64,000 bases of DNA from Terfezia claveryi (Eukaryota > Ascomycota > Pezizomycetes > Pezizales > Pezizaceae). Location of the stretch: positions 186,001-250,000 of the forward strand of contig WHUX01000076.1 of NCBI GenBank assembly GCA_015179025.1, written 5' to 3'. Positions 1 to 64,000 of the stretch are shown here, piece after piece. How positions within the stretch are numbered: position 1 is the first letter of the stretch; every line of letters begins with the position of its first letter. The notes under the pieces are model-generated. The model was not told the DNA's origin, made no database searches, and was given only the letters and a program-made list of their open reading frames with translations. Both the position numbers and the translations under genes were made by a program.

Positions 1-264
1 TTCAGATTCTAAGCCTCAAACCCACTATCTATTCGCCAAGTTCGAATTGCCTCAGATCCAGCTTCTACTGTAAATCTTCTCGATTGCGGAGTAGTTTTTT
101 TAATTTATGTAGTTGTGGTTGGTTCCATTATGTTTGTTTTAGGCCATATTTTTCTTTGGGTAAATGAAGTAATTTCTCCTCGGTTATATCCCTTAGTTAG
201 CATAATGTCAAGATTGTTTATAAATCCGGGGCTTTTATGAAAATGATACTCATATGTGAATTTT

Positions 265-440
265 GCCCAGGCAGTGAAGGCGGTTCAGGCGAAGCCAGGC
301 GGTCCAGGAGGTACCAGGCCAGTCCAGGCCATGCAGGCTGGTCCAGGCCAAGGGCTCGCCCGCCTGATGTTTCAGGCCAGGCCCTGGCCGAGCTGTGTCT
401 GGTCCAGGCCGGCGCAGGTCATGGGTGAGGGCGGCCGTGT
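265..440 (+). repeat. GC-rich CCAGGC dispersed repeat, copy 1
   Basis: A GC-rich block built on short CCAGG/GTCCAGGCC units of about 9-10 bp. Its right part (about 368-440) matches the right part of copy 3 near 48.92-48.99 kb almost base for base; both contain CAGGCCAGGCCC followed by GGTCCA and GCCGGCGC. It has collagen-like shadow reading frames on both strands, which I do not regard as genes. Bases 1-264 hold nothing I recognise. Confidence 0.75.
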
Positions 441-797
441 TACAGTAACGTTCGTTACAGGTCCTTAAATACCTCCCCAGACCATCGCACAAACTCCACA
501 AGGCTGACTCCACATACATTCCAAACACTCTTGCCTAGCTATCCACAATAAGCCCTGTGTACTTCAGCCAACAGGATCGACTAGACTACCTATCCCTTCC
601 AAGGCACGACTCCACCCAACCCAAAGAAAAGTGCCTAGCTAGCTACATATACACTTGATACTTCTCCTTCATTATATATCTAAGTCCAAAATTGTCGCAA
701 CGTCGCCCTGGATCGGGTCCTGCCCCCCAGGGATACTGGAAGCCAGAAAATACGTGTGCATAATACTTGTTCCCCCAATTCAGATAGGGTCAGCCGG

Positions 798-1637
798 ATG
801 TCTCGTCAAACTGCTGTCGGCCATGAGAGGAAACTGCTCCCGGCACTCATGTCGCATGCCGCCCCTGAGCCTGATCACGAGTGCTCACACCTTCTGCTGG
901 GAAAAGATGATTTTGTTCTCGATCAGGAGCAGTCTTATCTACAAGAATGCGAGAAGACCTTCCTTGAGGCAAAACTCCGGAAACTGATAATCACCTTACT
1001 AAGCAAATTCTTTGGTGTTGATCATCCTAATACCATCAATTCTGGGATCGACACCAAAGGCCTAGTTCCTCAACAACATTTCAGATTATGGTTGCAACAA
1101 CAAATTGAAGAAGGACAACGCATTTTCACCCCTCCCGTACATACAGCTCCAGTGTCACCATCCGGGCAAGCTCGGCAACCGCTTCAGCAGATTGCGGTCA
1201 TCAATGACGTCGAAAATGTGCAGACCGGTAGTGGACAAGTCCAGAACGCCTTTCAATTGACCCCATCCCAGATATTCGACGCCGCAGCGAGGATTACTAT
1301 CGGCCAACTAGCCGATGTACTCCAAAATTTGTCCTGTACGACCAATGAGGCCAATGTGGTTATCCACAAGCTTACGGTCCGTGATGTTGCGAATATTCTA
1401 ACCTGCCACAGGTTGGAAAACAGGCTGGGAAAGGAACCTTACGAACAGATCAAGGCACTTGTAACCGCAATCCTCGGACGGCCTCTGTCGCAGGCACGTC
1501 CGACTCACTTGGAAAAAGATTTTGAGAAGTTGGTGGAGGAGTTTAGACGAAAGGTTAAGGCGTCAATGTTCCTCACAAAGATAGAGCATGAGTTGAAAAA
1601 AGAATATGAGGACGAGTTAATGGTCCAACGGACATAG
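798..1637 (+). CDS. hypothetical protein, possibly truncated by an in-frame TAG
   Basis: I do not recognise this gene. The first in-frame ATG is at 798 (MSRQTAV...), giving about 279 residues with normal-looking amino acid composition. There is no signal peptide or membrane segment. The last 50 residues are highly charged (EKDFEKLVEEFRRKVKA, HELKKEYEDEL) and probably helical or coiled coil. The TAG at 1635-1637 is followed in the same frame by another 55 sense codons up to a TAG at 1803-1805, and that extension has the same charged character (KHELYAKLKELATDFKKYR). The original product was therefore probably about 335 residues, with TAG replacing CAG by one C-to-T change. A codon read through or spliced out there is the alternative. 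Bases 441-797 upstream show no other gene. Left flank and right flank are both repeats, so it may have been carried or duplicated by transposons. Confidence 0.5.
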   Translation: MSRQTAVGHERKLLPALMSHAAPEPDHECSHLLLGKDDFVLDQEQSYLQECEKTFLEAKLRKLIITLLSKFFGVDHPNTINSGIDTKGLVPQQHFRLWLQQQIEEGQRIFTPPVHTAPVSPSGQARQPLQQIAVINDVENVQTGSGQVQNAFQLTPSQIFDAAARITIGQLADVLQNLSCTTNEANVVIHKLTVRDVANILTCHRLENRLGKEPYEQIKALVTAILGRPLSQARPTHLEKDFEKLVEEFRRKVKASMFLTKIEHELKKEYEDELMVQRT

Positions 1638-2068
1638 GATTTAATCAAACGGGACTTAGTTGTTTCTACAGCCGAGGCAGGTTCTCCCAATCATGAGCTC
1701 GATACGTCGACAGAGACTAAGGTGCTAACTAGAATGGTTCCTGCAAAGCATGAATTGTATGCCAAACTTAAGGAATTGGCTACTGATTTCAAGAAATACA
1801 GATAGACATAGGAAGCGGTTTGTTTGCTCCCCTGGCATGGTCAATTAATTTATATCTCCATAATACCACCTCGTATCCCGATGCTAGTAGTAGTAGCTTG
1901 TTTTTTATTTATTTATTTACGGTATTTACGAGTTCCTTTTGTTCAGTCCACAAGATAGTCCGTTTCAGTCCATCTCTTTTCCGTTAGTCCTTCAGTTCGT
2001 CAGTTTAGGGTTGAGGCTCAGTCAGGCCGCCGGGTCATCGGCCAGTCCGTTAATGACAGCATGGGGCC

Positions 2069-4594
2069 GGAAGCGCTTCAAGCTGATCACGCTAAAAGTC
2101 TCACCATCCTATAGAGGAAAGGAAGCAGCTTGGGTGTCTTACTGCTTTGGGATGTAGAAAGGGGGCGTCATGACGAGTGATCTCTTCAACAGAATCCCTT
2201 GATTGAGAACATATACTCGAACATATCAATTGGCATATCACTCGAACATATCAATTGCCATATTACTCAAACACAGAATATATCAAAATGTCTGCAACCA
2301 TGATGTCGATACCTGCCGATGCTCTCCACCTCCGCAACATGTTGTTTGACCTCAGTAAACCGGTCACCATATCTCCCAAAGAATTCGACACGGTCTGGCC
2401 ATATATTGATTCAGTTTATACCAAGCTACAGTCAGAGCTGCTGCAAGCATATGGTACAGTCCGTGTACAGAAATATGAGTGCAGACTTCGGAAGAGTAGG
2501 ACATCAAGCACAGTGGTAGCTCAAGATACTAATGGCAAGGCCATTAAATGACGGCATACCAGTATTCGAGATTCATACCTTTGCAATGTCAGAATGAAGG
2601 TCTCACGTCTAGTGGATGGTTCAGCAGTTACTATTGAGCGCCTTGATGAACATACTCATTCCCACGATATTGAGGAGAGCTTCCGTATTAAAAAACCTAG
2701 CATATTGCTAGAGTATATAAAATCTGAAGCAGCTAAAAATTACTCTGCAGCTCAGATTTACCATGCTGTTCGAGGCGCAGGCACACATGAACTGAAGGTC
2801 AGAGCGGTTGGAAGAGCTTGGTGGCTCGTCTTTAAAAAGGTATAATCCGTCCCTGGCAAATTGTAAAATGATTAGCTAACAGAGTTTAGACAAGATATTG
2901 TGAACCAAAAGCGAGGAATGAAATCCTCAGACCTACGTTCGCTACCACATGGCAAGCTATTCCAGGATGATGTTCTTCAAGCATGTGAGCTCTTAATGGA
3001 ACGAGAGTGGTTATTTGAAGAGCTACAAATAATCGACAGTAAGAAAGAGCAAAGATGGGGCTTGGTTTTTGCTCATCCTACAAGGCTGTTGATATTAGCA
3101 AGGCGAGGCTGGTTTACGCAGTTTGATGCTACACATAAGCTCAATCGGTGGGGTCATAATATGTTTTCATTCCTTGTTCGTAATGAGCATAATATATGGA
3201 TTCCAACTGCACACCTAGTTGTAGAGCGAGAGAATGGAGAGATTATTGCTGAAGGATTAAAGCATTTAAAAAATGGTGCAGTGGTATGTTCAAATTTTGA
3301 ACCTACCATATGAACTCCGAGTCCCTATCTATATAGAGCTAATATTAGTCCATATATTTAGGTAAATGGCAACCGCGGTATATTATGACTGACGATTCTG
3401 CAATTGAGCAGCGTGCTATCCGCCTGGCATTTCCAGGTCTTAATGGGGGTGAGCAGGAGGTAGCTCACCTTCTTTGCTCTGTCCACTCCAATCGAACTCT
3501 ACTTCGGCGACTTGGTTCTAATGCCAACAAACCCATATACCAACTTCTCAAGCATGCTATGTACTGCTTCACTCAGATCCAAAACCGTACCTATGTGAGC
3601 AGGCTGTTGCTGCTGCTACTGCTATTGACAATACTGGCAATATGGCTAACTATGTACAAACATATTGGCTTCAAACTGCTTCCAAATGGGCAATGTACGC
3701 TCGTCAACATAGTCCTTTCCTTCTTCAAGCTACAACTACAAATGCTTGTGAGGCATGGCATCGGAAACTGAAGTCTGGCGCAGGGCTGTCAAAAGGGCAA
3801 GTCGCATCACATGGAATTTATGGCATGATTTTGAACATCATGGATGCAGCAAAGGATGTTGACAATCGTGCAGTGGTTGCAAAAAGTCGTTATCGGAATC
3901 GGAAGCTTACTGTTTGTACAAAACAGTATAAGGAAATTGGCCAGCTACCAGTTCCTATCCAGAAACTGCTTGCTCGTGAACTTGATGCTGTTGAGGAACG
4001 CATTGCAAAGGGAAAGGAGGTGCCTAATTTTGATGAGAATTTACGGTGCCGTTGCAAGTTCTACAGGCAATACTTACTTCCATGTCGGCACATCTTCCAC
4101 CTCGATACTGAAGCCAAAGTATTAACCCCTCTACAGTGGGAGGCATATATAGGGATGTTTGCGGAGTGTGGTATGGAGGTGTATGAAACAGTCGAGACTG
4201 TTTGGATTGAAGAAGAAGGAGCAGGCAGAATGTTGAGAGGGCAAACATTGTTATTCGTGTACGGGAAAGCTTTGAGCAGGTGCACAGCAGCTCTATACGG
4301 CATATGAGATGATGGATCGGCTTAATATAGAGGATACTGTACAAAGTGAGCGAATGGAGGAATGGGCAAATCATGTGCAGGCTACCTTGAGTACTCTGAC
4401 GAGTATACGTGCTGAGGATATTGTACATAGACATAGGCCATGGGAGTTGTGATAGGAATAATACAAGGGATTCTGTTGAAGAGATCATCGTCATGACGCC
4501 CCTTTCTACATCCCAAAGCAGTTAGACACCCAAGCTGCTTCCTTTCCTCTATAGGATGGTGAGACTTTTAGCGTGATCAGCTTGAAGCGCTTCC
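2069..4594 (+). mobile_element. MULE DNA transposon with TIRs and 8-bp TSD
   Basis: Long terminal inverted repeats of about 130 bp lie at 2069-2200 and 4465-4594. Both begin GGAAGCGCTTCAAGCTGATC and match nearly perfectly when one is reverse-complemented. The 8-bp direct repeat atggggcc at 2061-2068 and 4595-4602 is the target duplication. Long TIRs and 8-11 bp TSDs are typical of Mutator-like elements. The element is 2526 bp and encloses one transposase gene on the plus strand. The target was the retroposon described above, so this insertion is younger than that one. Confidence 0.93.
2288..4452 (+). pseudogene. MULE transposase, decayed, SWIM zinc finger
   Basis: Mutator-family transposase: cuts and moves DNA in the nucleus. 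The ATG at 2288 (MSATMMSIPADALHLRNM) starts an N-terminal domain. The transposase core follows (FTQFDATHKLNRWGHNMFSF near 3113-3172), then CEAWHRKLKSG near 3750. A C-terminal SWIM zinc finger CRCKFYRQYLLPCRHIF lies near 4050-4100. An intron of about 50 bp starts at 2840 (GTATAA to TTTAG) and another lies about 3283-3360. The frame is broken: TGA at 2549-2551 in otherwise continuous sequence (CGA to TGA would explain it), a frame change near 3590, and another near 4265, after which coding resumes (QLYTAYEMMDRLNIED) to a TGA near 4452. The element is therefore probably unable to move itself. A deleted relative lies at 32.0-32.9 kb. Confidence 0.85.
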
Positions 4595-4775
4595 ATGGGG
4601 CCTCGTCTCTGTTTGTGTAATTAGTTATTAGCATGCGCGGGTCTGGCAGATTAACTTGCCTCTCCCTTGAATCCACCAGGTTTCCGTATGGCTCCTCATA
4701 GCCCCCCCAACGGGGCTGCATAGGAGTACTAAGTATTTATAAAAAAAAAAAAAAAAAAAAAAAGTAGTAGTAGCT

Positions 4776-5414
4776 GACACATTGCTCCTAATTAATAGAT
4801 GTGGGATGCGTTACATACCAGGCTGGGGTTTAGCCCGACCGATTAGCCTGGACCATGTATGAGAGTCCTATGAAATCAAGGGCCTCAGAGTAATGGGGCA
4901 TTACCATCGGTGATGATCGCATAACAAGGAGTTGTCATTATCTAGGTTCATGAGATTAATTTTTGCTTGAGATGTGTACGGACACGGTTGTACTGTATGA
5001 TTTCATGGTACAATGTTTCACTCGCCTGAGAAATCCATTGGTTCAGGTTGATAGCTTTTCGTACCGCAATATGTTTAGACATCTAAATGTGATCAATATT
5101 ATCTTTGTGTTCTGGTCCCTCTACATAGGTAGTCTTCTTCTTCGCTTTTAGAATCCGCCGCCTTTCAGCCTTTGCTGCCGCTGTATCTGCAAGCTTCTTT
5201 ATCCCTTCATTAATATTTTTGTAGGTTAGTACACGAGCTTCTCCAACATGTTTAGATCTCTTTCTTGTTTTGCGTATTTTCTAATTCTATCTTGAAGCTT
5301 ATTGAGAGTATCTGCATGAGGTGCAATATCCCTATACTTAGTGACCTTCTCTGCTGTAAAGTCAATAAGCTCAAATACCATGCCCTTTTGAAACTTTCTT
5401 CAATGCAACAGCAA
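4776..5414. other. unassigned spacer
   Basis: No supported gene or repeat. Reading frames are short and carry no recognisable motif. Confidence 0.5.
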
Positions 5415-5416
5415 TA

Positions 5417-6581
5417 CGGAGGCGCGGAACAAAAGTCTTTCCCCTTGGGAGTTGCATATGCAGGCTTATGCATGCATGGATACTTGGCATATGCATGGGC
5501 ATTCACGCATATTTACTCTCGTGCAAATATTAATGGCCTTCCGGCTCAACCCATCAGTTGTCTTACTTTCTCACTGCCCAACTTCTCAATTTACTAGATA
5601 TCGCCAAAAACTCAATTGGCCAGATATCCTATTCTCCAACTATGGAATTCATTATACATCAGTCCTTCTCCAACCCTCAACCCTTCAACTAACTCTTCCC
5701 TACCATCTTAATTCATCAAGTATATCGCCCTTCTCCGCCCTCTTATTCCAATCCTCCGAGCACCTTAATCCCCCGAACACTCCAATCCCCCGAACACCCC
5801 AATCCCCCAAATACCCCAATCCTAGGTAGTAAACATGTTGCTAATAACCGAAATAGGGACCACTCACTTCCCGCACGGCAGCTGAGCAAGCATGGGAGAA
5901 TGCATGGCATGACCTTGAGCAATGGGGGATTCAGCATCGGATTAAACGCATTCCTTACCATATCCAAGAGGTCATCAGACTTGAGGGAGGAAATGAATAT
6001 TCTGAAGGACATCCTCCTGTGAAAAGAGTTAAAGAGTTACTGGATTGCAATCCACCGTGAGCGGCAGCTCCGCATTCAGGAGACTAACAAGATCCACAAG
6101 AATGCATGGTTGCTGTTTCAATGCGCTACTGTCGGAAGTATATTGACATCTTAGGTCTCTTGTTAGTATTCAGGAAGTTGTCGATCTAGAGGATCTTAAC
6201 ACTATGAATGGAGGCATATGCCGGAGACTGACCAAATTGTCAGTGTTAATCCGATCGATATCATGATCTCAGCTAGTCCCAAAGGCCGAAAAAAAGAAGG
6301 CCCCCTTCAGAAACGTGGGAGGAAACCAGGGCCACGGACATACAAGGTGTGCTTCATGCCGCTATCAAGACCCGGTGTGAGTGGGGAGGGGGTGAGGTGG
6401 GACGGGTGTGTGAGGTGGGCGAGGGCATTGGTTACACGTAGATAGCTGTCGTAGATCGCCAACTTGAATCCGCAGTGACGTGCAGATGCCAAGTACACAT
6501 GCGCGCATATCCTGCATATGTATGCATATGCACGATTTTCCCAAAGAAGAAAGGGGAAATGACTTTTGTTCCGCACCTCCG
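5417..6581. mobile_element. Tc1/mariner-type element, decayed
   Basis: Terminal inverted repeats start CGGAGGCGCGGAACAAAAGT at 5417 and end in the complement (ACTTTTGTTCCGCACCTCCG) at 6581. Each is flanked by TA (5415-5416 and 6582-6583), the Tc1/mariner target duplication. Homology of the two ends continues inward through GCATATGCA-rich subterminal sequence. The interior holds a transposase C-terminal fragment. At 1165 bp it is shorter than the usual 1.3-1.9 kb, so it is internally deleted. Confidence 0.85.
5878..6060 (+). pseudogene. Tc1/mariner transposase C-terminal fragment
   Basis: Frame 5878-6060 reads EQAWENAWHDLEQWGIQHRI, then KRIPYHIQEVIRLEGGNEYS. This is the characteristic C-terminal end of fungal Tc1/mariner (DDE_3) transposases, where a helix with IQ..I.RI..HI precedes GGNEY.EG. 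The upstream catalytic DDE part is not readable, and a TGA ends the fragment at 6058-6060. It sits in the middle of the TA-flanked inverted-repeat element, which supports the family call. Confidence 0.75.
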
Positions 6582-6673
6582 TACTGTTCAACGCAACATA
6601 CTCTGCACACCGCGACATTACCAGCACATTACGATATTACCCAGCATACCGCGACATTCCCGCTCTTACTATA

Positions 6674-7030
6674 ATGTCAGTTGCAGATGATAATGGCGGT
6701 ATTGATTTGAATAAGGTTCACCCCCTAGATTCCGCTTCATCTCGAATTGCACTTGAAGCATTCTCTGGTACTGTGTGTACTAACTTTGAAGAGTATTTGC
6801 ATACAATAAGTAGTAAATCTCGGTTGACATTTGAGAAGTAATTCCCTAACGTTCAATTCAAGTACAAGGTAACTTACAAGGACTACCTAGGTATGGAAAA
6901 TTTAAAGCATATCACCGAGACCAAAGTTGCAGGTGATTTACCAGCAATTAAGCTGCAATGGAAGGCATTAAATGAATATGAGCTACGCAATGATTCACGT
7001 GATATTTTGTTCTGGCAAAATAAATAATAG
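6674..7030 (+). pseudogene. hypothetical protein fragment, broken
   Basis: An ATG at 6674 opens MSVADDNGGIDLNKVHPLDS and runs to a TAA at 6839-6841. In the same frame it continues with protein-like sequence (NVQFKYKVTYKDYLGMENL, LQWKALNEYELRNDSRDIL) to a TAA near 7025. I do not recognise the family. The setting between transposon relics suggests an unclassified mobile-element protein. The single stop in the middle fits CAA-to-TAA or a similar point change. Confidence 0.35.
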
Positions 7031-7207
7031 GAAACGGGAAGTTTTAAAACATGATGTATTTGATATTATCGCACATGTTCATGATACCTCTACTGCGTGC
7101 AGGAAAGAACATGACCTACAGTACCATTGATGAGAGGTAATCATGGAATTTCTCAGGTGAAGTATGAGGTGTGATTGAACAAGTAGAGCTTTGAGCAAGC
7201 GGAGGTT

Positions 7208-7703
7208 TGTAACAAAAGATATGTTGGAATATCTGGTGAGCAGCGGAAAGATGCTAGCGAGGCATCACGGTGCAGAGGATCTATAGCTATATGCCTACTA
7301 TAGCGGATGGTAATCTGCAGAGTGGACAATAAAGTCACAGAGTGCACTTAGGTAAAAGTGAACGATGCGGAGTGAAGACCTTGCTTAATACAGGTATGGA
7401 GCGTTGTCTAATATACAAGGAAATTCAGGGTAACACAATGCGCAGAGATATGCTATTCAGCCTATCAGAAGCAAGAGAATACAAGGATTGCGGATAGCGG
7501 TCAGGTGCGAACCAGAGTGACTCAACCCGAAATACGTAAATTACTTGCGTACGTGTGGACGTAAGGTGCTTGCGTGTGCGGATTTTTCGTTGTGGCGATA
7601 GCGGCGACGCAGGATAGCGACGATGCCGGATAGCGGCGACGCAGGATAGCGACGATGCCGGATAGCGGCGATGGCACGGGTGTTCCGGGTCTGCGTTCTA
7701 ACA
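7208..7703 (-). repeat. solo-LTR-like repeat, copy 1
   Basis: On the minus strand this begins TGTTAGAACGCAGACC and ends ATCTTTTGTTA, with gtttg on both sides (7205-7209 and 7704-7708) as a possible 5-bp target duplication. A diverged copy in the opposite orientation lies at 15305-15702. The shared stretches include the motifs CGGGTTGAGTCACTCT, GACCGCTATC, CAATCCTTGTATTC and CCGCTATAGTAGG. There is no coding capacity. An LTR is the best fit. The lack of a canonical CA end and of an internal region leaves a MITE possible. Confidence 0.6.
7588..7676. repeat. 32-bp minisatellite inside the LTR-like repeat
   Basis: Two copies plus a partial third of a 32-bp unit alternating CGGCGACGCAGGATAG and CGACGATGCCGGATAG. 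The sister repeat at 15.3 kb has only a single CCATCGCCGC segment at this place, so the array expanded in this copy. Confidence 0.8.
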
Positions 7704-7708
7704 GTTTG

Positions 7709-8396
7709 AGATTTTGTTATGTATAAAATAATAGACTCGGTTTTTACTCAATTTGGCTTCATACGTTGCGCAGGGTACACATACATACCATTCCGGACCT
7801 GCCCTGCAATTGTGCAACGGACCAGTCGTTCCGGAATGAACCGGTCAATTCCGGAATGGACTGAATTCCGCAACGGACCAGAACATATATGTAGTTTTTT
7901 AAATAAGTACTCATTACTTATATAAGGATCCCAGGGAGGGGAACATGATGAGCGTGGTCAATCGTAGTCAGGTTGCACTCGGGGGTTCTGTCTAGTGGTG
8001 AGGCTGTGTCCGCGTCGTCGCTTTCGAGGGACGGTGGCTGTGAGTGCCCGTAACTTCATTGGCTGTGATACGTGGTGAGGCTGAATTGTCAGTTGGGACA
8101 GTTTCGCACCCACGGGGAGACGGCGGTTGTGGGTGCCCTGTAACTGGCGGTAGGATTTTTCGTGGCGGATTTCGCGGCCGACGTCAATTTCCCCTTCTAT
8201 ACCCACTTCCGCTAAACCTCGCTCCAAAATCAACCGGAGTATGAGCAGCCGACACAGAAATTTGGCTCATTGTGCTGATTTTAGATGTAGTACAGGAAGT
8301 GCGGATAATGAGCGGAGAAAGAGTATAATGAAGGGAGAAAGAGAAGAAGGAAACTCTACCTTTAAGTACCGAATAACACATATTTACAAGCGAAGG
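7709..8396. other. unassigned spacer
   Basis: No supported gene. A short stretch at 7790-7880 repeats the phrase TTCCGGAATG/CAACGGACCAG several times. Nothing else stands out. Confidence 0.45.
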
Positions 8397-8489
8397 CTAT
8401 CGTAGGCTGCTAAACTGATTGTCGCAATCCATGAAAAGATCTTCGCAGCCACTGAAAATTTTCGCAGCCAATGAAATATTTTCACAAAA

Positions 8490-8560
8490 AGTCTCGAGAC
8501 TTAGTCTCGAGATGTCTCGTCTCGTGCCCAGGCCTAATTTCGCCCGACCCATTTTCCAAG
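8490..8560 (-). repeat. hAT-like terminal motif, single end
   Basis: On the minus strand AATTAGGCCTGGGCACGAGA matches the terminal repeat of the 51.3-51.9 kb inverted-repeat element (TAGGCCTGGGCACGAGCC). It is preceded on the plus strand by a palindromic CTCGAGACTTAGTCTCGAG. I did not find a partner end nearby, so this is a solo end or a truncated copy. Confidence 0.5.
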
Positions 8561-9639
8561 GCTTGGCCTGGCATGTTGATGACTTGTCTGTGGGGGAATT
8601 GGGCGTGTTGTACTGCAATGTGAGTGGGGAGCGGGAAGGTGAGGGAGTTATATTTACACGTATTGGCCGCTCGTACTGTTGGGAGGGAGCCGGAGTGTTG
8701 ACATTGTGAGAAGCGGTCAGGAAGAGTCGCACGAAGTCGTGAGATTTGAGGATTAGAAGCCGGGGGAAAAGTGCAATGAGAAGCTGTTCTAGCTCCATCG
8801 ATTGACCCTGCGAGGGGTCATTTGAGGAGAGATTGGGTGACAACTGCCGCGATTGAGATGGACACTCATGACAAGTATTACCTTCGGGCAAAATGGGATT
8901 ATAGCTGTATGGACGATCCAGGATACTCCGGAGTTTCTTCTCAATATTAACTTCAACTGTTCCGAGCTCCATGAGGCAACAAAAGGACGTGCCATCATAA
9001 AGAGAACCGCACTTCGGGGATTGATTGATGAAACCGAGGACCCACCACCGCCACAGATCCTGGTTTCGGACTCATACCCGACCGCCACAAGAACCCAGAC
9101 CACACCTCTGAGCGCCAAGCAGAGATCTGCAAAGTCGACGACAACGAACAGCGTCTCCACCAACACCGACACGCACCTATGCATAAGTAGCAACCCAATC
9201 CACCCAGATACCCTCTCTACGAGAGGTTGTGCAACCAGACTACCGGATACCACCAGTTCAGGTCAGCTCAAGGGGTAAGGGCAAAGGTAAAGAGCTGGCC
9301 GCGGCGGCACCAGCCCGGAACCCTCCGTACAAGTCGCCATCACCGCCCCCGGATTCCCCGAATTCTCCGCCATCATATCAGTCGTGCAAGAGCCGTAGTA
9401 TTCCATGCGGCCCCAACGAAGTACAAGCCCCTCCCAACCAAACCTAAGTAAAGGAAATCAGATAAACTCAAATGAAAAAGAATCCCTATGTTGTTGTTAA
9501 CCGGCTAATGCCAGATGACCGCAAGGAGCTGACTGAAACACGCTCCAAACCTCTGCTGGGCCTTTTCAAATTAGGGCCCCCCTCTTCCGGCGAGCGTTCT
9601 GTCAAGGAAACCGAAGAAAGTTTCTAATCCTACAAATCT
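8561..9639. other. unassigned; weak frames only
   Basis: Reading frames of 140-190 codons exist on both strands (8853-9278 plus, 8397-8972 minus), but they are rich in Ser, Thr and Pro, overlap each other and show no family motif. A Pro-rich frame (KSPSPPPDSPNSPPSYQ) near 9330-9400 could be the tail of a decayed gene. I do not call a gene here. Confidence 0.4.
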
Positions 9640-9644
9640 CACAT

Positions 9645-9726
9645 GAACCACAAATCACGTTCCAGTCCATGGTCGTCAGATTCTTCCAAGGAGGGCACAA
9701 TACATGTTACAGGCCCTTCCTCTTAA
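9645..9726 (+). pseudogene. integrase-element C-terminal tail, copy
   Basis: Reads ...SSKEGTIHVTGPSS followed by TAA. It is closely similar in protein and DNA to the end of the integrase-type reading frame at 58344 on the minus strand (ESSKEDTIHVAGPST). The following 120 bp also align with sequence downstream of that frame. It is a short relic of the same element family. Confidence 0.65.
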
Positions 9727-9849
9727 TGTTCAATCTCATTTCATACATTACTCCCACTTTGCATTCCATTTCATGCTTTACTCCACGTTGTATCTACTAT
9801 ATATCATTTTTTTTCCCCATTACTCATATGCGGTCCCATTAACTAAGTG

Positions 9850-10080
9850 GACCCTGATGGCCACCCGGAAAACCCGGAAAACCCGGAAAACCCGGAAAAC
9901 CCGGAAAACCCGGGTGGATTCATGGGCAAGGCAAGTTAATCTGCCAGGTCCGACGCTAGATACAAAGAAGTGGACGGAGGTCCCATGCTGTCAGTAACAG
10001 GCTTGCGCCCGATGACCCAGTTGAAGAGGCCTGACCGAGCCTCGACCTAAAGAGAAAACGAAAATAAAGCGAACTCGTAT
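9850..10080 (-). mobile_element. A-tailed retroposon family, reverse copy with expanded 9-mer
   Basis: Reverse-complement homology to the retroposon at 1.9-4.8 kb: GGTCGAGGCTCGGTCAGGCC, GACAGCATGGGACC, then CTGGCAGATTAACTTGCC and TGAATCCACCCGGG. The A-rich end is missing. Instead the segment GGTTTTCC is expanded: plus-strand 9868-9918 is about five tandem CCCGGAAAA units. This 9-bp slippage array is not seen in other copies. Confidence 0.75.
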
Positions 10081-11339
10081 TTCATGGGCAGGTGAGAAAT
10101 AAAAACTGACTAAGGGAATTCGTGAAAAATAAAATTAAAACTACGCAAACGTTAGATGAGCTTGTAATACGGAAGAACGCCTATGTTGCCTCAAATACCT
10201 TCCCCCCTTCCTTCCTCTATACCGGCTTGTCAGGTTCCCAAGCTCCCGGCTTACCAGACCCGGTATTCATTGCAAAATCATCCCCCTGACCCCCGGAGGA
10301 GGGAGGTGAACGTCCGTAATCGCAACTCTTTTCCTAGTGATCCTGGTGTAGAGGGGCCAGTTATTGTACTTTCGTACCTATTGCAGTCGAAATGGGCCCT
10401 TTGCACATTAAGCCTCTTCACTCAATCCTCGCTCAGTTCATGGTGGACTATGTGACTTATACCCCCTTCTGGCAAGTTGCTGTCTCTGCACTTGCTCCAG
10501 TTGCATTTCGACCATACTATAAATCAAAATTATACTTACTTGGGTAATTATGTGGCTCCGGTGTTCGTTCTTTTGGGGGGACTTGGAACATGAATATAAG
10601 TATTTATTTACTTTTAAAAAAAAAGATTCAATACAAACTGAGCCTAGCCTACACCGCCTGTTTTAACCTAGGCTGTCTATTGCGGACTGGAAAGCACATG
10701 TGTGAGGCGCCACCAGGGACATGAGGGACGCAGAGTGATTATGTATCACTGCTTGAAAAGTTAAATCTATTCAGCCATGTGCCTAATCGGTGGCTGGCGA
10801 GCAGCTGAGAGGAGAATCGCACACTAACCTCAACTATAAAGACTATATCCGGGGTATATATAATAGGCTACCTGGCCACCTGTCCATGAAGCCCACACAG
10901 GTGTACAAGGTCAGTAAGCGAATGAAAATGTGTATCAGAAAACGCCCGAATTGGGGGCTGGATGGAAAACGCCCCGATGAGAATCAAAGCGACCATGATG
11001 AAAAAATAGCCCAGGGTGAATCCCTTCCACGTGAGCCCCCCTTTCATTCAATTACCCACCTAGGTAACTTGACCTTGCGACTGTCACTTATGGAATAGGG
11101 TTGACCGCAATTGTGTTGCGGAAGCTGATATGGTGCGATAAGCAGCCCAGCACGGACCCGCCGACTTACCCTGTTGGAAAGGTGCCGGAAGGGTTATTCC
11201 ACAGGCACTAGATGCAGCGATAACACAAAAGTGGGGCACCTCTGCATTATTCTCTCTTCTAGATCTCCCCCTTCATACATACACATCATCTGTTGCAAAG
11301 CTGTACTTACCATCCCCTTTGCTACCATACTACAGAATC
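10081..11339. other. unassigned, weak exon-like frame
   Basis: No gene I can defend. One plus-strand frame ending near 10550 reads protein-like (MGPLHIKPLHSILAQFMVDY, TPFWQVAVSALAPVAF) but has no start region or family. An AATTA...A(9) stretch at 10605-10624 and short frames at 10.8-11.1 kb complete the spacer. The promoter of the gene starting at 11340 must lie in its right part. Confidence 0.4.
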
Positions 11340-12840
11340 ATGGCCATGGTATCAGGGCTCCTCTTTGCACTGGTCACCTCTATATTTTTGTTCTTGTGTG
11401 TTGAAAATGTGGCTGCCGGGCCTCCATGTCAAGGCCAATGTCCAATGAGTGAAGAAACGTCAGTACCCCTTGTGCTAGAGAATCCTAGCCTTACAGGTAA
11501 CAGAGTCCTTCTGCTGACATGTTTCTGGGAGTCTTAGAGATCAAAATGATGCACCCAAATACAGATTTGGTGGTCAATTCCCACCAAACTACCTGGGTGG
11601 GGACAACCATTGTCCCCCTGCCGTTACCGTTACCAAGAAGGTCTTTGTAACAATCCCACCTCCGAGACCACCTCCATTACCTCCAGTACTCCGCCTAGTC
11701 CCAGGTCCAGTTCCAGTACTCCGCCTAGTCCCAGGTCCAGTTCCAGTGCCCTGCCCAGTCCCAGTACCCTGCCCAGCTCCAGTGCCCTGCCCCCTCCCAG
11801 CACCTAACCCAACTCCCGAGGAAAGAGCATGGCAAGTATTTGTATCTGCCATAGGCAGCACTGTAGGTCCTTTGCTCATGGTGTTTTGGATTAGTGGGCG
11901 GGAGCTATGGACGTGGTTGAGGAGGAACCAGGGGGAGGCAAAGGAGCAGGAGGCAACTGTGGAGGAAGTCCAGGAAGAAAATGAGCACCAAGATAGGAGA
12001 TCGGAGGGGAGGAATGAGGAGCAGTTCGAGGAAGCCAAGGATGATGCGGAAAGAAAGGAGAGGAGGGAGAGGAGGAAGCAGGAGGCGGATGTGGAGGAAG
12101 CCAACGAGGAAGCCAAGGATGATGCGGAAAGAAAGGAGAGGAGGGAGAGGAGGAAGCAGGAGGCGGAGGTGCAAGAAGCCAGGGATGATGCGGAGAGCAG
12201 GAGGGAGAGGAGGGATAGGAGGAAGCAGGAGGCAGAGGCGGAGGAGGTCAAGGATGATGCGGAGAGGAGGGAGAGGAGGGAGAGAAGGGATAGGAGGAGG
12301 CAGGAGGCAGAGGCGGAGGAGGTCAAGGATGATGCGGAAAGAAAGGAGAGGAGGGAGAGGAGGAAGCAGGAGGCGAATGTGGAGGAAGCCAACGAGGAAG
12401 CCAAGGATGATGCGGAGAGGAGGGAGAGGAGGGAGAGAAGGGATAGGAGGAGGCAGGAGGCAGAGGCGGAGGAGGTCAAGGATGATGCGGAAAGAAAGGA
12501 GAGGAGGGAGAGGAGGAAGCAGGAGGCGAATGTGGAGGAAGCCAACGAGGAAGCCAAGGATGATGCGGAGAGGAGGGAGAGGAGGGAGAGGAGGGATAGG
12601 AAGAAGCAGGAGGCAGAGGCGGAGGAGGTCAAGGATGATGCGGAGAGGAGGGAGAGGAGGGAGAGGAGGAAGCAGGAGGCTGAGGAGCAGGAAGCCAAGG
12701 ATGATGCGGAGAGGAAGGAAAGGAATGCGGAGAGGAAGGAGGAGGCAGAAAAATGGTGGAAGAGGAAGATGTGGGAATCTGAGTTGGAAGATATGAGGGC
12801 TTGGCGGAAAGGAGCTTGGGGAAGGAGGAGGAGCCTCTAA
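11340..12840 (+). CDS. secreted/membrane-anchored repeat protein with charged coiled coil
   Basis: Predicted 485 residues from two exons, 11340-11496 and 11540-12840. The 43-bp intron (GTAACA, branch CTGAC, GAG acceptor) keeps frame; the alternative acceptor at 11537 leads to a stop. Order of parts: a signal peptide or membrane anchor (MAMVSGLLFALVTSIFLFLC), a short segment with two cysteines, a Pro/Val-rich tract with repeated PGPVPV and PCPVPVPCPAP, a second hydrophobic stretch (FVSAIGSTVGPLLMVFWISG), then about 300 residues of Arg/Glu/Lys-rich sequence ending near a TAA. The charged tail is a tandem array of units such as DDAERKERRERRKQEA with EANEEAK linkers, predicted to be a long helix. 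I do not recognise a family; no catalytic motif is visible. It may be a cell-surface or stalk-like protein. The 60-75 bp DNA repeats are nearly identical, so copy number probably varies. Confidence 0.6.
11995..12735 (+). repeat. in-frame tandem repeats of the coiled-coil region
   Basis: Purine-rich units starting GATGATGCGGA and containing GAGGGAGAGGAGG and AAGCAGGAGGC recur about nine times. Individual units have the same length modulo 3, so gain or loss preserves the frame. The block is all-purine over long stretches and gives long open frames on every strand. Confidence 0.85.
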
Positions 12841-13793
12841 ATCTGGAGGTCGGGAAGGAAAGAAAGACCTCACCCAGCTATGTCTGACTGTGCTCTAATC
12901 CTGATGCTCGAGCCTCGGGTTTTCTCTAAGATGGCCTCTGCTCTTTTCGGCCCATCATGTAAAGTTCCAGAGCGTTTTTTTTTTTTTTTTTCGTGCTTAT
13001 ATCTGGACCCAGTTGGGGACAGTTGCTCCACATTCATGCTATCAACTATAACGTGCTTTTGAAATGATATTCCAGGTCTTGTCTAAATATCCATCTTGGG
13101 GTCTGCCTGTCAAGCTCATGTCTTACTAGAGTTCCTCCGTCAGAGGAAGCTGAAGAAGTTCTGCTACATTGGTAATCGCCGCTAGACAGGATTCTAAGGG
13201 CTTTTTCTTGCCTTTTTTGGTGAATCAGACACAAAGGATCGAGGGAGCGCATCCCCGAGGCGCTCTTCGGCTGGGGTATCCAACCCCTGGGCCGTTCCCG
13301 TAGGTATAGTACTGTTACGGGGAGATTGGTAGCAGCCCCGATAAGAGCTAAGTAGATAAGGAGTTCCGTTTGTCGGGTGGTTTTTAGCTTCAGGGACATT
13401 AAATAGATAGCTTAGCTTAGTCAGGCCAACGTTGAGATGGTCATCAAGGCTCCTCAGTGGAAGAGACCTGAAAAATACATCATCGTCGACATTGAGAAAG
13501 ACATCGAGATCGATCAACAGAGACAGAGCAATAAGAGTCACATCGAGCGCACATATACCGGTACCGAGCACCGTGAACGCAGACTGTACGCCGACAAGTA
13601 ACCAACAAGCCAAGCCCTTCTACCCAATAAGGTGCTTGCCCCGAGCTGTGTTCTGGCATATTCACCATTTGTCAATGGGTAGACCCATTCACCAATCGTG
13701 CCATTAGTGCCAATAAATTGTTCAACTGCATAGTCTAGCATTGGTATCCATGCAGCTACATAATTTAGCATTTTGGAGTAGGTACAGGCAAAC
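12841..13793. other. spacer with possible exon remnant
   Basis: A run of 18 T at 12976-12993 and a possible LTR scrap beginning TGTTACGGGGAGATTGG at 13311 are visible. At 13430-13600 a plus-strand frame reads VEMVIKAPQWKRPEKYIIV, then DIEKDIEIDQQRQSNKSH, ending in TAA. The charged, non-repetitive composition suggests a fragment of a real fungal gene, but I cannot name it. Confidence 0.35.
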
Positions 13794-13794
13794 T

Positions 13795-14610
13795 TGTATA
13801 ATAGCATAACGTCGGGACCGGGGGCTATTAGAGGAGTTATGCATTTATAGAGGTTTTGCTTGGCATCACGTGAATATGGTAATATAATGTTCAATTCTAG
13901 CTACTTCAGCCCTGCCGCTCCTCCTACTGCCCCGCTGCCTCTGCTGCCCCGCTGCCTCCGCTACCTGCACTGCCTCCGCTACCTGCACTATCTCCGCTGC
14001 CTGCACTACCTCCGCTACCTGCACTACCTCCGCTACCTCGAAAATAAGATGTGAATGGAGTTTGCCGTTGGGGCTTCCGAAGTTGCAAAGTAGCAAAGCG
14101 GCGCTCAAGATTATGGAGATCTTGCTGTACTGCTATGGCAGTCTCATCTACCACCTATTAGCTCTACACTTCTTCACCTTCTGGACAAATGAAGCATACG
14201 AGATACAGTGGATTGATTAATTTGTTTCTTAAACTTAACATTAAACCACTGTGCCAACTCCTGCTGCGTTGCCTTTGGATGTCCTTGTGCATGCGAAAAC
14301 AATTGGAAGCGCTCGCTGTCTGTTGGATCAACCTCTCGACGGCCAGGCTAGGTTTGATTGCAATTGAACTGATAGATGTATCCATTGTAGATGTAGAGAT
14401 CAAAGTACAAATCTCCGCACTCTGCAAATTTTCCTCAGTTGGGTCCGCCCACATCCCACTATTGTAGTTATGCAGAGTATATTGTTAGCACTTGGCAGGA
14501 TTGGGACCGGCAAAATGCTATGATAGTCCCGAAGTCGGGACCGGGAGGTACTATGCTAATAGCTGGTTTATGCATGTATAGAGGATGCTATTATAGAGGT
14601 TGCCTATATG
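13795..14610 (-). mobile_element. pogo/Fot1-like element remnant, copy 1
   Basis: Contains a CENP-B-type helix-turn-helix fragment on the minus strand and has GTCGGGACCGGG near both ends (about 13814 and 14535) in an inverted context (TAGCATAACG / CTATGCTAATAG). A direct-orientation relative with the same order of parts lies at 44045-44740. No DDE catalytic domain remains, so both are deleted derivatives. The CCGCTACCTGCACTACCT array at 13920-14040 sits inside this copy and is an expanded trinucleotide-based repeat. Confidence 0.65.
14174..14385 (-). pseudogene. CENP-B-like HTH (pogo transposase N-terminus), broken
   Basis: The ATG at 14385 opens MDTSISSIAIKPSL. After a one-base frame change the minus strand reads DSERFQLFSHAQGHPKATQQ, ELAQWFNVKFKKQINQSTVS, RMLHLSRR and then TGA at 14174-14176. 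ATQQELAQWF...INQSTVSR is the classic first HTH of pogo/Fot1 and CENP-B DNA-binding domains. Everything C-terminal to it is missing. The paralogue at 44.5 kb has lost the frame at a different place. Confidence 0.7.
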
Positions 14611-14644
14611 AACTGACGGTGTGCATGGCGCAGTGGTAAGTATA

Positions 14645-15304
14645 CAAGCGATTGGGAACAGGCTTATACGAGCTCATATGAATTGCTCGGATTCAGCTTA
14701 TACGAGTCATTGGGAACAGACTTATATGAGCTCATATGAATTGCTCCGAATCAGCTTGGAAGCTTGAGCTTAATTGGTGAAACGGGGCAGCTGCACCATT
14801 TAGTAATTATAGCAATTGGTGAACGGGGACTTACCATTTGACATTTATAGTAATTAGTAAATGGGGCATGTATACCATTTGGTAATCAGTCTAAATTATA
14901 GTTAACATAAATTCTAATAGAGGAAATTACTATAATTGGATGCTACTTAGTAAAAATATATAATGATTCAGAAATCTAGCCCAGTTGTATATAATGATAT
15001 AGGTTACCCACTGCAGTATACCTTAGTACACCTTAGTGCTATTGCCACTCTTACATACACACAATATACTCCAAATATTTGAAAACTCTATAATTCCAGA
15101 TTCTATATGTAGGTAGTTGTTTTCCTACTTGGCTACAATTTATAAAAAATCATAATTGAGTACGACTGATTAAGATAAATATTTTGAATATAAATGCTTC
15201 TTAACCTTTCCTTCCGAAGTCAAAATACCCACCTACTGATTTAAGATTCGATAAGGAAGCTAAATAACGCTGGTCTAATCAAAGTATGATGCAGTAAGTT
15301 AAGT
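14645..15304. other. AT-rich spacer with degenerate tandem repeats
   Basis: At 14648-14758 a roughly 57-bp unit (GATTGGGAACAGGCTTATAC...AGCTCATATGAATTGCTC) occurs twice. At 14775-14890 an approximately 50-bp unit around ACCATTTRGTAATTATAG occurs about three times. No gene is visible. Confidence 0.6.
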
Positions 15305-15702
15305 AGTTAAAACGCACACTCGCTACACCCGTGCCATCGCCGCAACCAGAATATTCTGCTGAATCCGCACCCCAAGCACCTTACGGTCGCACATACGCAA
15401 GTATTTACTTCGTATGTCGGGTTGAGTCACTCTTGTTGCCACCCGACCGCTATCTGCAATCCTTGTATTCTTTTGCTTCCGATTGGCCGAATAACACATC
15501 CCTGCGCATCATCTTACCCTGAATTTCCTTGTATGTACTGTATTTTCCTAGCAGGTCTTCAACTCGCAACGTTCACTTCTATCTAAGTGATCTAATGTCC
15601 ACTCTGAGTATTATCATCCGCTATAGTAGGTATATTGCTCTAGATCCGCTCTGCACCCGTGCTGCCTCGCTAGCCTAACAGATATCCCCATATCTTTTGT
15701 TA
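15305..15702 (+). repeat. solo-LTR-like repeat, copy 2
   Basis: Diverged plus-strand copy of the repeat at 7208-7703. It ends in the same ATCTTTTGTTA motif and shares the CCTTACGG, GGGTTGAGTCACTCT, CGCTATCTGCAATCC and CCGCTATAGTAGG blocks in the same order. It lacks the minisatellite. No target duplication is evident, which fits greater age. Confidence 0.6.
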
Positions 15703-15989
15703 GCAGTCACATACTAGGAGCTAGTAAATGGTCATGTATATCACAAAGCAAGTGGAAACTATCCATAGCGGTATGTTAATCCTAACTATTATAATATATG
15801 GGAAAATATCGTTACAAACAACTGGGCTAGAATATCTTTACTAGGCCTACTGCGCTAGAGCTAGAGAAATAAAACTTCTGAACCAGTCTCGGTGCCAAGA
15901 TAATTCCTTAGGTATTTATTAGCCGTGGCTTTCCTCAATTTGAATTCCCTCTTCTTCAACCTCACGCCGATTTCTCCGTCTGAACGTTA

Positions 15990-16205
15990 CAGCGTCCGAC
16001 GGTACAACCAGTCAGCTAGCCTGACAAAGTTAACCTGGCTATACACGGTCAAGCGCTCAACATCCAATCCTATTTACATTCGCCGTGCACTGACTTTTCC
16101 GAATTTTTGATATTTGACTACCAAAGCGCTAGTCTCCCCACGCCGACCTTGGCCCCCCTAGGTTAGCTGACGGGTTAGTCTGACCGGTTGTACCGTCGGA
16201 CGCTG
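15990..16205. mobile_element. 216-bp MITE, TA-flanked
   Basis: The terminal inverted repeats CAGCGTCCGACGGTACAACC (one mismatch over about 26 bp) lie at 15990-16015 and 16180-16205, with TA directly outside both (15988-15989 and 16206-16207). It has no coding capacity. Ends starting CAG and TA duplications suggest mobilisation by a pogo or Tc1-type transposase. Confidence 0.88.
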
Positions 16206-16207
16206 TA

Positions 16208-17819
16208 GGTACGTACCCGTAAACCTGTCTAACACTAATAATGCGAAGCGCAGGGAAGATTAATGCAAGTACCCGTAGATATCGTGGGAGAACTCATACA
16301 GCAGAGGAAAAAAACCTATTACATATCTGATTTCTTAGATGTACTTGTACAAGGGAGCTGCAGTTTTGGAAATCCGGGGATGCTTGAAATAGCATACCTC
16401 AGGGGCTATAATTGAGTTGAAGCTATAGGTTTAGAGTTGCGGTTCTTAACCTTGCTGCTTTATCTGCTATGTATAGAAGTAATCTAACAATTTTGAGAGT
16501 ACTTAGCACTTTGTAGTTGATTAGAGTATAAATTCAAAAAGAATATTCTAAGTTTCTATGTATTGATAACTGTGAGCGTACAATATACTATCGGTGTTTG
16601 GGCAAACCTAGCACCAAGTGATCACGTTTTGTCCTAGCGGTTACACTCTCCAACAATAACTAATAATATACTAGTATAGGTTTTGAAGGTGGAAAACTCC
16701 TCTACTCACTCCCTTATAATGATCTATTGTATTACTAAATATGCCTTTAGAACATCCAGACCCAATTTCACTAAATCTATTAACAGTCCATTATACTGAT
16801 CAATATATATATTCTACTCTTAAGTTATAATACTTGGCTTTATTAAACTTTACCGATTGATTGCATAATTTATTAGAAGCTTTACCCATTGTAGTCTCAA
16901 CTTAACTCCCCATTTCTATACCCGATTGACATATATACTATATGTATAGGATTTGGCCTCTAATCAATATGTATGTAAGATCACAACACCATCAACAATC
17001 ACAAAAACAACTCAACTAGCAAAAAAATCAGCATACAGAAAGTCACAGTGTTTCTTTACAACTACAATCGGGGAGATGTATATATCTAGTTTTTTCTTTT
17101 GAGCAATATCCATCCATACATGTTTTGTACTGTAGAAGTCAATGCTCATATGTATGATGAGCAAGTGCTTTTCTGATTGCGCACAATTGATTTTGTCGTC
17201 ATTGTAATGGAACATTTACGAGTGGTTGGATGAAATCGGAGTCCCGCCGGGGAACAAATTAATGTTACAAGTCAGATGCCCATGTGCGTTTAACGTTTGT
17301 CAATAGTGCCACCACTAACCTAACAAGTTCGAAATAAATATCAACAAATATTTCAACGCCCCTTCATCCCCTTGCATGTAAGTAATTATGCTTCTAAACT
17401 TCTATTGCCTATAAGAGTAATTGATTGTAATATGCTTCTCTTCGTACTTTAGGCTAAACCCCCATAATAAAATGTCCTAAGGCGTGGGGAAGGGAAAAAA
17501 AAAAGTTGAGTTTATAGTTCAGCGCAGGAGTGTAGTGCAGGTCGCCAACTCGCAGAAAAACTTCCACCTCCTCCTGATATTACTCTGGTATCTACCCCTC
17601 CTCCTTCTACTTGTTTTATACACGTGGGTATGCTTGTAAGAAGAATACCGTCTGTGTAGTACTTTGTGACCTTGAAGACAGAAAAATGAACAATCTTATT
17701 ATTAAGACTAACCAAATGGTATCTATGGCCAATAACTAAATCCAAAATTCAAACTACATAATTCCTTATCCAGCCCCAGAACCTCCACAAAAACCCTTAG
17801 ATTCAGTATCTAATCTACT
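16208..17819. other. AT-rich gene-free spacer
   Basis: About 1.6 kb of AT-rich sequence with only short, unpatterned reading frames. It separates repeat-rich DNA on the left from the 3' end of the MBL-DUF6603 gene. I see no repeat boundary or gene. Confidence 0.55.
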
Positions 17820-20800
17820 TCACGCTGCCACAGCGATCAACCCAACACACATCGCCGGCGCCTCCGTATAAAGCTCGCTAATCTTATCCACCAAGCCCTT
17901 TGGAATCTTACCATCCACCGCTCTTGGCTCTGTCAAATCCCACCCAAATACCTCAAGCAACGCCCAAACTTTCACCGCATCCATTGCTGCACCCAGTCCC
18001 AAATCGGGTTCCAACCACCTATCGCCCACCTCCTTAAACTGCTGCAACTTATCATCTAATCTCGATAATGGGCTCCATGCCGCAAGGGCGACTTCAGGGT
18101 TCGGGAATGCTCCGAAGCCAGCAATCTGCCCCATGGATTTCTCCACATCGAACTCCGCAATAATATCTGGGCTGCGGCGTGGCTCGGGGCTGTAGAGCTT
18201 AACCCCAGTCATGAGGTCTACGGTATTACCGCTCGATCCATCAAGGAGTTCTGAGGTGTTGCCAGTTCTTGTAGGGTCCAAGGATTCGTCGTCTGCAATT
18301 GTTTCAATCAATTATGTTTGTCCAGACACACGTGGCAGGAGAGGGAAAGGACAGAGTAAAAACTTACATTTTCCCCAGAGGGCACATGGTACCGAAGTCA
18401 TAACGGCCTCATTTTTATTCCATCTCGGATTCAGTGGTACAGTGTCCTCCCACACCATTGATTTAGGTAAAACCGGGGTGATCTTAATTTCCAAGGTGGA
18501 CTGGTTCATTGGATCCACCAAGCCCATGGGCCTAGCGTGCACCTCCGCCTTCGCTGGATTAACCACCTTGTCCTCCGGGACTGCTGCATTCGAGTCCGGA
18601 GACCCGGTGAGCACCGTCGCTTTCTTGACTGCAAATTTACACGTTACCATAAATGCAAAGATCGCCCCACGAACGGTCCAGGGATCGCTATTCGGACTCG
18701 AATGCGGATTCTGTGTCGCGTCCGATAACAGCCCACTTGTACACGAAAACACATATGGTGCAGGTTCCTGTGTCCCACAATCGCCCCCATCCAACTCCCC
18801 GTGCATGGTGTTGGTGGCCGGAGCCTTCGAGTCTGTCTGCAACACCTGCTTATAGAACGTGTCTAGATCAAGCTTGGCCACATTCCCAGCGTCGCGATGG
18901 CCAAACTCTACATCAAATCCGAAGACATAAAAGTCCACATGCACTTTGCCAGCTATTGGGGGACCTTCGAGGTATAATGTAGCACCAAGATCAATGCTGA
19001 TATGGATTGTGACGAGCCACAAGTCCAACACGAAATCAACTCCCACCGTAATCCCTCCTGATGCCATGAACCAGAACGGCTTGTAGTTGATGAGGAAGTC
19101 TGCCCAGGCGTTGAAATATGCAGATAGCGGGCCAAGGGAGAGGGTAATGCTCAGTTTGCCGCCACCCATACACATCTTCGGGGTGATAGCGAAGTATGCT
19201 TCACCTGTGATGTTGATGCTGGAGTCGAAGTTCCAGCTGATACCCAGCCTGGGTGGATTCGGGTACTGCGAGGGAGGCTTGAACGCAGCATGATAACCAC
19301 CCACGGTGAAGACCCAATTTCCTTGCATGCTGTCTCGAGATCCAAACCAGCTGTACAAGGCGAACCCACCATAAAGATGGCAGCTAGGGTCGAGGACAAA
19401 GGAAGCGGGAGTGAGCTGCCCGTCAACTGTAAGAATTCCGGCTCCGAAATCGATAGTGGCGGCAACACCCAGCTGAACACGGACAAATTTTCGCTCACCC
19501 TTCTTTGGCATCTCCGCTGTAGCAAGACCAAATATTCCGAGCTTGACATTCGGTGAGAATTCCGCAGCTGCAACAACACTAACCTCAAGCATCTCGAATG
19601 CCATAACCGTGAAGCCTGCAGCGACCCAATATGAGTCCCGCTTTGGCGAGAACCATCCTGAATCCAATAGCTTTGATAGAGCTTCTGCAGGGGTAGAGGA
19701 ATCAGGGACGGCAATGAAGGGGAAGTCAGGAACCTCCGTAGCTTTGGGGAAGCGTAATGTTGAGTTATACCCGAAACCTCCAGTCAGCCCTCGGATCTCT
19801 GCAAAACCAATGGTAGCAATGGGTCCATCGAGACGACAGTACGCGAAAAATGATTTAAACACATCTCCGTCAAGCATCAGCGGCATGGAAGCCTTGTCAC
19901 GGCTCTCTCCATAATAACCTGCAGCGGTGAACAGATAAGGAATAAAACCAAGGGATGCACCGCCCTGGTAATAGTCAAGTCCATCTTTTTTCCCATGCTC
20001 AAACATGCCTGCGAGAGATATTGGTTCTTGTTGAAAGGATGCACTGAGGCCATTCAGTCCGAAACTGGTGGTGATGCTGCCAAAGGTTTTGAGGGTAAAG
20101 TCTTTCCCGAACGTGAATGACACGGAAAACCCTATCAGACTCAGGTCCAGTGGTCCCAGTTTAACGCTGCCGTCAACGATGATAGATATGGTACGAGTGG
20201 ACAAATTGAACTTGAGACCTAAGCCAGAGATCTTCACTGGTCCAATTACTTTGTTGACCGGTGACGTTGAAGCCCCATCATCGGATCCAGTAGCATCGAT
20301 AGTAAAATTGACGGGCACCATATTCACCTCCTGGTCCTTCTCCTTCTTCTTCCCACCAAAAGCATAATCAATCAGAATCTTCTTATTATTGATTACCACA
20401 AAGTGAAACCCATAGGAAAGAAGAACGTCCTCCGGAGTCTGTTTTGAGGGTTTGACGTTGTCTTTATACATGATCCCCGGTTCTCCATCTGTTAAGGCTG
20501 CCGTGATCGCAGCAATCTCCCCACGGGTCAGCCCATCAGAGTCCCCACCACTAACCCAAGAGAAATGTAACTCATCAAACGGCGACTTTAATGTTCCAAC
20601 GAGTGGGATACCCGAAACGTCTCCCAAACCGGGCATGGAGAACATGAGAACACGTTTGGTAGGCGTAACAGTCATAATGGACGGGTTCGCCCTCTGCTTT
20701 TGGACCTGATAGAAGACAATGGAGGTGCCATCACCCAACTGGACACGGAAAACGACAACCAGATATTCCAACTGTCTCTCGATCTTGAAGGAGGTTAGTG

Positions 20801-23800
20801 CCGTGTCCTTGGCTGGCAGTACATCAATCTTGCCGATGAAATCCGGGAGTGCCTCCGCGGTTTCGTCGCCACAGATGCTACGAACAATATCCTTCAGCTG
20901 GGTTGCAGGCGAATCCACAAATAGGCTCGCATCAAAGGTCCACCTGGGAGTCTCGGGGCTTTTGGCTTTACCGTTATGGATGTACTTGTATGTCAATGCA
21001 AGTGCGCCGAGATACAGCATCCCGTTTGCTTTGATCGTGCTCCCGTTCCCCGCTTTGTCGTACTTGTATTCAAGCGCGAGATCGAGGTGGATGTTCTGTA
21101 ACAGGTTGACAATTTCGAGGTTGCAATCGTCATCAAATAGTGAGTACAGTAACCCGCCGGTTAAACCAGATACTTCCCCGCTTAATGTCCACGCTGGATC
21201 ACTATACACCACTTCCAAAGCAATATTGGCAGACAAACCCGTGTTTGGCGCTGTCAGGATGAACGTGGTGGCAATACTTAGCTCCTCCAGTTTCTTTTTT
21301 TCGAAATCAAACTCCAAATTCAGCTTCGCGGCGCCTAGTCTGAGAACTGGTACCTGTGATTTGGCGGGATTCGGTGGAGGGCTCATGACTATGGCATCAA
21401 ATGTAATCTTTGGTTTTCCAACGCTGAAGCCGAGGCCGACCAATTGGAGTTGAGTCGGCCCTGGATTGAGGCTCTTCTCCTGGCCCTCACTCTTCGTCAA
21501 AGTACTGTATATCGACCCCAAGTCTCCTACTGGTGTAGGGCTCTCCTCGTCGCTTGAGTTTGGCTTCTGCTGCGGAGCAACTGGTAGTGCTGTCCAACTC
21601 TCGTAGTCTGGCATGTACGGTATAAACTCGAAGCTTGGGCCAAGTTTATCTACCCTATTCTCTGGAAATAGCCCCCCATAGAAAGTTACTTGCATTTCTG
21701 GCTTGATCACAATATTAAGGCCACATGAGAGGACCATGGTTGCCCATGTCACCTGGAAATCCAACGAGACCGTCTTCGAGGGCTTAATAGTCCTCTCTGA
21801 TTTGCTATACCGTACTCTTCTCAAAATCAAGTTATCAAGCCCGGGGAGATAATCTTTCAGCTCCGGAATGGCCACTTCTTCGGGAAGCAAGCTCGCAACA
21901 AAGTCGATGAGATCAGTGACACTCCGTCCGCCGCCGCTCGGGTCAAACGTAAGCACCCAGGAAGTCTTCTTCGGCTCCAGCACCAATGCGGTCTCAACGG
22001 TTAGTTCAAACTTCGATCTCGGCCCTCTGATTCCCACAAGGGCCTTGACAACTAACTCAGACTCCAAGATACTGCCGTACGGAGTTTGGTCCGCGGGGCG
22101 GCGTATCCAGCACTTCTTCGTAATCATCCGAGGGTTGGTAATCTTGATATCGATGCCAGTGACTTCCGTAATTGCAGTAAGAACTTCCTTCAATTTTCCC
22201 GACAAGGTGTCATTATTCCCCGTGGCGGTAGGCTTGAAACATAATCGGAGGGTTGTCTTGTAGTTGCTGCCCGGAAAAAACCATAGGGCATTTTTCGAGC
22301 CGGCGGCCGCGTCGAGAGAGAAGTTAATTAACGAAGCGAAAGCCTTAATGGTCAGGGACTGTTTTATGCCAAAGCATTCGAAGATATTGCTCGCCTTGAA
22401 TTGCGCCTGGCTGATTGCAGCATCTTTTGAAGGATCGAGACTCATCCGAATCATTTGTCCAGAACCTATCACATCCGCAGAGTAGAGATGGATATCACAT
22501 GGTCCGACTTTCTGGATGGCAGTTGTGCTTGCCACTTGGAACGCCTGTGGGTTGTTCTCGCTGCTAAATGTAAACGTTTCTGCAAACCCGTCTTGTGTTC
22601 CCAACTTCGCGCTCAGCTGAAACTCTGTCATATTCGTCAATGAAGCTCTAACTTTGAAAGTGAACGCTGTGTTATCAACTGAGCCGACACTAGATGCTAG
22701 CCACTGTCCCAGCTCGTCTGATTCGTGGAGTTCAAGGAGCTTGCCATCTTGTGTTAATTTTTCGGGAAATACAAAGGCACCGGTTTTGAGTCTCCCAATC
22801 ATGAGATCGAGGTTACTGTCCTTTAGAGCAGTTTTTGTGGTAAAAATGTTCTCGGTGGTCACTATCTGGGTCGTGCTAGAAATGAAGTAGGTGAGGCCAT
22901 CGTCCATTGGAGTCAAGGGCGTAACAAAGTTGATATCTAGCCGTATTGACAAGCTAGTCCATGGACTGGTAGAATACGAGTTTCCTCTTGCAGGTAAGGG
23001 AGAAGTGAGTTGATTATGTTGAGAAGATACGTATGGCACCATTGCGGAGCTCTCCTCGGCGTCTGGGTCCAATGCCAGTGCCTGTCCAGCCTTTTCGCTT
23101 ATGAGGCTTCCACGAGCGAGCTTCCTAGCACTCGGCGTTGCAAGGTTCGCTCTGGTTTTATTGTTGACAGTCATGAAGAAGACCATTGGTGAGGTAACCG
23201 CCTTGTCCCGCTGATGGCCACATGCCAACATATCCGGATCTTCCCGATGTTCTTGCAACGCTGCCATGAAATCCGTGAAATCCACTGCTGCGAAATTTGG
23301 GCCGTAATAAGGGCTAATATCCGTCATCATCTCAGTTTGAGATCCAATATTTCCATACCACTGTCTCATTCCTATCAGCCTGACTGTCTGCCCCTTCGAG
23401 TGCATTATTCCATTATTCACAGAGACGGCATGGTAATAACTGTCTGCGTCTATGACGGACACTTCATCCCAGTTCTCGTCCAAATACTGGCAAACAATGT
23501 CACCCCTTTCGTTCTGCTGAGATCCGCTAGGCATTTGGTAATCTAGCAGATGTGGCGTGTCGTCTCTGGTTCTGTTTTGGTAGAGTTGCCACATGGTGCT
23601 GACAGCAATCTTCCAATCTTCTGAATTTTTGTCACCCTGCACTAATGATTTGGTACTCCCGGGTGTGACATAAGTTGCTATTCCGAAAGCCTGGTTGATC
23701 CAGTACTTGCAAAGATAGATTGGGTAATTTGTACAAAATAGCCGGGGTATAACAGTTGTTCCTGGAAAAGCGGTGGGACGCCAGTGGGCGTAGGCGTGCA

Positions 23801-25256
23801 AAAGAACCAATATTTCCCAGGCTTGATAGATGTTAGTACAAATCCTGACGATACCAAACCCAAAAGAATAATCGACCGAGGCTTCTTTGGTACGTACAAA
23901 CATGGTTATATGTAGTTACCAGGCTATTCGAGGCTATGATATTCTCCGGCCTCCACACAACAAGTAGTGTAATCGGTGTTGAGAATTTTGAACCTACGAA
24001 ATTCCACAAGTCAGGAGCAACTGCCAGGTTCTTGAAGGGAGGTACGTACCATGATGTGACAACTTGAAATTCTTTACTTGCACGGGTATCCTTTTTTCTG
24101 CATTTGCGGTCGTTGGTAAACACGACCATCGTAGCACTTGCTCTTCCACTTCCTCCCCCAGGTCTCCGCCAAAGTAGTGGGAAACGACTGCACTCGTTGC
24201 ATTGGGCCAGATGATCATTGCGGCGATTGAAGACTGATTTGCTCCCGTCGTTGTACCAATGATCGCCGCAGCCTCGACATCCCCTGCTTGCGCTGCGGGT
24301 CCGGCAGCAGTTTGTTTCCCATTTCCAGAATTCCCTCTTATCCCAAGCACTTCTTCCCAGGTTCCGCCTTCCTCCAAATCCACGACCCCCGGATCTAATA
24401 AGCGAATATTTGTGAGGTCGCTGCTAACTTTCCACTCCATTTTCTTCCGCCTGTCCAGTTCGGCTGGATAGCAAAAATTCGTGTCCGACGCTACGCAAAA
24501 CATGACAGGATAAGGATATGATTTTGACGCCAGGTGCTGTGACACCTGTAGAGGAGAAGACGCATTCGCATCTAATTGCTGGTTCGTAAAGAAATCGTAA
24601 CCTATCATCTCCGCGCTCTTCTTGAGTTTTGCAAACCTGACCTTCACCTCCCAGCTAGTAATTTTTCCGACCGTTACTTTCACGTTTTGAGTCGATTCCA
24701 CATATTCACTGCTGCTATCCAACTTCCACTGCGAGACATGAGATTTTTTCAACGGGAATTCTTTCCTTGTCTTCGACTCCGTTGCGTTCCAGTAAGGGAC
24801 ATACAGGACTGTTGCTGGCGTCCAGATGTTTGTCGTGGAATTTCTGTCATACTTGCAGAACGTGCATTGCAATTCTCCCGTCTGTAGCAGTGTATCCAAT
24901 TCTGCCTGTGTTGCAGGTTTCTTTGCTGCGATGAACTTTTCAGCCTGTTTTTTGAGATCCTCCTGAATGAGGTCACGTATGCCGTTGATGTGGTCAATAT
25001 CCCAATGGGTAACGACGATGCTATTGAAAGACTGGAAAAGGCCGACTGAGCCAGCACCTTGTCGGGTACGATAATCTTGCAGACGGACTAGACCTATGAA
25101 TTGTTCTATGCAATCCTTCCCGTATTTTTTCCCACCATCAATGAGTACAGCGGATTCAATGAGTGGGAATGAATTGTCGACATCGACCAGGAAGTGGACG
25201 GCACTATCGCCTTCGTCGATATTGAGGTGGAAAGAGTGGACTTCTGCTTTGACCAT
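17820..25256 (-). CDS. metallo-beta-lactamase/DUF6603 fusion protein, 2380 aa
   Basis: Five exons: 25256-24050, 23993-23920, 23821-23707, 23641-18368 and 18292-17820. All four introns are GT-AG (56, 98, 65 and 75 bp); intron 2 has a perfect TACTAAC. Lengths sum to 7143 nt with every junction in phase. ATG is at 25256 and TGA at 17820. Residues 1-465 form a ComEC-like metallo-beta-lactamase fold: HLNIDEGDS near 10-18, metal-binding THWDIDH at 83-89, SHHGS at 400-404. Residues about 1200-2120 match DUF6603, a long beta-rich domain: KLGPLDLSLIGFSVSF, then VGGYHAAFKPPSQYPNPPRL, then GEAYFAITPKMCMGGG. The MBL part is a predicted metal-dependent hydrolase; its substrate is unknown. DUF6603 has no known function. 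No signal peptide or membrane helix is apparent. No stop breaks the large exon, unlike the flanking transposons, so it is probably under selection. The neighbouring large genes suggest a shared module (inference). Confidence 0.88.
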
Positions 25257-26432
25257 TCTGGAGTTTGCAGGAGTGCACGAAGCCCCACAAGATGAATTTG
25301 CAAGGTAATTGAGAAACCACTAGAAACAAAATATAGATACTTTGAGTGCTCGTGTAAAATTCGGGATTGTTTACAAGTCTTTGAATACCCCAAGTCGACT
25401 GGGTGCACCCCAGCTTCCTTGCAATCGTTTTGGACGCATCGTCACCAAGAATTCGAATTTTCCTAACCAACCTTGAGTAAGTCGGTACATACGTCTTCGT
25501 ACCAGCATGATAGGTATGCTGTGCTGGATAATGTGTATGCATGAACAGCTTCCCCGGGTTGTCTCAACTTCAGCTCCCCTGGGTGATAACTAAAAGGTTC
25601 CGGCGCGGCTAGCTGAAAGCATTGCCAAATGAGTATGATTCGGACCTGCATATATGAAACCCCAGCTCACAGCACTTTCACTATTCCGTAGGTATCTATG
25701 CAGATTCCGTACTCTCCTCCGTAATGTTAGCTGTGGCTGGGAGCTGGAAGGCTACCGTACCGCATGCAGTCGCTTCATGTAAAGTGTACATAGTTATTCT
25801 GCATGTTGGTGCTCCATAACTTCCCCCCACGCATCGTATGTCGTATCAACTCACCGACTGGCGTCTAAAGGAAATATTGTAGCCATATTGCATGACAACT
25901 ATGGGTGATTTTCCATTGTAATGTATTTCGGTATGATAAGCCTATCCCTTAATAGTCTGGTTGACCGATTGGCCCCAGATGTTAAACATACGTACGCTTA
26001 TCATTCGTATTTGCTATTATGTACAACGTTGGCAGATTCACATTTTGATAGACATAGCGTTGCGCACGTTCATCCTCGTCTGATATTGATAACGTGACGG
26101 GCATTCTATTGGCCACACAGATACCTACTTAAGTACTTAGACATAACTCAGCTCCAGACTAACTTAGCTCGGTAGTCTGGTTGGCAGTCAGCTCGGTATG
26201 GCAATACATGCCGTGTATAGACTAGCAGTAGTCAAAAAGAGTCGTATCATGTGCGGGGATTTTCTGTGTCACACCTTGGCACCTTGGCAGGAGCACTCAT
26301 TGGTGGCGTCACAGGGTTTCAGAGTACGAGCCTGTACAGAGTACCTTAGTCTGGTTGGCACAGAGTACCTAGCCATGACAGGATCCAGCGCGTGATATCC
26401 GCATACCACATGCCTTCCCAACACAGCGGCTC
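25257..26432. other. intergenic region upstream of the MBL-DUF6603 gene
   Basis: Holds the presumed promoter of the gene starting at 25256. Three copies of the dispersed motif AGTCTGGTTGRC occur at 25953, 26174 and 26348. No gene is supported. Confidence 0.5.
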
Positions 26433-26724
26433 ATGGTCGAAATCTGAGTCGGAGCGCTTGGTAGCATGGATGGAATAGAATCAGGAAGAGTTACGAGGGA
26501 AGCAAACAACAGTGCATAAGCTTGTTAACGAACAGGTATCTCAAATGTTGAGCATATCACGGTCAAAAGAATATACAGAACTTGCCGAAATGATGCGTGT
26601 TGCATACGGAAAAAGGTTAAGAAATGCAGCATTAGAGGTAATTTTGAATATAAGTCTCAAGGAATATTGCCATTATGTCGTCCTGCACTGTCGCGAGAAA
26701 GTAGATATTGGTCGGGAAACTTAA
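26433..26724 (+). pseudogene. Myb/SANT-like DNA-binding fragment
   Basis: The frame reads SWSKSESERLVAWME, TAG, NQEELRGKQTTVHKLVNEQV, then SKEYTELAEMMRVAYGKRLR and NAALEVILNI. The pattern W..E...LV.WMEEN...LRGK...H..V..QV resembles Myb/SANT-like domains in fungal transposon-associated proteins; I know this only as a family resemblance. One TAG interrupts the domain and there is no start codon context. It is probably a transposon scrap between the two giant genes. Confidence 0.45.
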
Positions 26725-27435
26725 CCTCTAGCATAGCAAGCAAGTCCTCAATATCTTCTTAATCATCTTCTTCTGATGAGGATGCCAAATGCATAGGCAT
26801 AAGCAATAGCATAAGCAATAATCTAGACCCCACTATTGCCCAATAGATTTCTCCCGTGCGAAACTCCCTCTCCCTCTCTGAGCAGTTTGACTACGCTATT
26901 TCCACCTTGCTTCATGACGTCTCCTACATAACTGTATATAGGTAGCCGCATTATATCTAAATCAACCGTATCATATTTTTAAAAAGAAATCGCTTGCTCC
27001 TAGAAAGAATTAGTTTTGATGTTTTGGCCGGGAGTGTGCTCTACATATCCCGAGGAGAAATTAGATTCGATCGTATGCATCGGAAGCAATGTTACGAGAT
27101 CGAGATCTAGTATATGAAAGTGTATCAAAACGATCTGTTTATTAACATAAATCAAGGAGCTTCTGTATCCTTACTGCTCTGTAGTCGATATGCAAATAGT
27201 AGGAGAGCACCAGGGTCGACCAATGTCGGAATGTATAGTAATAAAAACATTTGAACTTCTTGCAGATATGTCACAACTAACTATTCGACCATGACAGGAT
27301 AAATCTTCCCACTACATCCAATATCCCATACCACAATTAGACCAAAAATCCATATCCGATACACAATTAGCAGTCACTGTACTTCCCCTCCCCAGGCCTT
27401 CGATTTCCCCATTCCCTGAATACCGTAAATATCCC
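26725..27435. other. intergenic spacer downstream of the 1355-aa gene
   Basis: AT-rich, no gene seen. It contains the transcript 3' region of the minus-strand gene ending at 27436. Confidence 0.45.
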
Positions 27436-30400
27436 CTAAGGCTTAGGGTCATTCGCCATAGTCTGCTTCATCTGCAAGTAACCCTCCACGGCGGTATACG
27501 GTCCTTTCTCTAACCTCGGTCGCTGATCTAATGTCCCAATATCTAACGGCATATAGCGATCCTTATCATATGGCTGTAACCAAGCCCACTCCGCAGTCTT
27601 CAACGCCGGCATAGCAATCTTTTCACCTGGAACCAACCGGTCTAGATCGTACTGCCCTCTCAGCTGATAGTTACTATCAAAGGCAGGGACGTCCTGGGTA
27701 ACAATCAGGGGTCCAATGTGGAAAAACGCAGTCATATTCCTCAACGCAGTTTCCCAGGTCCACGTTGGTAATTTTATAGATCGTATAGGCAGTATACTTG
27801 TGTATGCGTTTATAGGGAGGAAAGGGTCAATAAGTGCACCGAAGACCTGGAGTTTATTATTGTGGTCCAACTCAAACGATTCGTAACCCGCGTCATCGAG
27901 TTTGAGATAGCCCTTGTCCTCGCCGTTAAGGTCCAGCCAGAAGGCTTCAAATTTCGGATAGGTCGTTCTGTCAATTGGCTTGATGGGGTTCCCTTGATCG
28001 GCGTCGGATTTCCCGAAATAGGTGAAGATCTTTGTGAGATCCAAGGCATTGCCATCCGTCTGTGATTCCTTGCCGAGAGTCCTAAAATATCCAATGAGTC
28101 CGTCTGTCCGCCGACTCTTATCACCAAACTTGATGGGAAAGCTATATACTGTTTTCACACCGGGCCCCGGGAGCAGGCCTATTGGCAGATCGAGGCCCTT
28201 CTGGTTCCCGAGCGTGGATTGGGTTACCTTTGGCTTTGTGGAAAGTTCAAGAGACCAACCAACATGTACCAACGCCAACGGACGCCCAACGAGAGCATTT
28301 GCAAATTGGGCATACGAAGCGGGAGGGGGTGCAACATCCTCCAGGGCTGTCTCAACCATGTCAACGAATGCACGAAGATATACCTGATCATTCTCCATCA
28401 ATTTCAGGAGCAATTTGTCCAATTGCCCCATACGCCAATCAATAGCACCCTTTTCAAGGTTTTTTGCAGGTTGGAACGGAAGCCATTTCGAGGTATTAGC
28501 TATGCCCTCGGTGAGTCGGACCTCGCGGTAAAATGTACCATCCGGGAGGAATAGTTGAACCCCTCGGTCTACGTAATTCATTACCACCCACCCCCAGATG
28601 GGATTCTGCCAGTCCGTTGCAGGAACCCAAAGTTGATCGTTCTTCCCAATATCCTTCCCACGAATCACAAAGTGAGCATTCAGCCGCGCGGGTTGGTTGA
28701 TAGACGGCGGCAGCTGAACAAACTCACACAAATCGGGCTTATCCGAACGAGAAGGATCGACGACATTAGGTAGGTTGGAATTTGGCGCAGTTTGGTAGGC
28801 GTAAAACTCACTTACCCAGGGGTAAATTGGGGGAGTTCCTAACTTGACTTCGGGATCGATTGCATAAATTGTCTGGCCAAATTTATCTACCACGTTGATT
28901 TTCCTGAACCGAAGTTGGCCATGCGTAACAGGCTTGAAAGCGGGAATGCGGGTTCCAAGTAGACTTGGGTTAGAGCCGTACGGGGTGGGATCGGAGTTTT
29001 TGTCGATCAGAGCCAGCTTTTCCCTGTTTAATCCTATTTTATTACCGGTCTCCTCCGCCGCAACAAGTGGTATTGGCTTCAATCCAGGTACTCTCACCAG
29101 CGGCTTCACGTGGGTACCCACAAATTCCGTCGTCAAGTGCTGCGTGAGGCCATGGAGGGGACAAGATAAAAAGGTGAGGTTATCAAGATTGTCCTTGAGG
29201 TGTTCTCGTTGAGGTAGGGGTAAGAGTTGATCGAGCTGATCTTTTGGGACGGTCGAGAAAATTCGATCAATGTGAGCGCTCAGAGCAAGTTTTGGCTGCG
29301 GAAGTATCAAATTCCTTCCGGAGGCAATCCTGGTGTCCTTGTTAAACTTTTCTCTCACGTCGGTTATCAACCCGAGGGTATGTTTCTTGTCTGGGGGAGG
29401 TAGCCTTGCATCTCGCTCAATCAATGCCCAATTTTCATATGGTATATGGGTATACTCTGCCTCCCATTCGATAAACAACGGGAACCAGGCCTGCGTTGAG
29501 CCCCACCTGTCTCTCCATAGGACATCCTTCCCTGGCGTACGATTCTGCTTCTGACCGTCATGATACAAAGGGAAGAACCTAGGGATGGGGTGCTTTTTAA
29601 ACACAGTCTCTGAGAAGAGAGTTAGAAATTCTCTGACAAGCAATTCTCCACTTGTTTTCAGAGCCGATGGGAGGCGGTCCACGCAAAAGGACTTATCAAG
29701 GTCCTTCAAGTCGCTAGTAATTGTTTGATTGTCCAATCTGACTTTCAATTTATTCTGAAAGTCCCATGGCCAACCAGAACTGACACCCGCAATGAAGATT
29801 GTTGGGTCCTGGCGCTGATGAAAATCCTCGAGAACACCAGCCTGAGGTGCCGTCTTGAGGGTGCCCTTCAACTGCTCGAGGCGCTTTTGTAGATACTGGC
29901 TCACAGTGCGCTGAAGAGCCTGAAGCTTCTCTATGATATCGGCCACCTGCCTACTATACTCATCCCTCGTAGCACTGTTTTCGTTATCAATATCTGAGAT
30001 ATATTTCCACCAACATGCAAACAGCTCCCACTGTAGTTGCTGGGCTCTACGAGCTATGCTATTCACGAGGCGCTGCGCAGAGTTCAGCCTGAGGAGGTCG
30101 GCCGACTCAACGGCTGTCGGGGGCTTTATCTTATTTTCAGGATCATTGTTAGGGTAAAAGTAGTGAGTACCACCACCGAAGTGTGCAAAATTGTTACTCT
30201 GGATTTCATCCGCCGCTTGGATTTGGGCGTCAACACCATCATCGTCGGCTCGTAACAGGGTCTGCAGCTGCCAGATATCATCTTCGACACTCCCGGAGGT
30301 GCGGTGTACCCCGACATATGCCAGCAAGGCATCCATTGTAGTAGTCCCCACTGCCACTGGTGTATCTTTGTCGGAATTAAGTTTCTGGCAGCAGTCATTG

Positions 30401-31503
30401 GCAGGAATTTTAGGTGGTTTTTTTTTTTCTCGGGCATCCCACTCAACGTCGTACATCGCCCCATGGCAGAGGACTCGAGCACCATCTGGTGAGTCTAGCC
30501 ATTTGGTGATATCAGCTGGTACATCCTGATTCTCGAATAAATTAAGTTCCATGTTCAGGGCATTTAGCCGGTCCTTGCGTAAAATCTCAGGAGAACCCTT
30601 TTTGACGCTCAGTAGATCGTTTTCTGGCTCTGCATGCCATCCGAGGACGTAATAACTAGCCACCGTTGCCTGCAAGTGTTTGGTAGTACCACCTTCATAA
30701 TACTCAAAAGTATCGAGCATGGAGAACACATTCGCACAATGATATTGGAAATCTGGAAATAACTGATTTGAGCTGCTCGTGACCGTCAATTCCACCCTCA
30801 CTATCGGGAAATTGCCATTCTTCTGGCCCTCTTCCCAGGTGGAGGCGTCGTGACGATAACCAATAAAGACCTCCGCTTGTTCTTGAATGCTCATATTCTC
30901 CCCCCCGGCCTCATGGTTCACAAGCGTCTTTATGAATGGGGAAAAATCAACTTGCAGATCAAAATTCGCCGGTATGTCGTCAATATTTTGCATTCGGTCG
31001 CCTTCTACCACCCAGGCCATGATAGGCTCAATGGGGGCGTTTTGTGGAACCGTTGTTGTTGCTTTTGGGTCAATCTTGCGGATGATAAGCCATCGGTTCG
31101 GTGCCGGAGGAAACGTCGGAGCACTATGATCCTGTGGGGTCGCCTTGATGCCCTTTGCGCTCGCTGCCTTTTCCTGGTCTCTAAAAGAGTCTGTAGAGGC
31201 CGTTCCGCCACGATAAGGACGAGGTACTAACCAATGGAGATAAACGCCGAGGCGGTTTTCCCGGAGCGTGGCGTTCCCGAGGTCGTAAAGGCGGGAATTT
31301 GCTGTGGGTGGGGTAGAGTTGTGGATATCAACATGGTCCAAAATGTCGCCTTGAGCCATATAGTCTTCCACACGGAGGAAAGTGTAGTTTGGCTGGCTTA
31401 TAGGTGCGATTTTGGCTTCCTTCGCTTGCCCATTGCAAACCTCCTTGTTGAAAACAAATGCGTCGAGTTTCACTGGGATGAGTAGGTTCTGTGGGTCGGC
31501 CAT
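27436..31503 (-). CDS. 1355-aa uncharacterised giant protein (PNRWL-type)
   Basis: Single uninterrupted exon. I choose the ATG at 31503 (MADPQNLLIPVKLDAFVF); the 13 further codons upstream begin with TTG. No named domain is recognised. Visible marks: GVYLHWLVPRPYR at 86-98 and PAPNRWLIIRK at 133-143. This pairing of an LHW motif with a downstream PNRWL motif is one I associate with very large uncharacterised bacterial proteins. A helical stretch in the middle (RRAQQLQWELFACWWKYISD and about 45 more residues) looks like coiled coil, and the C-terminal third is beta-rich (IRSIKLPTWTWETALRNMTA, FFHIGPLIVTQDVP). There is no signal peptide. It lies 2.2 kb upstream of the MBL-DUF6603 gene on the same strand, and its full-length frame contrasts with the broken transposons nearby. 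Probably a structural or scaffold component of the module; that is inference. Confidence 0.85.
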   Translation of the reverse strand: MADPQNLLIPVKLDAFVFNKEVCNGQAKEAKIAPISQPNYTFLRVEDYMAQGDILDHVDIHNSTPPTANSRLYDLGNATLRENRLGVYLHWLVPRPYRGGTASTDSFRDQEKAASAKGIKATPQDHSAPTFPPAPNRWLIIRKIDPKATTTVPQNAPIEPIMAWVVEGDRMQNIDDIPANFDLQVDFSPFIKTLVNHEAGGENMSIQEQAEVFIGYRHDASTWEEGQKNGNFPIVRVELTVTSSSNQLFPDFQYHCANVFSMLDTFEYYEGGTTKHLQATVASYYVLGWHAEPENDLLSVKKGSPEILRKDRLNALNMELNLFENQDVPADITKWLDSPDGARVLCHGAMYDVEWDAREKKKPPKIPANDCCQKLNSDKDTPVAVGTTTMDALLAYVGVHRTSGSVEDDIWQLQTLLRADDDGVDAQIQAADEIQSNNFAHFGGGTHYFYPNNDPENKIKPPTAVESADLLRLNSAQRLVNSIARRAQQLQWELFACWWKYISDIDNENSATRDEYSRQVADIIEKLQALQRTVSQYLQKRLEQLKGTLKTAPQAGVLEDFHQRQDPTIFIAGVSSGWPWDFQNKLKVRLDNQTITSDLKDLDKSFCVDRLPSALKTSGELLVREFLTLFSETVFKKHPIPRFFPLYHDGQKQNRTPGKDVLWRDRWGSTQAWFPLFIEWEAEYTHIPYENWALIERDARLPPPDKKHTLGLITDVREKFNKDTRIASGRNLILPQPKLALSAHIDRIFSTVPKDQLDQLLPLPQREHLKDNLDNLTFLSCPLHGLTQHLTTEFVGTHVKPLVRVPGLKPIPLVAAEETGNKIGLNREKLALIDKNSDPTPYGSNPSLLGTRIPAFKPVTHGQLRFRKINVVDKFGQTIYAIDPEVKLGTPPIYPWVSEFYAYQTAPNSNLPNVVDPSRSDKPDLCEFVQLPPSINQPARLNAHFVIRGKDIGKNDQLWVPATDWQNPIWGWVVMNYVDRGVQLFLPDGTFYREVRLTEGIANTSKWLPFQPAKNLEKGAIDWRMGQLDKLLLKLMENDQVYLRAFVDMVETALEDVAPPPASYAQFANALVGRPLALVHVGWSLELSTKPKVTQSTLGNQKGLDLPIGLLPGPGVKTVYSFPIKFGDKSRRTDGLIGYFRTLGKESQTDGNALDLTKIFTYFGKSDADQGNPIKPIDRTTYPKFEAFWLDLNGEDKGYLKLDDAGYESFELDHNNKLQVFGALIDPFLPINAYTSILPIRSIKLPTWTWETALRNMTAFFHIGPLIVTQDVPAFDSNYQLRGQYDLDRLVPGEKIAMPALKTAEWAWLQPYDKDRYMPLDIGTLDQRPRLEKGPYTAVEGYLQMKQTMANDPKP

Positions 31504-32044
31504 AATCGCTTGCCCGGCCGTCGCTTGCCTGTCCTGCTCCAATGACGATTCTCAGGCTTGGGGGCAAGACAACGGTATTGTTGTAAATTGCGACAGGAGA
31601 GAAAAGGGTATCAAATCTAAAGAACAAAAGTTCATTAATGTTCAAACTTTCACCCTGCACGGTAGTGGATATAATCATTCCACTTACCTCTGCACTTGAA
31701 CAAAATCGACTTTGACGAGAGAACTCCCGTGGCTACGATATTTTGGTATGCAACCTGTCTAGAGCTGAATGTGCGACATCCTCGATTCCTTATAATTGAA
31801 GTCGTGATACGTGGGGACTTGCATGGATATCTGTATGTTTCACTCGGTGAGACAGACCAGCAGCTGCACAGTTTGTCCCTCAGTGCGGGGAGCCCAATTC
31901 TGAGGTACGAAACTACATGCAGTACATATCTAGCTTTGCCAGGGCTACCGTAAGTATGTTGGCAGGGCGCTCGTATCTTCGCTGGTAGTGCTAGAGTGCT
32001 GATCCGATGCCCCACATACTGCGATTCAACTATACGAATCCAGG
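31504..32044. other. intergenic region, presumed promoter
   Basis: Upstream region of the minus-strand gene at 31503. No repeat or further gene is recognised before the MULE remnant begins. Confidence 0.45.
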
Positions 32045-32930
32045 ATGATGCCAATTCCTACAGATACTCTACACTACCGTACCCTTTTGTTTGAGCTCAG
32101 TAAACCAGCTGTTCTATCTGCAGACAAATTTAATGAAATACGGCTATATGTCGATTCAGTTTACATATATAACACTTTAACAAACAGTGCGAGTTCAAAA
32201 ATATGAATATCCTGGATGTAGCAAAAGATGTTTATACATAATAACAAACCTGTTGCCAAAAGTCATTTCAAAATCGAAGACTTACTGTTTCTACCAAACA
32301 ATACTCGGAAATCGGTCAGCTACCAGTTGCTATCAAAAAACTGCTTGCTATATATAGAACCTGACGCTGTTGCAGAATTTATTGCAGAGGGAAAATGAGG
32401 TATCTAAGTACTTGTTTTGGTCACAAGTTGCGATGCAATTGCACATTTCTCAGGTAATACCACTTACTTCCAAGTCGCTACCGTATCCCTACCATCTTAA
32501 TGGTGAGGTTAAAGTGCTAACTGCTACACAGCGGGAAGCGTATACAATATATGCAGAGTGTGGTATGGAGGGTATCTGTGACTATGGGTACCGGGAAAAC
32601 TGGTCAATAAGAGCCCTTGTCAATACTTATCTTTTGGTCTTCCGTTTAAAAGTAGCAGCGTTACTACTTGTGGCAAGATAGGCAGACTTGGCTACACGAT
32701 CAGTGATTCTCCTGTTGTGATTCACTTTTTGACAAGGGCTCTTATTCACCAGTTTTCCCGGTACTGGCAACAACAGCTCTATGCGATGCATGAGTCAATG
32801 GATCACCTAAATCTAGAGGATTCAGTTAAATATCAGCGAGTGGAGGAATAGGTTAATTACAGTATGTACAGGCAACGTTTAGGTTGTTTGAACGATATTG
32901 CAGGCAGAAATCGACCATGGGGAGTTGTAG
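32045..32930 (+). pseudogene. second MULE transposase copy, internally deleted
   Basis: Homologous to the MULE gene at 2.3-4.45 kb. It starts MPIPTDTLHYRTLLFELSKP, keeps YVDSVY and TVRVQKYE, then jumps over most of the core to the part matching QLPVPIQKLLA and LTPLQWEAYIGMFAECGMEV (here LTATQREAYTIYAECGMEGI). It ends with WQQQLYAMHESMDHLNLED and a GRNRPWG stretch. Frameshifts and stops are frequent, so it is more decayed than the 2-kb copy. A small MITE interrupts it. I did not find its long TIRs. Confidence 0.8.
32591..32761. mobile_element. 171-bp MITE nested in the MULE remnant
   Basis: Inverted repeats of 32 bp, CCGGGAAAACTGGTCAATAA... at 32591-32622 and its complement at 32730-32761, with one mismatch. 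TA lies on both sides (32589-32590 and 32762-32763). The MULE coding homology resumes directly after it, which marks it as an insertion. It has no coding capacity. Confidence 0.85.
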
Positions 32931-33542
32931 AAAGTAGGTATCGCCTCTCTATATGAATTTACCGGTAGTTTAACTGTATGAAATGAGCCTGCCTAGTCTG
33001 GCTTGCCTATATTAAATCTAGCAATTTTCGAGGGGCTTGTGCCAACTAGTCTGGTTGTGTGCCAACCAGACTAGTCTAGATACAGTAGTCATGCCGCTCT
33101 ACAATACTGTAACAAGTAAAGTGGCATACCTCTGCCGTTGCTTCTGCATAAGCACCGGTTTATTTCCAAAAATCAGACTTAGTTACTATATGTGTTGGCA
33201 TTCTGGATGTGCATAACTATTTATGGGTTTAGACATCTGGCTAAGTATTTTATGTCCCAGCTAAAATCCGTAAGTAATTCTTCACCCTCCTGATCTTCAA
33301 CTACGGTACCTATACTTTTTCAAAAATTGGACTTACTGCATAAGCTCGACCTATGTCTCTAAACTGACAAGGATCCTTGTTCGCCAGTGGTATATGATCA
33401 AGTACTGTCAAGGTCGCCTTGAAGCCATCCAATTCCAGAATCTCGAGTTGCTACCTCATTTACTGGTCAACAGAAATATTTCAATGTAAATCTGACCTTC
33501 TTACTACTATTCAAACACATAAAGTAAGGTATCTGCAGATAA
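32931..33542. other. spacer with AGTCTGG palindrome
   Basis: At 33048-33072 AGTCTGGTTGTG is directly followed by its near complement TGCCAACCAGACT, a hairpin of the dispersed motif family. No gene is supported. Confidence 0.5.
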
Positions 33543-34214
33543 CTACAATTTGACGTTGTTTAAATTTGGCGCATCTGCGATTGGGAGGTCCAGTTGAACC
33601 ATTCCGCCTTGCAATTGGAAATCCCCACTCTGAGCTCCAAAGCCTATGATCCAGTCCGTGTCAAACTCCGTGCCATCCATTGCTTACTTAGTCAGCAGGG
33701 CTTGTAAGACGCCCGCATACTTTGCACCAGCGTACAAACCACCCCCATTCTGACCGCACCCAGTACCGCCACTCCGCAGGACAGGGCATCCCTGATGGAC
33801 TCCAGAACTACTTTGACAAACCAGATGTAGGAGCTCGGTATCAAGCGCGAGCAGCATCACATCATGAGAGGCAGCCTGGAATGGGGTGAAATATTTGGGC
33901 TGAGAATAGATCGGGTTATATCTAGGTTTGACTAAGTTTGACTCTATAACATAAAACAGGTTTTTACGCGGCTTCTTGTTGCATAGCTACAAATCACCAG
34001 TTTCATTTTGTATATTCGTATCCTCAGATAATATATACTTACCGTGGTACCATTACCATACATGGTAATATTAGCCACTTCGAAAAAAAATGAGACAAGA
34101 ACTGCTATTTGTGATCATAACAAACTTCGGATACCAGCCATAAATTCCAGCAACACCCCGAGTGCCAAACCTAAGCACATCAATAAACCGCCCCTAGGTA
34201 CATCCTTTCGACTA
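33543..34214 (-). pseudogene. unrecognised gene fragment with intron, broken by two stops
   Basis: On the minus strand a protein-like frame runs from about 34214 to 34043, is spliced by a 143-bp GTAAGT...CAG intron (34042-33900), and continues to a TAG at 33543-33545. The first exon contains hydrophobic LLMCLGLALGVLLEFMAG and ends YGNGTT. The second reads PKYFTPFQAASHDVMLLALD, later GGTGCGQNGGGLYAGAKYAG, and ends TDWIIGFGAQSGDFQLQGGM plus 20 more residues. TGA at 34115-34117 and TAA at 33684-33686 break it; both fit CGA-to-TGA and CAA-to-TAA. I do not recognise the family. The start is missing; the left edge abuts the stop of the lectin-like gene. It may be a dead fifth member of the cluster, or a duplicated scrap. 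Confidence 0.5.
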
Positions 34215-34220
34215 CCCTCT

Positions 34221-35444
34221 TTACAACTTATCGAACACGCTCGAATAAACAGACTCCCTGGTCTTGATGTAGAACACACGGTTCTGGTCATCGTTTGTCC
34301 TGGCCGTAAGCTGACTATTCTGGTCCACCTTCACTGAATCACGAACGGCCACTGGGGTCGTCCATGGTCCCGGTGCTCCCGTCTGGTCAAGAACCGCGCT
34401 GCACTTGGTCAGGTAATGGGCACGGTTGACGAAATACACATAGAGCGTAGTTACGCCATTTTTAACGCTAGCTGTGACGGCGAGGGGGGTGCCCTTGGTC
34501 GCTCCAGAATCGGTTTCCGGGATGGATTGTGCTAGGGGATAGTGTTCGTGTTAGCGGCATTATAATTTGGTTAACAGAATTATAACAGAAGGGGTGGAGA
34601 GTAAGGTGAGGAGAAAACGCACGAGTAGCTCCGGTGGCAGTGGTCACGATGTATTGAATCGGGAACGCATCATCGTCTGCGCCTTGGAAGAAGACCACTC
34701 GGTGGTCAGAAGGCGGGTGGTAATATGCTGCAACGAAGGATATGGGGATGGGGCGTGGCTGGGAATAAATAACGACTCCAGCTTTCTTATTTCCTTCCTG
34801 ATGGGATTCCGTCAGTTGCGGTGGGGAGCCAAATATCCTATACAATTCTCACAAATGGTATGAGTTAATTGATAAATGTAGGTTTTCGTGGGGCAGGCTA
34901 TTTATTACCCTTTGAGAAAGTAAAACCAGCAGTTGTCATCCTTCTCAGACCCCCTCACATATTTACTCACGGCGGAGAGAGCAGATGGATATGTTGTCAC
35001 CATGGTGTCCCCCTTTGCGACGGGATTATTGAGAGGGCTAAATTGTGAAATGGTATAAGTGCTAATGTTGGACTTGACATCATCTGGGTCCGTTTTGACT
35101 TCATTTGCCATCATCCCATAAATAGTTACCTACAACCACCAGCAAGCACCGGGTGCTCCAGCATTTGATCAGTAAATATTTCGAAGACATCAGTCATGCA
35201 TGTTCTCCTTTGACTGGATGGTTCAATAACTACTAACAACACCTCTGCGCATGACAGCTGATATCGCACCAGGAACTGCATAATTGTTGGCCTTGGCCCC
35301 ATTGTCCGTGAATACGGTATCCGCCCCAGGGTCTTCCTCATAACGATCACAGGCTAGGATACGTTCGGGTGTCAAATAGAACAAAAGTGTCTCCTCATCA
35401 TAAACGGGGTTGGGGAGGGCTGCTGCTGGTGACGCTGCGCTCAT
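34221..35444 (-). CDS. lectin-like beta-propeller protein, 317 aa
   Basis: Four exons: 35444-35238, 35129-34909, 34837-34623 and 34531-34221. Introns of 108, 71 and 91 bp keep phase, and the sum is 954 nt with TAA at 34221-34223. The donors are GTTAGT, GTAATA and GTGCGT, none optimal, so the first junction is the least sure. The product reads as repeated four-strand blades: LLFYLTPERILACDRY, VVTIYGMM, NCWFYFLKG, FVAAYYHPPSDHRVVFFQG, LYVYFVNRAHYLTKCS, then NRVFYI. Length (about 310-320) and pattern resemble the fungal fucose-specific lectin family, six-bladed propellers that bind fucosylated glycans. The match is by pattern, and the conserved Arg/Glu/Trp sugar-site set is not clearly complete, so sugar binding is unproven. 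No signal peptide, as in other lectins of this kind. It lies between the two giant genes and could supply target recognition (inference). Confidence 0.65.
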
Positions 35445-36057
35445 GGCGAAGACTGCTGTTTAATAGAAGTGATGAGGGGGGGTTTGGAATATAGAAAGAT
35501 ATAGCTAATACCGTGTTATTGGAGAGAATTGGTTTGCCTTTCGGTGAGTGAATTTGCTATCACTATATATGGCTCGAGATACTACTAGTTAACATGGACT
35601 ATGGCATTAACAGTGGCTATCACTCCCTGTCAGTCAAGCTTACACTTGGGGAACGTTTCCCCGCTCATGAAGTGATCATGACATATACGGACCACATCAA
35701 ACATGTTTGATGATGCAGCTGAGGGGGAACGAGAGACACAAGCTGCAGTTGTTCGATATTCAGCTGAAGAGCTAGTGGCTAAAGAGAGGCGAGCTCCGAC
35801 TCAGCGCTGTCCAAAGAGTAGTATTTCCTAAACCCAACGCTGGTAGATTCGGCCATTTTTAGGAGGATCTGCCGCCTTGGGATCTCCGAAACCACCCATG
35901 TAGCGGGGAGACGAATACGAAGTATATACCGTATTCATTCGGTAGCGCTATCACCATACATACCGGTGGGATGACGTGAAATATATCAATTTGAGCCGGA
36001 CTAAAGTTCAGCACAAAGAGTAAAAACATGGATCGATATTGCTACTAGTACTCGTCA
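35445..36057. promoter_or_regulatory. divergent upstream region of the lectin-like gene
   Basis: Presumed promoter region for the minus-strand gene at 35444. A TATATATGG stretch on the plus strand at about 35570 (CCATATATA on the minus strand) lies about 120 bp upstream of the start codon. No other motif can be defended. Confidence 0.3.
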
Positions 36058-36320
36058 TCAGTTTGAGATTGTACTCTGAGGGATCTTAAGGTAACTAACT
36101 AGCTGCCTCAATTTGATTTGAGGACGGTATTCTTTAGTGCTCATGATCCGGTGGTGGATCATAAACATCAACAGTTCAATTTCTATAGCCTTTCCACGGA
36201 TAGCATTTCCATAGCTCCTCTTGACTCGCTTTGCTGGGGCGGGACGGTGGTAGAGAACTCTCGGAGTTAATGGCTTTGGTTTAGGCCCATACCGAGCTGT
36301 AAGTTTTTGGACCAGTGGGA
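36058..36320 (-). pseudogene. transposase-type HTH fragment
   Basis: The minus-strand frame reads ...PAPAKRVKRSYGNAIRGKAI, EIELLMFMIHHRIMSTKEYR, then QLVSYLKIPQSTISN and stop. A basic KR-S segment, a helix with LMF..HHR and YRP, and the HTH end YLKIPQSTISN form the N-terminal DNA-binding pattern of many fungal transposases. The rest of the protein is absent. It lies in the space between the lectin-like and the 1136-aa gene. Confidence 0.5.
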
Positions 36321-36330
36321 GGAGGCCCAA

Positions 36331-36879
36331 CTGCCTGGACTTTTGCAGCTATATTCACCACAAACCTATCTACTTAACCTTTCCATCTCCGGCGTTCACA
36401 TAACAAGGAGCACGGGCATGTCTCATAAGATCCTGAAACCCGCATATGCAGCTCACAGTATTCTAAATACTTTGGGGTACTTTCGCCGACTGGTTGGCGC
36501 TTTACCTAGTTCCTCTGTCGCCGACGCGTCGGTGTCACCAAACAGGGAACATTGCATATACTCAAGTCCGATCATCGACGTGTGACCTAAAGTACCTCTG
36601 ATGCGGGCCGACATGCAATCACAACATTGCATTTTGCTTTTCCCAGTCAGCGCAAATCGATACATGCATCACGCCAGTCTGGACTGGCGATAACACCGCG
36701 GACACAATCTCGTAAACTTCCAAAGGTTAGCTGCCAACTAGATGGCCAGTTAATTCAATATTTGGCAATGGCATTCTATTTGCAGTCTCGCATTTTCCGT
36801 TGAAATACAGACGCCACAGAGGAAAATTATCCATTGTCCGGTTGGAAAAATATCAAGTTATCGCGCTCAAAGTGATACC
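36331..36879. promoter_or_regulatory. upstream region of the 1136-aa gene
   Basis: No repeat or further gene is recognised. It must contain the promoter of the plus-strand gene at 36880. Confidence 0.35.
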
Positions 36880-39800
36880 ATGCGCCCTCCACGCCGTCGG
36901 CACTCGAAGCCCGTCAGTACCAGGCGATATCTGGCCCTTCGTCATGGCCACCGAGTCCTCAAAGCCCTCGAGTCTGGTGTCTTGAGCGACGCCAACGGTT
37001 CCACATTGCCCACAGGCTACGAGCGACTCTATTCCTCCGACGTGCCAGGTCTCCATGCTGGAATTCACCGTATCGACGTCAAGCAAACTATCCAAGCTCG
37101 GGAGGGTGAACCCGGGCTGAATGTCACAGGTTGCCAACAATTCAATGTCGTTGCTCCAAAATTTGTGTTGCCTCCGGAGGCTGTATACTCGGTGTACCCC
37201 CATCCAGGCCATAGTGCGAGGCCGGAGGTGTTGGCACATGTGGTGATGAATGATCCCACCCTTCCGTGGGAGCGATATGCGAGTGAAAACGCAGAGAGAA
37301 ATAACCCAGATGACTACCAGTGGAACCGAGTCCCATGGCTTGCGGTCTTGGTGTTCTCCCCGGATGAGCTCAAACTCAGCGATGCACAACTCACGGGGGC
37401 AAACAGCATCTTCAAAGAGACCAGCTTCAATGCCCAGGGTGCAACGCACACAGACACTATGGCCGTCGAAATCCCCGTTTCTGATCTCCCGAAACTCGAT
37501 AAGTCACAGGTGGCAGTACCGGCGACGTTCCAGGACGCCGAGATTTCAGCTGAGGAAGCAAAATTGACTGCCAACGTGGTCTTCCTCGAGAAGGACCTTT
37601 TCAATAATCTAGTTGCCAAATACGATAAGGATGGAAGGATAGTGAACGGCGGAGGTAGTGATGCTCCGGATGTGTCTCGTTACCGCTTTCTTGCCCATCT
37701 TCGGCACATCAACACTGAGGGTATGGCTTATGCTGACGAGGTCGATATCGGAGAGGATTCTGACCGCAACTTTGGAATAATTGTTGGTCACAGGACGGGT
37801 CCGTTAACGACCCAGAATCCCGTACAGGTGGCAGTGCATTTAGTTTCTATTGAAGGTGTGGAGCGAATGAAGCCGTACCCTGTCGAACAGGGCAGGGTTG
37901 CCTTGATCTCTTTATACAGCTGGACGTATATGTGTCTCCCAGCAAATTCTGCAAATGTAGCTGATATGTTCGAGAATTTGGGTCAAGGTAGCAATTGTGC
38001 CCCGCTCCGTCCGGTGCTGCCGAAGGATAATAAGCCAACACAGGGGGTGAAGCCGGAGGTTCAAGCACGAGTGTTGAAGCGCGTAGAGGATGGGTATTCC
38101 TTAACCCGCTATATAACTCAGACGGGGGAGAGAACTGCCGCATTTACGCGGGGACCGCTTACTCCGTCCATGGTTTCCTTCCCCTTGTTTACCACCCTTT
38201 CAAAGTCAGGTGCGAGCCTGCAAACTATGGATAGACAACTAGGTATCATGGATATCACATATTCCGCGGCCTGGCAACTAGGAAGGACTTTGGGAATGGC
38301 AGATCAAGCATTCACGGCTGCCTTGGGTAGGGTGCGCAAAGAAATTTTGCAAGAAGGGCATAATGAGGCACAAATCAAGGTGCTCCATACAGCTGGGATA
38401 TCTTACAAGCGCAAAGAAGAGTTAATCAAGGGTATGGCAAAGCTCATGCAGTGTCTCAAGGATCTTCCAGAGGATCGGGAGAAGGAAGGGGGTAGCGAGC
38501 TCAGATGGAAGAAAAATCGTCCCGAGGTGCCTAATCTCTCATACAATTCGATAGATATCCAGCAGATTATCGACGGTGAATTACTCAAGGCTGCCTACCG
38601 GGTCGGAGGAAGTGTTATTCAAGCAGGGAACACACTAGGGGTTGACGGCATCTCCCCTGCCTATGATGAGTTCAACACAGCGGCCTCCACAGACTGGATG
38701 ATTGTGCATCGATTTTTATGTGATTTGACATACCTTATCAACGTTCCCCCCCACTACCTTATCACCGACCCTTCCAATTTACCAGCTGAAAGTCTTCGGT
38801 TCTTCTATATTGACCGCAACTGGCTCGATGCACTTGCCGACGGTGCCTTGAGCCTGGCAAACCACATCGACTGTGAAGAGGACAGAGTTCGTAGAGCTAT
38901 CAAGGAGGCCTTCAACCGGTACTTCAACACGCCCAACAATAAGCTGAACTATCGCCCACCGGTCCCCGTATACGGATTTTTCTTGCGATCTGCACTGGTT
39001 GTGCAATTCCCGGATATGGTTGTCACCACCGATCCCGCTTTGAACAAATTGCAGGGCCCTGTATTGCTACGGCATGAGATTATAGACAAAGAAATCATGT
39101 TGTGCTTCCTATCCGACTTGCCCCAGTGGAGCGAGACAGAAAATAAACTGATCTCACTCACCTTCACCCAGCCTGCCCATCAACAATCTTTCGCTGCTTC
39201 GAGGAATATCAGCGCGACTGAGATTAGAATGCATTACAAACGTGTCTACACAGTTGCAAATCCCTCTGACCCAGATCGCAATGTAGCACTCGAGGAACCA
39301 GTATGGGAAAGGGGGCTGGCGAACGAACGGGGAACAATCTTTGTTTGGGGAAGTGCACCGGAGAAGCTGGACAATATCCGGACACTCATTATGGATAACT
39401 TTGCAAAAGATGTTCATACTTCCTTGAAAACGAAATTGAATGAGCCTCCGGTCGGCAAAGAAGGATGGTTTACGGAGCCTGTGCCTACTTCCGCCATGAT
39501 AGGTATCCAGCTCAATGACCCGTGCTGGCAACTCAAGGTTCAGGTCCCCCCACTTTCAAAGCTCCCATTGGCCCCAATGAGACTCACATACACAACTCCG
39601 ACTATTCCCACGGAAAGGAAGTCAGTCAAGCCTCCCAAATTATCACCCATCGCACCCCGTCCCACCTTTGCGGAGCGCAATAAGTCTCCTCTATTAATTT
39701 GTACCAAAAGCGCTCCATATTTCAGGCCAGTCATACCCGCACTCCTAGCAGAGCCAATATTTCGGCCTCGTGATGATGGTGATACCGTGAGATATCCTAC

Positions 39801-40290
39801 ATTTGCCTACCACGTTTCTCCCGCCGAAGACCCCCGCAGTGCTGATGTGTACATGCGGCCTTACCCCCAAGATCTTATCTTCTCCATTAGGTATCAGACG
39901 GGAGCTCTGGACTTCAAGCTAAAAAAAGTTACCATCTCCCTTCCCGTGGGGGTCATGAACGACCGAAGCCTCACAGCGAAATACAGTGGGCCTGGTGCGA
40001 CAATGCTATCAAATTTGCGCTTCGTTGTCCGGCCTACGTATTCTGCGAACAAACAGTCACTGGATTTGGTGTTGCTGCCGAGGAGTAGATCGAAGATGGT
40101 GCCTGTGAAACTAATCAAGGAGATGAGCTTCCTTTTGAGTGGGGTCAGGGTGATGAAATATGAGCTGCCATCAGTATCGGTCACGGTAGGGGTTGTGGTG
40201 GACTATGACAACAGAGCACCGATTATTGAGATACCATTCAATATCGTCTTGGTCCCTGTGAAGGCGACGGATGAGCAGATAGTAAATTGA
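36880..40290 (+). CDS. 1136-aa uncharacterised giant protein
   Basis: Single exon, ATG at 36880, TGA at 40288-40290. No named domain is recognised. The readable marks are GYERLYSSDVPGLHAGIHRI from 46, a PTLPWER segment at 126-132 and NRVPWLAVLVFSPDEL at 149-164, followed by LISLYSWTYMCLP near 345. I associate these with uncharacterised large bacterial proteins. The first 40 residues (MRPPRRRHSK...) are Arg-rich and look non-coding, whereas another frame offers ATG at 36944 (MATESSKPSSLVS) just before the conserved part. The true start may therefore lie there, joined by a small intron or a one-base error. There is no membrane helix or signal. It is convergent-divergent with the lectin-like gene and lies 5.4 kb from the 1355-aa gene. 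The frame is open over 3.4 kb in a repeat-rich region, which argues for an active gene. A partner of the two other giant proteins is inferred from position only. Confidence 0.83.
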   Translation: MRPPRRRHSKPVSTRRYLALRHGHRVLKALESGVLSDANGSTLPTGYERLYSSDVPGLHAGIHRIDVKQTIQAREGEPGLNVTGCQQFNVVAPKFVLPPEAVYSVYPHPGHSARPEVLAHVVMNDPTLPWERYASENAERNNPDDYQWNRVPWLAVLVFSPDELKLSDAQLTGANSIFKETSFNAQGATHTDTMAVEIPVSDLPKLDKSQVAVPATFQDAEISAEEAKLTANVVFLEKDLFNNLVAKYDKDGRIVNGGGSDAPDVSRYRFLAHLRHINTEGMAYADEVDIGEDSDRNFGIIVGHRTGPLTTQNPVQVAVHLVSIEGVERMKPYPVEQGRVALISLYSWTYMCLPANSANVADMFENLGQGSNCAPLRPVLPKDNKPTQGVKPEVQARVLKRVEDGYSLTRYITQTGERTAAFTRGPLTPSMVSFPLFTTLSKSGASLQTMDRQLGIMDITYSAAWQLGRTLGMADQAFTAALGRVRKEILQEGHNEAQIKVLHTAGISYKRKEELIKGMAKLMQCLKDLPEDREKEGGSELRWKKNRPEVPNLSYNSIDIQQIIDGELLKAAYRVGGSVIQAGNTLGVDGISPAYDEFNTAASTDWMIVHRFLCDLTYLINVPPHYLITDPSNLPAESLRFFYIDRNWLDALADGALSLANHIDCEEDRVRRAIKEAFNRYFNTPNNKLNYRPPVPVYGFFLRSALVVQFPDMVVTTDPALNKLQGPVLLRHEIIDKEIMLCFLSDLPQWSETENKLISLTFTQPAHQQSFAASRNISATEIRMHYKRVYTVANPSDPDRNVALEEPVWERGLANERGTIFVWGSAPEKLDNIRTLIMDNFAKDVHTSLKTKLNEPPVGKEGWFTEPVPTSAMIGIQLNDPCWQLKVQVPPLSKLPLAPMRLTYTTPTIPTERKSVKPPKLSPIAPRPTFAERNKSPLLICTKSAPYFRPVIPALLAEPIFRPRDDGDTVRYPTFAYHVSPAEDPRSADVYMRPYPQDLIFSIRYQTGALDFKLKKVTISLPVGVMNDRSLTAKYSGPGATMLSNLRFVVRPTYSANKQSLDLVLLPRSRSKMVPVKLIKEMSFLLSGVRVMKYELPSVSVTVGVVVDYDNRAPIIEIPFNIVLVPVKATDEQIVN

Positions 40291-41682
40291 TGACCTGAAT
40301 TCGTTTCAGATGAGTATGTTTGCTTCCGTTGGATCTCGCGTGCAGGAGAATCTGAAGCGATATATATACATGATAATAAGAGCTCTGATTGCGGGATTAT
40401 GGGTATTAGCATGACTATATTTTTTTTTTTCTTTTGGTTCTCCCTTTGTGTTGTTTGTAGCTTTTGAGGAACAAATTCACATCTCCAAGAACAAGAGATC
40501 TCATTGCTATTCTAAAAAAGAGCCGTTCCGGTACAGGCAATAAGGGTGAACCCAACCTCATTGTGACATCCAATGGGAATATCGTCTTCAGTTTTGTTAT
40601 GGAGGAGGGGCAGTCGAACGTTCCATTTGTATTTTATTAATTCATCGAGTATTTATTTAATCGGTAACTACGCTAACATTTGCTGGTGGGTAGTTATATT
40701 CATTATAAACTAAATCCATAATGAGATTTTATTTTCGTTGAATGAGAGCGCTTAGATCTTAGCACAAGGAGAAGGACAAGACTCCTGTCTCTTTGGTTTG
40801 TTGTTTCTTATCTCTTTAAGGTTATTTTTAACGGCTATCTAATACTGAAAATTTTAGTAGGATTTCTAGAGTAATATTTTGTTTGGCTATGTACGGATAT
40901 GGAGAATTATAGTAGAAAGAGTATTTATGATAACCATTTGATTTTTTAAGTCTGGCTTGCACAAGCCAAATGCCAAACCCAGCTGTAGTCTGGTTCCCAC
41001 CAAAGGAGGGTGTTGTGCCAACCAGACTAGGTTCCCAGCTGATTGGTTAAGTACTGTACAACGTTCGCACGATACTTCGTTCCTCAACATGATCAACGGC
41101 GTAAAGTACTAGTCTGGCCGGCACCGGACTCTCGGTAAAGTACCTGCTGTACAGCGACTTGGCATTGTCAACAGTGCCTGCTCAAAATCCGTTGGCACTA
41201 CCACAAGCCTAGCCTCGTAGTAACCAGTCTGTTGTCTCCAGGGGAGTTGCGAGGTCACGAACACTACAATATATTAACCTGGGGTACGAGGCGCCTTACA
41301 TCGGTTTGCAGCTCCACTCGCCCGATTGCATATTGAAGGCTCCCTGGCAGGAAATTTGTATGGCCAAGAAACTATCGAGAACGAAGTCTGAGTTGGATGA
41401 GAGGTGTGAGTTCAGGCAGATTGCTCCAGATTGTGCATAAGTCATATCACTAACGCTGTGCACAGTCTCCGCTCCCTCTCTCCTTGCTCTAGCACTGCCG
41501 ATGCTGAACAACCCGACCCGAGTGCTATCCATGCTAGAGCTGTGGCTCTCATCACGTGACGGGCCAGTATTACTTCTGCCAAATAACTATTTTATGTGGC
41601 AAACCGCAGACAGACATAGGCATGTTACTGATTCAGGATAACTCCACCTACCAACTAGACGTGTGTAAGTTGGTGTCAGTAT
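40291..41682. other. AT-rich spacer with AGTCTGG motifs
   Basis: Contains four occurrences or variants of AGTCTGGYTKGCAC at about 40950, 40987, 41018 (inverted) and 41110. No gene is supported. Confidence 0.5.
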
Positions 41683-41683
41683 C

Positions 41684-41921
41684 AGACTAAGACTAAGACT
41701 AAGACTAAGACTTCAGTGTTCGCAACGGGCTGGCCATTGTTCAGGCTGCCCGTAGCCTTGCCTGAGGACCGAGGTCCGTGCACGGCCTAAAGCAGCCTGG
41801 GGCGGCCTGGACCGCGTGGACGGCCTGGTGGCCTGAATGGCCTGAACGGCCTGAATAGCCTGGACCGCCTGGACCCGCCTGGATCGCCTGGGCTGCCTGG
41901 ACCGCCTGGATTGCCGAGTTA
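41684..41921 (-). repeat. GC-rich CCAGGC dispersed repeat, copy 2, with hexamer array
   Basis: Begins with four to five AGACTA hexamers (41684-41711), then CAGTGTTCGCAACGGGC, then a block of GGCCTGGAC/CGCCTGGAC units to 41921. Copy 3 at 48.7 kb has a different hexamer (GATTCT) followed by the same CAGTGTTTGCAACGGGCC and the shared CCGAGGTCCGTGC and CAGCCTGG blocks. Reverse-complemented, the right end resembles the start of copy 1. Confidence 0.75.
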
Positions 41922-41988
41922 TGTTCATGAGAGCAGAACTTCATATTTGTAGTTTAACAATGGTGACTGTACATGTAGGTTGTACATA

Positions 41989-42660
41989 CAGATAACGCTC
42001 GATACAAGCATATTTTAGATACTGGAATATTCTTATTTTTTTCGCTTACTCACCATATATATGATTGTATCTAGAGATGTACTAAGCCACAAAGAGGGCT
42101 TCTCGATAAGTAAAAACCCCACTCCGCAACGCCACACAATAGTATAGAGAATTGCTACAACATAAGGAAACTCTATACACAGGCGCTACTTTGCGAATTA
42201 TGGCATCTTATCATACTCCGCATCGGTAGTCATGGCCAGAAAGTGAACATCAAGCCATAAGAACCTATGCCGAACAAACCCCAAGACTACCTGGCTACAT
42301 ATAAGCGCTGGTTTGAGGCGGAAAATCCCAATAAAGATCAATCAGAAAAAAATCAGAAAAATCCCGCTACAGGATGTTCTCTACCGTAAGAAAAACTCAT
42401 CGAAACTCTTGAAATTCAATGCGGCGTCAACATGTTCACTGACTTTCTAAGTCCTCTCGGAACCCCTGGCTCTTCCTCCTCTTGAGATTCTGCCCCTTGC
42501 ACTTTCGTATATCTGTATATTTGTCTCTTGTATGCTCCTGTCATATTCATGATGCTCAACTTTTCCGAGTTTATTCCATAATTTCCTATTTTCTTGTGGT
42601 ATAAGAATATATTGGTTATAAGCATATTCTCCCCCGTCCGGATGTATCGAACGTCATCTG
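41989..42660. mobile_element. TA-flanked element, copy A1
   Basis: Inverted ends CAGATAACGCTCGATACA (41989) and the complement TGTATCGAACGTCATCTG (ending 42660), with TA on both sides (41987-41988 and 42661-42662). Internal sequence is shared, in opposite orientation, with copy A2 at 46294-46782. A1 is 672 bp, A2 489 bp. Both include a short frame containing NMLITNIFLYH.K. Confidence 0.88.
42416..42655 (-). pseudogene. short shared frame of the TA-flanked element
   Basis: The minus-strand frame ...RTGENMLITNIFLYHKKIGN ...INSEKLSIMNMTGAYKRQIY is matched in copy A2 by NMLITNIFLYHEKMSKYRIN. Conservation of the protein over about 50 residues suggests it was once coding. It has no recognisable family and no catalytic motif. 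Confidence 0.4.
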
Positions 42661-42734
42661 TAAGCTTAAGCCTCGATACTTCCAGCTCTTGCAACATCTC
42701 CCCTTACCTGATCAACATCCTTTAAAGATACTTA

Positions 42735-42911
42735 TCAATCCCCCAGTGCCATCAGTACTCCAAGATACATATATTCGGAGGCTTCAATAATGTCTTCCTT
42801 TAACCGATTGCCATGGTCTATAACTAATATTGCGGAACTACTGAATACACTCTCAATCTCTGAACTCATTGCTGGAATAGCCAAAAAATTAAGTGCCATT
42901 ATAGCAAGTTG
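42735..42911 (-). pseudogene. hAT transposase C-terminal dimerisation domain fragment
   Basis: The minus strand reads QLAIMALNFLAIPAMSSEIE, SVFSSSAILVIDHGNRLKED, then EASEYMYLGVLMALGD and TGA at 42735-42737. The pattern LA...LAIPAMSSE.E.VFS is the diagnostic hAT C-terminal domain. No upstream DDE/RNase H-fold region is present. It is a scrap between element A1 and the RecQ fragment. Confidence 0.8.
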
Positions 42912-43058
42912 AGCGAAGCCGGCCTTGTGTTGAATTACTCAAGTATTGATGCATGCAGAAGTCTTTTTTCATGTGATTGCTTATACTCCGTACCAGAATG
43001 GGATTGCGATATTCGATTAGACAGTGGAAAAGTGTTTGCAATCTCCTATGCCACTGTT

Positions 43059-43200
43059 TCCGTAATATGCAAAAGGTATATTCAAAGGCACTGGGGAAAT
43101 GAGCAATGTCGCATAATGGTAGCTACTTCCGCATGGGGTATGGGTGTTAACGACCAGCGGGTTGAAAGAGTGATTCAATGGCGAGTCAAAGATCGCTGTA
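43059..43200 (+). pseudogene. RecQ-type helicase fragment (motifs V-VI)
   Basis: The plus frame reads RHWGNEQCRIMVATSAWGMG, then VNDQRVERVIQWRVKD. CRIMVATSAWGMGVND is the RecQ-family segment that in active enzymes reads VATxAFGMGID, followed by VRxVIHxxxP-type sequence. Fungal genomes carry RecQ-like genes in subtelomeres and in mobile elements, and this looks like such a relic. The rest of the helicase is absent; a 22-T run starts at 43217. Confidence 0.7.
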
Positions 43201-43216
43201 TGCAAAATAGTAATCT

Positions 43217-43345
43217 TTTTTTTTTTTTTTTTTTTTCGAACTCATTACTCGTGTGCGCAACCTTAAGGGTCGCATGACGAGCCACGCGGAAGCCCGGGTG
43301 GATTCAAGATACCTATCCACAGACAACGCTAGACAGATAACCAAA
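43217..43345 (-). mobile_element. A-tailed retroposon family, reverse fragment
   Basis: Starts on the plus strand with a run of about 22 T. On the minus strand it reads TTGAATCCACCCGGGCTTCC, GCGTGGCTCGTCATGCG and then the A-run, i.e. the family 3' end with diverged sequence just before the tail. Confidence 0.6.
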
Positions 43346-43424
43346 CGAGAGATAACGCACGCCCCACTGGCAACAGTTCTACCCTACGGAAAAGTGACTG
43401 CCATAGCAACCTTGGCCCACAAAA

Positions 43425-43540
43425 GGGTCTGGCCGATTAACTGGCCTTACCCTTGAATCCACCGGATTTCCGTGTGGCTCCTCATAGCCCCCCCATTGGG
43501 GCTGCATAGGAGTACTAAGTATTTAAAAAAAAAAAAAAAA
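43425..43540 (+). mobile_element. A-tailed retroposon, truncated, with TSD
   Basis: A 116-bp copy: GGGTCTGGCCGATTAACTGG to GGGGCTGCATAGGAGTACTA and a run of 16 A. It is bounded by a 13-bp duplication ttggcccacaaaa at 43412-43424 and 43541-43553. This copy begins exactly where homology to the 3' half of the 331-bp element begins, showing 5' truncation. Confidence 0.9.
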
Positions 43541-43683
43541 TTGGCCCACAAAACGTTGGCCCGCAACACGCTCAGCCCCACACGCTCCCTAACCTTCGTA
43601 TCCTTTCTTACTTCCTGTCCCATGTTCGACCACATCAACACTTTGGCAACCTCAACACCCACCCCCTGTCGGTGCCAAAATCC

Positions 43684-43842
43684 TTGCTACATCCAATACT
43701 AGTACGTAAGGTAAATCCTCGACAGTGGTTCTGGAGAGGCTCTACGGGCCGGACTCAGGAAACGACCTCCTTGCTACATGCTACATCCAATACTAGTACG
43801 TATGGTAATTCCTTGACAGTGGTTCTGGAGAGGCTCTGCTAG
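43684..43842. repeat. tandem duplication of about 96 bp
   Basis: GCTACATCCAATACTAGTAC...GACAGTGGTTCTGGAGAGGC occurs at about 43686-43744 and again at about 43782-43840 with a few base changes. Not coding. Confidence 0.75.
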
Positions 43843-44044
43843 TAAACGATAGCAAGGAGAGGGCACCGACTGCATCTCCCCAACGATCACTTCAATGGCT
43901 GCAGCAACAATAAAAGAAATCCAGCATGAAATGACAGATACTCCCGGCATCCACGAAATGATGGTAAGCAATACAAATCCTTCCTTGCTCCACCCTCTAT
44001 AAATCCCCTTTTTACCGTCCAGCTAGGTGATGGTATAGATAGGC

Positions 44045-44740
44045 AAAATACAGGCAAACCCCTATGATAGCATAACGTCGGGACCGGGGTTCTTATGCTA
44101 ATAAAGGAGTTATATTTAGAGAGGTTTTGCTTGACATCACGTGAACATGGTAATATAATGTCCAATTTATGAAATCTAGCTACACGCACTGCCCCCGCCC
44201 CGCTGCCCCGCTACTTCCACTACCTCCACTTCCTCCGCTAACTCGGAATCTTTTTAAAATCCCTAGTATTAGCTCTAGACTTCATGGCTTCTGGACAAAT
44301 AAAGCATAAGAAATACAGTAGATTGATTAATTGGTTTTCTTGAACCTAACATTAAACCACTGTGCCAACTCCTGCTGTGTTGCCTTTGAATGTCCTTTTG
44401 CATGCGAAAATAACTGGAAGCGCTCACTGTCTATTGCATCAACCTCTCGACGGCGGGGTGATTTGGGGTCTACTCTGTGTTGTTCGAGCAGGCTAGGCTC
44501 GATCGCAATTGAACTGAGAGATTTATCCATTGTTGATGTAGAGATCGCAGCACACAAGCAAATTTTCTTAAGTTGGGTCCGTCCCATTCCACTATTGTAA
44601 ATATGCGGGGTAAATTGTTAGCAATTGGCACGATTGGGACTGGTAAAATGCTATGCATGCTATTACAGAGTTATGCTGTTTTCGCCATAGTCCCAAACTC
44701 GGGACCGGGGGGTACTATGCTAATAGCCAGGTTTGCCTGT
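44045..44740 (-). mobile_element. pogo/Fot1-like element remnant, copy 2
   Basis: Same order of parts as 13795-14610: GCATAACGTCGGGACCGGGG, CACGTGAACATGGTAATATA, a poly-CCGC/TACCTCC stretch (short here) and the HTH fragment. It ends in GTACTATGCTAATAGCC. Similarity of about 600 bp shows two copies of one deleted family. Confidence 0.7.
44280..44530 (-). pseudogene. CENP-B-like HTH fragment, copy 2
   Basis: ATG at 44530 (MDKSLSSIAIEPSLLEQHRV), then AIDSERFQLFSHAKGHSKAT and QQELAQWFNVRFKK in one frame. The frame is lost before the INQSTV of the recognition helix. Compared with the 14-kb copy it carries an extra EQHRVDPKSPRR segment. No catalytic domain follows. Confidence 0.68.
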
Positions 44741-46290
44741 ATACCTCCACCGCATCTGACTCCTTGTCTTGTCCCTCTTCTTTCTTCCATATGGGATTGT
44801 CTAGCTCTTCCCAAGTAGAGGCAGTCCCTATAAGCTGACGGCGTTGTTCGTGATACTGGCAATAGTGAAAGGTAACACGGTATCCATCCTCAGTGGGGTG
44901 GTTACAGTGCAGGCATGTAGCCGAGTCAGTTGTCCTAACAGTGAACAGCCAAACTATTGATAGGCCTCGGTTGGTTCGTAACCAAGTATATGCGGCAAGT
45001 GAATGCCTGTGCCATAGGACGCGGTGTACACCAAACCCTGGTTCCGACCGTTGGGCTTTCCTGTTAGCCTTCGCCGCTGCCCTCATGCCTGCTGCTGTAG
45101 CTGTCCTTCTGCTGCCAGCAATACGCCCTAGTGCCGACTCGTAAGCTGCTTGCCTATCTGCCTTCTCATTTCCTGGGATGCCGATATGGCTCCTGACCCA
45201 GCCTATCGCTGTTGCTAGGGATGCACGTCTTGCGAGCACATCTTTGAGCTTCCTCTCAATACCAGATCTGGGCGGACCTCCTTTGGCTAAGTTTCGAAGA
45301 GCTTGGAGACTTGCCATGGAATCCGTAAGGACGAGGAGTTTAGGTAGGCCAGTATTGAGGGCCAGGGCTAGTCCACTTTCCTCTCCATCGGCTACCATTG
45401 CCAGTGTCCCTAAAAAGGCTCCCTGTGCTGTGTAGGGTGTTACAGCTGCCGCTGCTACCTCTCAATCTTTCCACCAGTACCATTGGTAAATATCATTGAC
45501 CACCCTTCTTCCGCTTTCTTATCAAGTTCCTTTTGCCACTCCTTCTTGTTGCTGGACCTGAGATTGTCTATTGAAATAATATCGAAGGCTATAAGTGAAG
45601 CTTCACGGTAATCATCCTGGTCTCCAAATGAGAGTTCTTTGGGCTCTGCCCCAGTCTGGTAAAATGCTGCATGGATAGGGCCTGCAACATGATCTGGCCT
45701 CTTCTATCGTTCCATATGGTTTTGCCTGGTGTAGCCATTGCTAGCTCTTTCCGGATATTAATATCACCCGTACGAACTGCCCTCGTTGCCCAGGATATGG
45801 CTAGGCTGTCCAGTTTTGACTCCAGAGGCTCTACTCCTGCAATCATGCTAGCTTTTGGTGGCTGCTTCCAAAATAAGCCCCTGTAATCTTTCTAAGAGCT
45901 CGGTATTCCAGCCTGTTGAAAGTATTGAGCTGCCCATTATATTGTCCAGGTCGATACCAGATTTCTGCACTTCATGTGAAGACTGGCCGGATCAGCCCAG
46001 TGTACATAGCTCTGCTTGCCTTACTACTGATGCCTCCATTGCTATTGGAGAGCCGCTCCATCACTGCTAAGAGTGTGGCTGCCTTCGAAGTGCGTATTTT
46101 GATATGTGGAGTAAAGTGCAGTTTCCTATCTACCAGGATACCTAGAGTCGTGATGGGTTTACTATTCTTGCTGGAATCTCCGAAGTCAATCTTCCTCGGT
46201 CGACCTCTAGTTTCAATTCGATTGCCATTATAGTCGACCAACTTCCGAGGCGGGAATGGGAGGGAACACTCCACGTCGTGCAAGTGCTAG
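44715..46290 (-). pseudogene. non-LTR retrotransposon (LINE) RT/RNase H region, decayed
   Basis: Read on the minus strand from 46283: the C-terminal half of a reverse transcriptase (GILVDRKLHFTPHIKIRTSK, NRLEYRALRKITGAYFGSS, ESKLDSLAISWATRAVRTGD), then an RNase H domain (VMADGEESG-like start, LLVLTDSMASLQALRNLAKG, IGWVRSHIGIPGNEKADRQA) and a terminal zinc-knuckle-like CLHCNHPTEDGYRVTFHYCQ. The RNase H domain at the C-terminus is typical of Tad1/I-type fungal LINEs. Several stops and frame changes lie in the RT part. The 5' side is cut by element A2 at 46294. No A-tail remains because the pogo remnant abuts at 44.7 kb. Confidence 0.8.
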
Positions 46291-46293
46291 GTA

Positions 46294-46782
46294 CAGATGA
46301 TGCTCGATACAAGCATATCGTCCGGACGGTGAGGAATATGCTTATAACCAATATATTCTTATATCACGAGAAAATGAGTAAGTATAGAATAAATTCGGAA
46401 AATTTGCGGAATAGCATTATCAATATGACGGAAGTATTACAGGAGGCAAATAAAGAGATATATGAAAGTACAGGGGCTAGAATTTTAAGAGGAGGAGAGC
46501 TATCATTTGCAAAGTAGCGATTGTGTATTGAGCTTCGTTATGTTGTAACAATTCTTCTATGTTATTGTATGCTCACGTTGCAGAGCGGGGTTATTTCTTA
46601 TCGATAAGCCTCTCTGTGTGGTTTAGTGCGTCGCTTGATACAAGCATACTATGGTGACTAAGCGAAAAAAATAAGAATATTCTAGTATCCAAACTATGCT
46701 TATTTACTATGTGGGACCGGCGGAGGTATGCTTGTATCCAATATATGCTTATATTTGGTATGCTTGTATCGAGCGTCATCTG
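46294..46782. mobile_element. TA-flanked element, copy A2
   Basis: Inverted repeats CAGATGATGCTCGATACAAG (46294) and complement CTTGTATCGAGCGTCATCTG (ending 46782), one mismatch. TA flanks at 46292-46293 and 46783-46784. It is oriented opposite to A1 and inserted in or beside the LINE. Subterminal AAGAATATTCT/GCGAAAAAAATAAG blocks are shared with A1. Confidence 0.9.
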
Positions 46783-46784
46783 TA

Positions 46785-48235
46785 GGCTGACAGGTCACCT
46801 CTCGGGCATATCTTCGACATATGCTTTGGTTAGTAAGGTGTGGACGAGTGTTGCCTGCCGACGCATCCAAAACGTCTCGCGGATTTCATCGGGTCACCTT
46901 GCGAGACCCTGAGGGCCATGGGTGTCACAGAGATACAGCTTCACAAAGAGTTCGGGTCTGAAACACCATTCTCCATTGTGACAATCTCCCGACATACCTT
47001 GGTAGCCGGAAAGGAGACTAAAAACTCCCGAGCGGCAGTCACCATCTCGTAGGGGGTTGGTGGGCTCGACAGGACGGTTCTAAAGCCGGGGTCGGTCCCA
47101 GCGAGCCTCATGCTCCATCGTTCGGTGATCAGCCACTCGTGTGAACTCAATATCTAGGCAGTCTTAACTGTTAAGCTCCCCTTCGAGTCCTGGTGGGGGC
47201 CTCGGGAACTTGTCGTAGCGTGCTCACCTCCCTGCAGTGGTGAGAGCAGAAGGTCGCTGTTCCCTACGCAACTCAGGTATGTGCCACTCGACTGATAGTC
47301 TTAACTGCTACACCAGTCCTTCGAGTCCTGGTGGGGGCCCCTGACAGTCGAAGGTTATAGAGGGTCGAAATGCACCTGGGGTCGGGTTAGGGCAGAGACA
47401 GCAACTCGTCATAGAGGAAGCACCCCCAGTCGTATATAATAGACCAGCACTTATCGTGGGACTGAGCTAAGGCGATGACTCCCGGAATTCGAAATACACC
47501 TGGGGGGAGTTAGGGCAGAGAAAGCAACTCACCGATGATGGAGGGGTAGCATAGTCTGCACTGAAGTGAGCGAAGCTTTAGCGACGGGGCTTAAGGTGCA
47601 AAGGGCGCATTTAATTCTCATCAGGTACGAAAGTATCATTCCTAATATACTGGGTTAACGCTCCAGACCACTATGTGCAAGTGCTATTTAGGATGACAGG
47701 TCACTCAAAACCTTTTTATGATCAAAAGATGAGTCCGAGCATACCTATCCAGGAGGGTAGGGAGATCATGATGAGATTAATACCAGGGGGGGGAGGGCCC
47801 TCCCTGGGAGCTGGATCACATCACATTCGTCTGCCCACGCTTCGGTCGCATCAGAGGAATGCTTCTGGGAGGGAGAAGCAGTTGGGAAGAGCTCGATAAG
47901 CCGGAGTGGAGAAAAGAGGGGGAAGAAACTTACGAGGCCACGAAGGCCTTTTTCAAGCTCTTATATCACGAGCTCACCTAGGCATATTTCGATCCCCTCT
48001 CATATCAGTTCGTTATTTCATCCACTAGTTCTTGTCTCCTAGTGGGTCCTCATGGGCCCCACCACGAATCCCCTTGTCCAGTCTATCATTTTTCTAGTTC
48101 TGTCCCATCCTTGTCATATCAGTTTCGTCATTTCACAGTTTCTGTCCCAGTTCTCCTATCAGTTATCCATTAGTTATTCCTTTGTCCACTTATCACGACT
48201 CCCTTTATCAATAAGTTCATATTTGTATCTAGATC
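46785..48235. other. spacer with a diverged tandem duplication
   Basis: At 47159-47215 and 47299-47355 the segment AGTCTTAACTG...CCTTCGAGTCCTGGTGGGGG repeats, and at 47368-47425 and 47488-47545 the segment CACCTGGGG...TTAGGGCAGAGA.AGCAACTC repeats. These look like two 120-140 bp duplications. The first half of the region, and 47.6-48.0 kb, show no gene. Confidence 0.55.
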
Positions 48236-48360
48236 GCGCGGGTCTGGCAGATTAACTTGCCTTGTCCTTCAATCCACCCGGGTTTCCGGGTGGCTCCTCA
48301 TGGCCCCCCCAACGGGGCCGCAAGGTAGTAACTAGTTTTTTTAAAAAAAAAAAAAAAAAA
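48236..48360 (+). mobile_element. A-tailed retroposon copy
   Basis: GCGGGTCTGGCAGATTAACT, TGAATCCACCCGGGTTTCCG and GGCTCCTCATGGCC, ending in 18 A at 48343-48360. The sequence further left (48.04-48.23 kb, TCAGTTTCGTCATT...) is only weakly similar to the 5' half of the 331-bp copy, so the 5' limit is uncertain. Confidence 0.75.
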
Positions 48361-48596
48361 GCCATTATAGTCGAATTTCACCTTGCTCTCACACTTTCGT
48401 TTTGCACCTTCACCTGATTTATCCACTGTTTGACTTATATTTGGTAGTTTGGTGGCCTAGTTTTTACGTACAGAACTTGTTACATTTGATGTAGTTTTGC
48501 CAAGCGACCAATCGTAAACTAGCCTACATACGAAAAATAAATGTAATACACCAGACCCTCGTGCCAACCAGACTACAGACCCTCCTAGTCTGGTTG

Positions 48597-48690
48597 TTAG
48601 TCTGGTTGAGCGCACCCGGAAACCCGGATGGATTCAGGACAAGGCAAGTTAATCTGCCAGGTCGGGCGCCTATATATCGCAAAGTAACAA
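48597..48690 (-). mobile_element. A-tailed retroposon family, reverse fragment
   Basis: The minus strand reads CGACCTGGCAGATTAACTTG, CCTTGTCCTGAATCC, ATCCGGGTTTCCGGG. The A-tail side is lost next to AGTCTGGTTG motifs at 48560-48610. Confidence 0.6.
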
Positions 48691-48743
48691 AACTCAAGAG
48701 CCAGGACGTAACAGCAGAAATAACCAACCAACGTCAGGACTTT

Positions 48744-49005
48744 GATTCTGATTCTGATTCACAGTGTTTGCAACGGGCCAGGCCACCATTCAGGCCGAGG
48801 TCCGTGCTGGCCTGAAACAGCCTGGACCGGCCCCGGCGGACCAGGCGGACCAGGCGGACCAGGCGGACCAGGCGGACCAGGCAGACCAGGCGGACCAGGC
48901 CACGGCCCAGTCCGCTTGATTATTCAGGCCAGGCCCCGGCCGAGGTCTATCTGGTCCAAGCCGGCGCGGGCCATGGTTGAGGCCGGCCGGCCCGTTGAGA
49001 AAGCT
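48744..49005 (+). repeat. GC-rich CCAGGC dispersed repeat, copy 3, with 9-bp array
   Basis: Starts with GATTCT hexamers and CAGTGTTTGCAACGGGCC. The core at 48834-48900 is about seven tandem CCAGGCGGA units. The right part repeats copy 1 (CAGGCCAGGCCCCGGCCGAG, GCCGGCGCGGGCCATGG). It is the most complete copy and links copies 1 and 2. Confidence 0.8.
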
Positions 49006-49135
49006 GGGATAACCCCGAGATGCCTGACTGAAGCCCACCCCGACCGAACAAGTGAGATTAATGAAGCTAAAAGGTAAATAAACTAAGGGACTGTGGCTAG
49101 AGGATCCGTTCTCTTCCTCCCTATGTTCGTCCCGT

Positions 49136-49199
49136 TCCTCATGGCCCCCCTAACGGGGCTGCATAGGAGTATCAAGTATTTAAAAAAAAAAAAAAAAAA
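49136..49199 (+). mobile_element. 64-bp truncated retroposon with TSD
   Basis: Only TCCTCATGGCCCCCCTAACG, GGGCTGCATAGGAGTATCAA and an 18-A tail, framed by the 14-bp duplication tatgttcgtcccgt at 49122-49135 and 49200-49213. This is an extreme 5' truncation and an informative proof of retrotransposition. Confidence 0.9.
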
Positions 49200-49213
49200 T
49201 ATGTTCGTCCCGT

Positions 49214-49558
49214 GTCGTGGGACCCGTATTCATAGGCTCCACTCTCCCGGCAAGCCGTCTATATAGGAAGCCGACGAAAGGCCTCGGGAAGAGGTTACAG
49301 GCCGGGACTCCTGGCGGTAATATGTAGGGAGTGTTGTAACCCGGTGATCCCTACAGTCTGAGTAACAACCTTACAAGACCGGGGACGCATGGCTTTGTGC
49401 CGATCCAGGTCCGCTCAAGAGTTTACCAGAGTCTTAGACAAGGATGGGTGCAGCATGGGTAAACCGGAGCAGTGTATTTAATAATTATTCACTCGAATAA
49501 ATATTGAATACGGACATGAACCTCGGTGAAGTGTAAGATCATCACAGATGGTTGGTAT
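49214..49558. other. unassigned spacer, possible LTR scrap
   Basis: No gene. The sequence TGTCGTGGGACCCG...AATAATTATTCACTCGAATA has an LTR-like flavour (promoter-like AT block, start TGT) but I find no matching copy or target duplication. Confidence 0.35.
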
Positions 49559-49640
49559 ACAGTAAGTCTCGTTATAAGAAACTCCTCGGGACCGGCTTGG
49601 AGTTTCTTATACACAAAGAGAGGTTTCTTATAATGAGATA
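49559..49640. repeat. 82-bp hairpin-forming repeat
   Basis: TACAGTAAGTCTCGTTATAAG at its start is mirrored by CTTATAATGAGATA at its end, and an inner hairpin ATAAGAAACTCC / GGAGTTTCTTAT lies at about 49571-49605. It sits directly against the pogo-like element and looks like a MITE end pair from another family. Confidence 0.6.
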
Positions 49641-51293
49641 CCGTATTAATTCGCAAGTAAGAAAGTGCTACTCGGCAGGACAGTATTCGCGTATAAGACA
49701 GGGGTAAACCAGCCTAATTTTGGCCGAGATATCCGAATCGTGTTTTAGAGAGCAAATTTTTCTTATAAGACAGTAGTATAGTAATATCAACGTTGACTGG
49801 CGCAACCGGTTCTTTCCCTCATCACCATCACTTGTTGCGATGCCAATTCCACAGGCGCCTCGTCCTGGACCCAGTGCGCAAACCACTGGCCAAAAACCTC
49901 GCGCAACCTCAGTATTGCAACTGCAGAACTCTATGTAAGATTACGAGGTTATATGAGCGAGGAATTGTGAAGAAATCGAGTGTGTATATTCAAATAGATA
50001 GTAGAGTTATCTTAGGTATCGCTATAGACTTATTGCTACGGTCCTAGTGCTCTCTAGAAGAATTCCCTTTTCCTACGACATTTCCAGCTCCTTATATCCT
50101 GCTTCCCTAATTGAGACCGGCCTCTTTGGGATCCTTGATCCTATCCCTGTTTCTACCGCAGGATTCAAACTGTCCTTTCCTAGCTAGCGATGTTTCATGG
50201 GCCGAGGGTAATTCCAACACTCTAGCAGGTGGACAGCGATTCCAGGACTATCAAACGTGGATTCCGAAGGACTTGATGTGGCACAAGACATTGTACACTT
50301 CAATGCCTTACGTGAGGCTGGAAAGCAAGCCCCCACTTTGAATATTCCAGTCGGATCCGAAGACATCAATACACCCGGGAATTCAAACTGGCAGCTATCA
50401 CATATGCTAAAGAACATACCTCCCCCTCTATCGATCCAATTACGGAGGCAGTTATAGCTCGGCGATTTTCAAAATACCGTGTTGCACAGATTCTAGGTAT
50501 TTCCGAAAAAATGCTTAAATCCTGACTGTCAAAAAAAGATGAAGGATATGCATACAGTTCCCGTTATGGTTCCTCCTGGATGCACAAGTCTAGTTCAACC
50601 ACTAGATGTATCAGTTCATGCACCATTCAAGAAACAACTTGATGAGATATCACAATCGCACTATGCCGCCAATCTCGACAATTGGATGGAGAATAAATAT
50701 ACTGCTTCCCAACGGCGAATTCTTATGACCAAATGGGTAGCCGAGGCATGGAAGTCAGTATCTGCCAACCATGATATGATTGTAAGTACAACCTTCAAGT
50801 TCCGGCATCCACCTATACTTAGCTAATACTACTTAGACTCGCTCATTTCCCAAATGTGGAATCACTGTCCCAATCGATGGTACAACAGACTCCGAGATTC
50901 ATATTGAAGGAATCCCGAACTATACAGTCCCTGAGTGGCAATTACCTCCTGAGTCTGAAGACCAACCTGACCTGCCAACAGACACGGAGGATGAAAGTTC
51001 AGACCTTGAGATTGTGGATGATGAAGAGGAAGCGGATGGAAGTGACAATGAGCAGGGAGATTACAATACCGAAGAAGAGGCTGTTCGATATGCTGCCATT
51101 ACGCTTGGGGAGGAGATCGTGTAACTAGATACCAATTATACTACTGTCGGAATTTTTTTTTTTTCCGCGGAAATTCTTTTATAAGAAAGTATCTCGTGTT
51201 TAAGCTAGTATCGCATATAAGACAGTAAATTTAAGGCCCCTCCGACCGCCCGTTCGTGAATAAGACAGCATTCTTACTTGCGAATTAATACGG
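49641..51293 (+). mobile_element. pogo/Fot1-like DNA transposon, deleted
   Basis: Terminal inverted repeats of 23 bp beginning CCGTATTAATTCGCAAGTAA at 49641 and ending with the complement at 51293, with TA on both sides (49639-49640 and 51294-51295). Subterminal ATAAGACAG motifs recur inside both ends. The 1653-bp interior holds a DDE_1 transposase C-terminal half. Confidence 0.87.
50539..51124 (+). pseudogene. DDE_1 (pogo/CENP-B-type) transposase, C-terminal half
   Basis: Two exons are readable, 50539-50781 and 50837-51124, joined by a 55-bp intron (GTAAGT, branch CTAAT, TTAG). The first has VPPGCTSLVQPLDVSVHAPF and KKQLDEISQSHY, the signature just after the second catalytic Asp of DDE_1 enzymes, and TKWVAEAWKSV. 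The second reads TRSFPKCGITVPIDGTTDSE and ends in an acidic tail to TAA at 51122-51124. Upstream, 50111-50460 holds out-of-frame scraps (WIPKDLMW; GSEDINTPGNSNWQL), and 49840-49935 reads MPIPQAPRPGPSAQTTGQ. The catalytic first half is missing, so it is dead. Confidence 0.78.
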
Positions 51294-51332
51294 TATATAC
51301 ACAAAAATTAGGGGTCTGTGCAAGGCCTGAAG

Positions 51333-51904
51333 TAGGCCTGGGCACGAGCCGGCTCGCGAGAATTGCAAGATAACTTTACATACGCTACATAACTATGTAG
51401 GCCATGGAAAATTAGAAAGACGCAGAAATATGAAAGATACGGATATAAACAGACATGGAAATAGGAAAGAATCAATTTGTACCGTTATCACCCAGCGAAA
51501 TCGGAGGCCGTCAATATTGTAGTAACCGAGCAATTTTTGTTTCTCTTCTTGTGTTGGTCGGCGTGGGTCGGCGATTGCACTTGTAAATACTTTCCATAAT
51601 AAATGTGGCGACGCGATGGCTCATCCTGAATAGATTCCCGATTAATAAATAGCCTACAACTGTAGAGAAGAGATAATGCAGAGATAGTTGTTAAACCCAC
51701 AAGATCCAGGGCGAGATACTGTATAACTGTAGTTGTGAGGGGGTGTAGTGGACTCCGGCGGAGGTGTCATTGAGGTGAAAAAAAAAACAGAGTAAGGGTG
51801 GGACTGCAACATATTTTGAAGATTTCCACTCCTCGGGTACCTTCGACCTCCTAGCACGAGCTCGAGCCGAAGTCTCGAGCCGGCTCGGCTCGTGCCCAGG
51901 CCTA
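51333..51904. mobile_element. 572-bp inverted-repeat element (hAT-like MITE)
   Basis: Ends TAGGCCTGGGCACGAGCC at 51333 and its complement at 51904. The repeat may extend outward to TGAAG(T). No convincing direct target duplication can be read. A third end-like copy occurs near 8.52 kb. The interior has no transposase. The GC-rich ends and size suit a hAT MITE, but the superfamily is uncertain. Confidence 0.7.
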
Positions 51905-51944
51905 ACTTCATTGCCTTTTATATCACCACAGTCCGAAGGCTGTG

Positions 51945-52125
51945 TGTTTTATCTTTCACCCATGCGTCTTGTGCCTTGAGCTCTCCCAGGATCGACTCAA
52001 ATGACGCCCTCTGATCCACCTTCTCGTTTGCCTTCGATACCGATATGGCCTCTAACCCAAGAGATCCTTACGTCCTTGAATGATTCTTTGATATCTGCTC
52101 GACCCCTGACCTTGGGGGTAGTCAC
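51945..52125 (-). pseudogene. LINE RNase H domain fragment
   Basis: The minus strand reads DIKESFKDVRISWVRGHIGI then, after one extra base, NEKVDQRASFESILGELKAQ. This aligns with the RNase H segment WVRSHIGIPGNEKADRQAAY of the LINE at 45.2 kb. No other part of a LINE is present. Confidence 0.75.
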
Positions 52126-52574
52126 GAGCTGAACAGCTGCCTAAAATTTGGAATTACAGCAGATGGTGAAATAAGAGTGCGTACGCTATACAAATGTATG
52201 GGCCGTACATGCTGAAATACGAAATCAATGCTAGTAGCTATCGTCACATCAAAACTCGCTTATCAACTCTCGTCCTCAGCGCCGGCAGTCGCCGTAAGCA
52301 AAACGTGCAAGCAATTTTTTTTTCTTTCCCTGAAGTTTTTACGTCTGTGCTATGAGACGGCCCCGTCCATGCCCTGCCTCCAAAGAAAGAAATATCTGTG
52401 CAAGCAACTACCTAGACTGCTGGTAGAAGTTGGGGTGTGCCTAGACTGCGACAAGGAATGACTATGGTGACAAATTAGGAAAGGAAAGAAAAGCGTGTAA
52501 GGGAGCTGAGCAACCGATAAAGAAACCTACACGACGAGCGCTGTAACACGAATCTGCGAGAGAACTAGAACAAA
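52126..52574. other. unassigned spacer
   Basis: Short reading frames only. Includes the 3' flank of the secreted-protein gene. Confidence 0.45.
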
Positions 52575-53026
52575 TCAAGGCCGAGTCTTGCATATTGTAG
52601 ATGTCGAAAGCTTCGCTTCTCCATAGAAACAAGGACCAAACTCCCAACATGGCCCAGTACCGTAGTCACAACTATTGAATGCCCATTGTTAGTGTTATCC
52701 CAAATCAGTAAAAGAAAAGTGGTTTGAAAGCGCGGTGAAAATGTATATATATATATATTCACGGCAAAGCAGAAATACAGCATATTTGATATCGAAAGAT
52801 TTACCTACCTGCAACGTGCGGCTGTTGCACAATGTAGGCTATTACCGATATAACCTGGCGGGCAGGCAGTACCACAGTCTTGACCTTTACAGCTGATCTT
52901 TGTATCCACGCCTGGAGAACCAATTTTGAAGCAAGCGGAACAACCACTGGAGCACGTCAACCCCGCCGTCATGTGGGCGAATCCAGCTGCACCAACAACC
53001 AGAGCAACGCCTAGGGACACTTTCAT
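52575..53026 (-). CDS. small secreted cysteine-rich protein, 104 aa
   Basis: Two exons, 53026-52809 and 52671-52575, with a 137-bp intron (GTAGGT donor, TACTGAT branch, AATAG acceptor) in phase; TGA at 52575-52577. ATG at 53026 begins MKVSLGVALVVGAAGFAHMT, a clear signal peptide, probably cleaved near residue 22 (AG-LTC). The mature part of about 82 residues holds 12 cysteines (25, 29, 32, 46, 51, 55, 66, 72, 74, 81, 87, 100), enough for six disulphides. I do not recognise the family. Size, signal and cysteine content are those of fungal secreted effectors or antimicrobial-type proteins; that role is inference. It lies in a transposon-rich, gene-poor region, a common setting for such genes. 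The intron carries a TA microsatellite. The frame is unbroken, unlike neighbours. Confidence 0.72.
52743..52759. repeat. (TA)n microsatellite in the intron
   Basis: A run of about eight TA units, inside the intron of the cysteine-rich protein gene. Confidence 0.85.
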
Positions 53027-56000
53027 TGCGCTGCAATCGCTGTCAGTTACGTTGCAAGTAAAAGGGGATGGGACGTTTAGGGGGGATTCCTACGTGATTT
53101 CGTGTGGATTCGTAAATTGCCTTAGTTGAGTAGATCTTGATCCTTTGCCAGGGAATGCCTTGTGTTGTGAATGATATTTCATGTCAACAGAACTATGTCT
53201 ATCTTTATATAATTTATAAACCAATACCAGGCTGGTTATGCATACCAACTGAAGAGATCAGGCTCTATCAACATAAATCTGGTACTTGGGAGGTCCTGCA
53301 ATGACTCTAAACTCAGTTAAGATGTGATCGCAATTCTTCGCAGTTGCACTGAAGGCCCCTGTTGCTGACTCTTTGGTTATGTATATATTCTTATCTGTTT
53401 ACATTTTGGAGGTTTAGATTGTCATTGATGGTACAAGAAACCTCTCGGGCAGAGCCCTGGGTCCCACCAGGATTTGTAGGGGAAAATAAACTCCTGTCAT
53501 AGACAGGGCTCCTAACTTTTTAGAATCTTTGCATGAAATAATGTATTTAATAAACAGTTTCTTTGGCTGTAAGTAAATATCTTTGTTTCAAAGTCATATT
53601 CTTGTAGAGTGGTGCACTTCGGTTATTTGTCGAAATGTATCTATACTAAATTCGGATTGTGCCATTGCGGAAGCTCTAGATAAAGTGGTTGAGAAAAAGG
53701 CTTCATGTGAACCTGCAAATGATGAAATGCAGCAAAAGTCAGCGGCGGTTGCCGTGGGAATTTGAGGATTTTCTTGCTGTTCCAAAACAGCGACGGCGGT
53801 GATTGACTTAGGGGAAACATTTCCTCCGGAAATATTCTCTCGTGATAAGCAGCTTAAGGTGGGAATTCGCGTACGTTACACAAGGGCATTGTGCGAAGAT
53901 AGGGGAGAACGGGGCCAGATTGGTTCTAGGCAGCTATTTATCACTACGACATACGAGATTTCTTTTTTTTCAATATGTAGTCAATACCCGCGGTCATGAG
54001 GCATCCAAGATTAGTGACGCGGTGTGCACAACGCCCCTGCATACTGCATTAGGTACTATCGGTTAAATATTGGGAATATGAAAGGCACAACCTTCTAACT
54101 AAAAACACAGCACAATCCAAAATGTGAAGCACTATAAAATATGTACGTAACACTGGAATATTGGCGTAAATTAGCCACGTATCTTTCACATAAGTGGCCC
54201 TTCATATGCTCAATTTAATTTCCCCAGGAAAGCTAGCACACCGATATTGGGCATGATGAAGATAGTTATCCACAACCTACCAGGTCTCAAGATAAGGGTG
54301 ATTTACGGAATACCGCTTTTGGTGTATTTTCGCACCACAGCACCCCTCCCTTGTAAACGAGACAAAATTGGGTAGGTGCGATGATATCTCGTACTTTTCA
54401 CCATGTACCAATCACTGTTACACTCGGAAAGTTCCTTAGTACTCGACAATAATAAAAACCATAAGTAGTCGTATATCGAGTGCTACTACACGAGGTCTCG
54501 AGTTATCATCCACCTTAGATTCCTTGACATCATCATGCATGGTGTAGGTATGCTTGTCAGGTTAGAAATTAACTATATATACACTGTTTATAGGATCCAC
54601 AACAGCACTGCCATGGGCAACTTTGAAGGACATATTGTTCACCCAAAAGAGGCAAATCTTGCGTGCCGGCTATAACCAATAACGGGGGTAGGAAATCGAT
54701 GTAAGAGACCTGTCGGATACATGGGTTGTGAAATCCAAGGAGGTTGGAGATATGCGATGCCAGACGTATAGTTTTGTCTTGCGTCGGTCATCTTTTATGT
54801 CTACGGTACATGTGTTGAAGAGTTTTAGATCCTTTCCTCTTTGGTTCTACTTACCCAGAAGGTGGGCACAAACGCAGAATACCCATACACTGTATATCTA
54901 GAGTCTGCGTTGAACTAGTTTTGTATGCATTTCGAACCTTTTTAATTCGAGCGTATACAATCTTTTTTACATCAAATATTTAACATCGTTGGGATGATGT
55001 TCCAGCATCCATGCCACCTCCTACAACACTTGTTCCTATGGCGGTTCCTCAAACAGGGAGTGTGTTCAAATCCTGGTGGCCTCGAAATAGTGCCATTAAG
55101 CAGCCCACAAACAGGTATCGGAAGCGAAGAACACAGGGACTGAGGTATACCTATAGCACCAAGTAGTCTACCTAAACTAGAATATCTGAGTCGGCTTTAT
55201 GCATAGGTACAACTAATGCGATAATGGTGGTCTTGTCTGGCAAACTCTTAGAATTAAAATTCGAATAGGGGAATAAAAACCAAGGACTCCTAGAAAAGGA
55301 AAATACAGTCTAGATGGGACTTTGTTCCCTCCAAAGATACAACTGAAGCAGACAGGAATGTCGAACAAGAACTGAAAAATAGGTATGGGTTGCATGGGTG
55401 AAATTGAAATACTATTAACAAAGTTGGTGCGTGAACCTCGGAATCCCTTCAAATAGCGAAGGGTGTCAGAGACTCCGCTATAAATCTGAGCAGAACATAA
55501 GCAGTTTGTGCTTCTGATCGTCTCCGACTCCTTTTGATTAATGTGTGGAATGGTTCACAGGGCTGGCTTGGTAGGGACTAGCACACTTAATCCTGCGCCA
55601 TTATTAATATATTTGAATCCCATATTACATTCTCATTAATTCCCTTATAGTTCAGGTGGATTGTATTGTAGATTTTATTCTCCCCTGGCATGGAGTTAGA
55701 CATTATGAATTTTTATTAATAATGTTAAATATATCATGCTCTACTTATAGCACTCCCTTTCTATTGTTCTCACCCAGAATAAAGTAGAAGTAGCCTTGTG
55801 GAGCTCATATTGAGTTCATGCCTTATACCGGTTGTAAACAACCTTCCAACAGGACCCTTTAAGTAATGGTCCTCGGCGGTATAACATCTTAAACCTTCCG
55901 GTATCTACTGGATATTAGCTAGCCACAATGCACTAGAATTTCATTTTCGGGAAATTATTCTTCAAGGAAACTGAGACTTGTTGTTCATACTATTCAAATT

Positions 56001-56239
56001 GGATATGTGCAGTAGTAGACAATGTTTCAAAACGCTTGCAGAACCTAGGGATCTACTACTATCGTATTGGTTAAGCAAACTGTACTCCACCATGAGGCCG
56101 TAGAGTGCTGATGAGTATGATGTAGTCTAGTACTCAATATGCATAAAACTGTCTCAACTTTCTAGCTTGTTTAGGCACTTGTAACCAAGCAGATCGACTG
56201 GCGAAGCAAGTGGCGGGGGAGCAGGTAGGTGATTACTGA
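53027..56239. other. AT-rich region without recognised genes
   Basis: About 3.2 kb. The presumed promoter of the secreted protein lies at the left edge. Short frames at 53.58-53.79 and 55.2-55.45 kb lack motifs and context, and I do not call them. No repeat boundary is evident. Confidence 0.5.
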
Positions 56240-56560
56240 GGGAGGGGTTAGGCAAGCTTGGAACAGGAAGATGCATGTCAATTACACACAATGCAGGGCC
56301 GGAAGGGAAAACTGCAGGTATGGAGGCATGTCCTGGATCCCACGTTGGACCCTGAATGTAAGCTCTGTGAAAAGAAAGTACTAGAGACAGGGAAATATGT
56401 AGCCTTATTCTGTATTGCCGGAGGGTGGATTGGAAGAAGGTGGAGCTCATGGGAGTAAGCAGATGGTAGGGAAAGGTAGTTGCGGAAGAGGAAGGATGGG
56501 GACAAGGAAGTCTTCGAGGATTTGGTTGAGACTTTCTTTTCCAACCTCAACCTCAGATAA
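56240..56560 (+). pseudogene. LINE 3'-terminal zinc-knuckle fragment
   Basis: The plus frame reads MQGRKGKLQVWRHVLDPTLD, then PECKLCEKKVLETGKYVALFC and RRWSSWE. The C..C......ET..HV...C pattern directly after basic sequence is the usual end of fungal LINE proteins (compare CLHCNHPTEDGYRVTFHYC in the 44.7-kb LINE). Frame is lost further right. Confidence 0.6.
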
Positions 56561-58052
56561 AGGGACAGTTTTGGCGGGGGAAGATAGTACGGTTGTAGTT
56601 TTATTGCGGTAGTTTTCTTTCTTTTTTTCTAGGTTCGAGAGGCTGGACCTGCTTCTGGTACTGAAAACATAGGTAGAACCTTTAAAGTGGAGGCTTCGGG
56701 ACCCCGTCATGACCTTAGGTCAATCGCGGATATAGACTTAAAAAAAAAGAGGCACTTGTAACGGATTAGCTTTTTTAGTACTTGATCGACTCCTATACTG
56801 ATGATCTTACCTGGTCTTCACTATAAAACATGTAAGTTGGTAAGGAACGAGGGCGGGATGCATTTTTGTTTATTTTTATAAATTATATGCAAGGTGCTAT
56901 ATATGATATGATTAGCAGAGAGTTCAACACTAATATTAGGTCTTGATCTAATTCAATGTCAGACAAAGTTGGTGTGCAAATACCAACACAAAATATATAA
57001 TAATAGGATATTCCAGTAAATATTGGATTATAGGTTCTCAAGCATAATTATACTAATGTCGGGCCAGAAAGGTTCCAAAATTCATAGAATATAAAAGTGA
57101 AAGTTACAATTGTTTAATCCAATATCCAACTGAAGTACTTATGATACTGATTGAGTACGAAGTTGTTCTCACTGGCTAAATAGTTGACAAGGTTTCTGGG
57201 ATGGGGCAGTTATGTATATGCTCCTCGTGATGTTGCTCCTAAGTTGCGGATTACAAGAAATTAGCATTGGGACTATATTAATAAATACATGATTTTTTTT
57301 ATTATATTGCTAAATGCATTTTTTTTATTTTTATTTTTTTAAATAGTCTATGCCCGCAATTAACCTGAAGTCGTTGACTATGAACGTGACTCTAGGGAGC
57401 GCATGTGACTTTGGTCAAACTATACCTCACTAGCATGGTATAGTTTCAAGTTGCTATATTGGCGTGGTTGGTCAGGCTTAAGCCCTTTTAATAGTAATGT
57501 AGACTTGGGCTATGGCTATAGGCAAAGACGTAGAAGATAAAGACGTAGATAAAAGGCAATGCTATCACCAAAGCTAGAATACAAGACGTTGCATGAGGAA
57601 GAAAGAGAAAGACGATAAAGGAAAATATAATAAAAATTTATCTTGTAACCATATAATTATCTTTTATAATTAAATGGTTGATTATATATGTATATATATA
57701 TAAAATATGTGTGAGATGAGAGAGGGGGGAGACGGGGTCCCGAAGTCTCCCCTTTAAAGGTTCATCGGTACCGGAAGCGGGTCCCACCTGCCGGGCCTAA
57801 GAAAAAATAACAAGAAACCCGCACAAAATTAACTACGCCTCTTTCCTTCGCCGCCAGATCCCACCTCAGTTATACTACTGTAGTTTACTTCTGGCGACAC
57901 CCCAACCTGAGTTCATTTGATACTTCATACGAGGGTATTAATTCAGCAGGCCATAGGTAAGTGACCAACCCAAATAGAGTACCCAGTTCCCTTGAAATGA
58001 ACTTTCCTATTCCATTCTAGTTACATATTATATGGGTCCAATTAAACCGATA
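56561..58052. other. AT-rich spacer
   Basis: No gene. Simple-sequence stretches occur at 57.29-57.35 (T/A runs) and 57.66-57.71 kb (TATATA). Confidence 0.5.
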
Positions 58053-58091
58053 TACAGTTAAGTGGCAATGATTCATTGCCACCTAACTGTA
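58053..58091. repeat. 39-bp near-perfect hairpin
   Basis: TACAGTTAAGTGGCAATGA is followed at once by its complement TCATTGCCACCTAACTGTA (one mismatch). TA at both ends suggests the fused ends of a MITE whose interior has been lost. Confidence 0.7.
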
Positions 58092-58343
58092 TGCTTGCAT
58101 ATGAGCATGCCCCGAATGAGCGCAATGAGGATGCTCCGAATGAGCCCATATGAGGATACCCATGTCAAATGCTGGCGCCGAATCCTGGAAATTGGTCATG
58201 TTCCGGGCCCACAGCGAGAACACGGGAGCACATAATTACCCGAGTAAGTAATATTCATAATAGGTACCGGTAGTAGATATAACATGGAATAAAGCACGCA
58301 ATGAAATAAAAAGTGGAAGTACAGGACGAAATGAGAGTAGACA

Positions 58344-58826
58344 TTAAGTAGAAGGGCCAGCAACATGTATTGTATCCTCCTTAGAGGATTCTGATGAGGA
58401 TGAACTGAAACGAGATTTGTTGGTACATATGACATTTGTAGGATGACATTGGGTAGTACATTCTCGGCTCAAACAAAAACAGGAACAGTGGCGAGTTTGA
58501 CATTTGCCTTTACATTTACATGTAGTTTCACACTCAGTCTGTGTGCTTAATGCAGCAGCCTCTCTTAATGATAGGCGGTTTGCATTATATTTAGATAATG
58601 TATGCAATTGATCTAAATCAGGATGAGTAAAATTTGGCGGAAGTTTCTGTAGCTCACGGGTAGGATAATAGTGGTTCAGTATACCATATAGAGTTAGTAA
58701 CTGATATTGATCTGGATGAGGTTTAAGGGTGATCTTGGAGAATAGCCTAGGTGTATTGGTTATATGTCAGTCAATTCTAGTTATATAAAGTAATACCAGA
58801 TCACCAACATTAAATTGTGCAATTTG
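58344..58826 (-). pseudogene. integrase-type element C-terminus with CXC-like cysteine motif
   Basis: Minus strand, from the copia junction: AQFNVGDLVLLYITRID, TGA, HITNTPRLFSKITLKPHPDQ, YQLLTLYGILNHYYPTRELQ, then a cysteine cluster CETTCKCKGKCQTRHCSC, CFCLSRECTTQCHPTNVIC, a Ser-rich stretch and TAA at 58344. FNVGDLVLLY is the start of an integrase C-terminal domain of Ty3-like or Ginger-like type. A Cys-rich tail of this CXC kind follows some fungal integrases. The copia insertion at 58826/58827 separates it from its N-terminal part, which must lie beyond 63.65 kb. The end is duplicated at 9.65 kb. Confidence 0.65.
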
Positions 58827-59065
58827 CGTAAGGATTATGAGATCTTAGGATATATGAACGTAGATATTGGGGATTGATCTGTAAGAGAGATGTATTGCTT
58901 GCTTGATCTATATCTCTGCTTTAAGGGTTCTAGCAGTCTATATATACATATCTCCTCCGTATTCACACATGCTTGTCATATGCCTTCTTATCCACATGCC
59001 TCTATGTCTATATGTTGTTGACGTACTCACATGGTTGCACATGTATTGGAAGAGTATTTCCTACA
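58827..59065 (-). repeat. copia 3' LTR
   Basis: Minus strand TGTAGGAAATACTCTTCC to CTCATAATCCTTACG. A purine stretch AGAGTAGAGAAGGG directly before it (plus 59066-59079) is the polypurine tract. Confidence 0.92.
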
Positions 59066-59099
59066 CCCTTCTCTACTCTGCCAATCCCTCCTCTACTCT

Positions 59100-60420
59100 G
59101 CCAATCTCATCTACCGGTCTTGCCATTTTTTAATGGTAACCATGGCTGGATTTTCCTTGCCTGGGATAGTTGTTATGGCTAATTTTTCTGCTTGTACTTG
59201 TTGGCGTAGATAGTGGTATCGATGTTCAATATGCCTAGTTCGTCTTAAACAGTGAGAGGTATGAGCTAGGTTGAAGGTTCCTTCACTATCTGTTTTTACC
59301 GTAGGTTTTAGTGATAATCCAAGTTCATCTAGGAGTTGTTGTGCCCAAGCTGCATCTTTGCTCCTTCACATGCAGCAATATATTCTGCTTCGGTAATTGA
59401 CAAGGATACAGTATCCTAACGGCGACTGTACCATCCTACTGGTTGATCACCGAGAGTCATGAGTACTCTGTTTGGGATCTCGCTTGTTCACTACCATAGG
59501 ATGCATCTGCATATATGACGAGGTGTAAATCCATAGGTTTGCATAGAATTATCCTAAATGCTTGGTGTTCTGGAGATATTGGAGAATAGTTAAAGCAGCT
59601 CTATAATTTGTTGTGGAAGGTTTAGATACTCGCCGTCCCAGAAGGTTGACATGGATAGATATCTCAGGCCTTGTCATTCTTGCAATATAAAGTAGTCCTC
59701 CTGTAAGTGCTTGATATTTCTTAGCATCTTCGAAATGGTCATTAGAGTCGCCGTATACTTCTGGATTAATGGGTAAGGAATTCTTATGTTGCGGTTCGCC
59801 GTGGAGGAGGTATTTTGAGGCCATTGTTTCTATAAGTGCCTTTTGGGTCATTATGACTTCCATATTTGTGTTGTTCCACTTAAGCTCAATTCCTAGGAGT
59901 TTCTCTGGATTCCACGTTTTTTAAGCTCAATTTTTTCCTCGATTTTTTCTTCGAATTCTTTGAGTATTGTCTCATTATCCGCAATTCCTATAAGGTCATC
60001 GATATGAGTTCCCAGAATGAAGGAATTATTATGGTTTGTGTAGGTCCCTTCATCTCCAATGCATTGATGGAGTCCTGCAAGTGCTAGGATCTTCTCTAAT
60101 GTCTTAAACCACTTATGCCCTGCTTGTTTTAGCCCATACAGAGCTTTGTTAAGCTTCCAGTATTCAGTCTCTCCATTTTCATTTATATCCGAAATATAGA
60201 CATCATGTTGTAAAAGAGCTGCAAGTAGGCGGCTACCACGTCCCACTGCGAATTCTCCATTTTTTATGCATGGCCAGTATAAGCAGGATTTTAATGTTTC
60301 GGATCTCATCATTTGTGCGTAGGTTTTGTCGGAATCATAGTTGATCCCATCTTCCTGGGTAAATCCTCTCTCTACTTTTCTGGCTTTGTATTTCTCAATA
60401 CTTCCGTCTAATTTTCACTT
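59100..60420 (-). pseudogene. copia reverse transcriptase and RNase H, decayed
   Basis: Minus-strand RT part: KWVYTIK, RGFTQEDGINYDSDKTYAQ, KLNKALYGLKQAGHKWFKTL and the catalytic loop LGTHIDDLIGIA (usual YVDD form altered to HIDD). Downstream QALTGGLLYIARMTRPEISI, then HLVIYADASYGSEQARSQTE and RIYCCM, KDAAWAQQLLDELGLSLKPT and RTRHIEHRYHYLRQQV belong to the RNase H domain. At least four frame changes and stops interrupt it (near 60.41, 59.93 and 59.55 kb). It is not expected to make active enzyme. Confidence 0.85.
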
Positions 60421-60665
60421 TATTGTATAGACCCATTTGGTGTCTACAATCTTGGTCACTTCTGGGATATCTTCTTTAGCGATTCTTGTGAATACGCCAT
60501 ATTTCTGCAATTGCTCTCTTTCTTTAGTTCGTGCTTTTGCCCATTCATGTGCTTGTGCAGAGGATCTGGTTTGTGCATCTGTTAGATAGTCAGAGTTGAC
60601 TATTCTGATCGTGGCTTTTTCAGTAGCTTTTCGTTGTCTTTTAGATTTTCGTTCCCTAAGTTCTT

Positions 60666-61679
60666 CTATCCATTCTGCAGCACTTTTCCGATGCCTCCCT
60701 TGCTGCAGGGTGGGGTCTTGAGTGCTTTGTTGAGCTTTTGTGAGGTCGCTTTCTTGAGCTTTTCCGAGCTCGCTTTCTTGAGCTTTTCGAGCTTGCTTTC
60801 TTGAGCTTTTTCGACCTCGCTTTCTTGAGCTTTTCCGAGCTCGTTTTCTTGGGTTTTTTTGAGCTTGCTTTCTTGACTTTCTTGAGTTTTTTTGAGCTCG
60901 CTTTCTTGACCTTTTTGGAGCTCGTATTCTTGATCTTTTCCGAGCTCGCTTTCTTGACTTTCTTGAGTTTTTTCGAGCTCGCTTTCTTGACTTTCTTGAG
61001 CTATTATGAGGTTTTTAGCCAATGTATATTTCCCTTTTTTATCGATCGTGATATAAGTGCCGAATGTGGTTGTATATCCAACAATTCGAGCAGTATACCC
61101 TCGTGGGGCTAATTTGTCTAAAGCCTTATTTTCGTAGTTGAAGCAAATAACTTTTTGGCCAAATGGCCTCAGGTTGCTTCGCTCTTGTAGAGCATTTTTC
61201 GCAAAGAGTACTTCAATTAGTATGCCTCCATTTAGAGCTTTGTGGGGAACTCTGTTTTTTGTGTACACTGCCCATTGTGCAGCTTTATCCCAGAGGTTTT
61301 TTGGCATTTTTGCTGCCAGTAGAGCTGTTCTACTCATGGTCATGATGGTCCTATTTGTTCGTTCTACAACAGCATTTGTTTCGCTATGTCTTGGTACCGT
61401 CTCTTTAAGAGTAATTCCTCTCTATTGTAGTTCAGTGTTGAGCTTGAGGGTATGGAACTCACCCCTCCAGTCTGCTTGTATTTGGATGACTTTATATTGG
61501 TGGCCAGCTTTGTTTTCCAGGGCATTAATAACTCCAATAAGTGCTCCTGCCGCATCGCTTTTTTGCTTTAGAGATCTAGCTACTATATATCTATAGTAAT
61601 CATCAGTTACTAGTAGGAGATATCTATATTGGCTGGAAAGGGTTATTGGGTCTATAGGCCCAATTAAGTCTGCATGTAA
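60666..61679 (-). pseudogene. copia integrase core and repeat-rich linker
   Basis: Starts LHADLIGPIDPITLSSQYRY (first catalytic Asp), QADWRGEF (second Asp) and NAVVERTNRTIM (catalytic Glu). A TAG at 61422-61424 falls within it. Then comes LNGGILIEVLFAKNALQERS and a linker of about 100 residues built of repeated QESELEKTQES-like units (60730-61010), ending in TGA/TAG noise at 60666. The linker repeats are expanded compared with other copia proteins I know. Confidence 0.82.
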
Positions 61680-63362
61680 TCATTCCAGTGGTTTGGATGT
61701 CCTTATTTCTTGTTCCTTTTTAGCTGCTGGTTTTGTTGCTTTACTGAGTTGGCATGCGTCGCAGGCAATTGCTGGTTGGATTATTTTTCCTAGTAGCTGA
61801 TATTTTGGGAGAGTTTTTAGTGTATTGAAGGAAATATGCCCATATCGCTCATGTAGTGCCATTAATTTGTTGTAAGCAGCTAATGGTTGTTGGATAGTTG
61901 GAGTCATAGCCGGCATTTGCTGTTCAGCCGATGTTTGGTGGGCGGCCGGTGTCTGCTGAGCAGCCAGTATCTGTTGTTTAGCCGATGTCTGCTGGGCAGC
62001 CGGTGTCTGCTGGGTAGCCGATGTCTGCTGGGCGGCCGGTGTCTGCTGGGCAATTGATATATGGAATCGGGTCTGGTCGGGTATTATCCAGAGTGCACCT
62101 TTATTGTCTCTTTCCATATTGTAGAGGATTTTTCCTCCCTTCTTTAGCTTGGCTACTTTACCATATACTTGTAGGATATATTTATCTGGCATCCTTTCTC
62201 CACTGATGATATTGCTGTATGTTGGATCATATAGGCATTCTTTGTGGTATATCGTTCTTCCATTACATTGGAGTGTCAGTATACCCATAGTGGTACAGAT
62301 AGATTCTGCTCCATTATATCCTTTTACCACTAGGTTGAGATTGTCCTGTATTTCCGATAGCCTTCCAAGTTCATTCGTTGTGTGATGGGATGCAGCCGTA
62401 TCGTATTGGTATGCTCCTGTTGGCCCACCATCTGTTTTCCCTATTGTTATCTGCACAATAATAGCTTCTTCATCCTTCTTTCGTTTCTGGCGTTTGGCAG
62501 CATTCCCTTGTTCCCTTTTCTTGGTATAACATTCGTTTTCATTGTGATTGAGACCTTGCCATCCCTTACCTATGCAATAGCTGCAACGTTTATCGTTCAA
62601 GGCTATTCTTTGAACCAGTAGATTGCTGTTGTTTTCTTTGTGTTGGTTTTGGCCTTTTTGCCTAGTGGTAATGTATTCGTTTATTTTCCGTGCAGTATCG
62701 TCGTAGGTTTGTTCTTTTGACCTGACATTTTCTACAGTACTTGCGTAGAATGTAGGTAGTGACATGAGTAGAAATTAGGTTTTAACCTGCTCACATCTAG
62801 AGAAGGCCAGTAATCCTTTACCAAATCCAGTATCCTTGGTAAGGTCTGCTCGAGCGATAATGCCTGAGAAGGTATTCCAGAGTTTTTCGTATGCTGTGAT
62901 GTGCTCTGAGATCGAGTGTTTTCTATCGTCATAGTGGAGATATACCAAGCTTCTTAATAAAGAATGGAATTCAGTTGCTGTTCTTCCTTCATAGGCTTGT
63001 TTGAGGGTATTCCAGGCGTCTTTGGCTTTTTCCACTGTCGCAATTCGACTATGGACTTGGGGTTCGCTATTTTTTAGGATGGTAAGAAGAATGTAGTGAT
63101 TCCCGTCCAGCCATTCTTGTGGCTTATCTGGAGGTTTTCGGTATGTTCCTTCAATAATATCCCATGCTCGATTGTCTCCTAGTTGGATCATTTGGAAGTA
63201 GAGTTTCATAGCTGTGACCCATTCAGGATAATTGTCTGATCCATTTAGTTTGGTCGTGAATGTGGTTATTTTTCGATCAGGTGTTGTGTTCGTGCTTTTG
63301 GGGGCTTCTGGAGGCCTCATTGAGTCGTTGCCCGACCCTGAGGCTTCTGCAAAGCTGGACAT
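61680..63362 (-). pseudogene. copia gag, protease and pre-integrase region
   Basis: ATG at 63362 (MSSFAEASGSGNDSMRPPEA). The gag core includes KLNGSDNYPEWVTAMKLYFQ and AWNTLKQAYEGRTATEFHSL. A TAA at 62775-62777 splits the frame (CAA to TAA fits). Further on are the zinc knuckle CSYCIGKGWQGLNHNENEC, the protease site YQYDTAASHHTT, a Pro/Ala/Gln repeat AAQQTPAAQQTSA (61900-62060) and the HHCC pre-integrase ERYGHISF...CDACQLSK. A TGA at 61680 ends it where a TGG would continue. Confidence 0.87.
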
Positions 63363-63389
63363 TATATGTTGAAGTGGCGCTTTTGAAGC

Positions 63390-63404
63390 TTCGGGCTCAT
63401 AACC
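63390..63404 (-). promoter_or_regulatory. copia primer-binding site
   Basis: Directly inside the 5' LTR the minus strand reads GGTTATGAGCCCGAA, complementary to the anticodon-stem region of initiator Met tRNA (GGGCTCATAACC). Drosophila copia uses such a half-tRNA primer; here the same type is inferred. Confidence 0.75.
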
Positions 63405-63643
63405 TGTAAGGATTATGAGATCTTAGGATATATGAACGTAGATATTGGGGATTGATCTATAAGAGAGATGTATTGCTTGCTTGATCTATATCTCTGCTTT
63501 AAGGGTTCTAGCAGTTTATATATACATATCTCCTCCGTATTCACACATGCTTGTCATATGCCTTCTTATCCACATGCCTCTATGTCCATATGTTGTTGAC
63601 GTACTCACATGGTTGCACATGTATTAGAAGAGTATTTCCTACA
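63405..63643 (-). repeat. copia 5' LTR
   Basis: 239 bp, minus strand TGTAGGAAATACTCTTCT to CTCATAATCCTTACA. Differs from the 3' LTR at about five sites, all transitions. Confidence 0.93.
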
Positions 63644-63761
63644 ATTTGTTGCGATTTGCTGTAATTTATACTCATCTAAGTATAAGCCTTTATAGTATTG
63701 GCCTAAACTCAAGCTAATATAATAGAGGAATCTAGTACATAATATTTAGGTAGGATGAGTA

Positions 63762-63998
63762 TTAGTATATTAGATTTAGTACATTTATACCTAAGATATA
63801 TGCTCTTGACTCTTCTACATTCACTTCTAACTCCTTCACATCTACTTCTAACTCTTTTGTATCTGCTTCTGACTCTTCTATATCTTCTTCTGACTCTTCT
63901 ATATCTACTTCTAACTCCTTTACATCTGCTCCTAACTCCTTTGTATCTACTTTTAACTTTTCTACATCTGCTTTTAACTCTTTTATATTTTCTTTTAA
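63762..63998 (-). CDS. heptad-repeat coiled-coil frame, open at window edge
   Basis: Minus-strand frame from the right edge to TAA at 63762-63764, 78 codons seen. It reads as perfect seven-residue units: KELKADV, EKLKVDT, KELGADV, KELEVDI, EESEEDI, EESEADT, KELEVDV, KELEVNV, EESRAYI. The DNA is therefore a 21-bp minisatellite. A leucine or isoleucine in register every seven residues suggests a long coiled coil. It lies on the host side of the copia insertion and may belong to the interrupted integrase element, but a stop separates the two here. The start lies beyond the window. Confidence 0.5.
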   Translation of the reverse strand, partial: LKENIKELKADVEKLKVDTKELGADVKELEVDIEESEEDIEESEADTKELEVDVKELEVNVEESRAYILGINVLNLIY

Positions 63999-64000
63999 CT

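Follow-up and report, generated by a model that had tools for sequence, protein, structure and literature searches.

The same three giant proteins occur together time and again in Streptomyces and related bacteria, in Paenibacillus and across many Pezizomycotina; for two of the three, the family libraries and structure collections that we tried gave no match. One set lies in the 64,000-nt window analysed here, positions 186001-250000 of contig C734 in the Terfezia claveryi genome (72.6 Mb, 794 contigs), and it is close to certain that the genes form a module. As to what this module does, we favour, at a probability of about 40%, one multi-protein, recognition-tipped assembly that would act on a target surface for antagonism or delivery; its physical assembly, target, membrane action and antagonism are what we infer from the evidence below.

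The original prediction had placed large intact genes side by side in the window. These long frames were confirmed at their positions (Table 1); the fusion protein had been put at 2380 aa. Two minus-strand frames, 25319-23994 and 23915-18312, are one gene: by tblastn, residues 4-2404 of P0245, a protein of 2420 aa from Peziza, run collinearly across both, matching window positions 25244-17790 at 44% identity. The encoded protein carries a metallo-beta-lactamase (MBL) at its N-terminus and DUF6603 at its C-terminus, the latter matching Pfam PF20248 at E 3.6e-157 (524.4 bits, against a curated cut-off of 27) and covering profile positions 1-498 of 502. The other two giants, P3 and P4, are found in the protein database at exactly 1355 aa (P0005) and 1136 aa (P0125), and the best P3 matches there reach E 0.0 and span 98-99% of the query. 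Neither protein has a Pfam or NCBIfam family at cut-off; judged by sequence, both are without a match in any family library tried. The remaining gene looks lectin-like by eye. Its spliced 301-aa protein, for which the splicing is approximate, matches 0 Pfam families at E 10 and so no Pfam lectin family. Of the lectin-like propeller first described, the lectin-like look stands, but the propeller is unproven, with no family from Pfam.

Table 1. Genes and domains of the module, in window positions
Feature	Position	Strand	Remarks
MBL-DUF6603 fusion gene	about 25256-17790	-	frames; collinear with 2420-aa Peziza protein P0245; at least 2 introns, exon ends approximate
Main MBL exon	23997..25256	-	ComEC-like motifs EGD, DGG, THWDIDH, GGD, K.SHHG
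DUF6603 domain (PF20248)	18651..20258	-	residues 1220-1755 of frame P0001; 204651-206258 of C734
P3, 1355 aa, family-less in libraries tried	27436..31503	-	one open frame
Lectin-like gene, ~300 aa	34224..35444	-	four exons, approximate splicing
P4, 1136 aa, family-less in libraries tried	36880..40290	+	one open frame

Scanning GTDB with an alignment of P3 sequences yielded 33 bacterial loci, 1 from Paenibacillus and the others from Actinomycetota. These loci were fetched by P3, so their neighbours constitute the test. In 30 of the 33, the genes run in the order DUF6603-P4-P3 on one strand; of the three exceptions, L015 and L041 are truncated where their contigs stop, and in L043 DUF6603 lies downstream. 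After clustering of all long frames from 39 loci, the only families present in at least four loci were DUF6603 (35), P3/P4 (36), a protein termed C (29) and MBL (7). No other gene family was present in at least four of the 39 loci, and hence no conserved toxin, immunity or secretion gene emerged. In 33 of 35 loci, DUF6603 and P4 are separated by -40 to 200 nt, including ten cases of a 4-nt overlap (start codons assigned by rule), and in Streptomyces eurocidicus (L042:7589-13822) P4 and P3 read as a single 2077-aa frame. Within a plasmid collection, P3 and P4 match the identical 8 records, and DUF6603 matches 11, including 7 of those 8, with P. sonchi as the exception.

A P3-independent survey covered 150 Streptomycetaceae genomes drawn around one host, with DUF6603 detected in 33, P4 in 22 and P3 in 20. 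DUF6603 lies within 12 kb of all 25 P3 loci and of 25 of the 26 P4 loci, and P3 and P4 are both within 12 kb on the same strand at 24 of 38 DUF6603 loci (order DUF6603-P4-P3 in 23 of these 24). The giants thus do neighbour DUF6603 elsewhere, in fungi also, and the original prediction of a module inherited jointly is borne out. Twelve DUF6603 loci have no P3 or P4 nearby; of 10 that were fetched, 7 carry a diverged P4 (E 2.8e-8 to 3e-3), 5 carry a relative of a 1553-aa protein from locus L014, and one (L064) carries neither. DUF6603 loci of a second type are L014, L056-L063 and L065, and many of these contain a diverged P4 of about 960-1470 aa, a relative of the giant 1553-aa protein, or both. 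Of 199 Bacillota genomes, one, the seed genome itself, yielded DUF6603.

Some bacterial loci have features of their own. On one Streptomyces chromosome (G007:C1), DUF6603 loci at 74420/8733827 and 91743/8716612 are mirrored near both ends, like terminal inverted repeats. On a Paenibacillus plasmid (L010), genes for baseplate V, DUF4280 and a GH-E nuclease lie about 10 kb upstream of the module, and a PLD-like gene follows it. CATRA and CHAT conflict-system genes (L009:4116-9172) lie 5-10 kb upstream of a Streptomyces module.

Searching the T. claveryi genome with P3 revealed one other locus, on contig C601, at 41% identity. Around it are tblastn pieces of MBL, DUF6603 and P4 relatives at 24-46% identity. 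The C601 DUF6603 scores 507 bits and represents a second copy; genome-wide, DUF6603 occurs at 2 sites, one per module, a count that is a lower bound. The lectin-like gene, too, has a weak relative on C601, matched at E 0.001 within 60 kb (0.09 being the best match of reversed sequence) and located on the strand of P3 and upstream of it, in the same layout as in the window. The lectin-like gene was not found in the bacterial loci. A module of four genes, as first proposed, finds partial backing, from this weak paralogue but not from the bacterial loci.

Among the best 120 of 370 P3 matches and the best 120 of 434 P4 matches, those with names are fungal, and we take these names to be Pezizomycotina; the exception, Carpinus fangiana, is presumably a contaminant, and many matches are nameless. 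Many of the 120 listed DUF6603 fusion matches also bear fungal names. Fungal locus tags for DUF6603, P3 and P4 are near-consecutive (KY384_001268/001267/001265; TWF506_004137/004136/004134; FGG08_004950/004951/004953). When contigs were paired by equal size, 47 were found for P3 and P4, 37 for P3 and DUF6603, 31 for P4 and DUF6603, and 22 for all three; one of these 22, at 5482 bp, can only be coincidental. These equal sizes suggest shared contigs, hence linkage in fungi.

A quick P3 tree of 73 rows, which is unrooted and has long branches flagged, places one fully supported branch between 23 bacterial rows and 50 others, some of the latter being unnamed metagenome proteins. Both Terfezia copies fall on the non-bacterial side, apart from each other. 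Because P0005 sits in supported sets that exclude the C601 copy, the duplication is old. The proposed co-acquisition from bacteria is thus unsupported if a recent event was meant; one ancient transfer between bacteria and fungi, in either direction, would fit.

To compare the MBL, we aligned 24 rows: 7 bacterial loci, the window, C601 and 15 hand-picked long fungal proteins. GQGD-like, D.G, H.D.DH, GGD and K..HHG motifs are common to the rows, with L036 partly degenerate or misframed. At the metal site, the residues of H.D.DH are retained in 24 (H), 21 (D), 23 (D) and 23 (H) rows, and the second-site D and K..HH in 24 each; the window MBL has all metal-site motif residues. GQGD and LK..HHGS mark ComEC, to which we liken the MBL of the module. 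Curated Pfam cut-offs were missed (17.5 bits against 27 for Lactamase_B_2 in the window; 21.8 against 22.7 in L012). In 7 of 39 bacterial loci, many with flanks too short to judge, a stand-alone MBL gene lies upstream of DUF6603; in the fungi examined, MBL is fused to DUF6603. This fusion argues for joint action.

The P3 structure model has a pTM of 0.81, and its comparison with structure collections returned no solved relative, the best viral structure match being at E 0.17. The DUF6603 model is middling (pLDDT 74.4, pTM 0.56), and predicts, less surely, long amphipathic antiparallel strands resembling porins and ApoB. Its top Foldseek match is ApoB100 (8e-4), with SusCD proteins and porins also among the matches. 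The likeness to outer-membrane beta barrels and ApoB spans model residues about 200-590, but TM-scores are only about 0.1-0.2, the VIA rmsd is about 10 A, and the sequence has no match in the PDB at E 10.

The bacterial C protein combines a conserved base of ~235 residues with a tip, and many members also have short fibre-like repeats. Pfam identified tips above cut-off in 2 of 14 C proteins, as F5/8 type C (7.4e-10) and PLAT (8e-16). One of four C proteins matches a PHROG tail-fibre family (phrog_4549, 1.2e-6), and bactofilin-like repeats appear at 1.2e-4, below cut-off. Thirteen hand-chosen close loci gave 78 pairs, 34 of which had P3 at least 83% identical. In these 34 pairs, median identity is 85.8% for DUF6603, 83.6% for P4, 86.1% for P3 and 85.3% for the C base, and 25.5% for the C tip (range 15 to 77%, with a few pairs sharing a tip). 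A tip that is swapped while the base and module are conserved would be typical of recognition parts, and points to an arms race or a recognition role. The role in antagonism or recognition proposed at the outset is strengthened by this exchange, though it is still one that we infer. Neither the window nor C601 gave a match to C at E 1. The lectin-like gene, which is the fourth gene in this fungus, is unrelated to C.

In the assembly that we favour, P4 and P3 would be scaffold subunits, and DUF6603 may contact membrane or lipid by forming a pore, or a sheet that carries lipid. Target recognition would fall to the fourth gene, through C in bacteria and the lectin-like protein in this fungus, and the ComEC-like MBL would hydrolyse cargo, target or signal. 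Antagonism between microbes would be its most likely setting. Weighing against antagonism, P3 and P4 show no visible export signal, their 19-residue hydropathy peaking at 1.31 and 1.32 and their N-termini having been inspected by eye, and no toxin gene is recurrent. The middling DUF6603 model with its low TM-scores, and a fungal fourth gene unrelated to C, also count against the assembly that we favour. Phage tail fibres, tailocins and eCIS resemble C, with its conserved base, its fibre-like repeats and its swapped tips, but the core differs: P3, P4 and DUF6603 of L016 and P3 and P4 of the window gave 0 PHROG matches at E 0.5. A phage tail, tailocin or eCIS core was rejected, as no sheath, tube or baseplate family was found by PHROG in the P3, P4 and DUF6603 scanned, and no P3 relative was confirmed in viral contigs. 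A Tc toxin was also rejected, since Pfam gave no TcA, TcB or Rhs family in window frames P0001-P0004 or the bacterial P3, P4 and DUF6603 scanned. If the module is an antagonism device, it would be an unusual one, common to bacteria and fungi and, by present searches, not built from phage tails.

A wider proposal, which we hold only tentatively and consider rather doubtful, is that actinomycetes and filamentous fungi share a surface-targeted protein machine of a new class, one with no kinship to phage tails. It would combine a P3/P4 scaffold of new fold, a membrane-active DUF6603 beta structure, aiming by an exchangeable fibre tip or a lectin, and an MBL effector, with an ancient passage between bacteria and fungi and a later duplication in fungi. 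The Pfam entry for DUF6603 describes a single domain of unknown function; unlike that bare entry, the DUF6603 of the module has P4 and P3 as recurrent partners, an MBL fusion in the fungi examined and a predicted amphipathic beta architecture. The name DUF6603 occurs in 0 of 5.39 million open full-text papers. The view that the module is undescribed stands on this search, by name only, and on the lack of matches in the family libraries. The function of the module can be tested directly, given its tightly ordered genes, its fusions and bacterial hosts that are tractable.

We favour antagonism or delivery over defence, and over a surface or lipid structure. In an intracellular defence, which seems unlikely, P3, P4 and DUF6603 would form a sensor complex, MBL would be a nuclease-like effector as in Lamassu or Avs1, and the C tip would sense invaders. 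The MBL shares GQGD, H.D.DH, GGD and LK..HHGS with ComEC-type, LmuA (Lamassu), RT-associated and Avs1 MBLs, with PADLOC and NCBIfam matches. PADLOC matches the window MBL to LmuA (6.3e-8) and RTasMBL (1.2e-6) and the L012 MBL to LmuA (1.2e-11), and the Avs1a profile gives the window MBL 23.4 bits against a cut-off of 420. The patchy distribution and the one locus near CATRA and CHAT genes also fit defence. Among the clustered long frames, however, no SMC, STAND, RT or protease family, nor any other partner, recurs beside the MBL in at least 4 of 39 loci, and the MBL of the fungi examined is, unlike in those systems, fused to DUF6603. MBL itself clusters in only 7 of these loci (flanks often being too short to judge), PADLOC matches none of DUF6603, P3 and P4, and fibre-like, sugar- or lipid-binding tips fit outside surfaces.

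No more probable than defence is a structural or lipid complex of the cell or spore surface, in which an ApoB-like DUF6603 would carry lipid, P3 and P4 would shape it, and C or the lectin would anchor it to wall glycans. ApoB100 as the top Foldseek match, the amphipathic strands and the sub-threshold bactofilin-like repeats agree with this, as do the many hosts that are, presumably, spore-forming filamentous soil microbes. A housekeeping structure is nevertheless ill-suited to patchy presence (33 of 150 genomes) and tip exchange. Clearly less probable is a surface complex with SusCD-like logic for binding and processing an extracellular polymer, where the tip would bind, a DUF6603 barrel would pass and MBL would hydrolyse the polymer. 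SusCD proteins and porins among the structural matches are in its favour, as are the 2 of 14 C proteins whose tips are of a sugar- or lipid-binding type; yet actinomycetes of this kind, Paenibacillus and fungi are not known to have a Gram-negative outer membrane, and the loci show no recurrent transporter or glycosidase family.

That these are unrelated neighbours brought together by chance in a repeat-rich window with a copia element is already refuted: bacteria and several fungi also have these genes side by side, and the present genome has them twice. All other coding DNA had been described as decayed transposon, which holds in part: a copia-type element lies on the minus strand at 58828-63643, and six further frames scanned outside the module gave no Pfam family. 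The element contains gag, gag-pre-integrase and integrase pieces and ends in two 238-nt direct repeats that are 98% identical. Two frames scanned within 11518-12840 gave no Pfam family; in that region, both strands are open across a tandem repeat array of 66-78 nt with strong GC skew.
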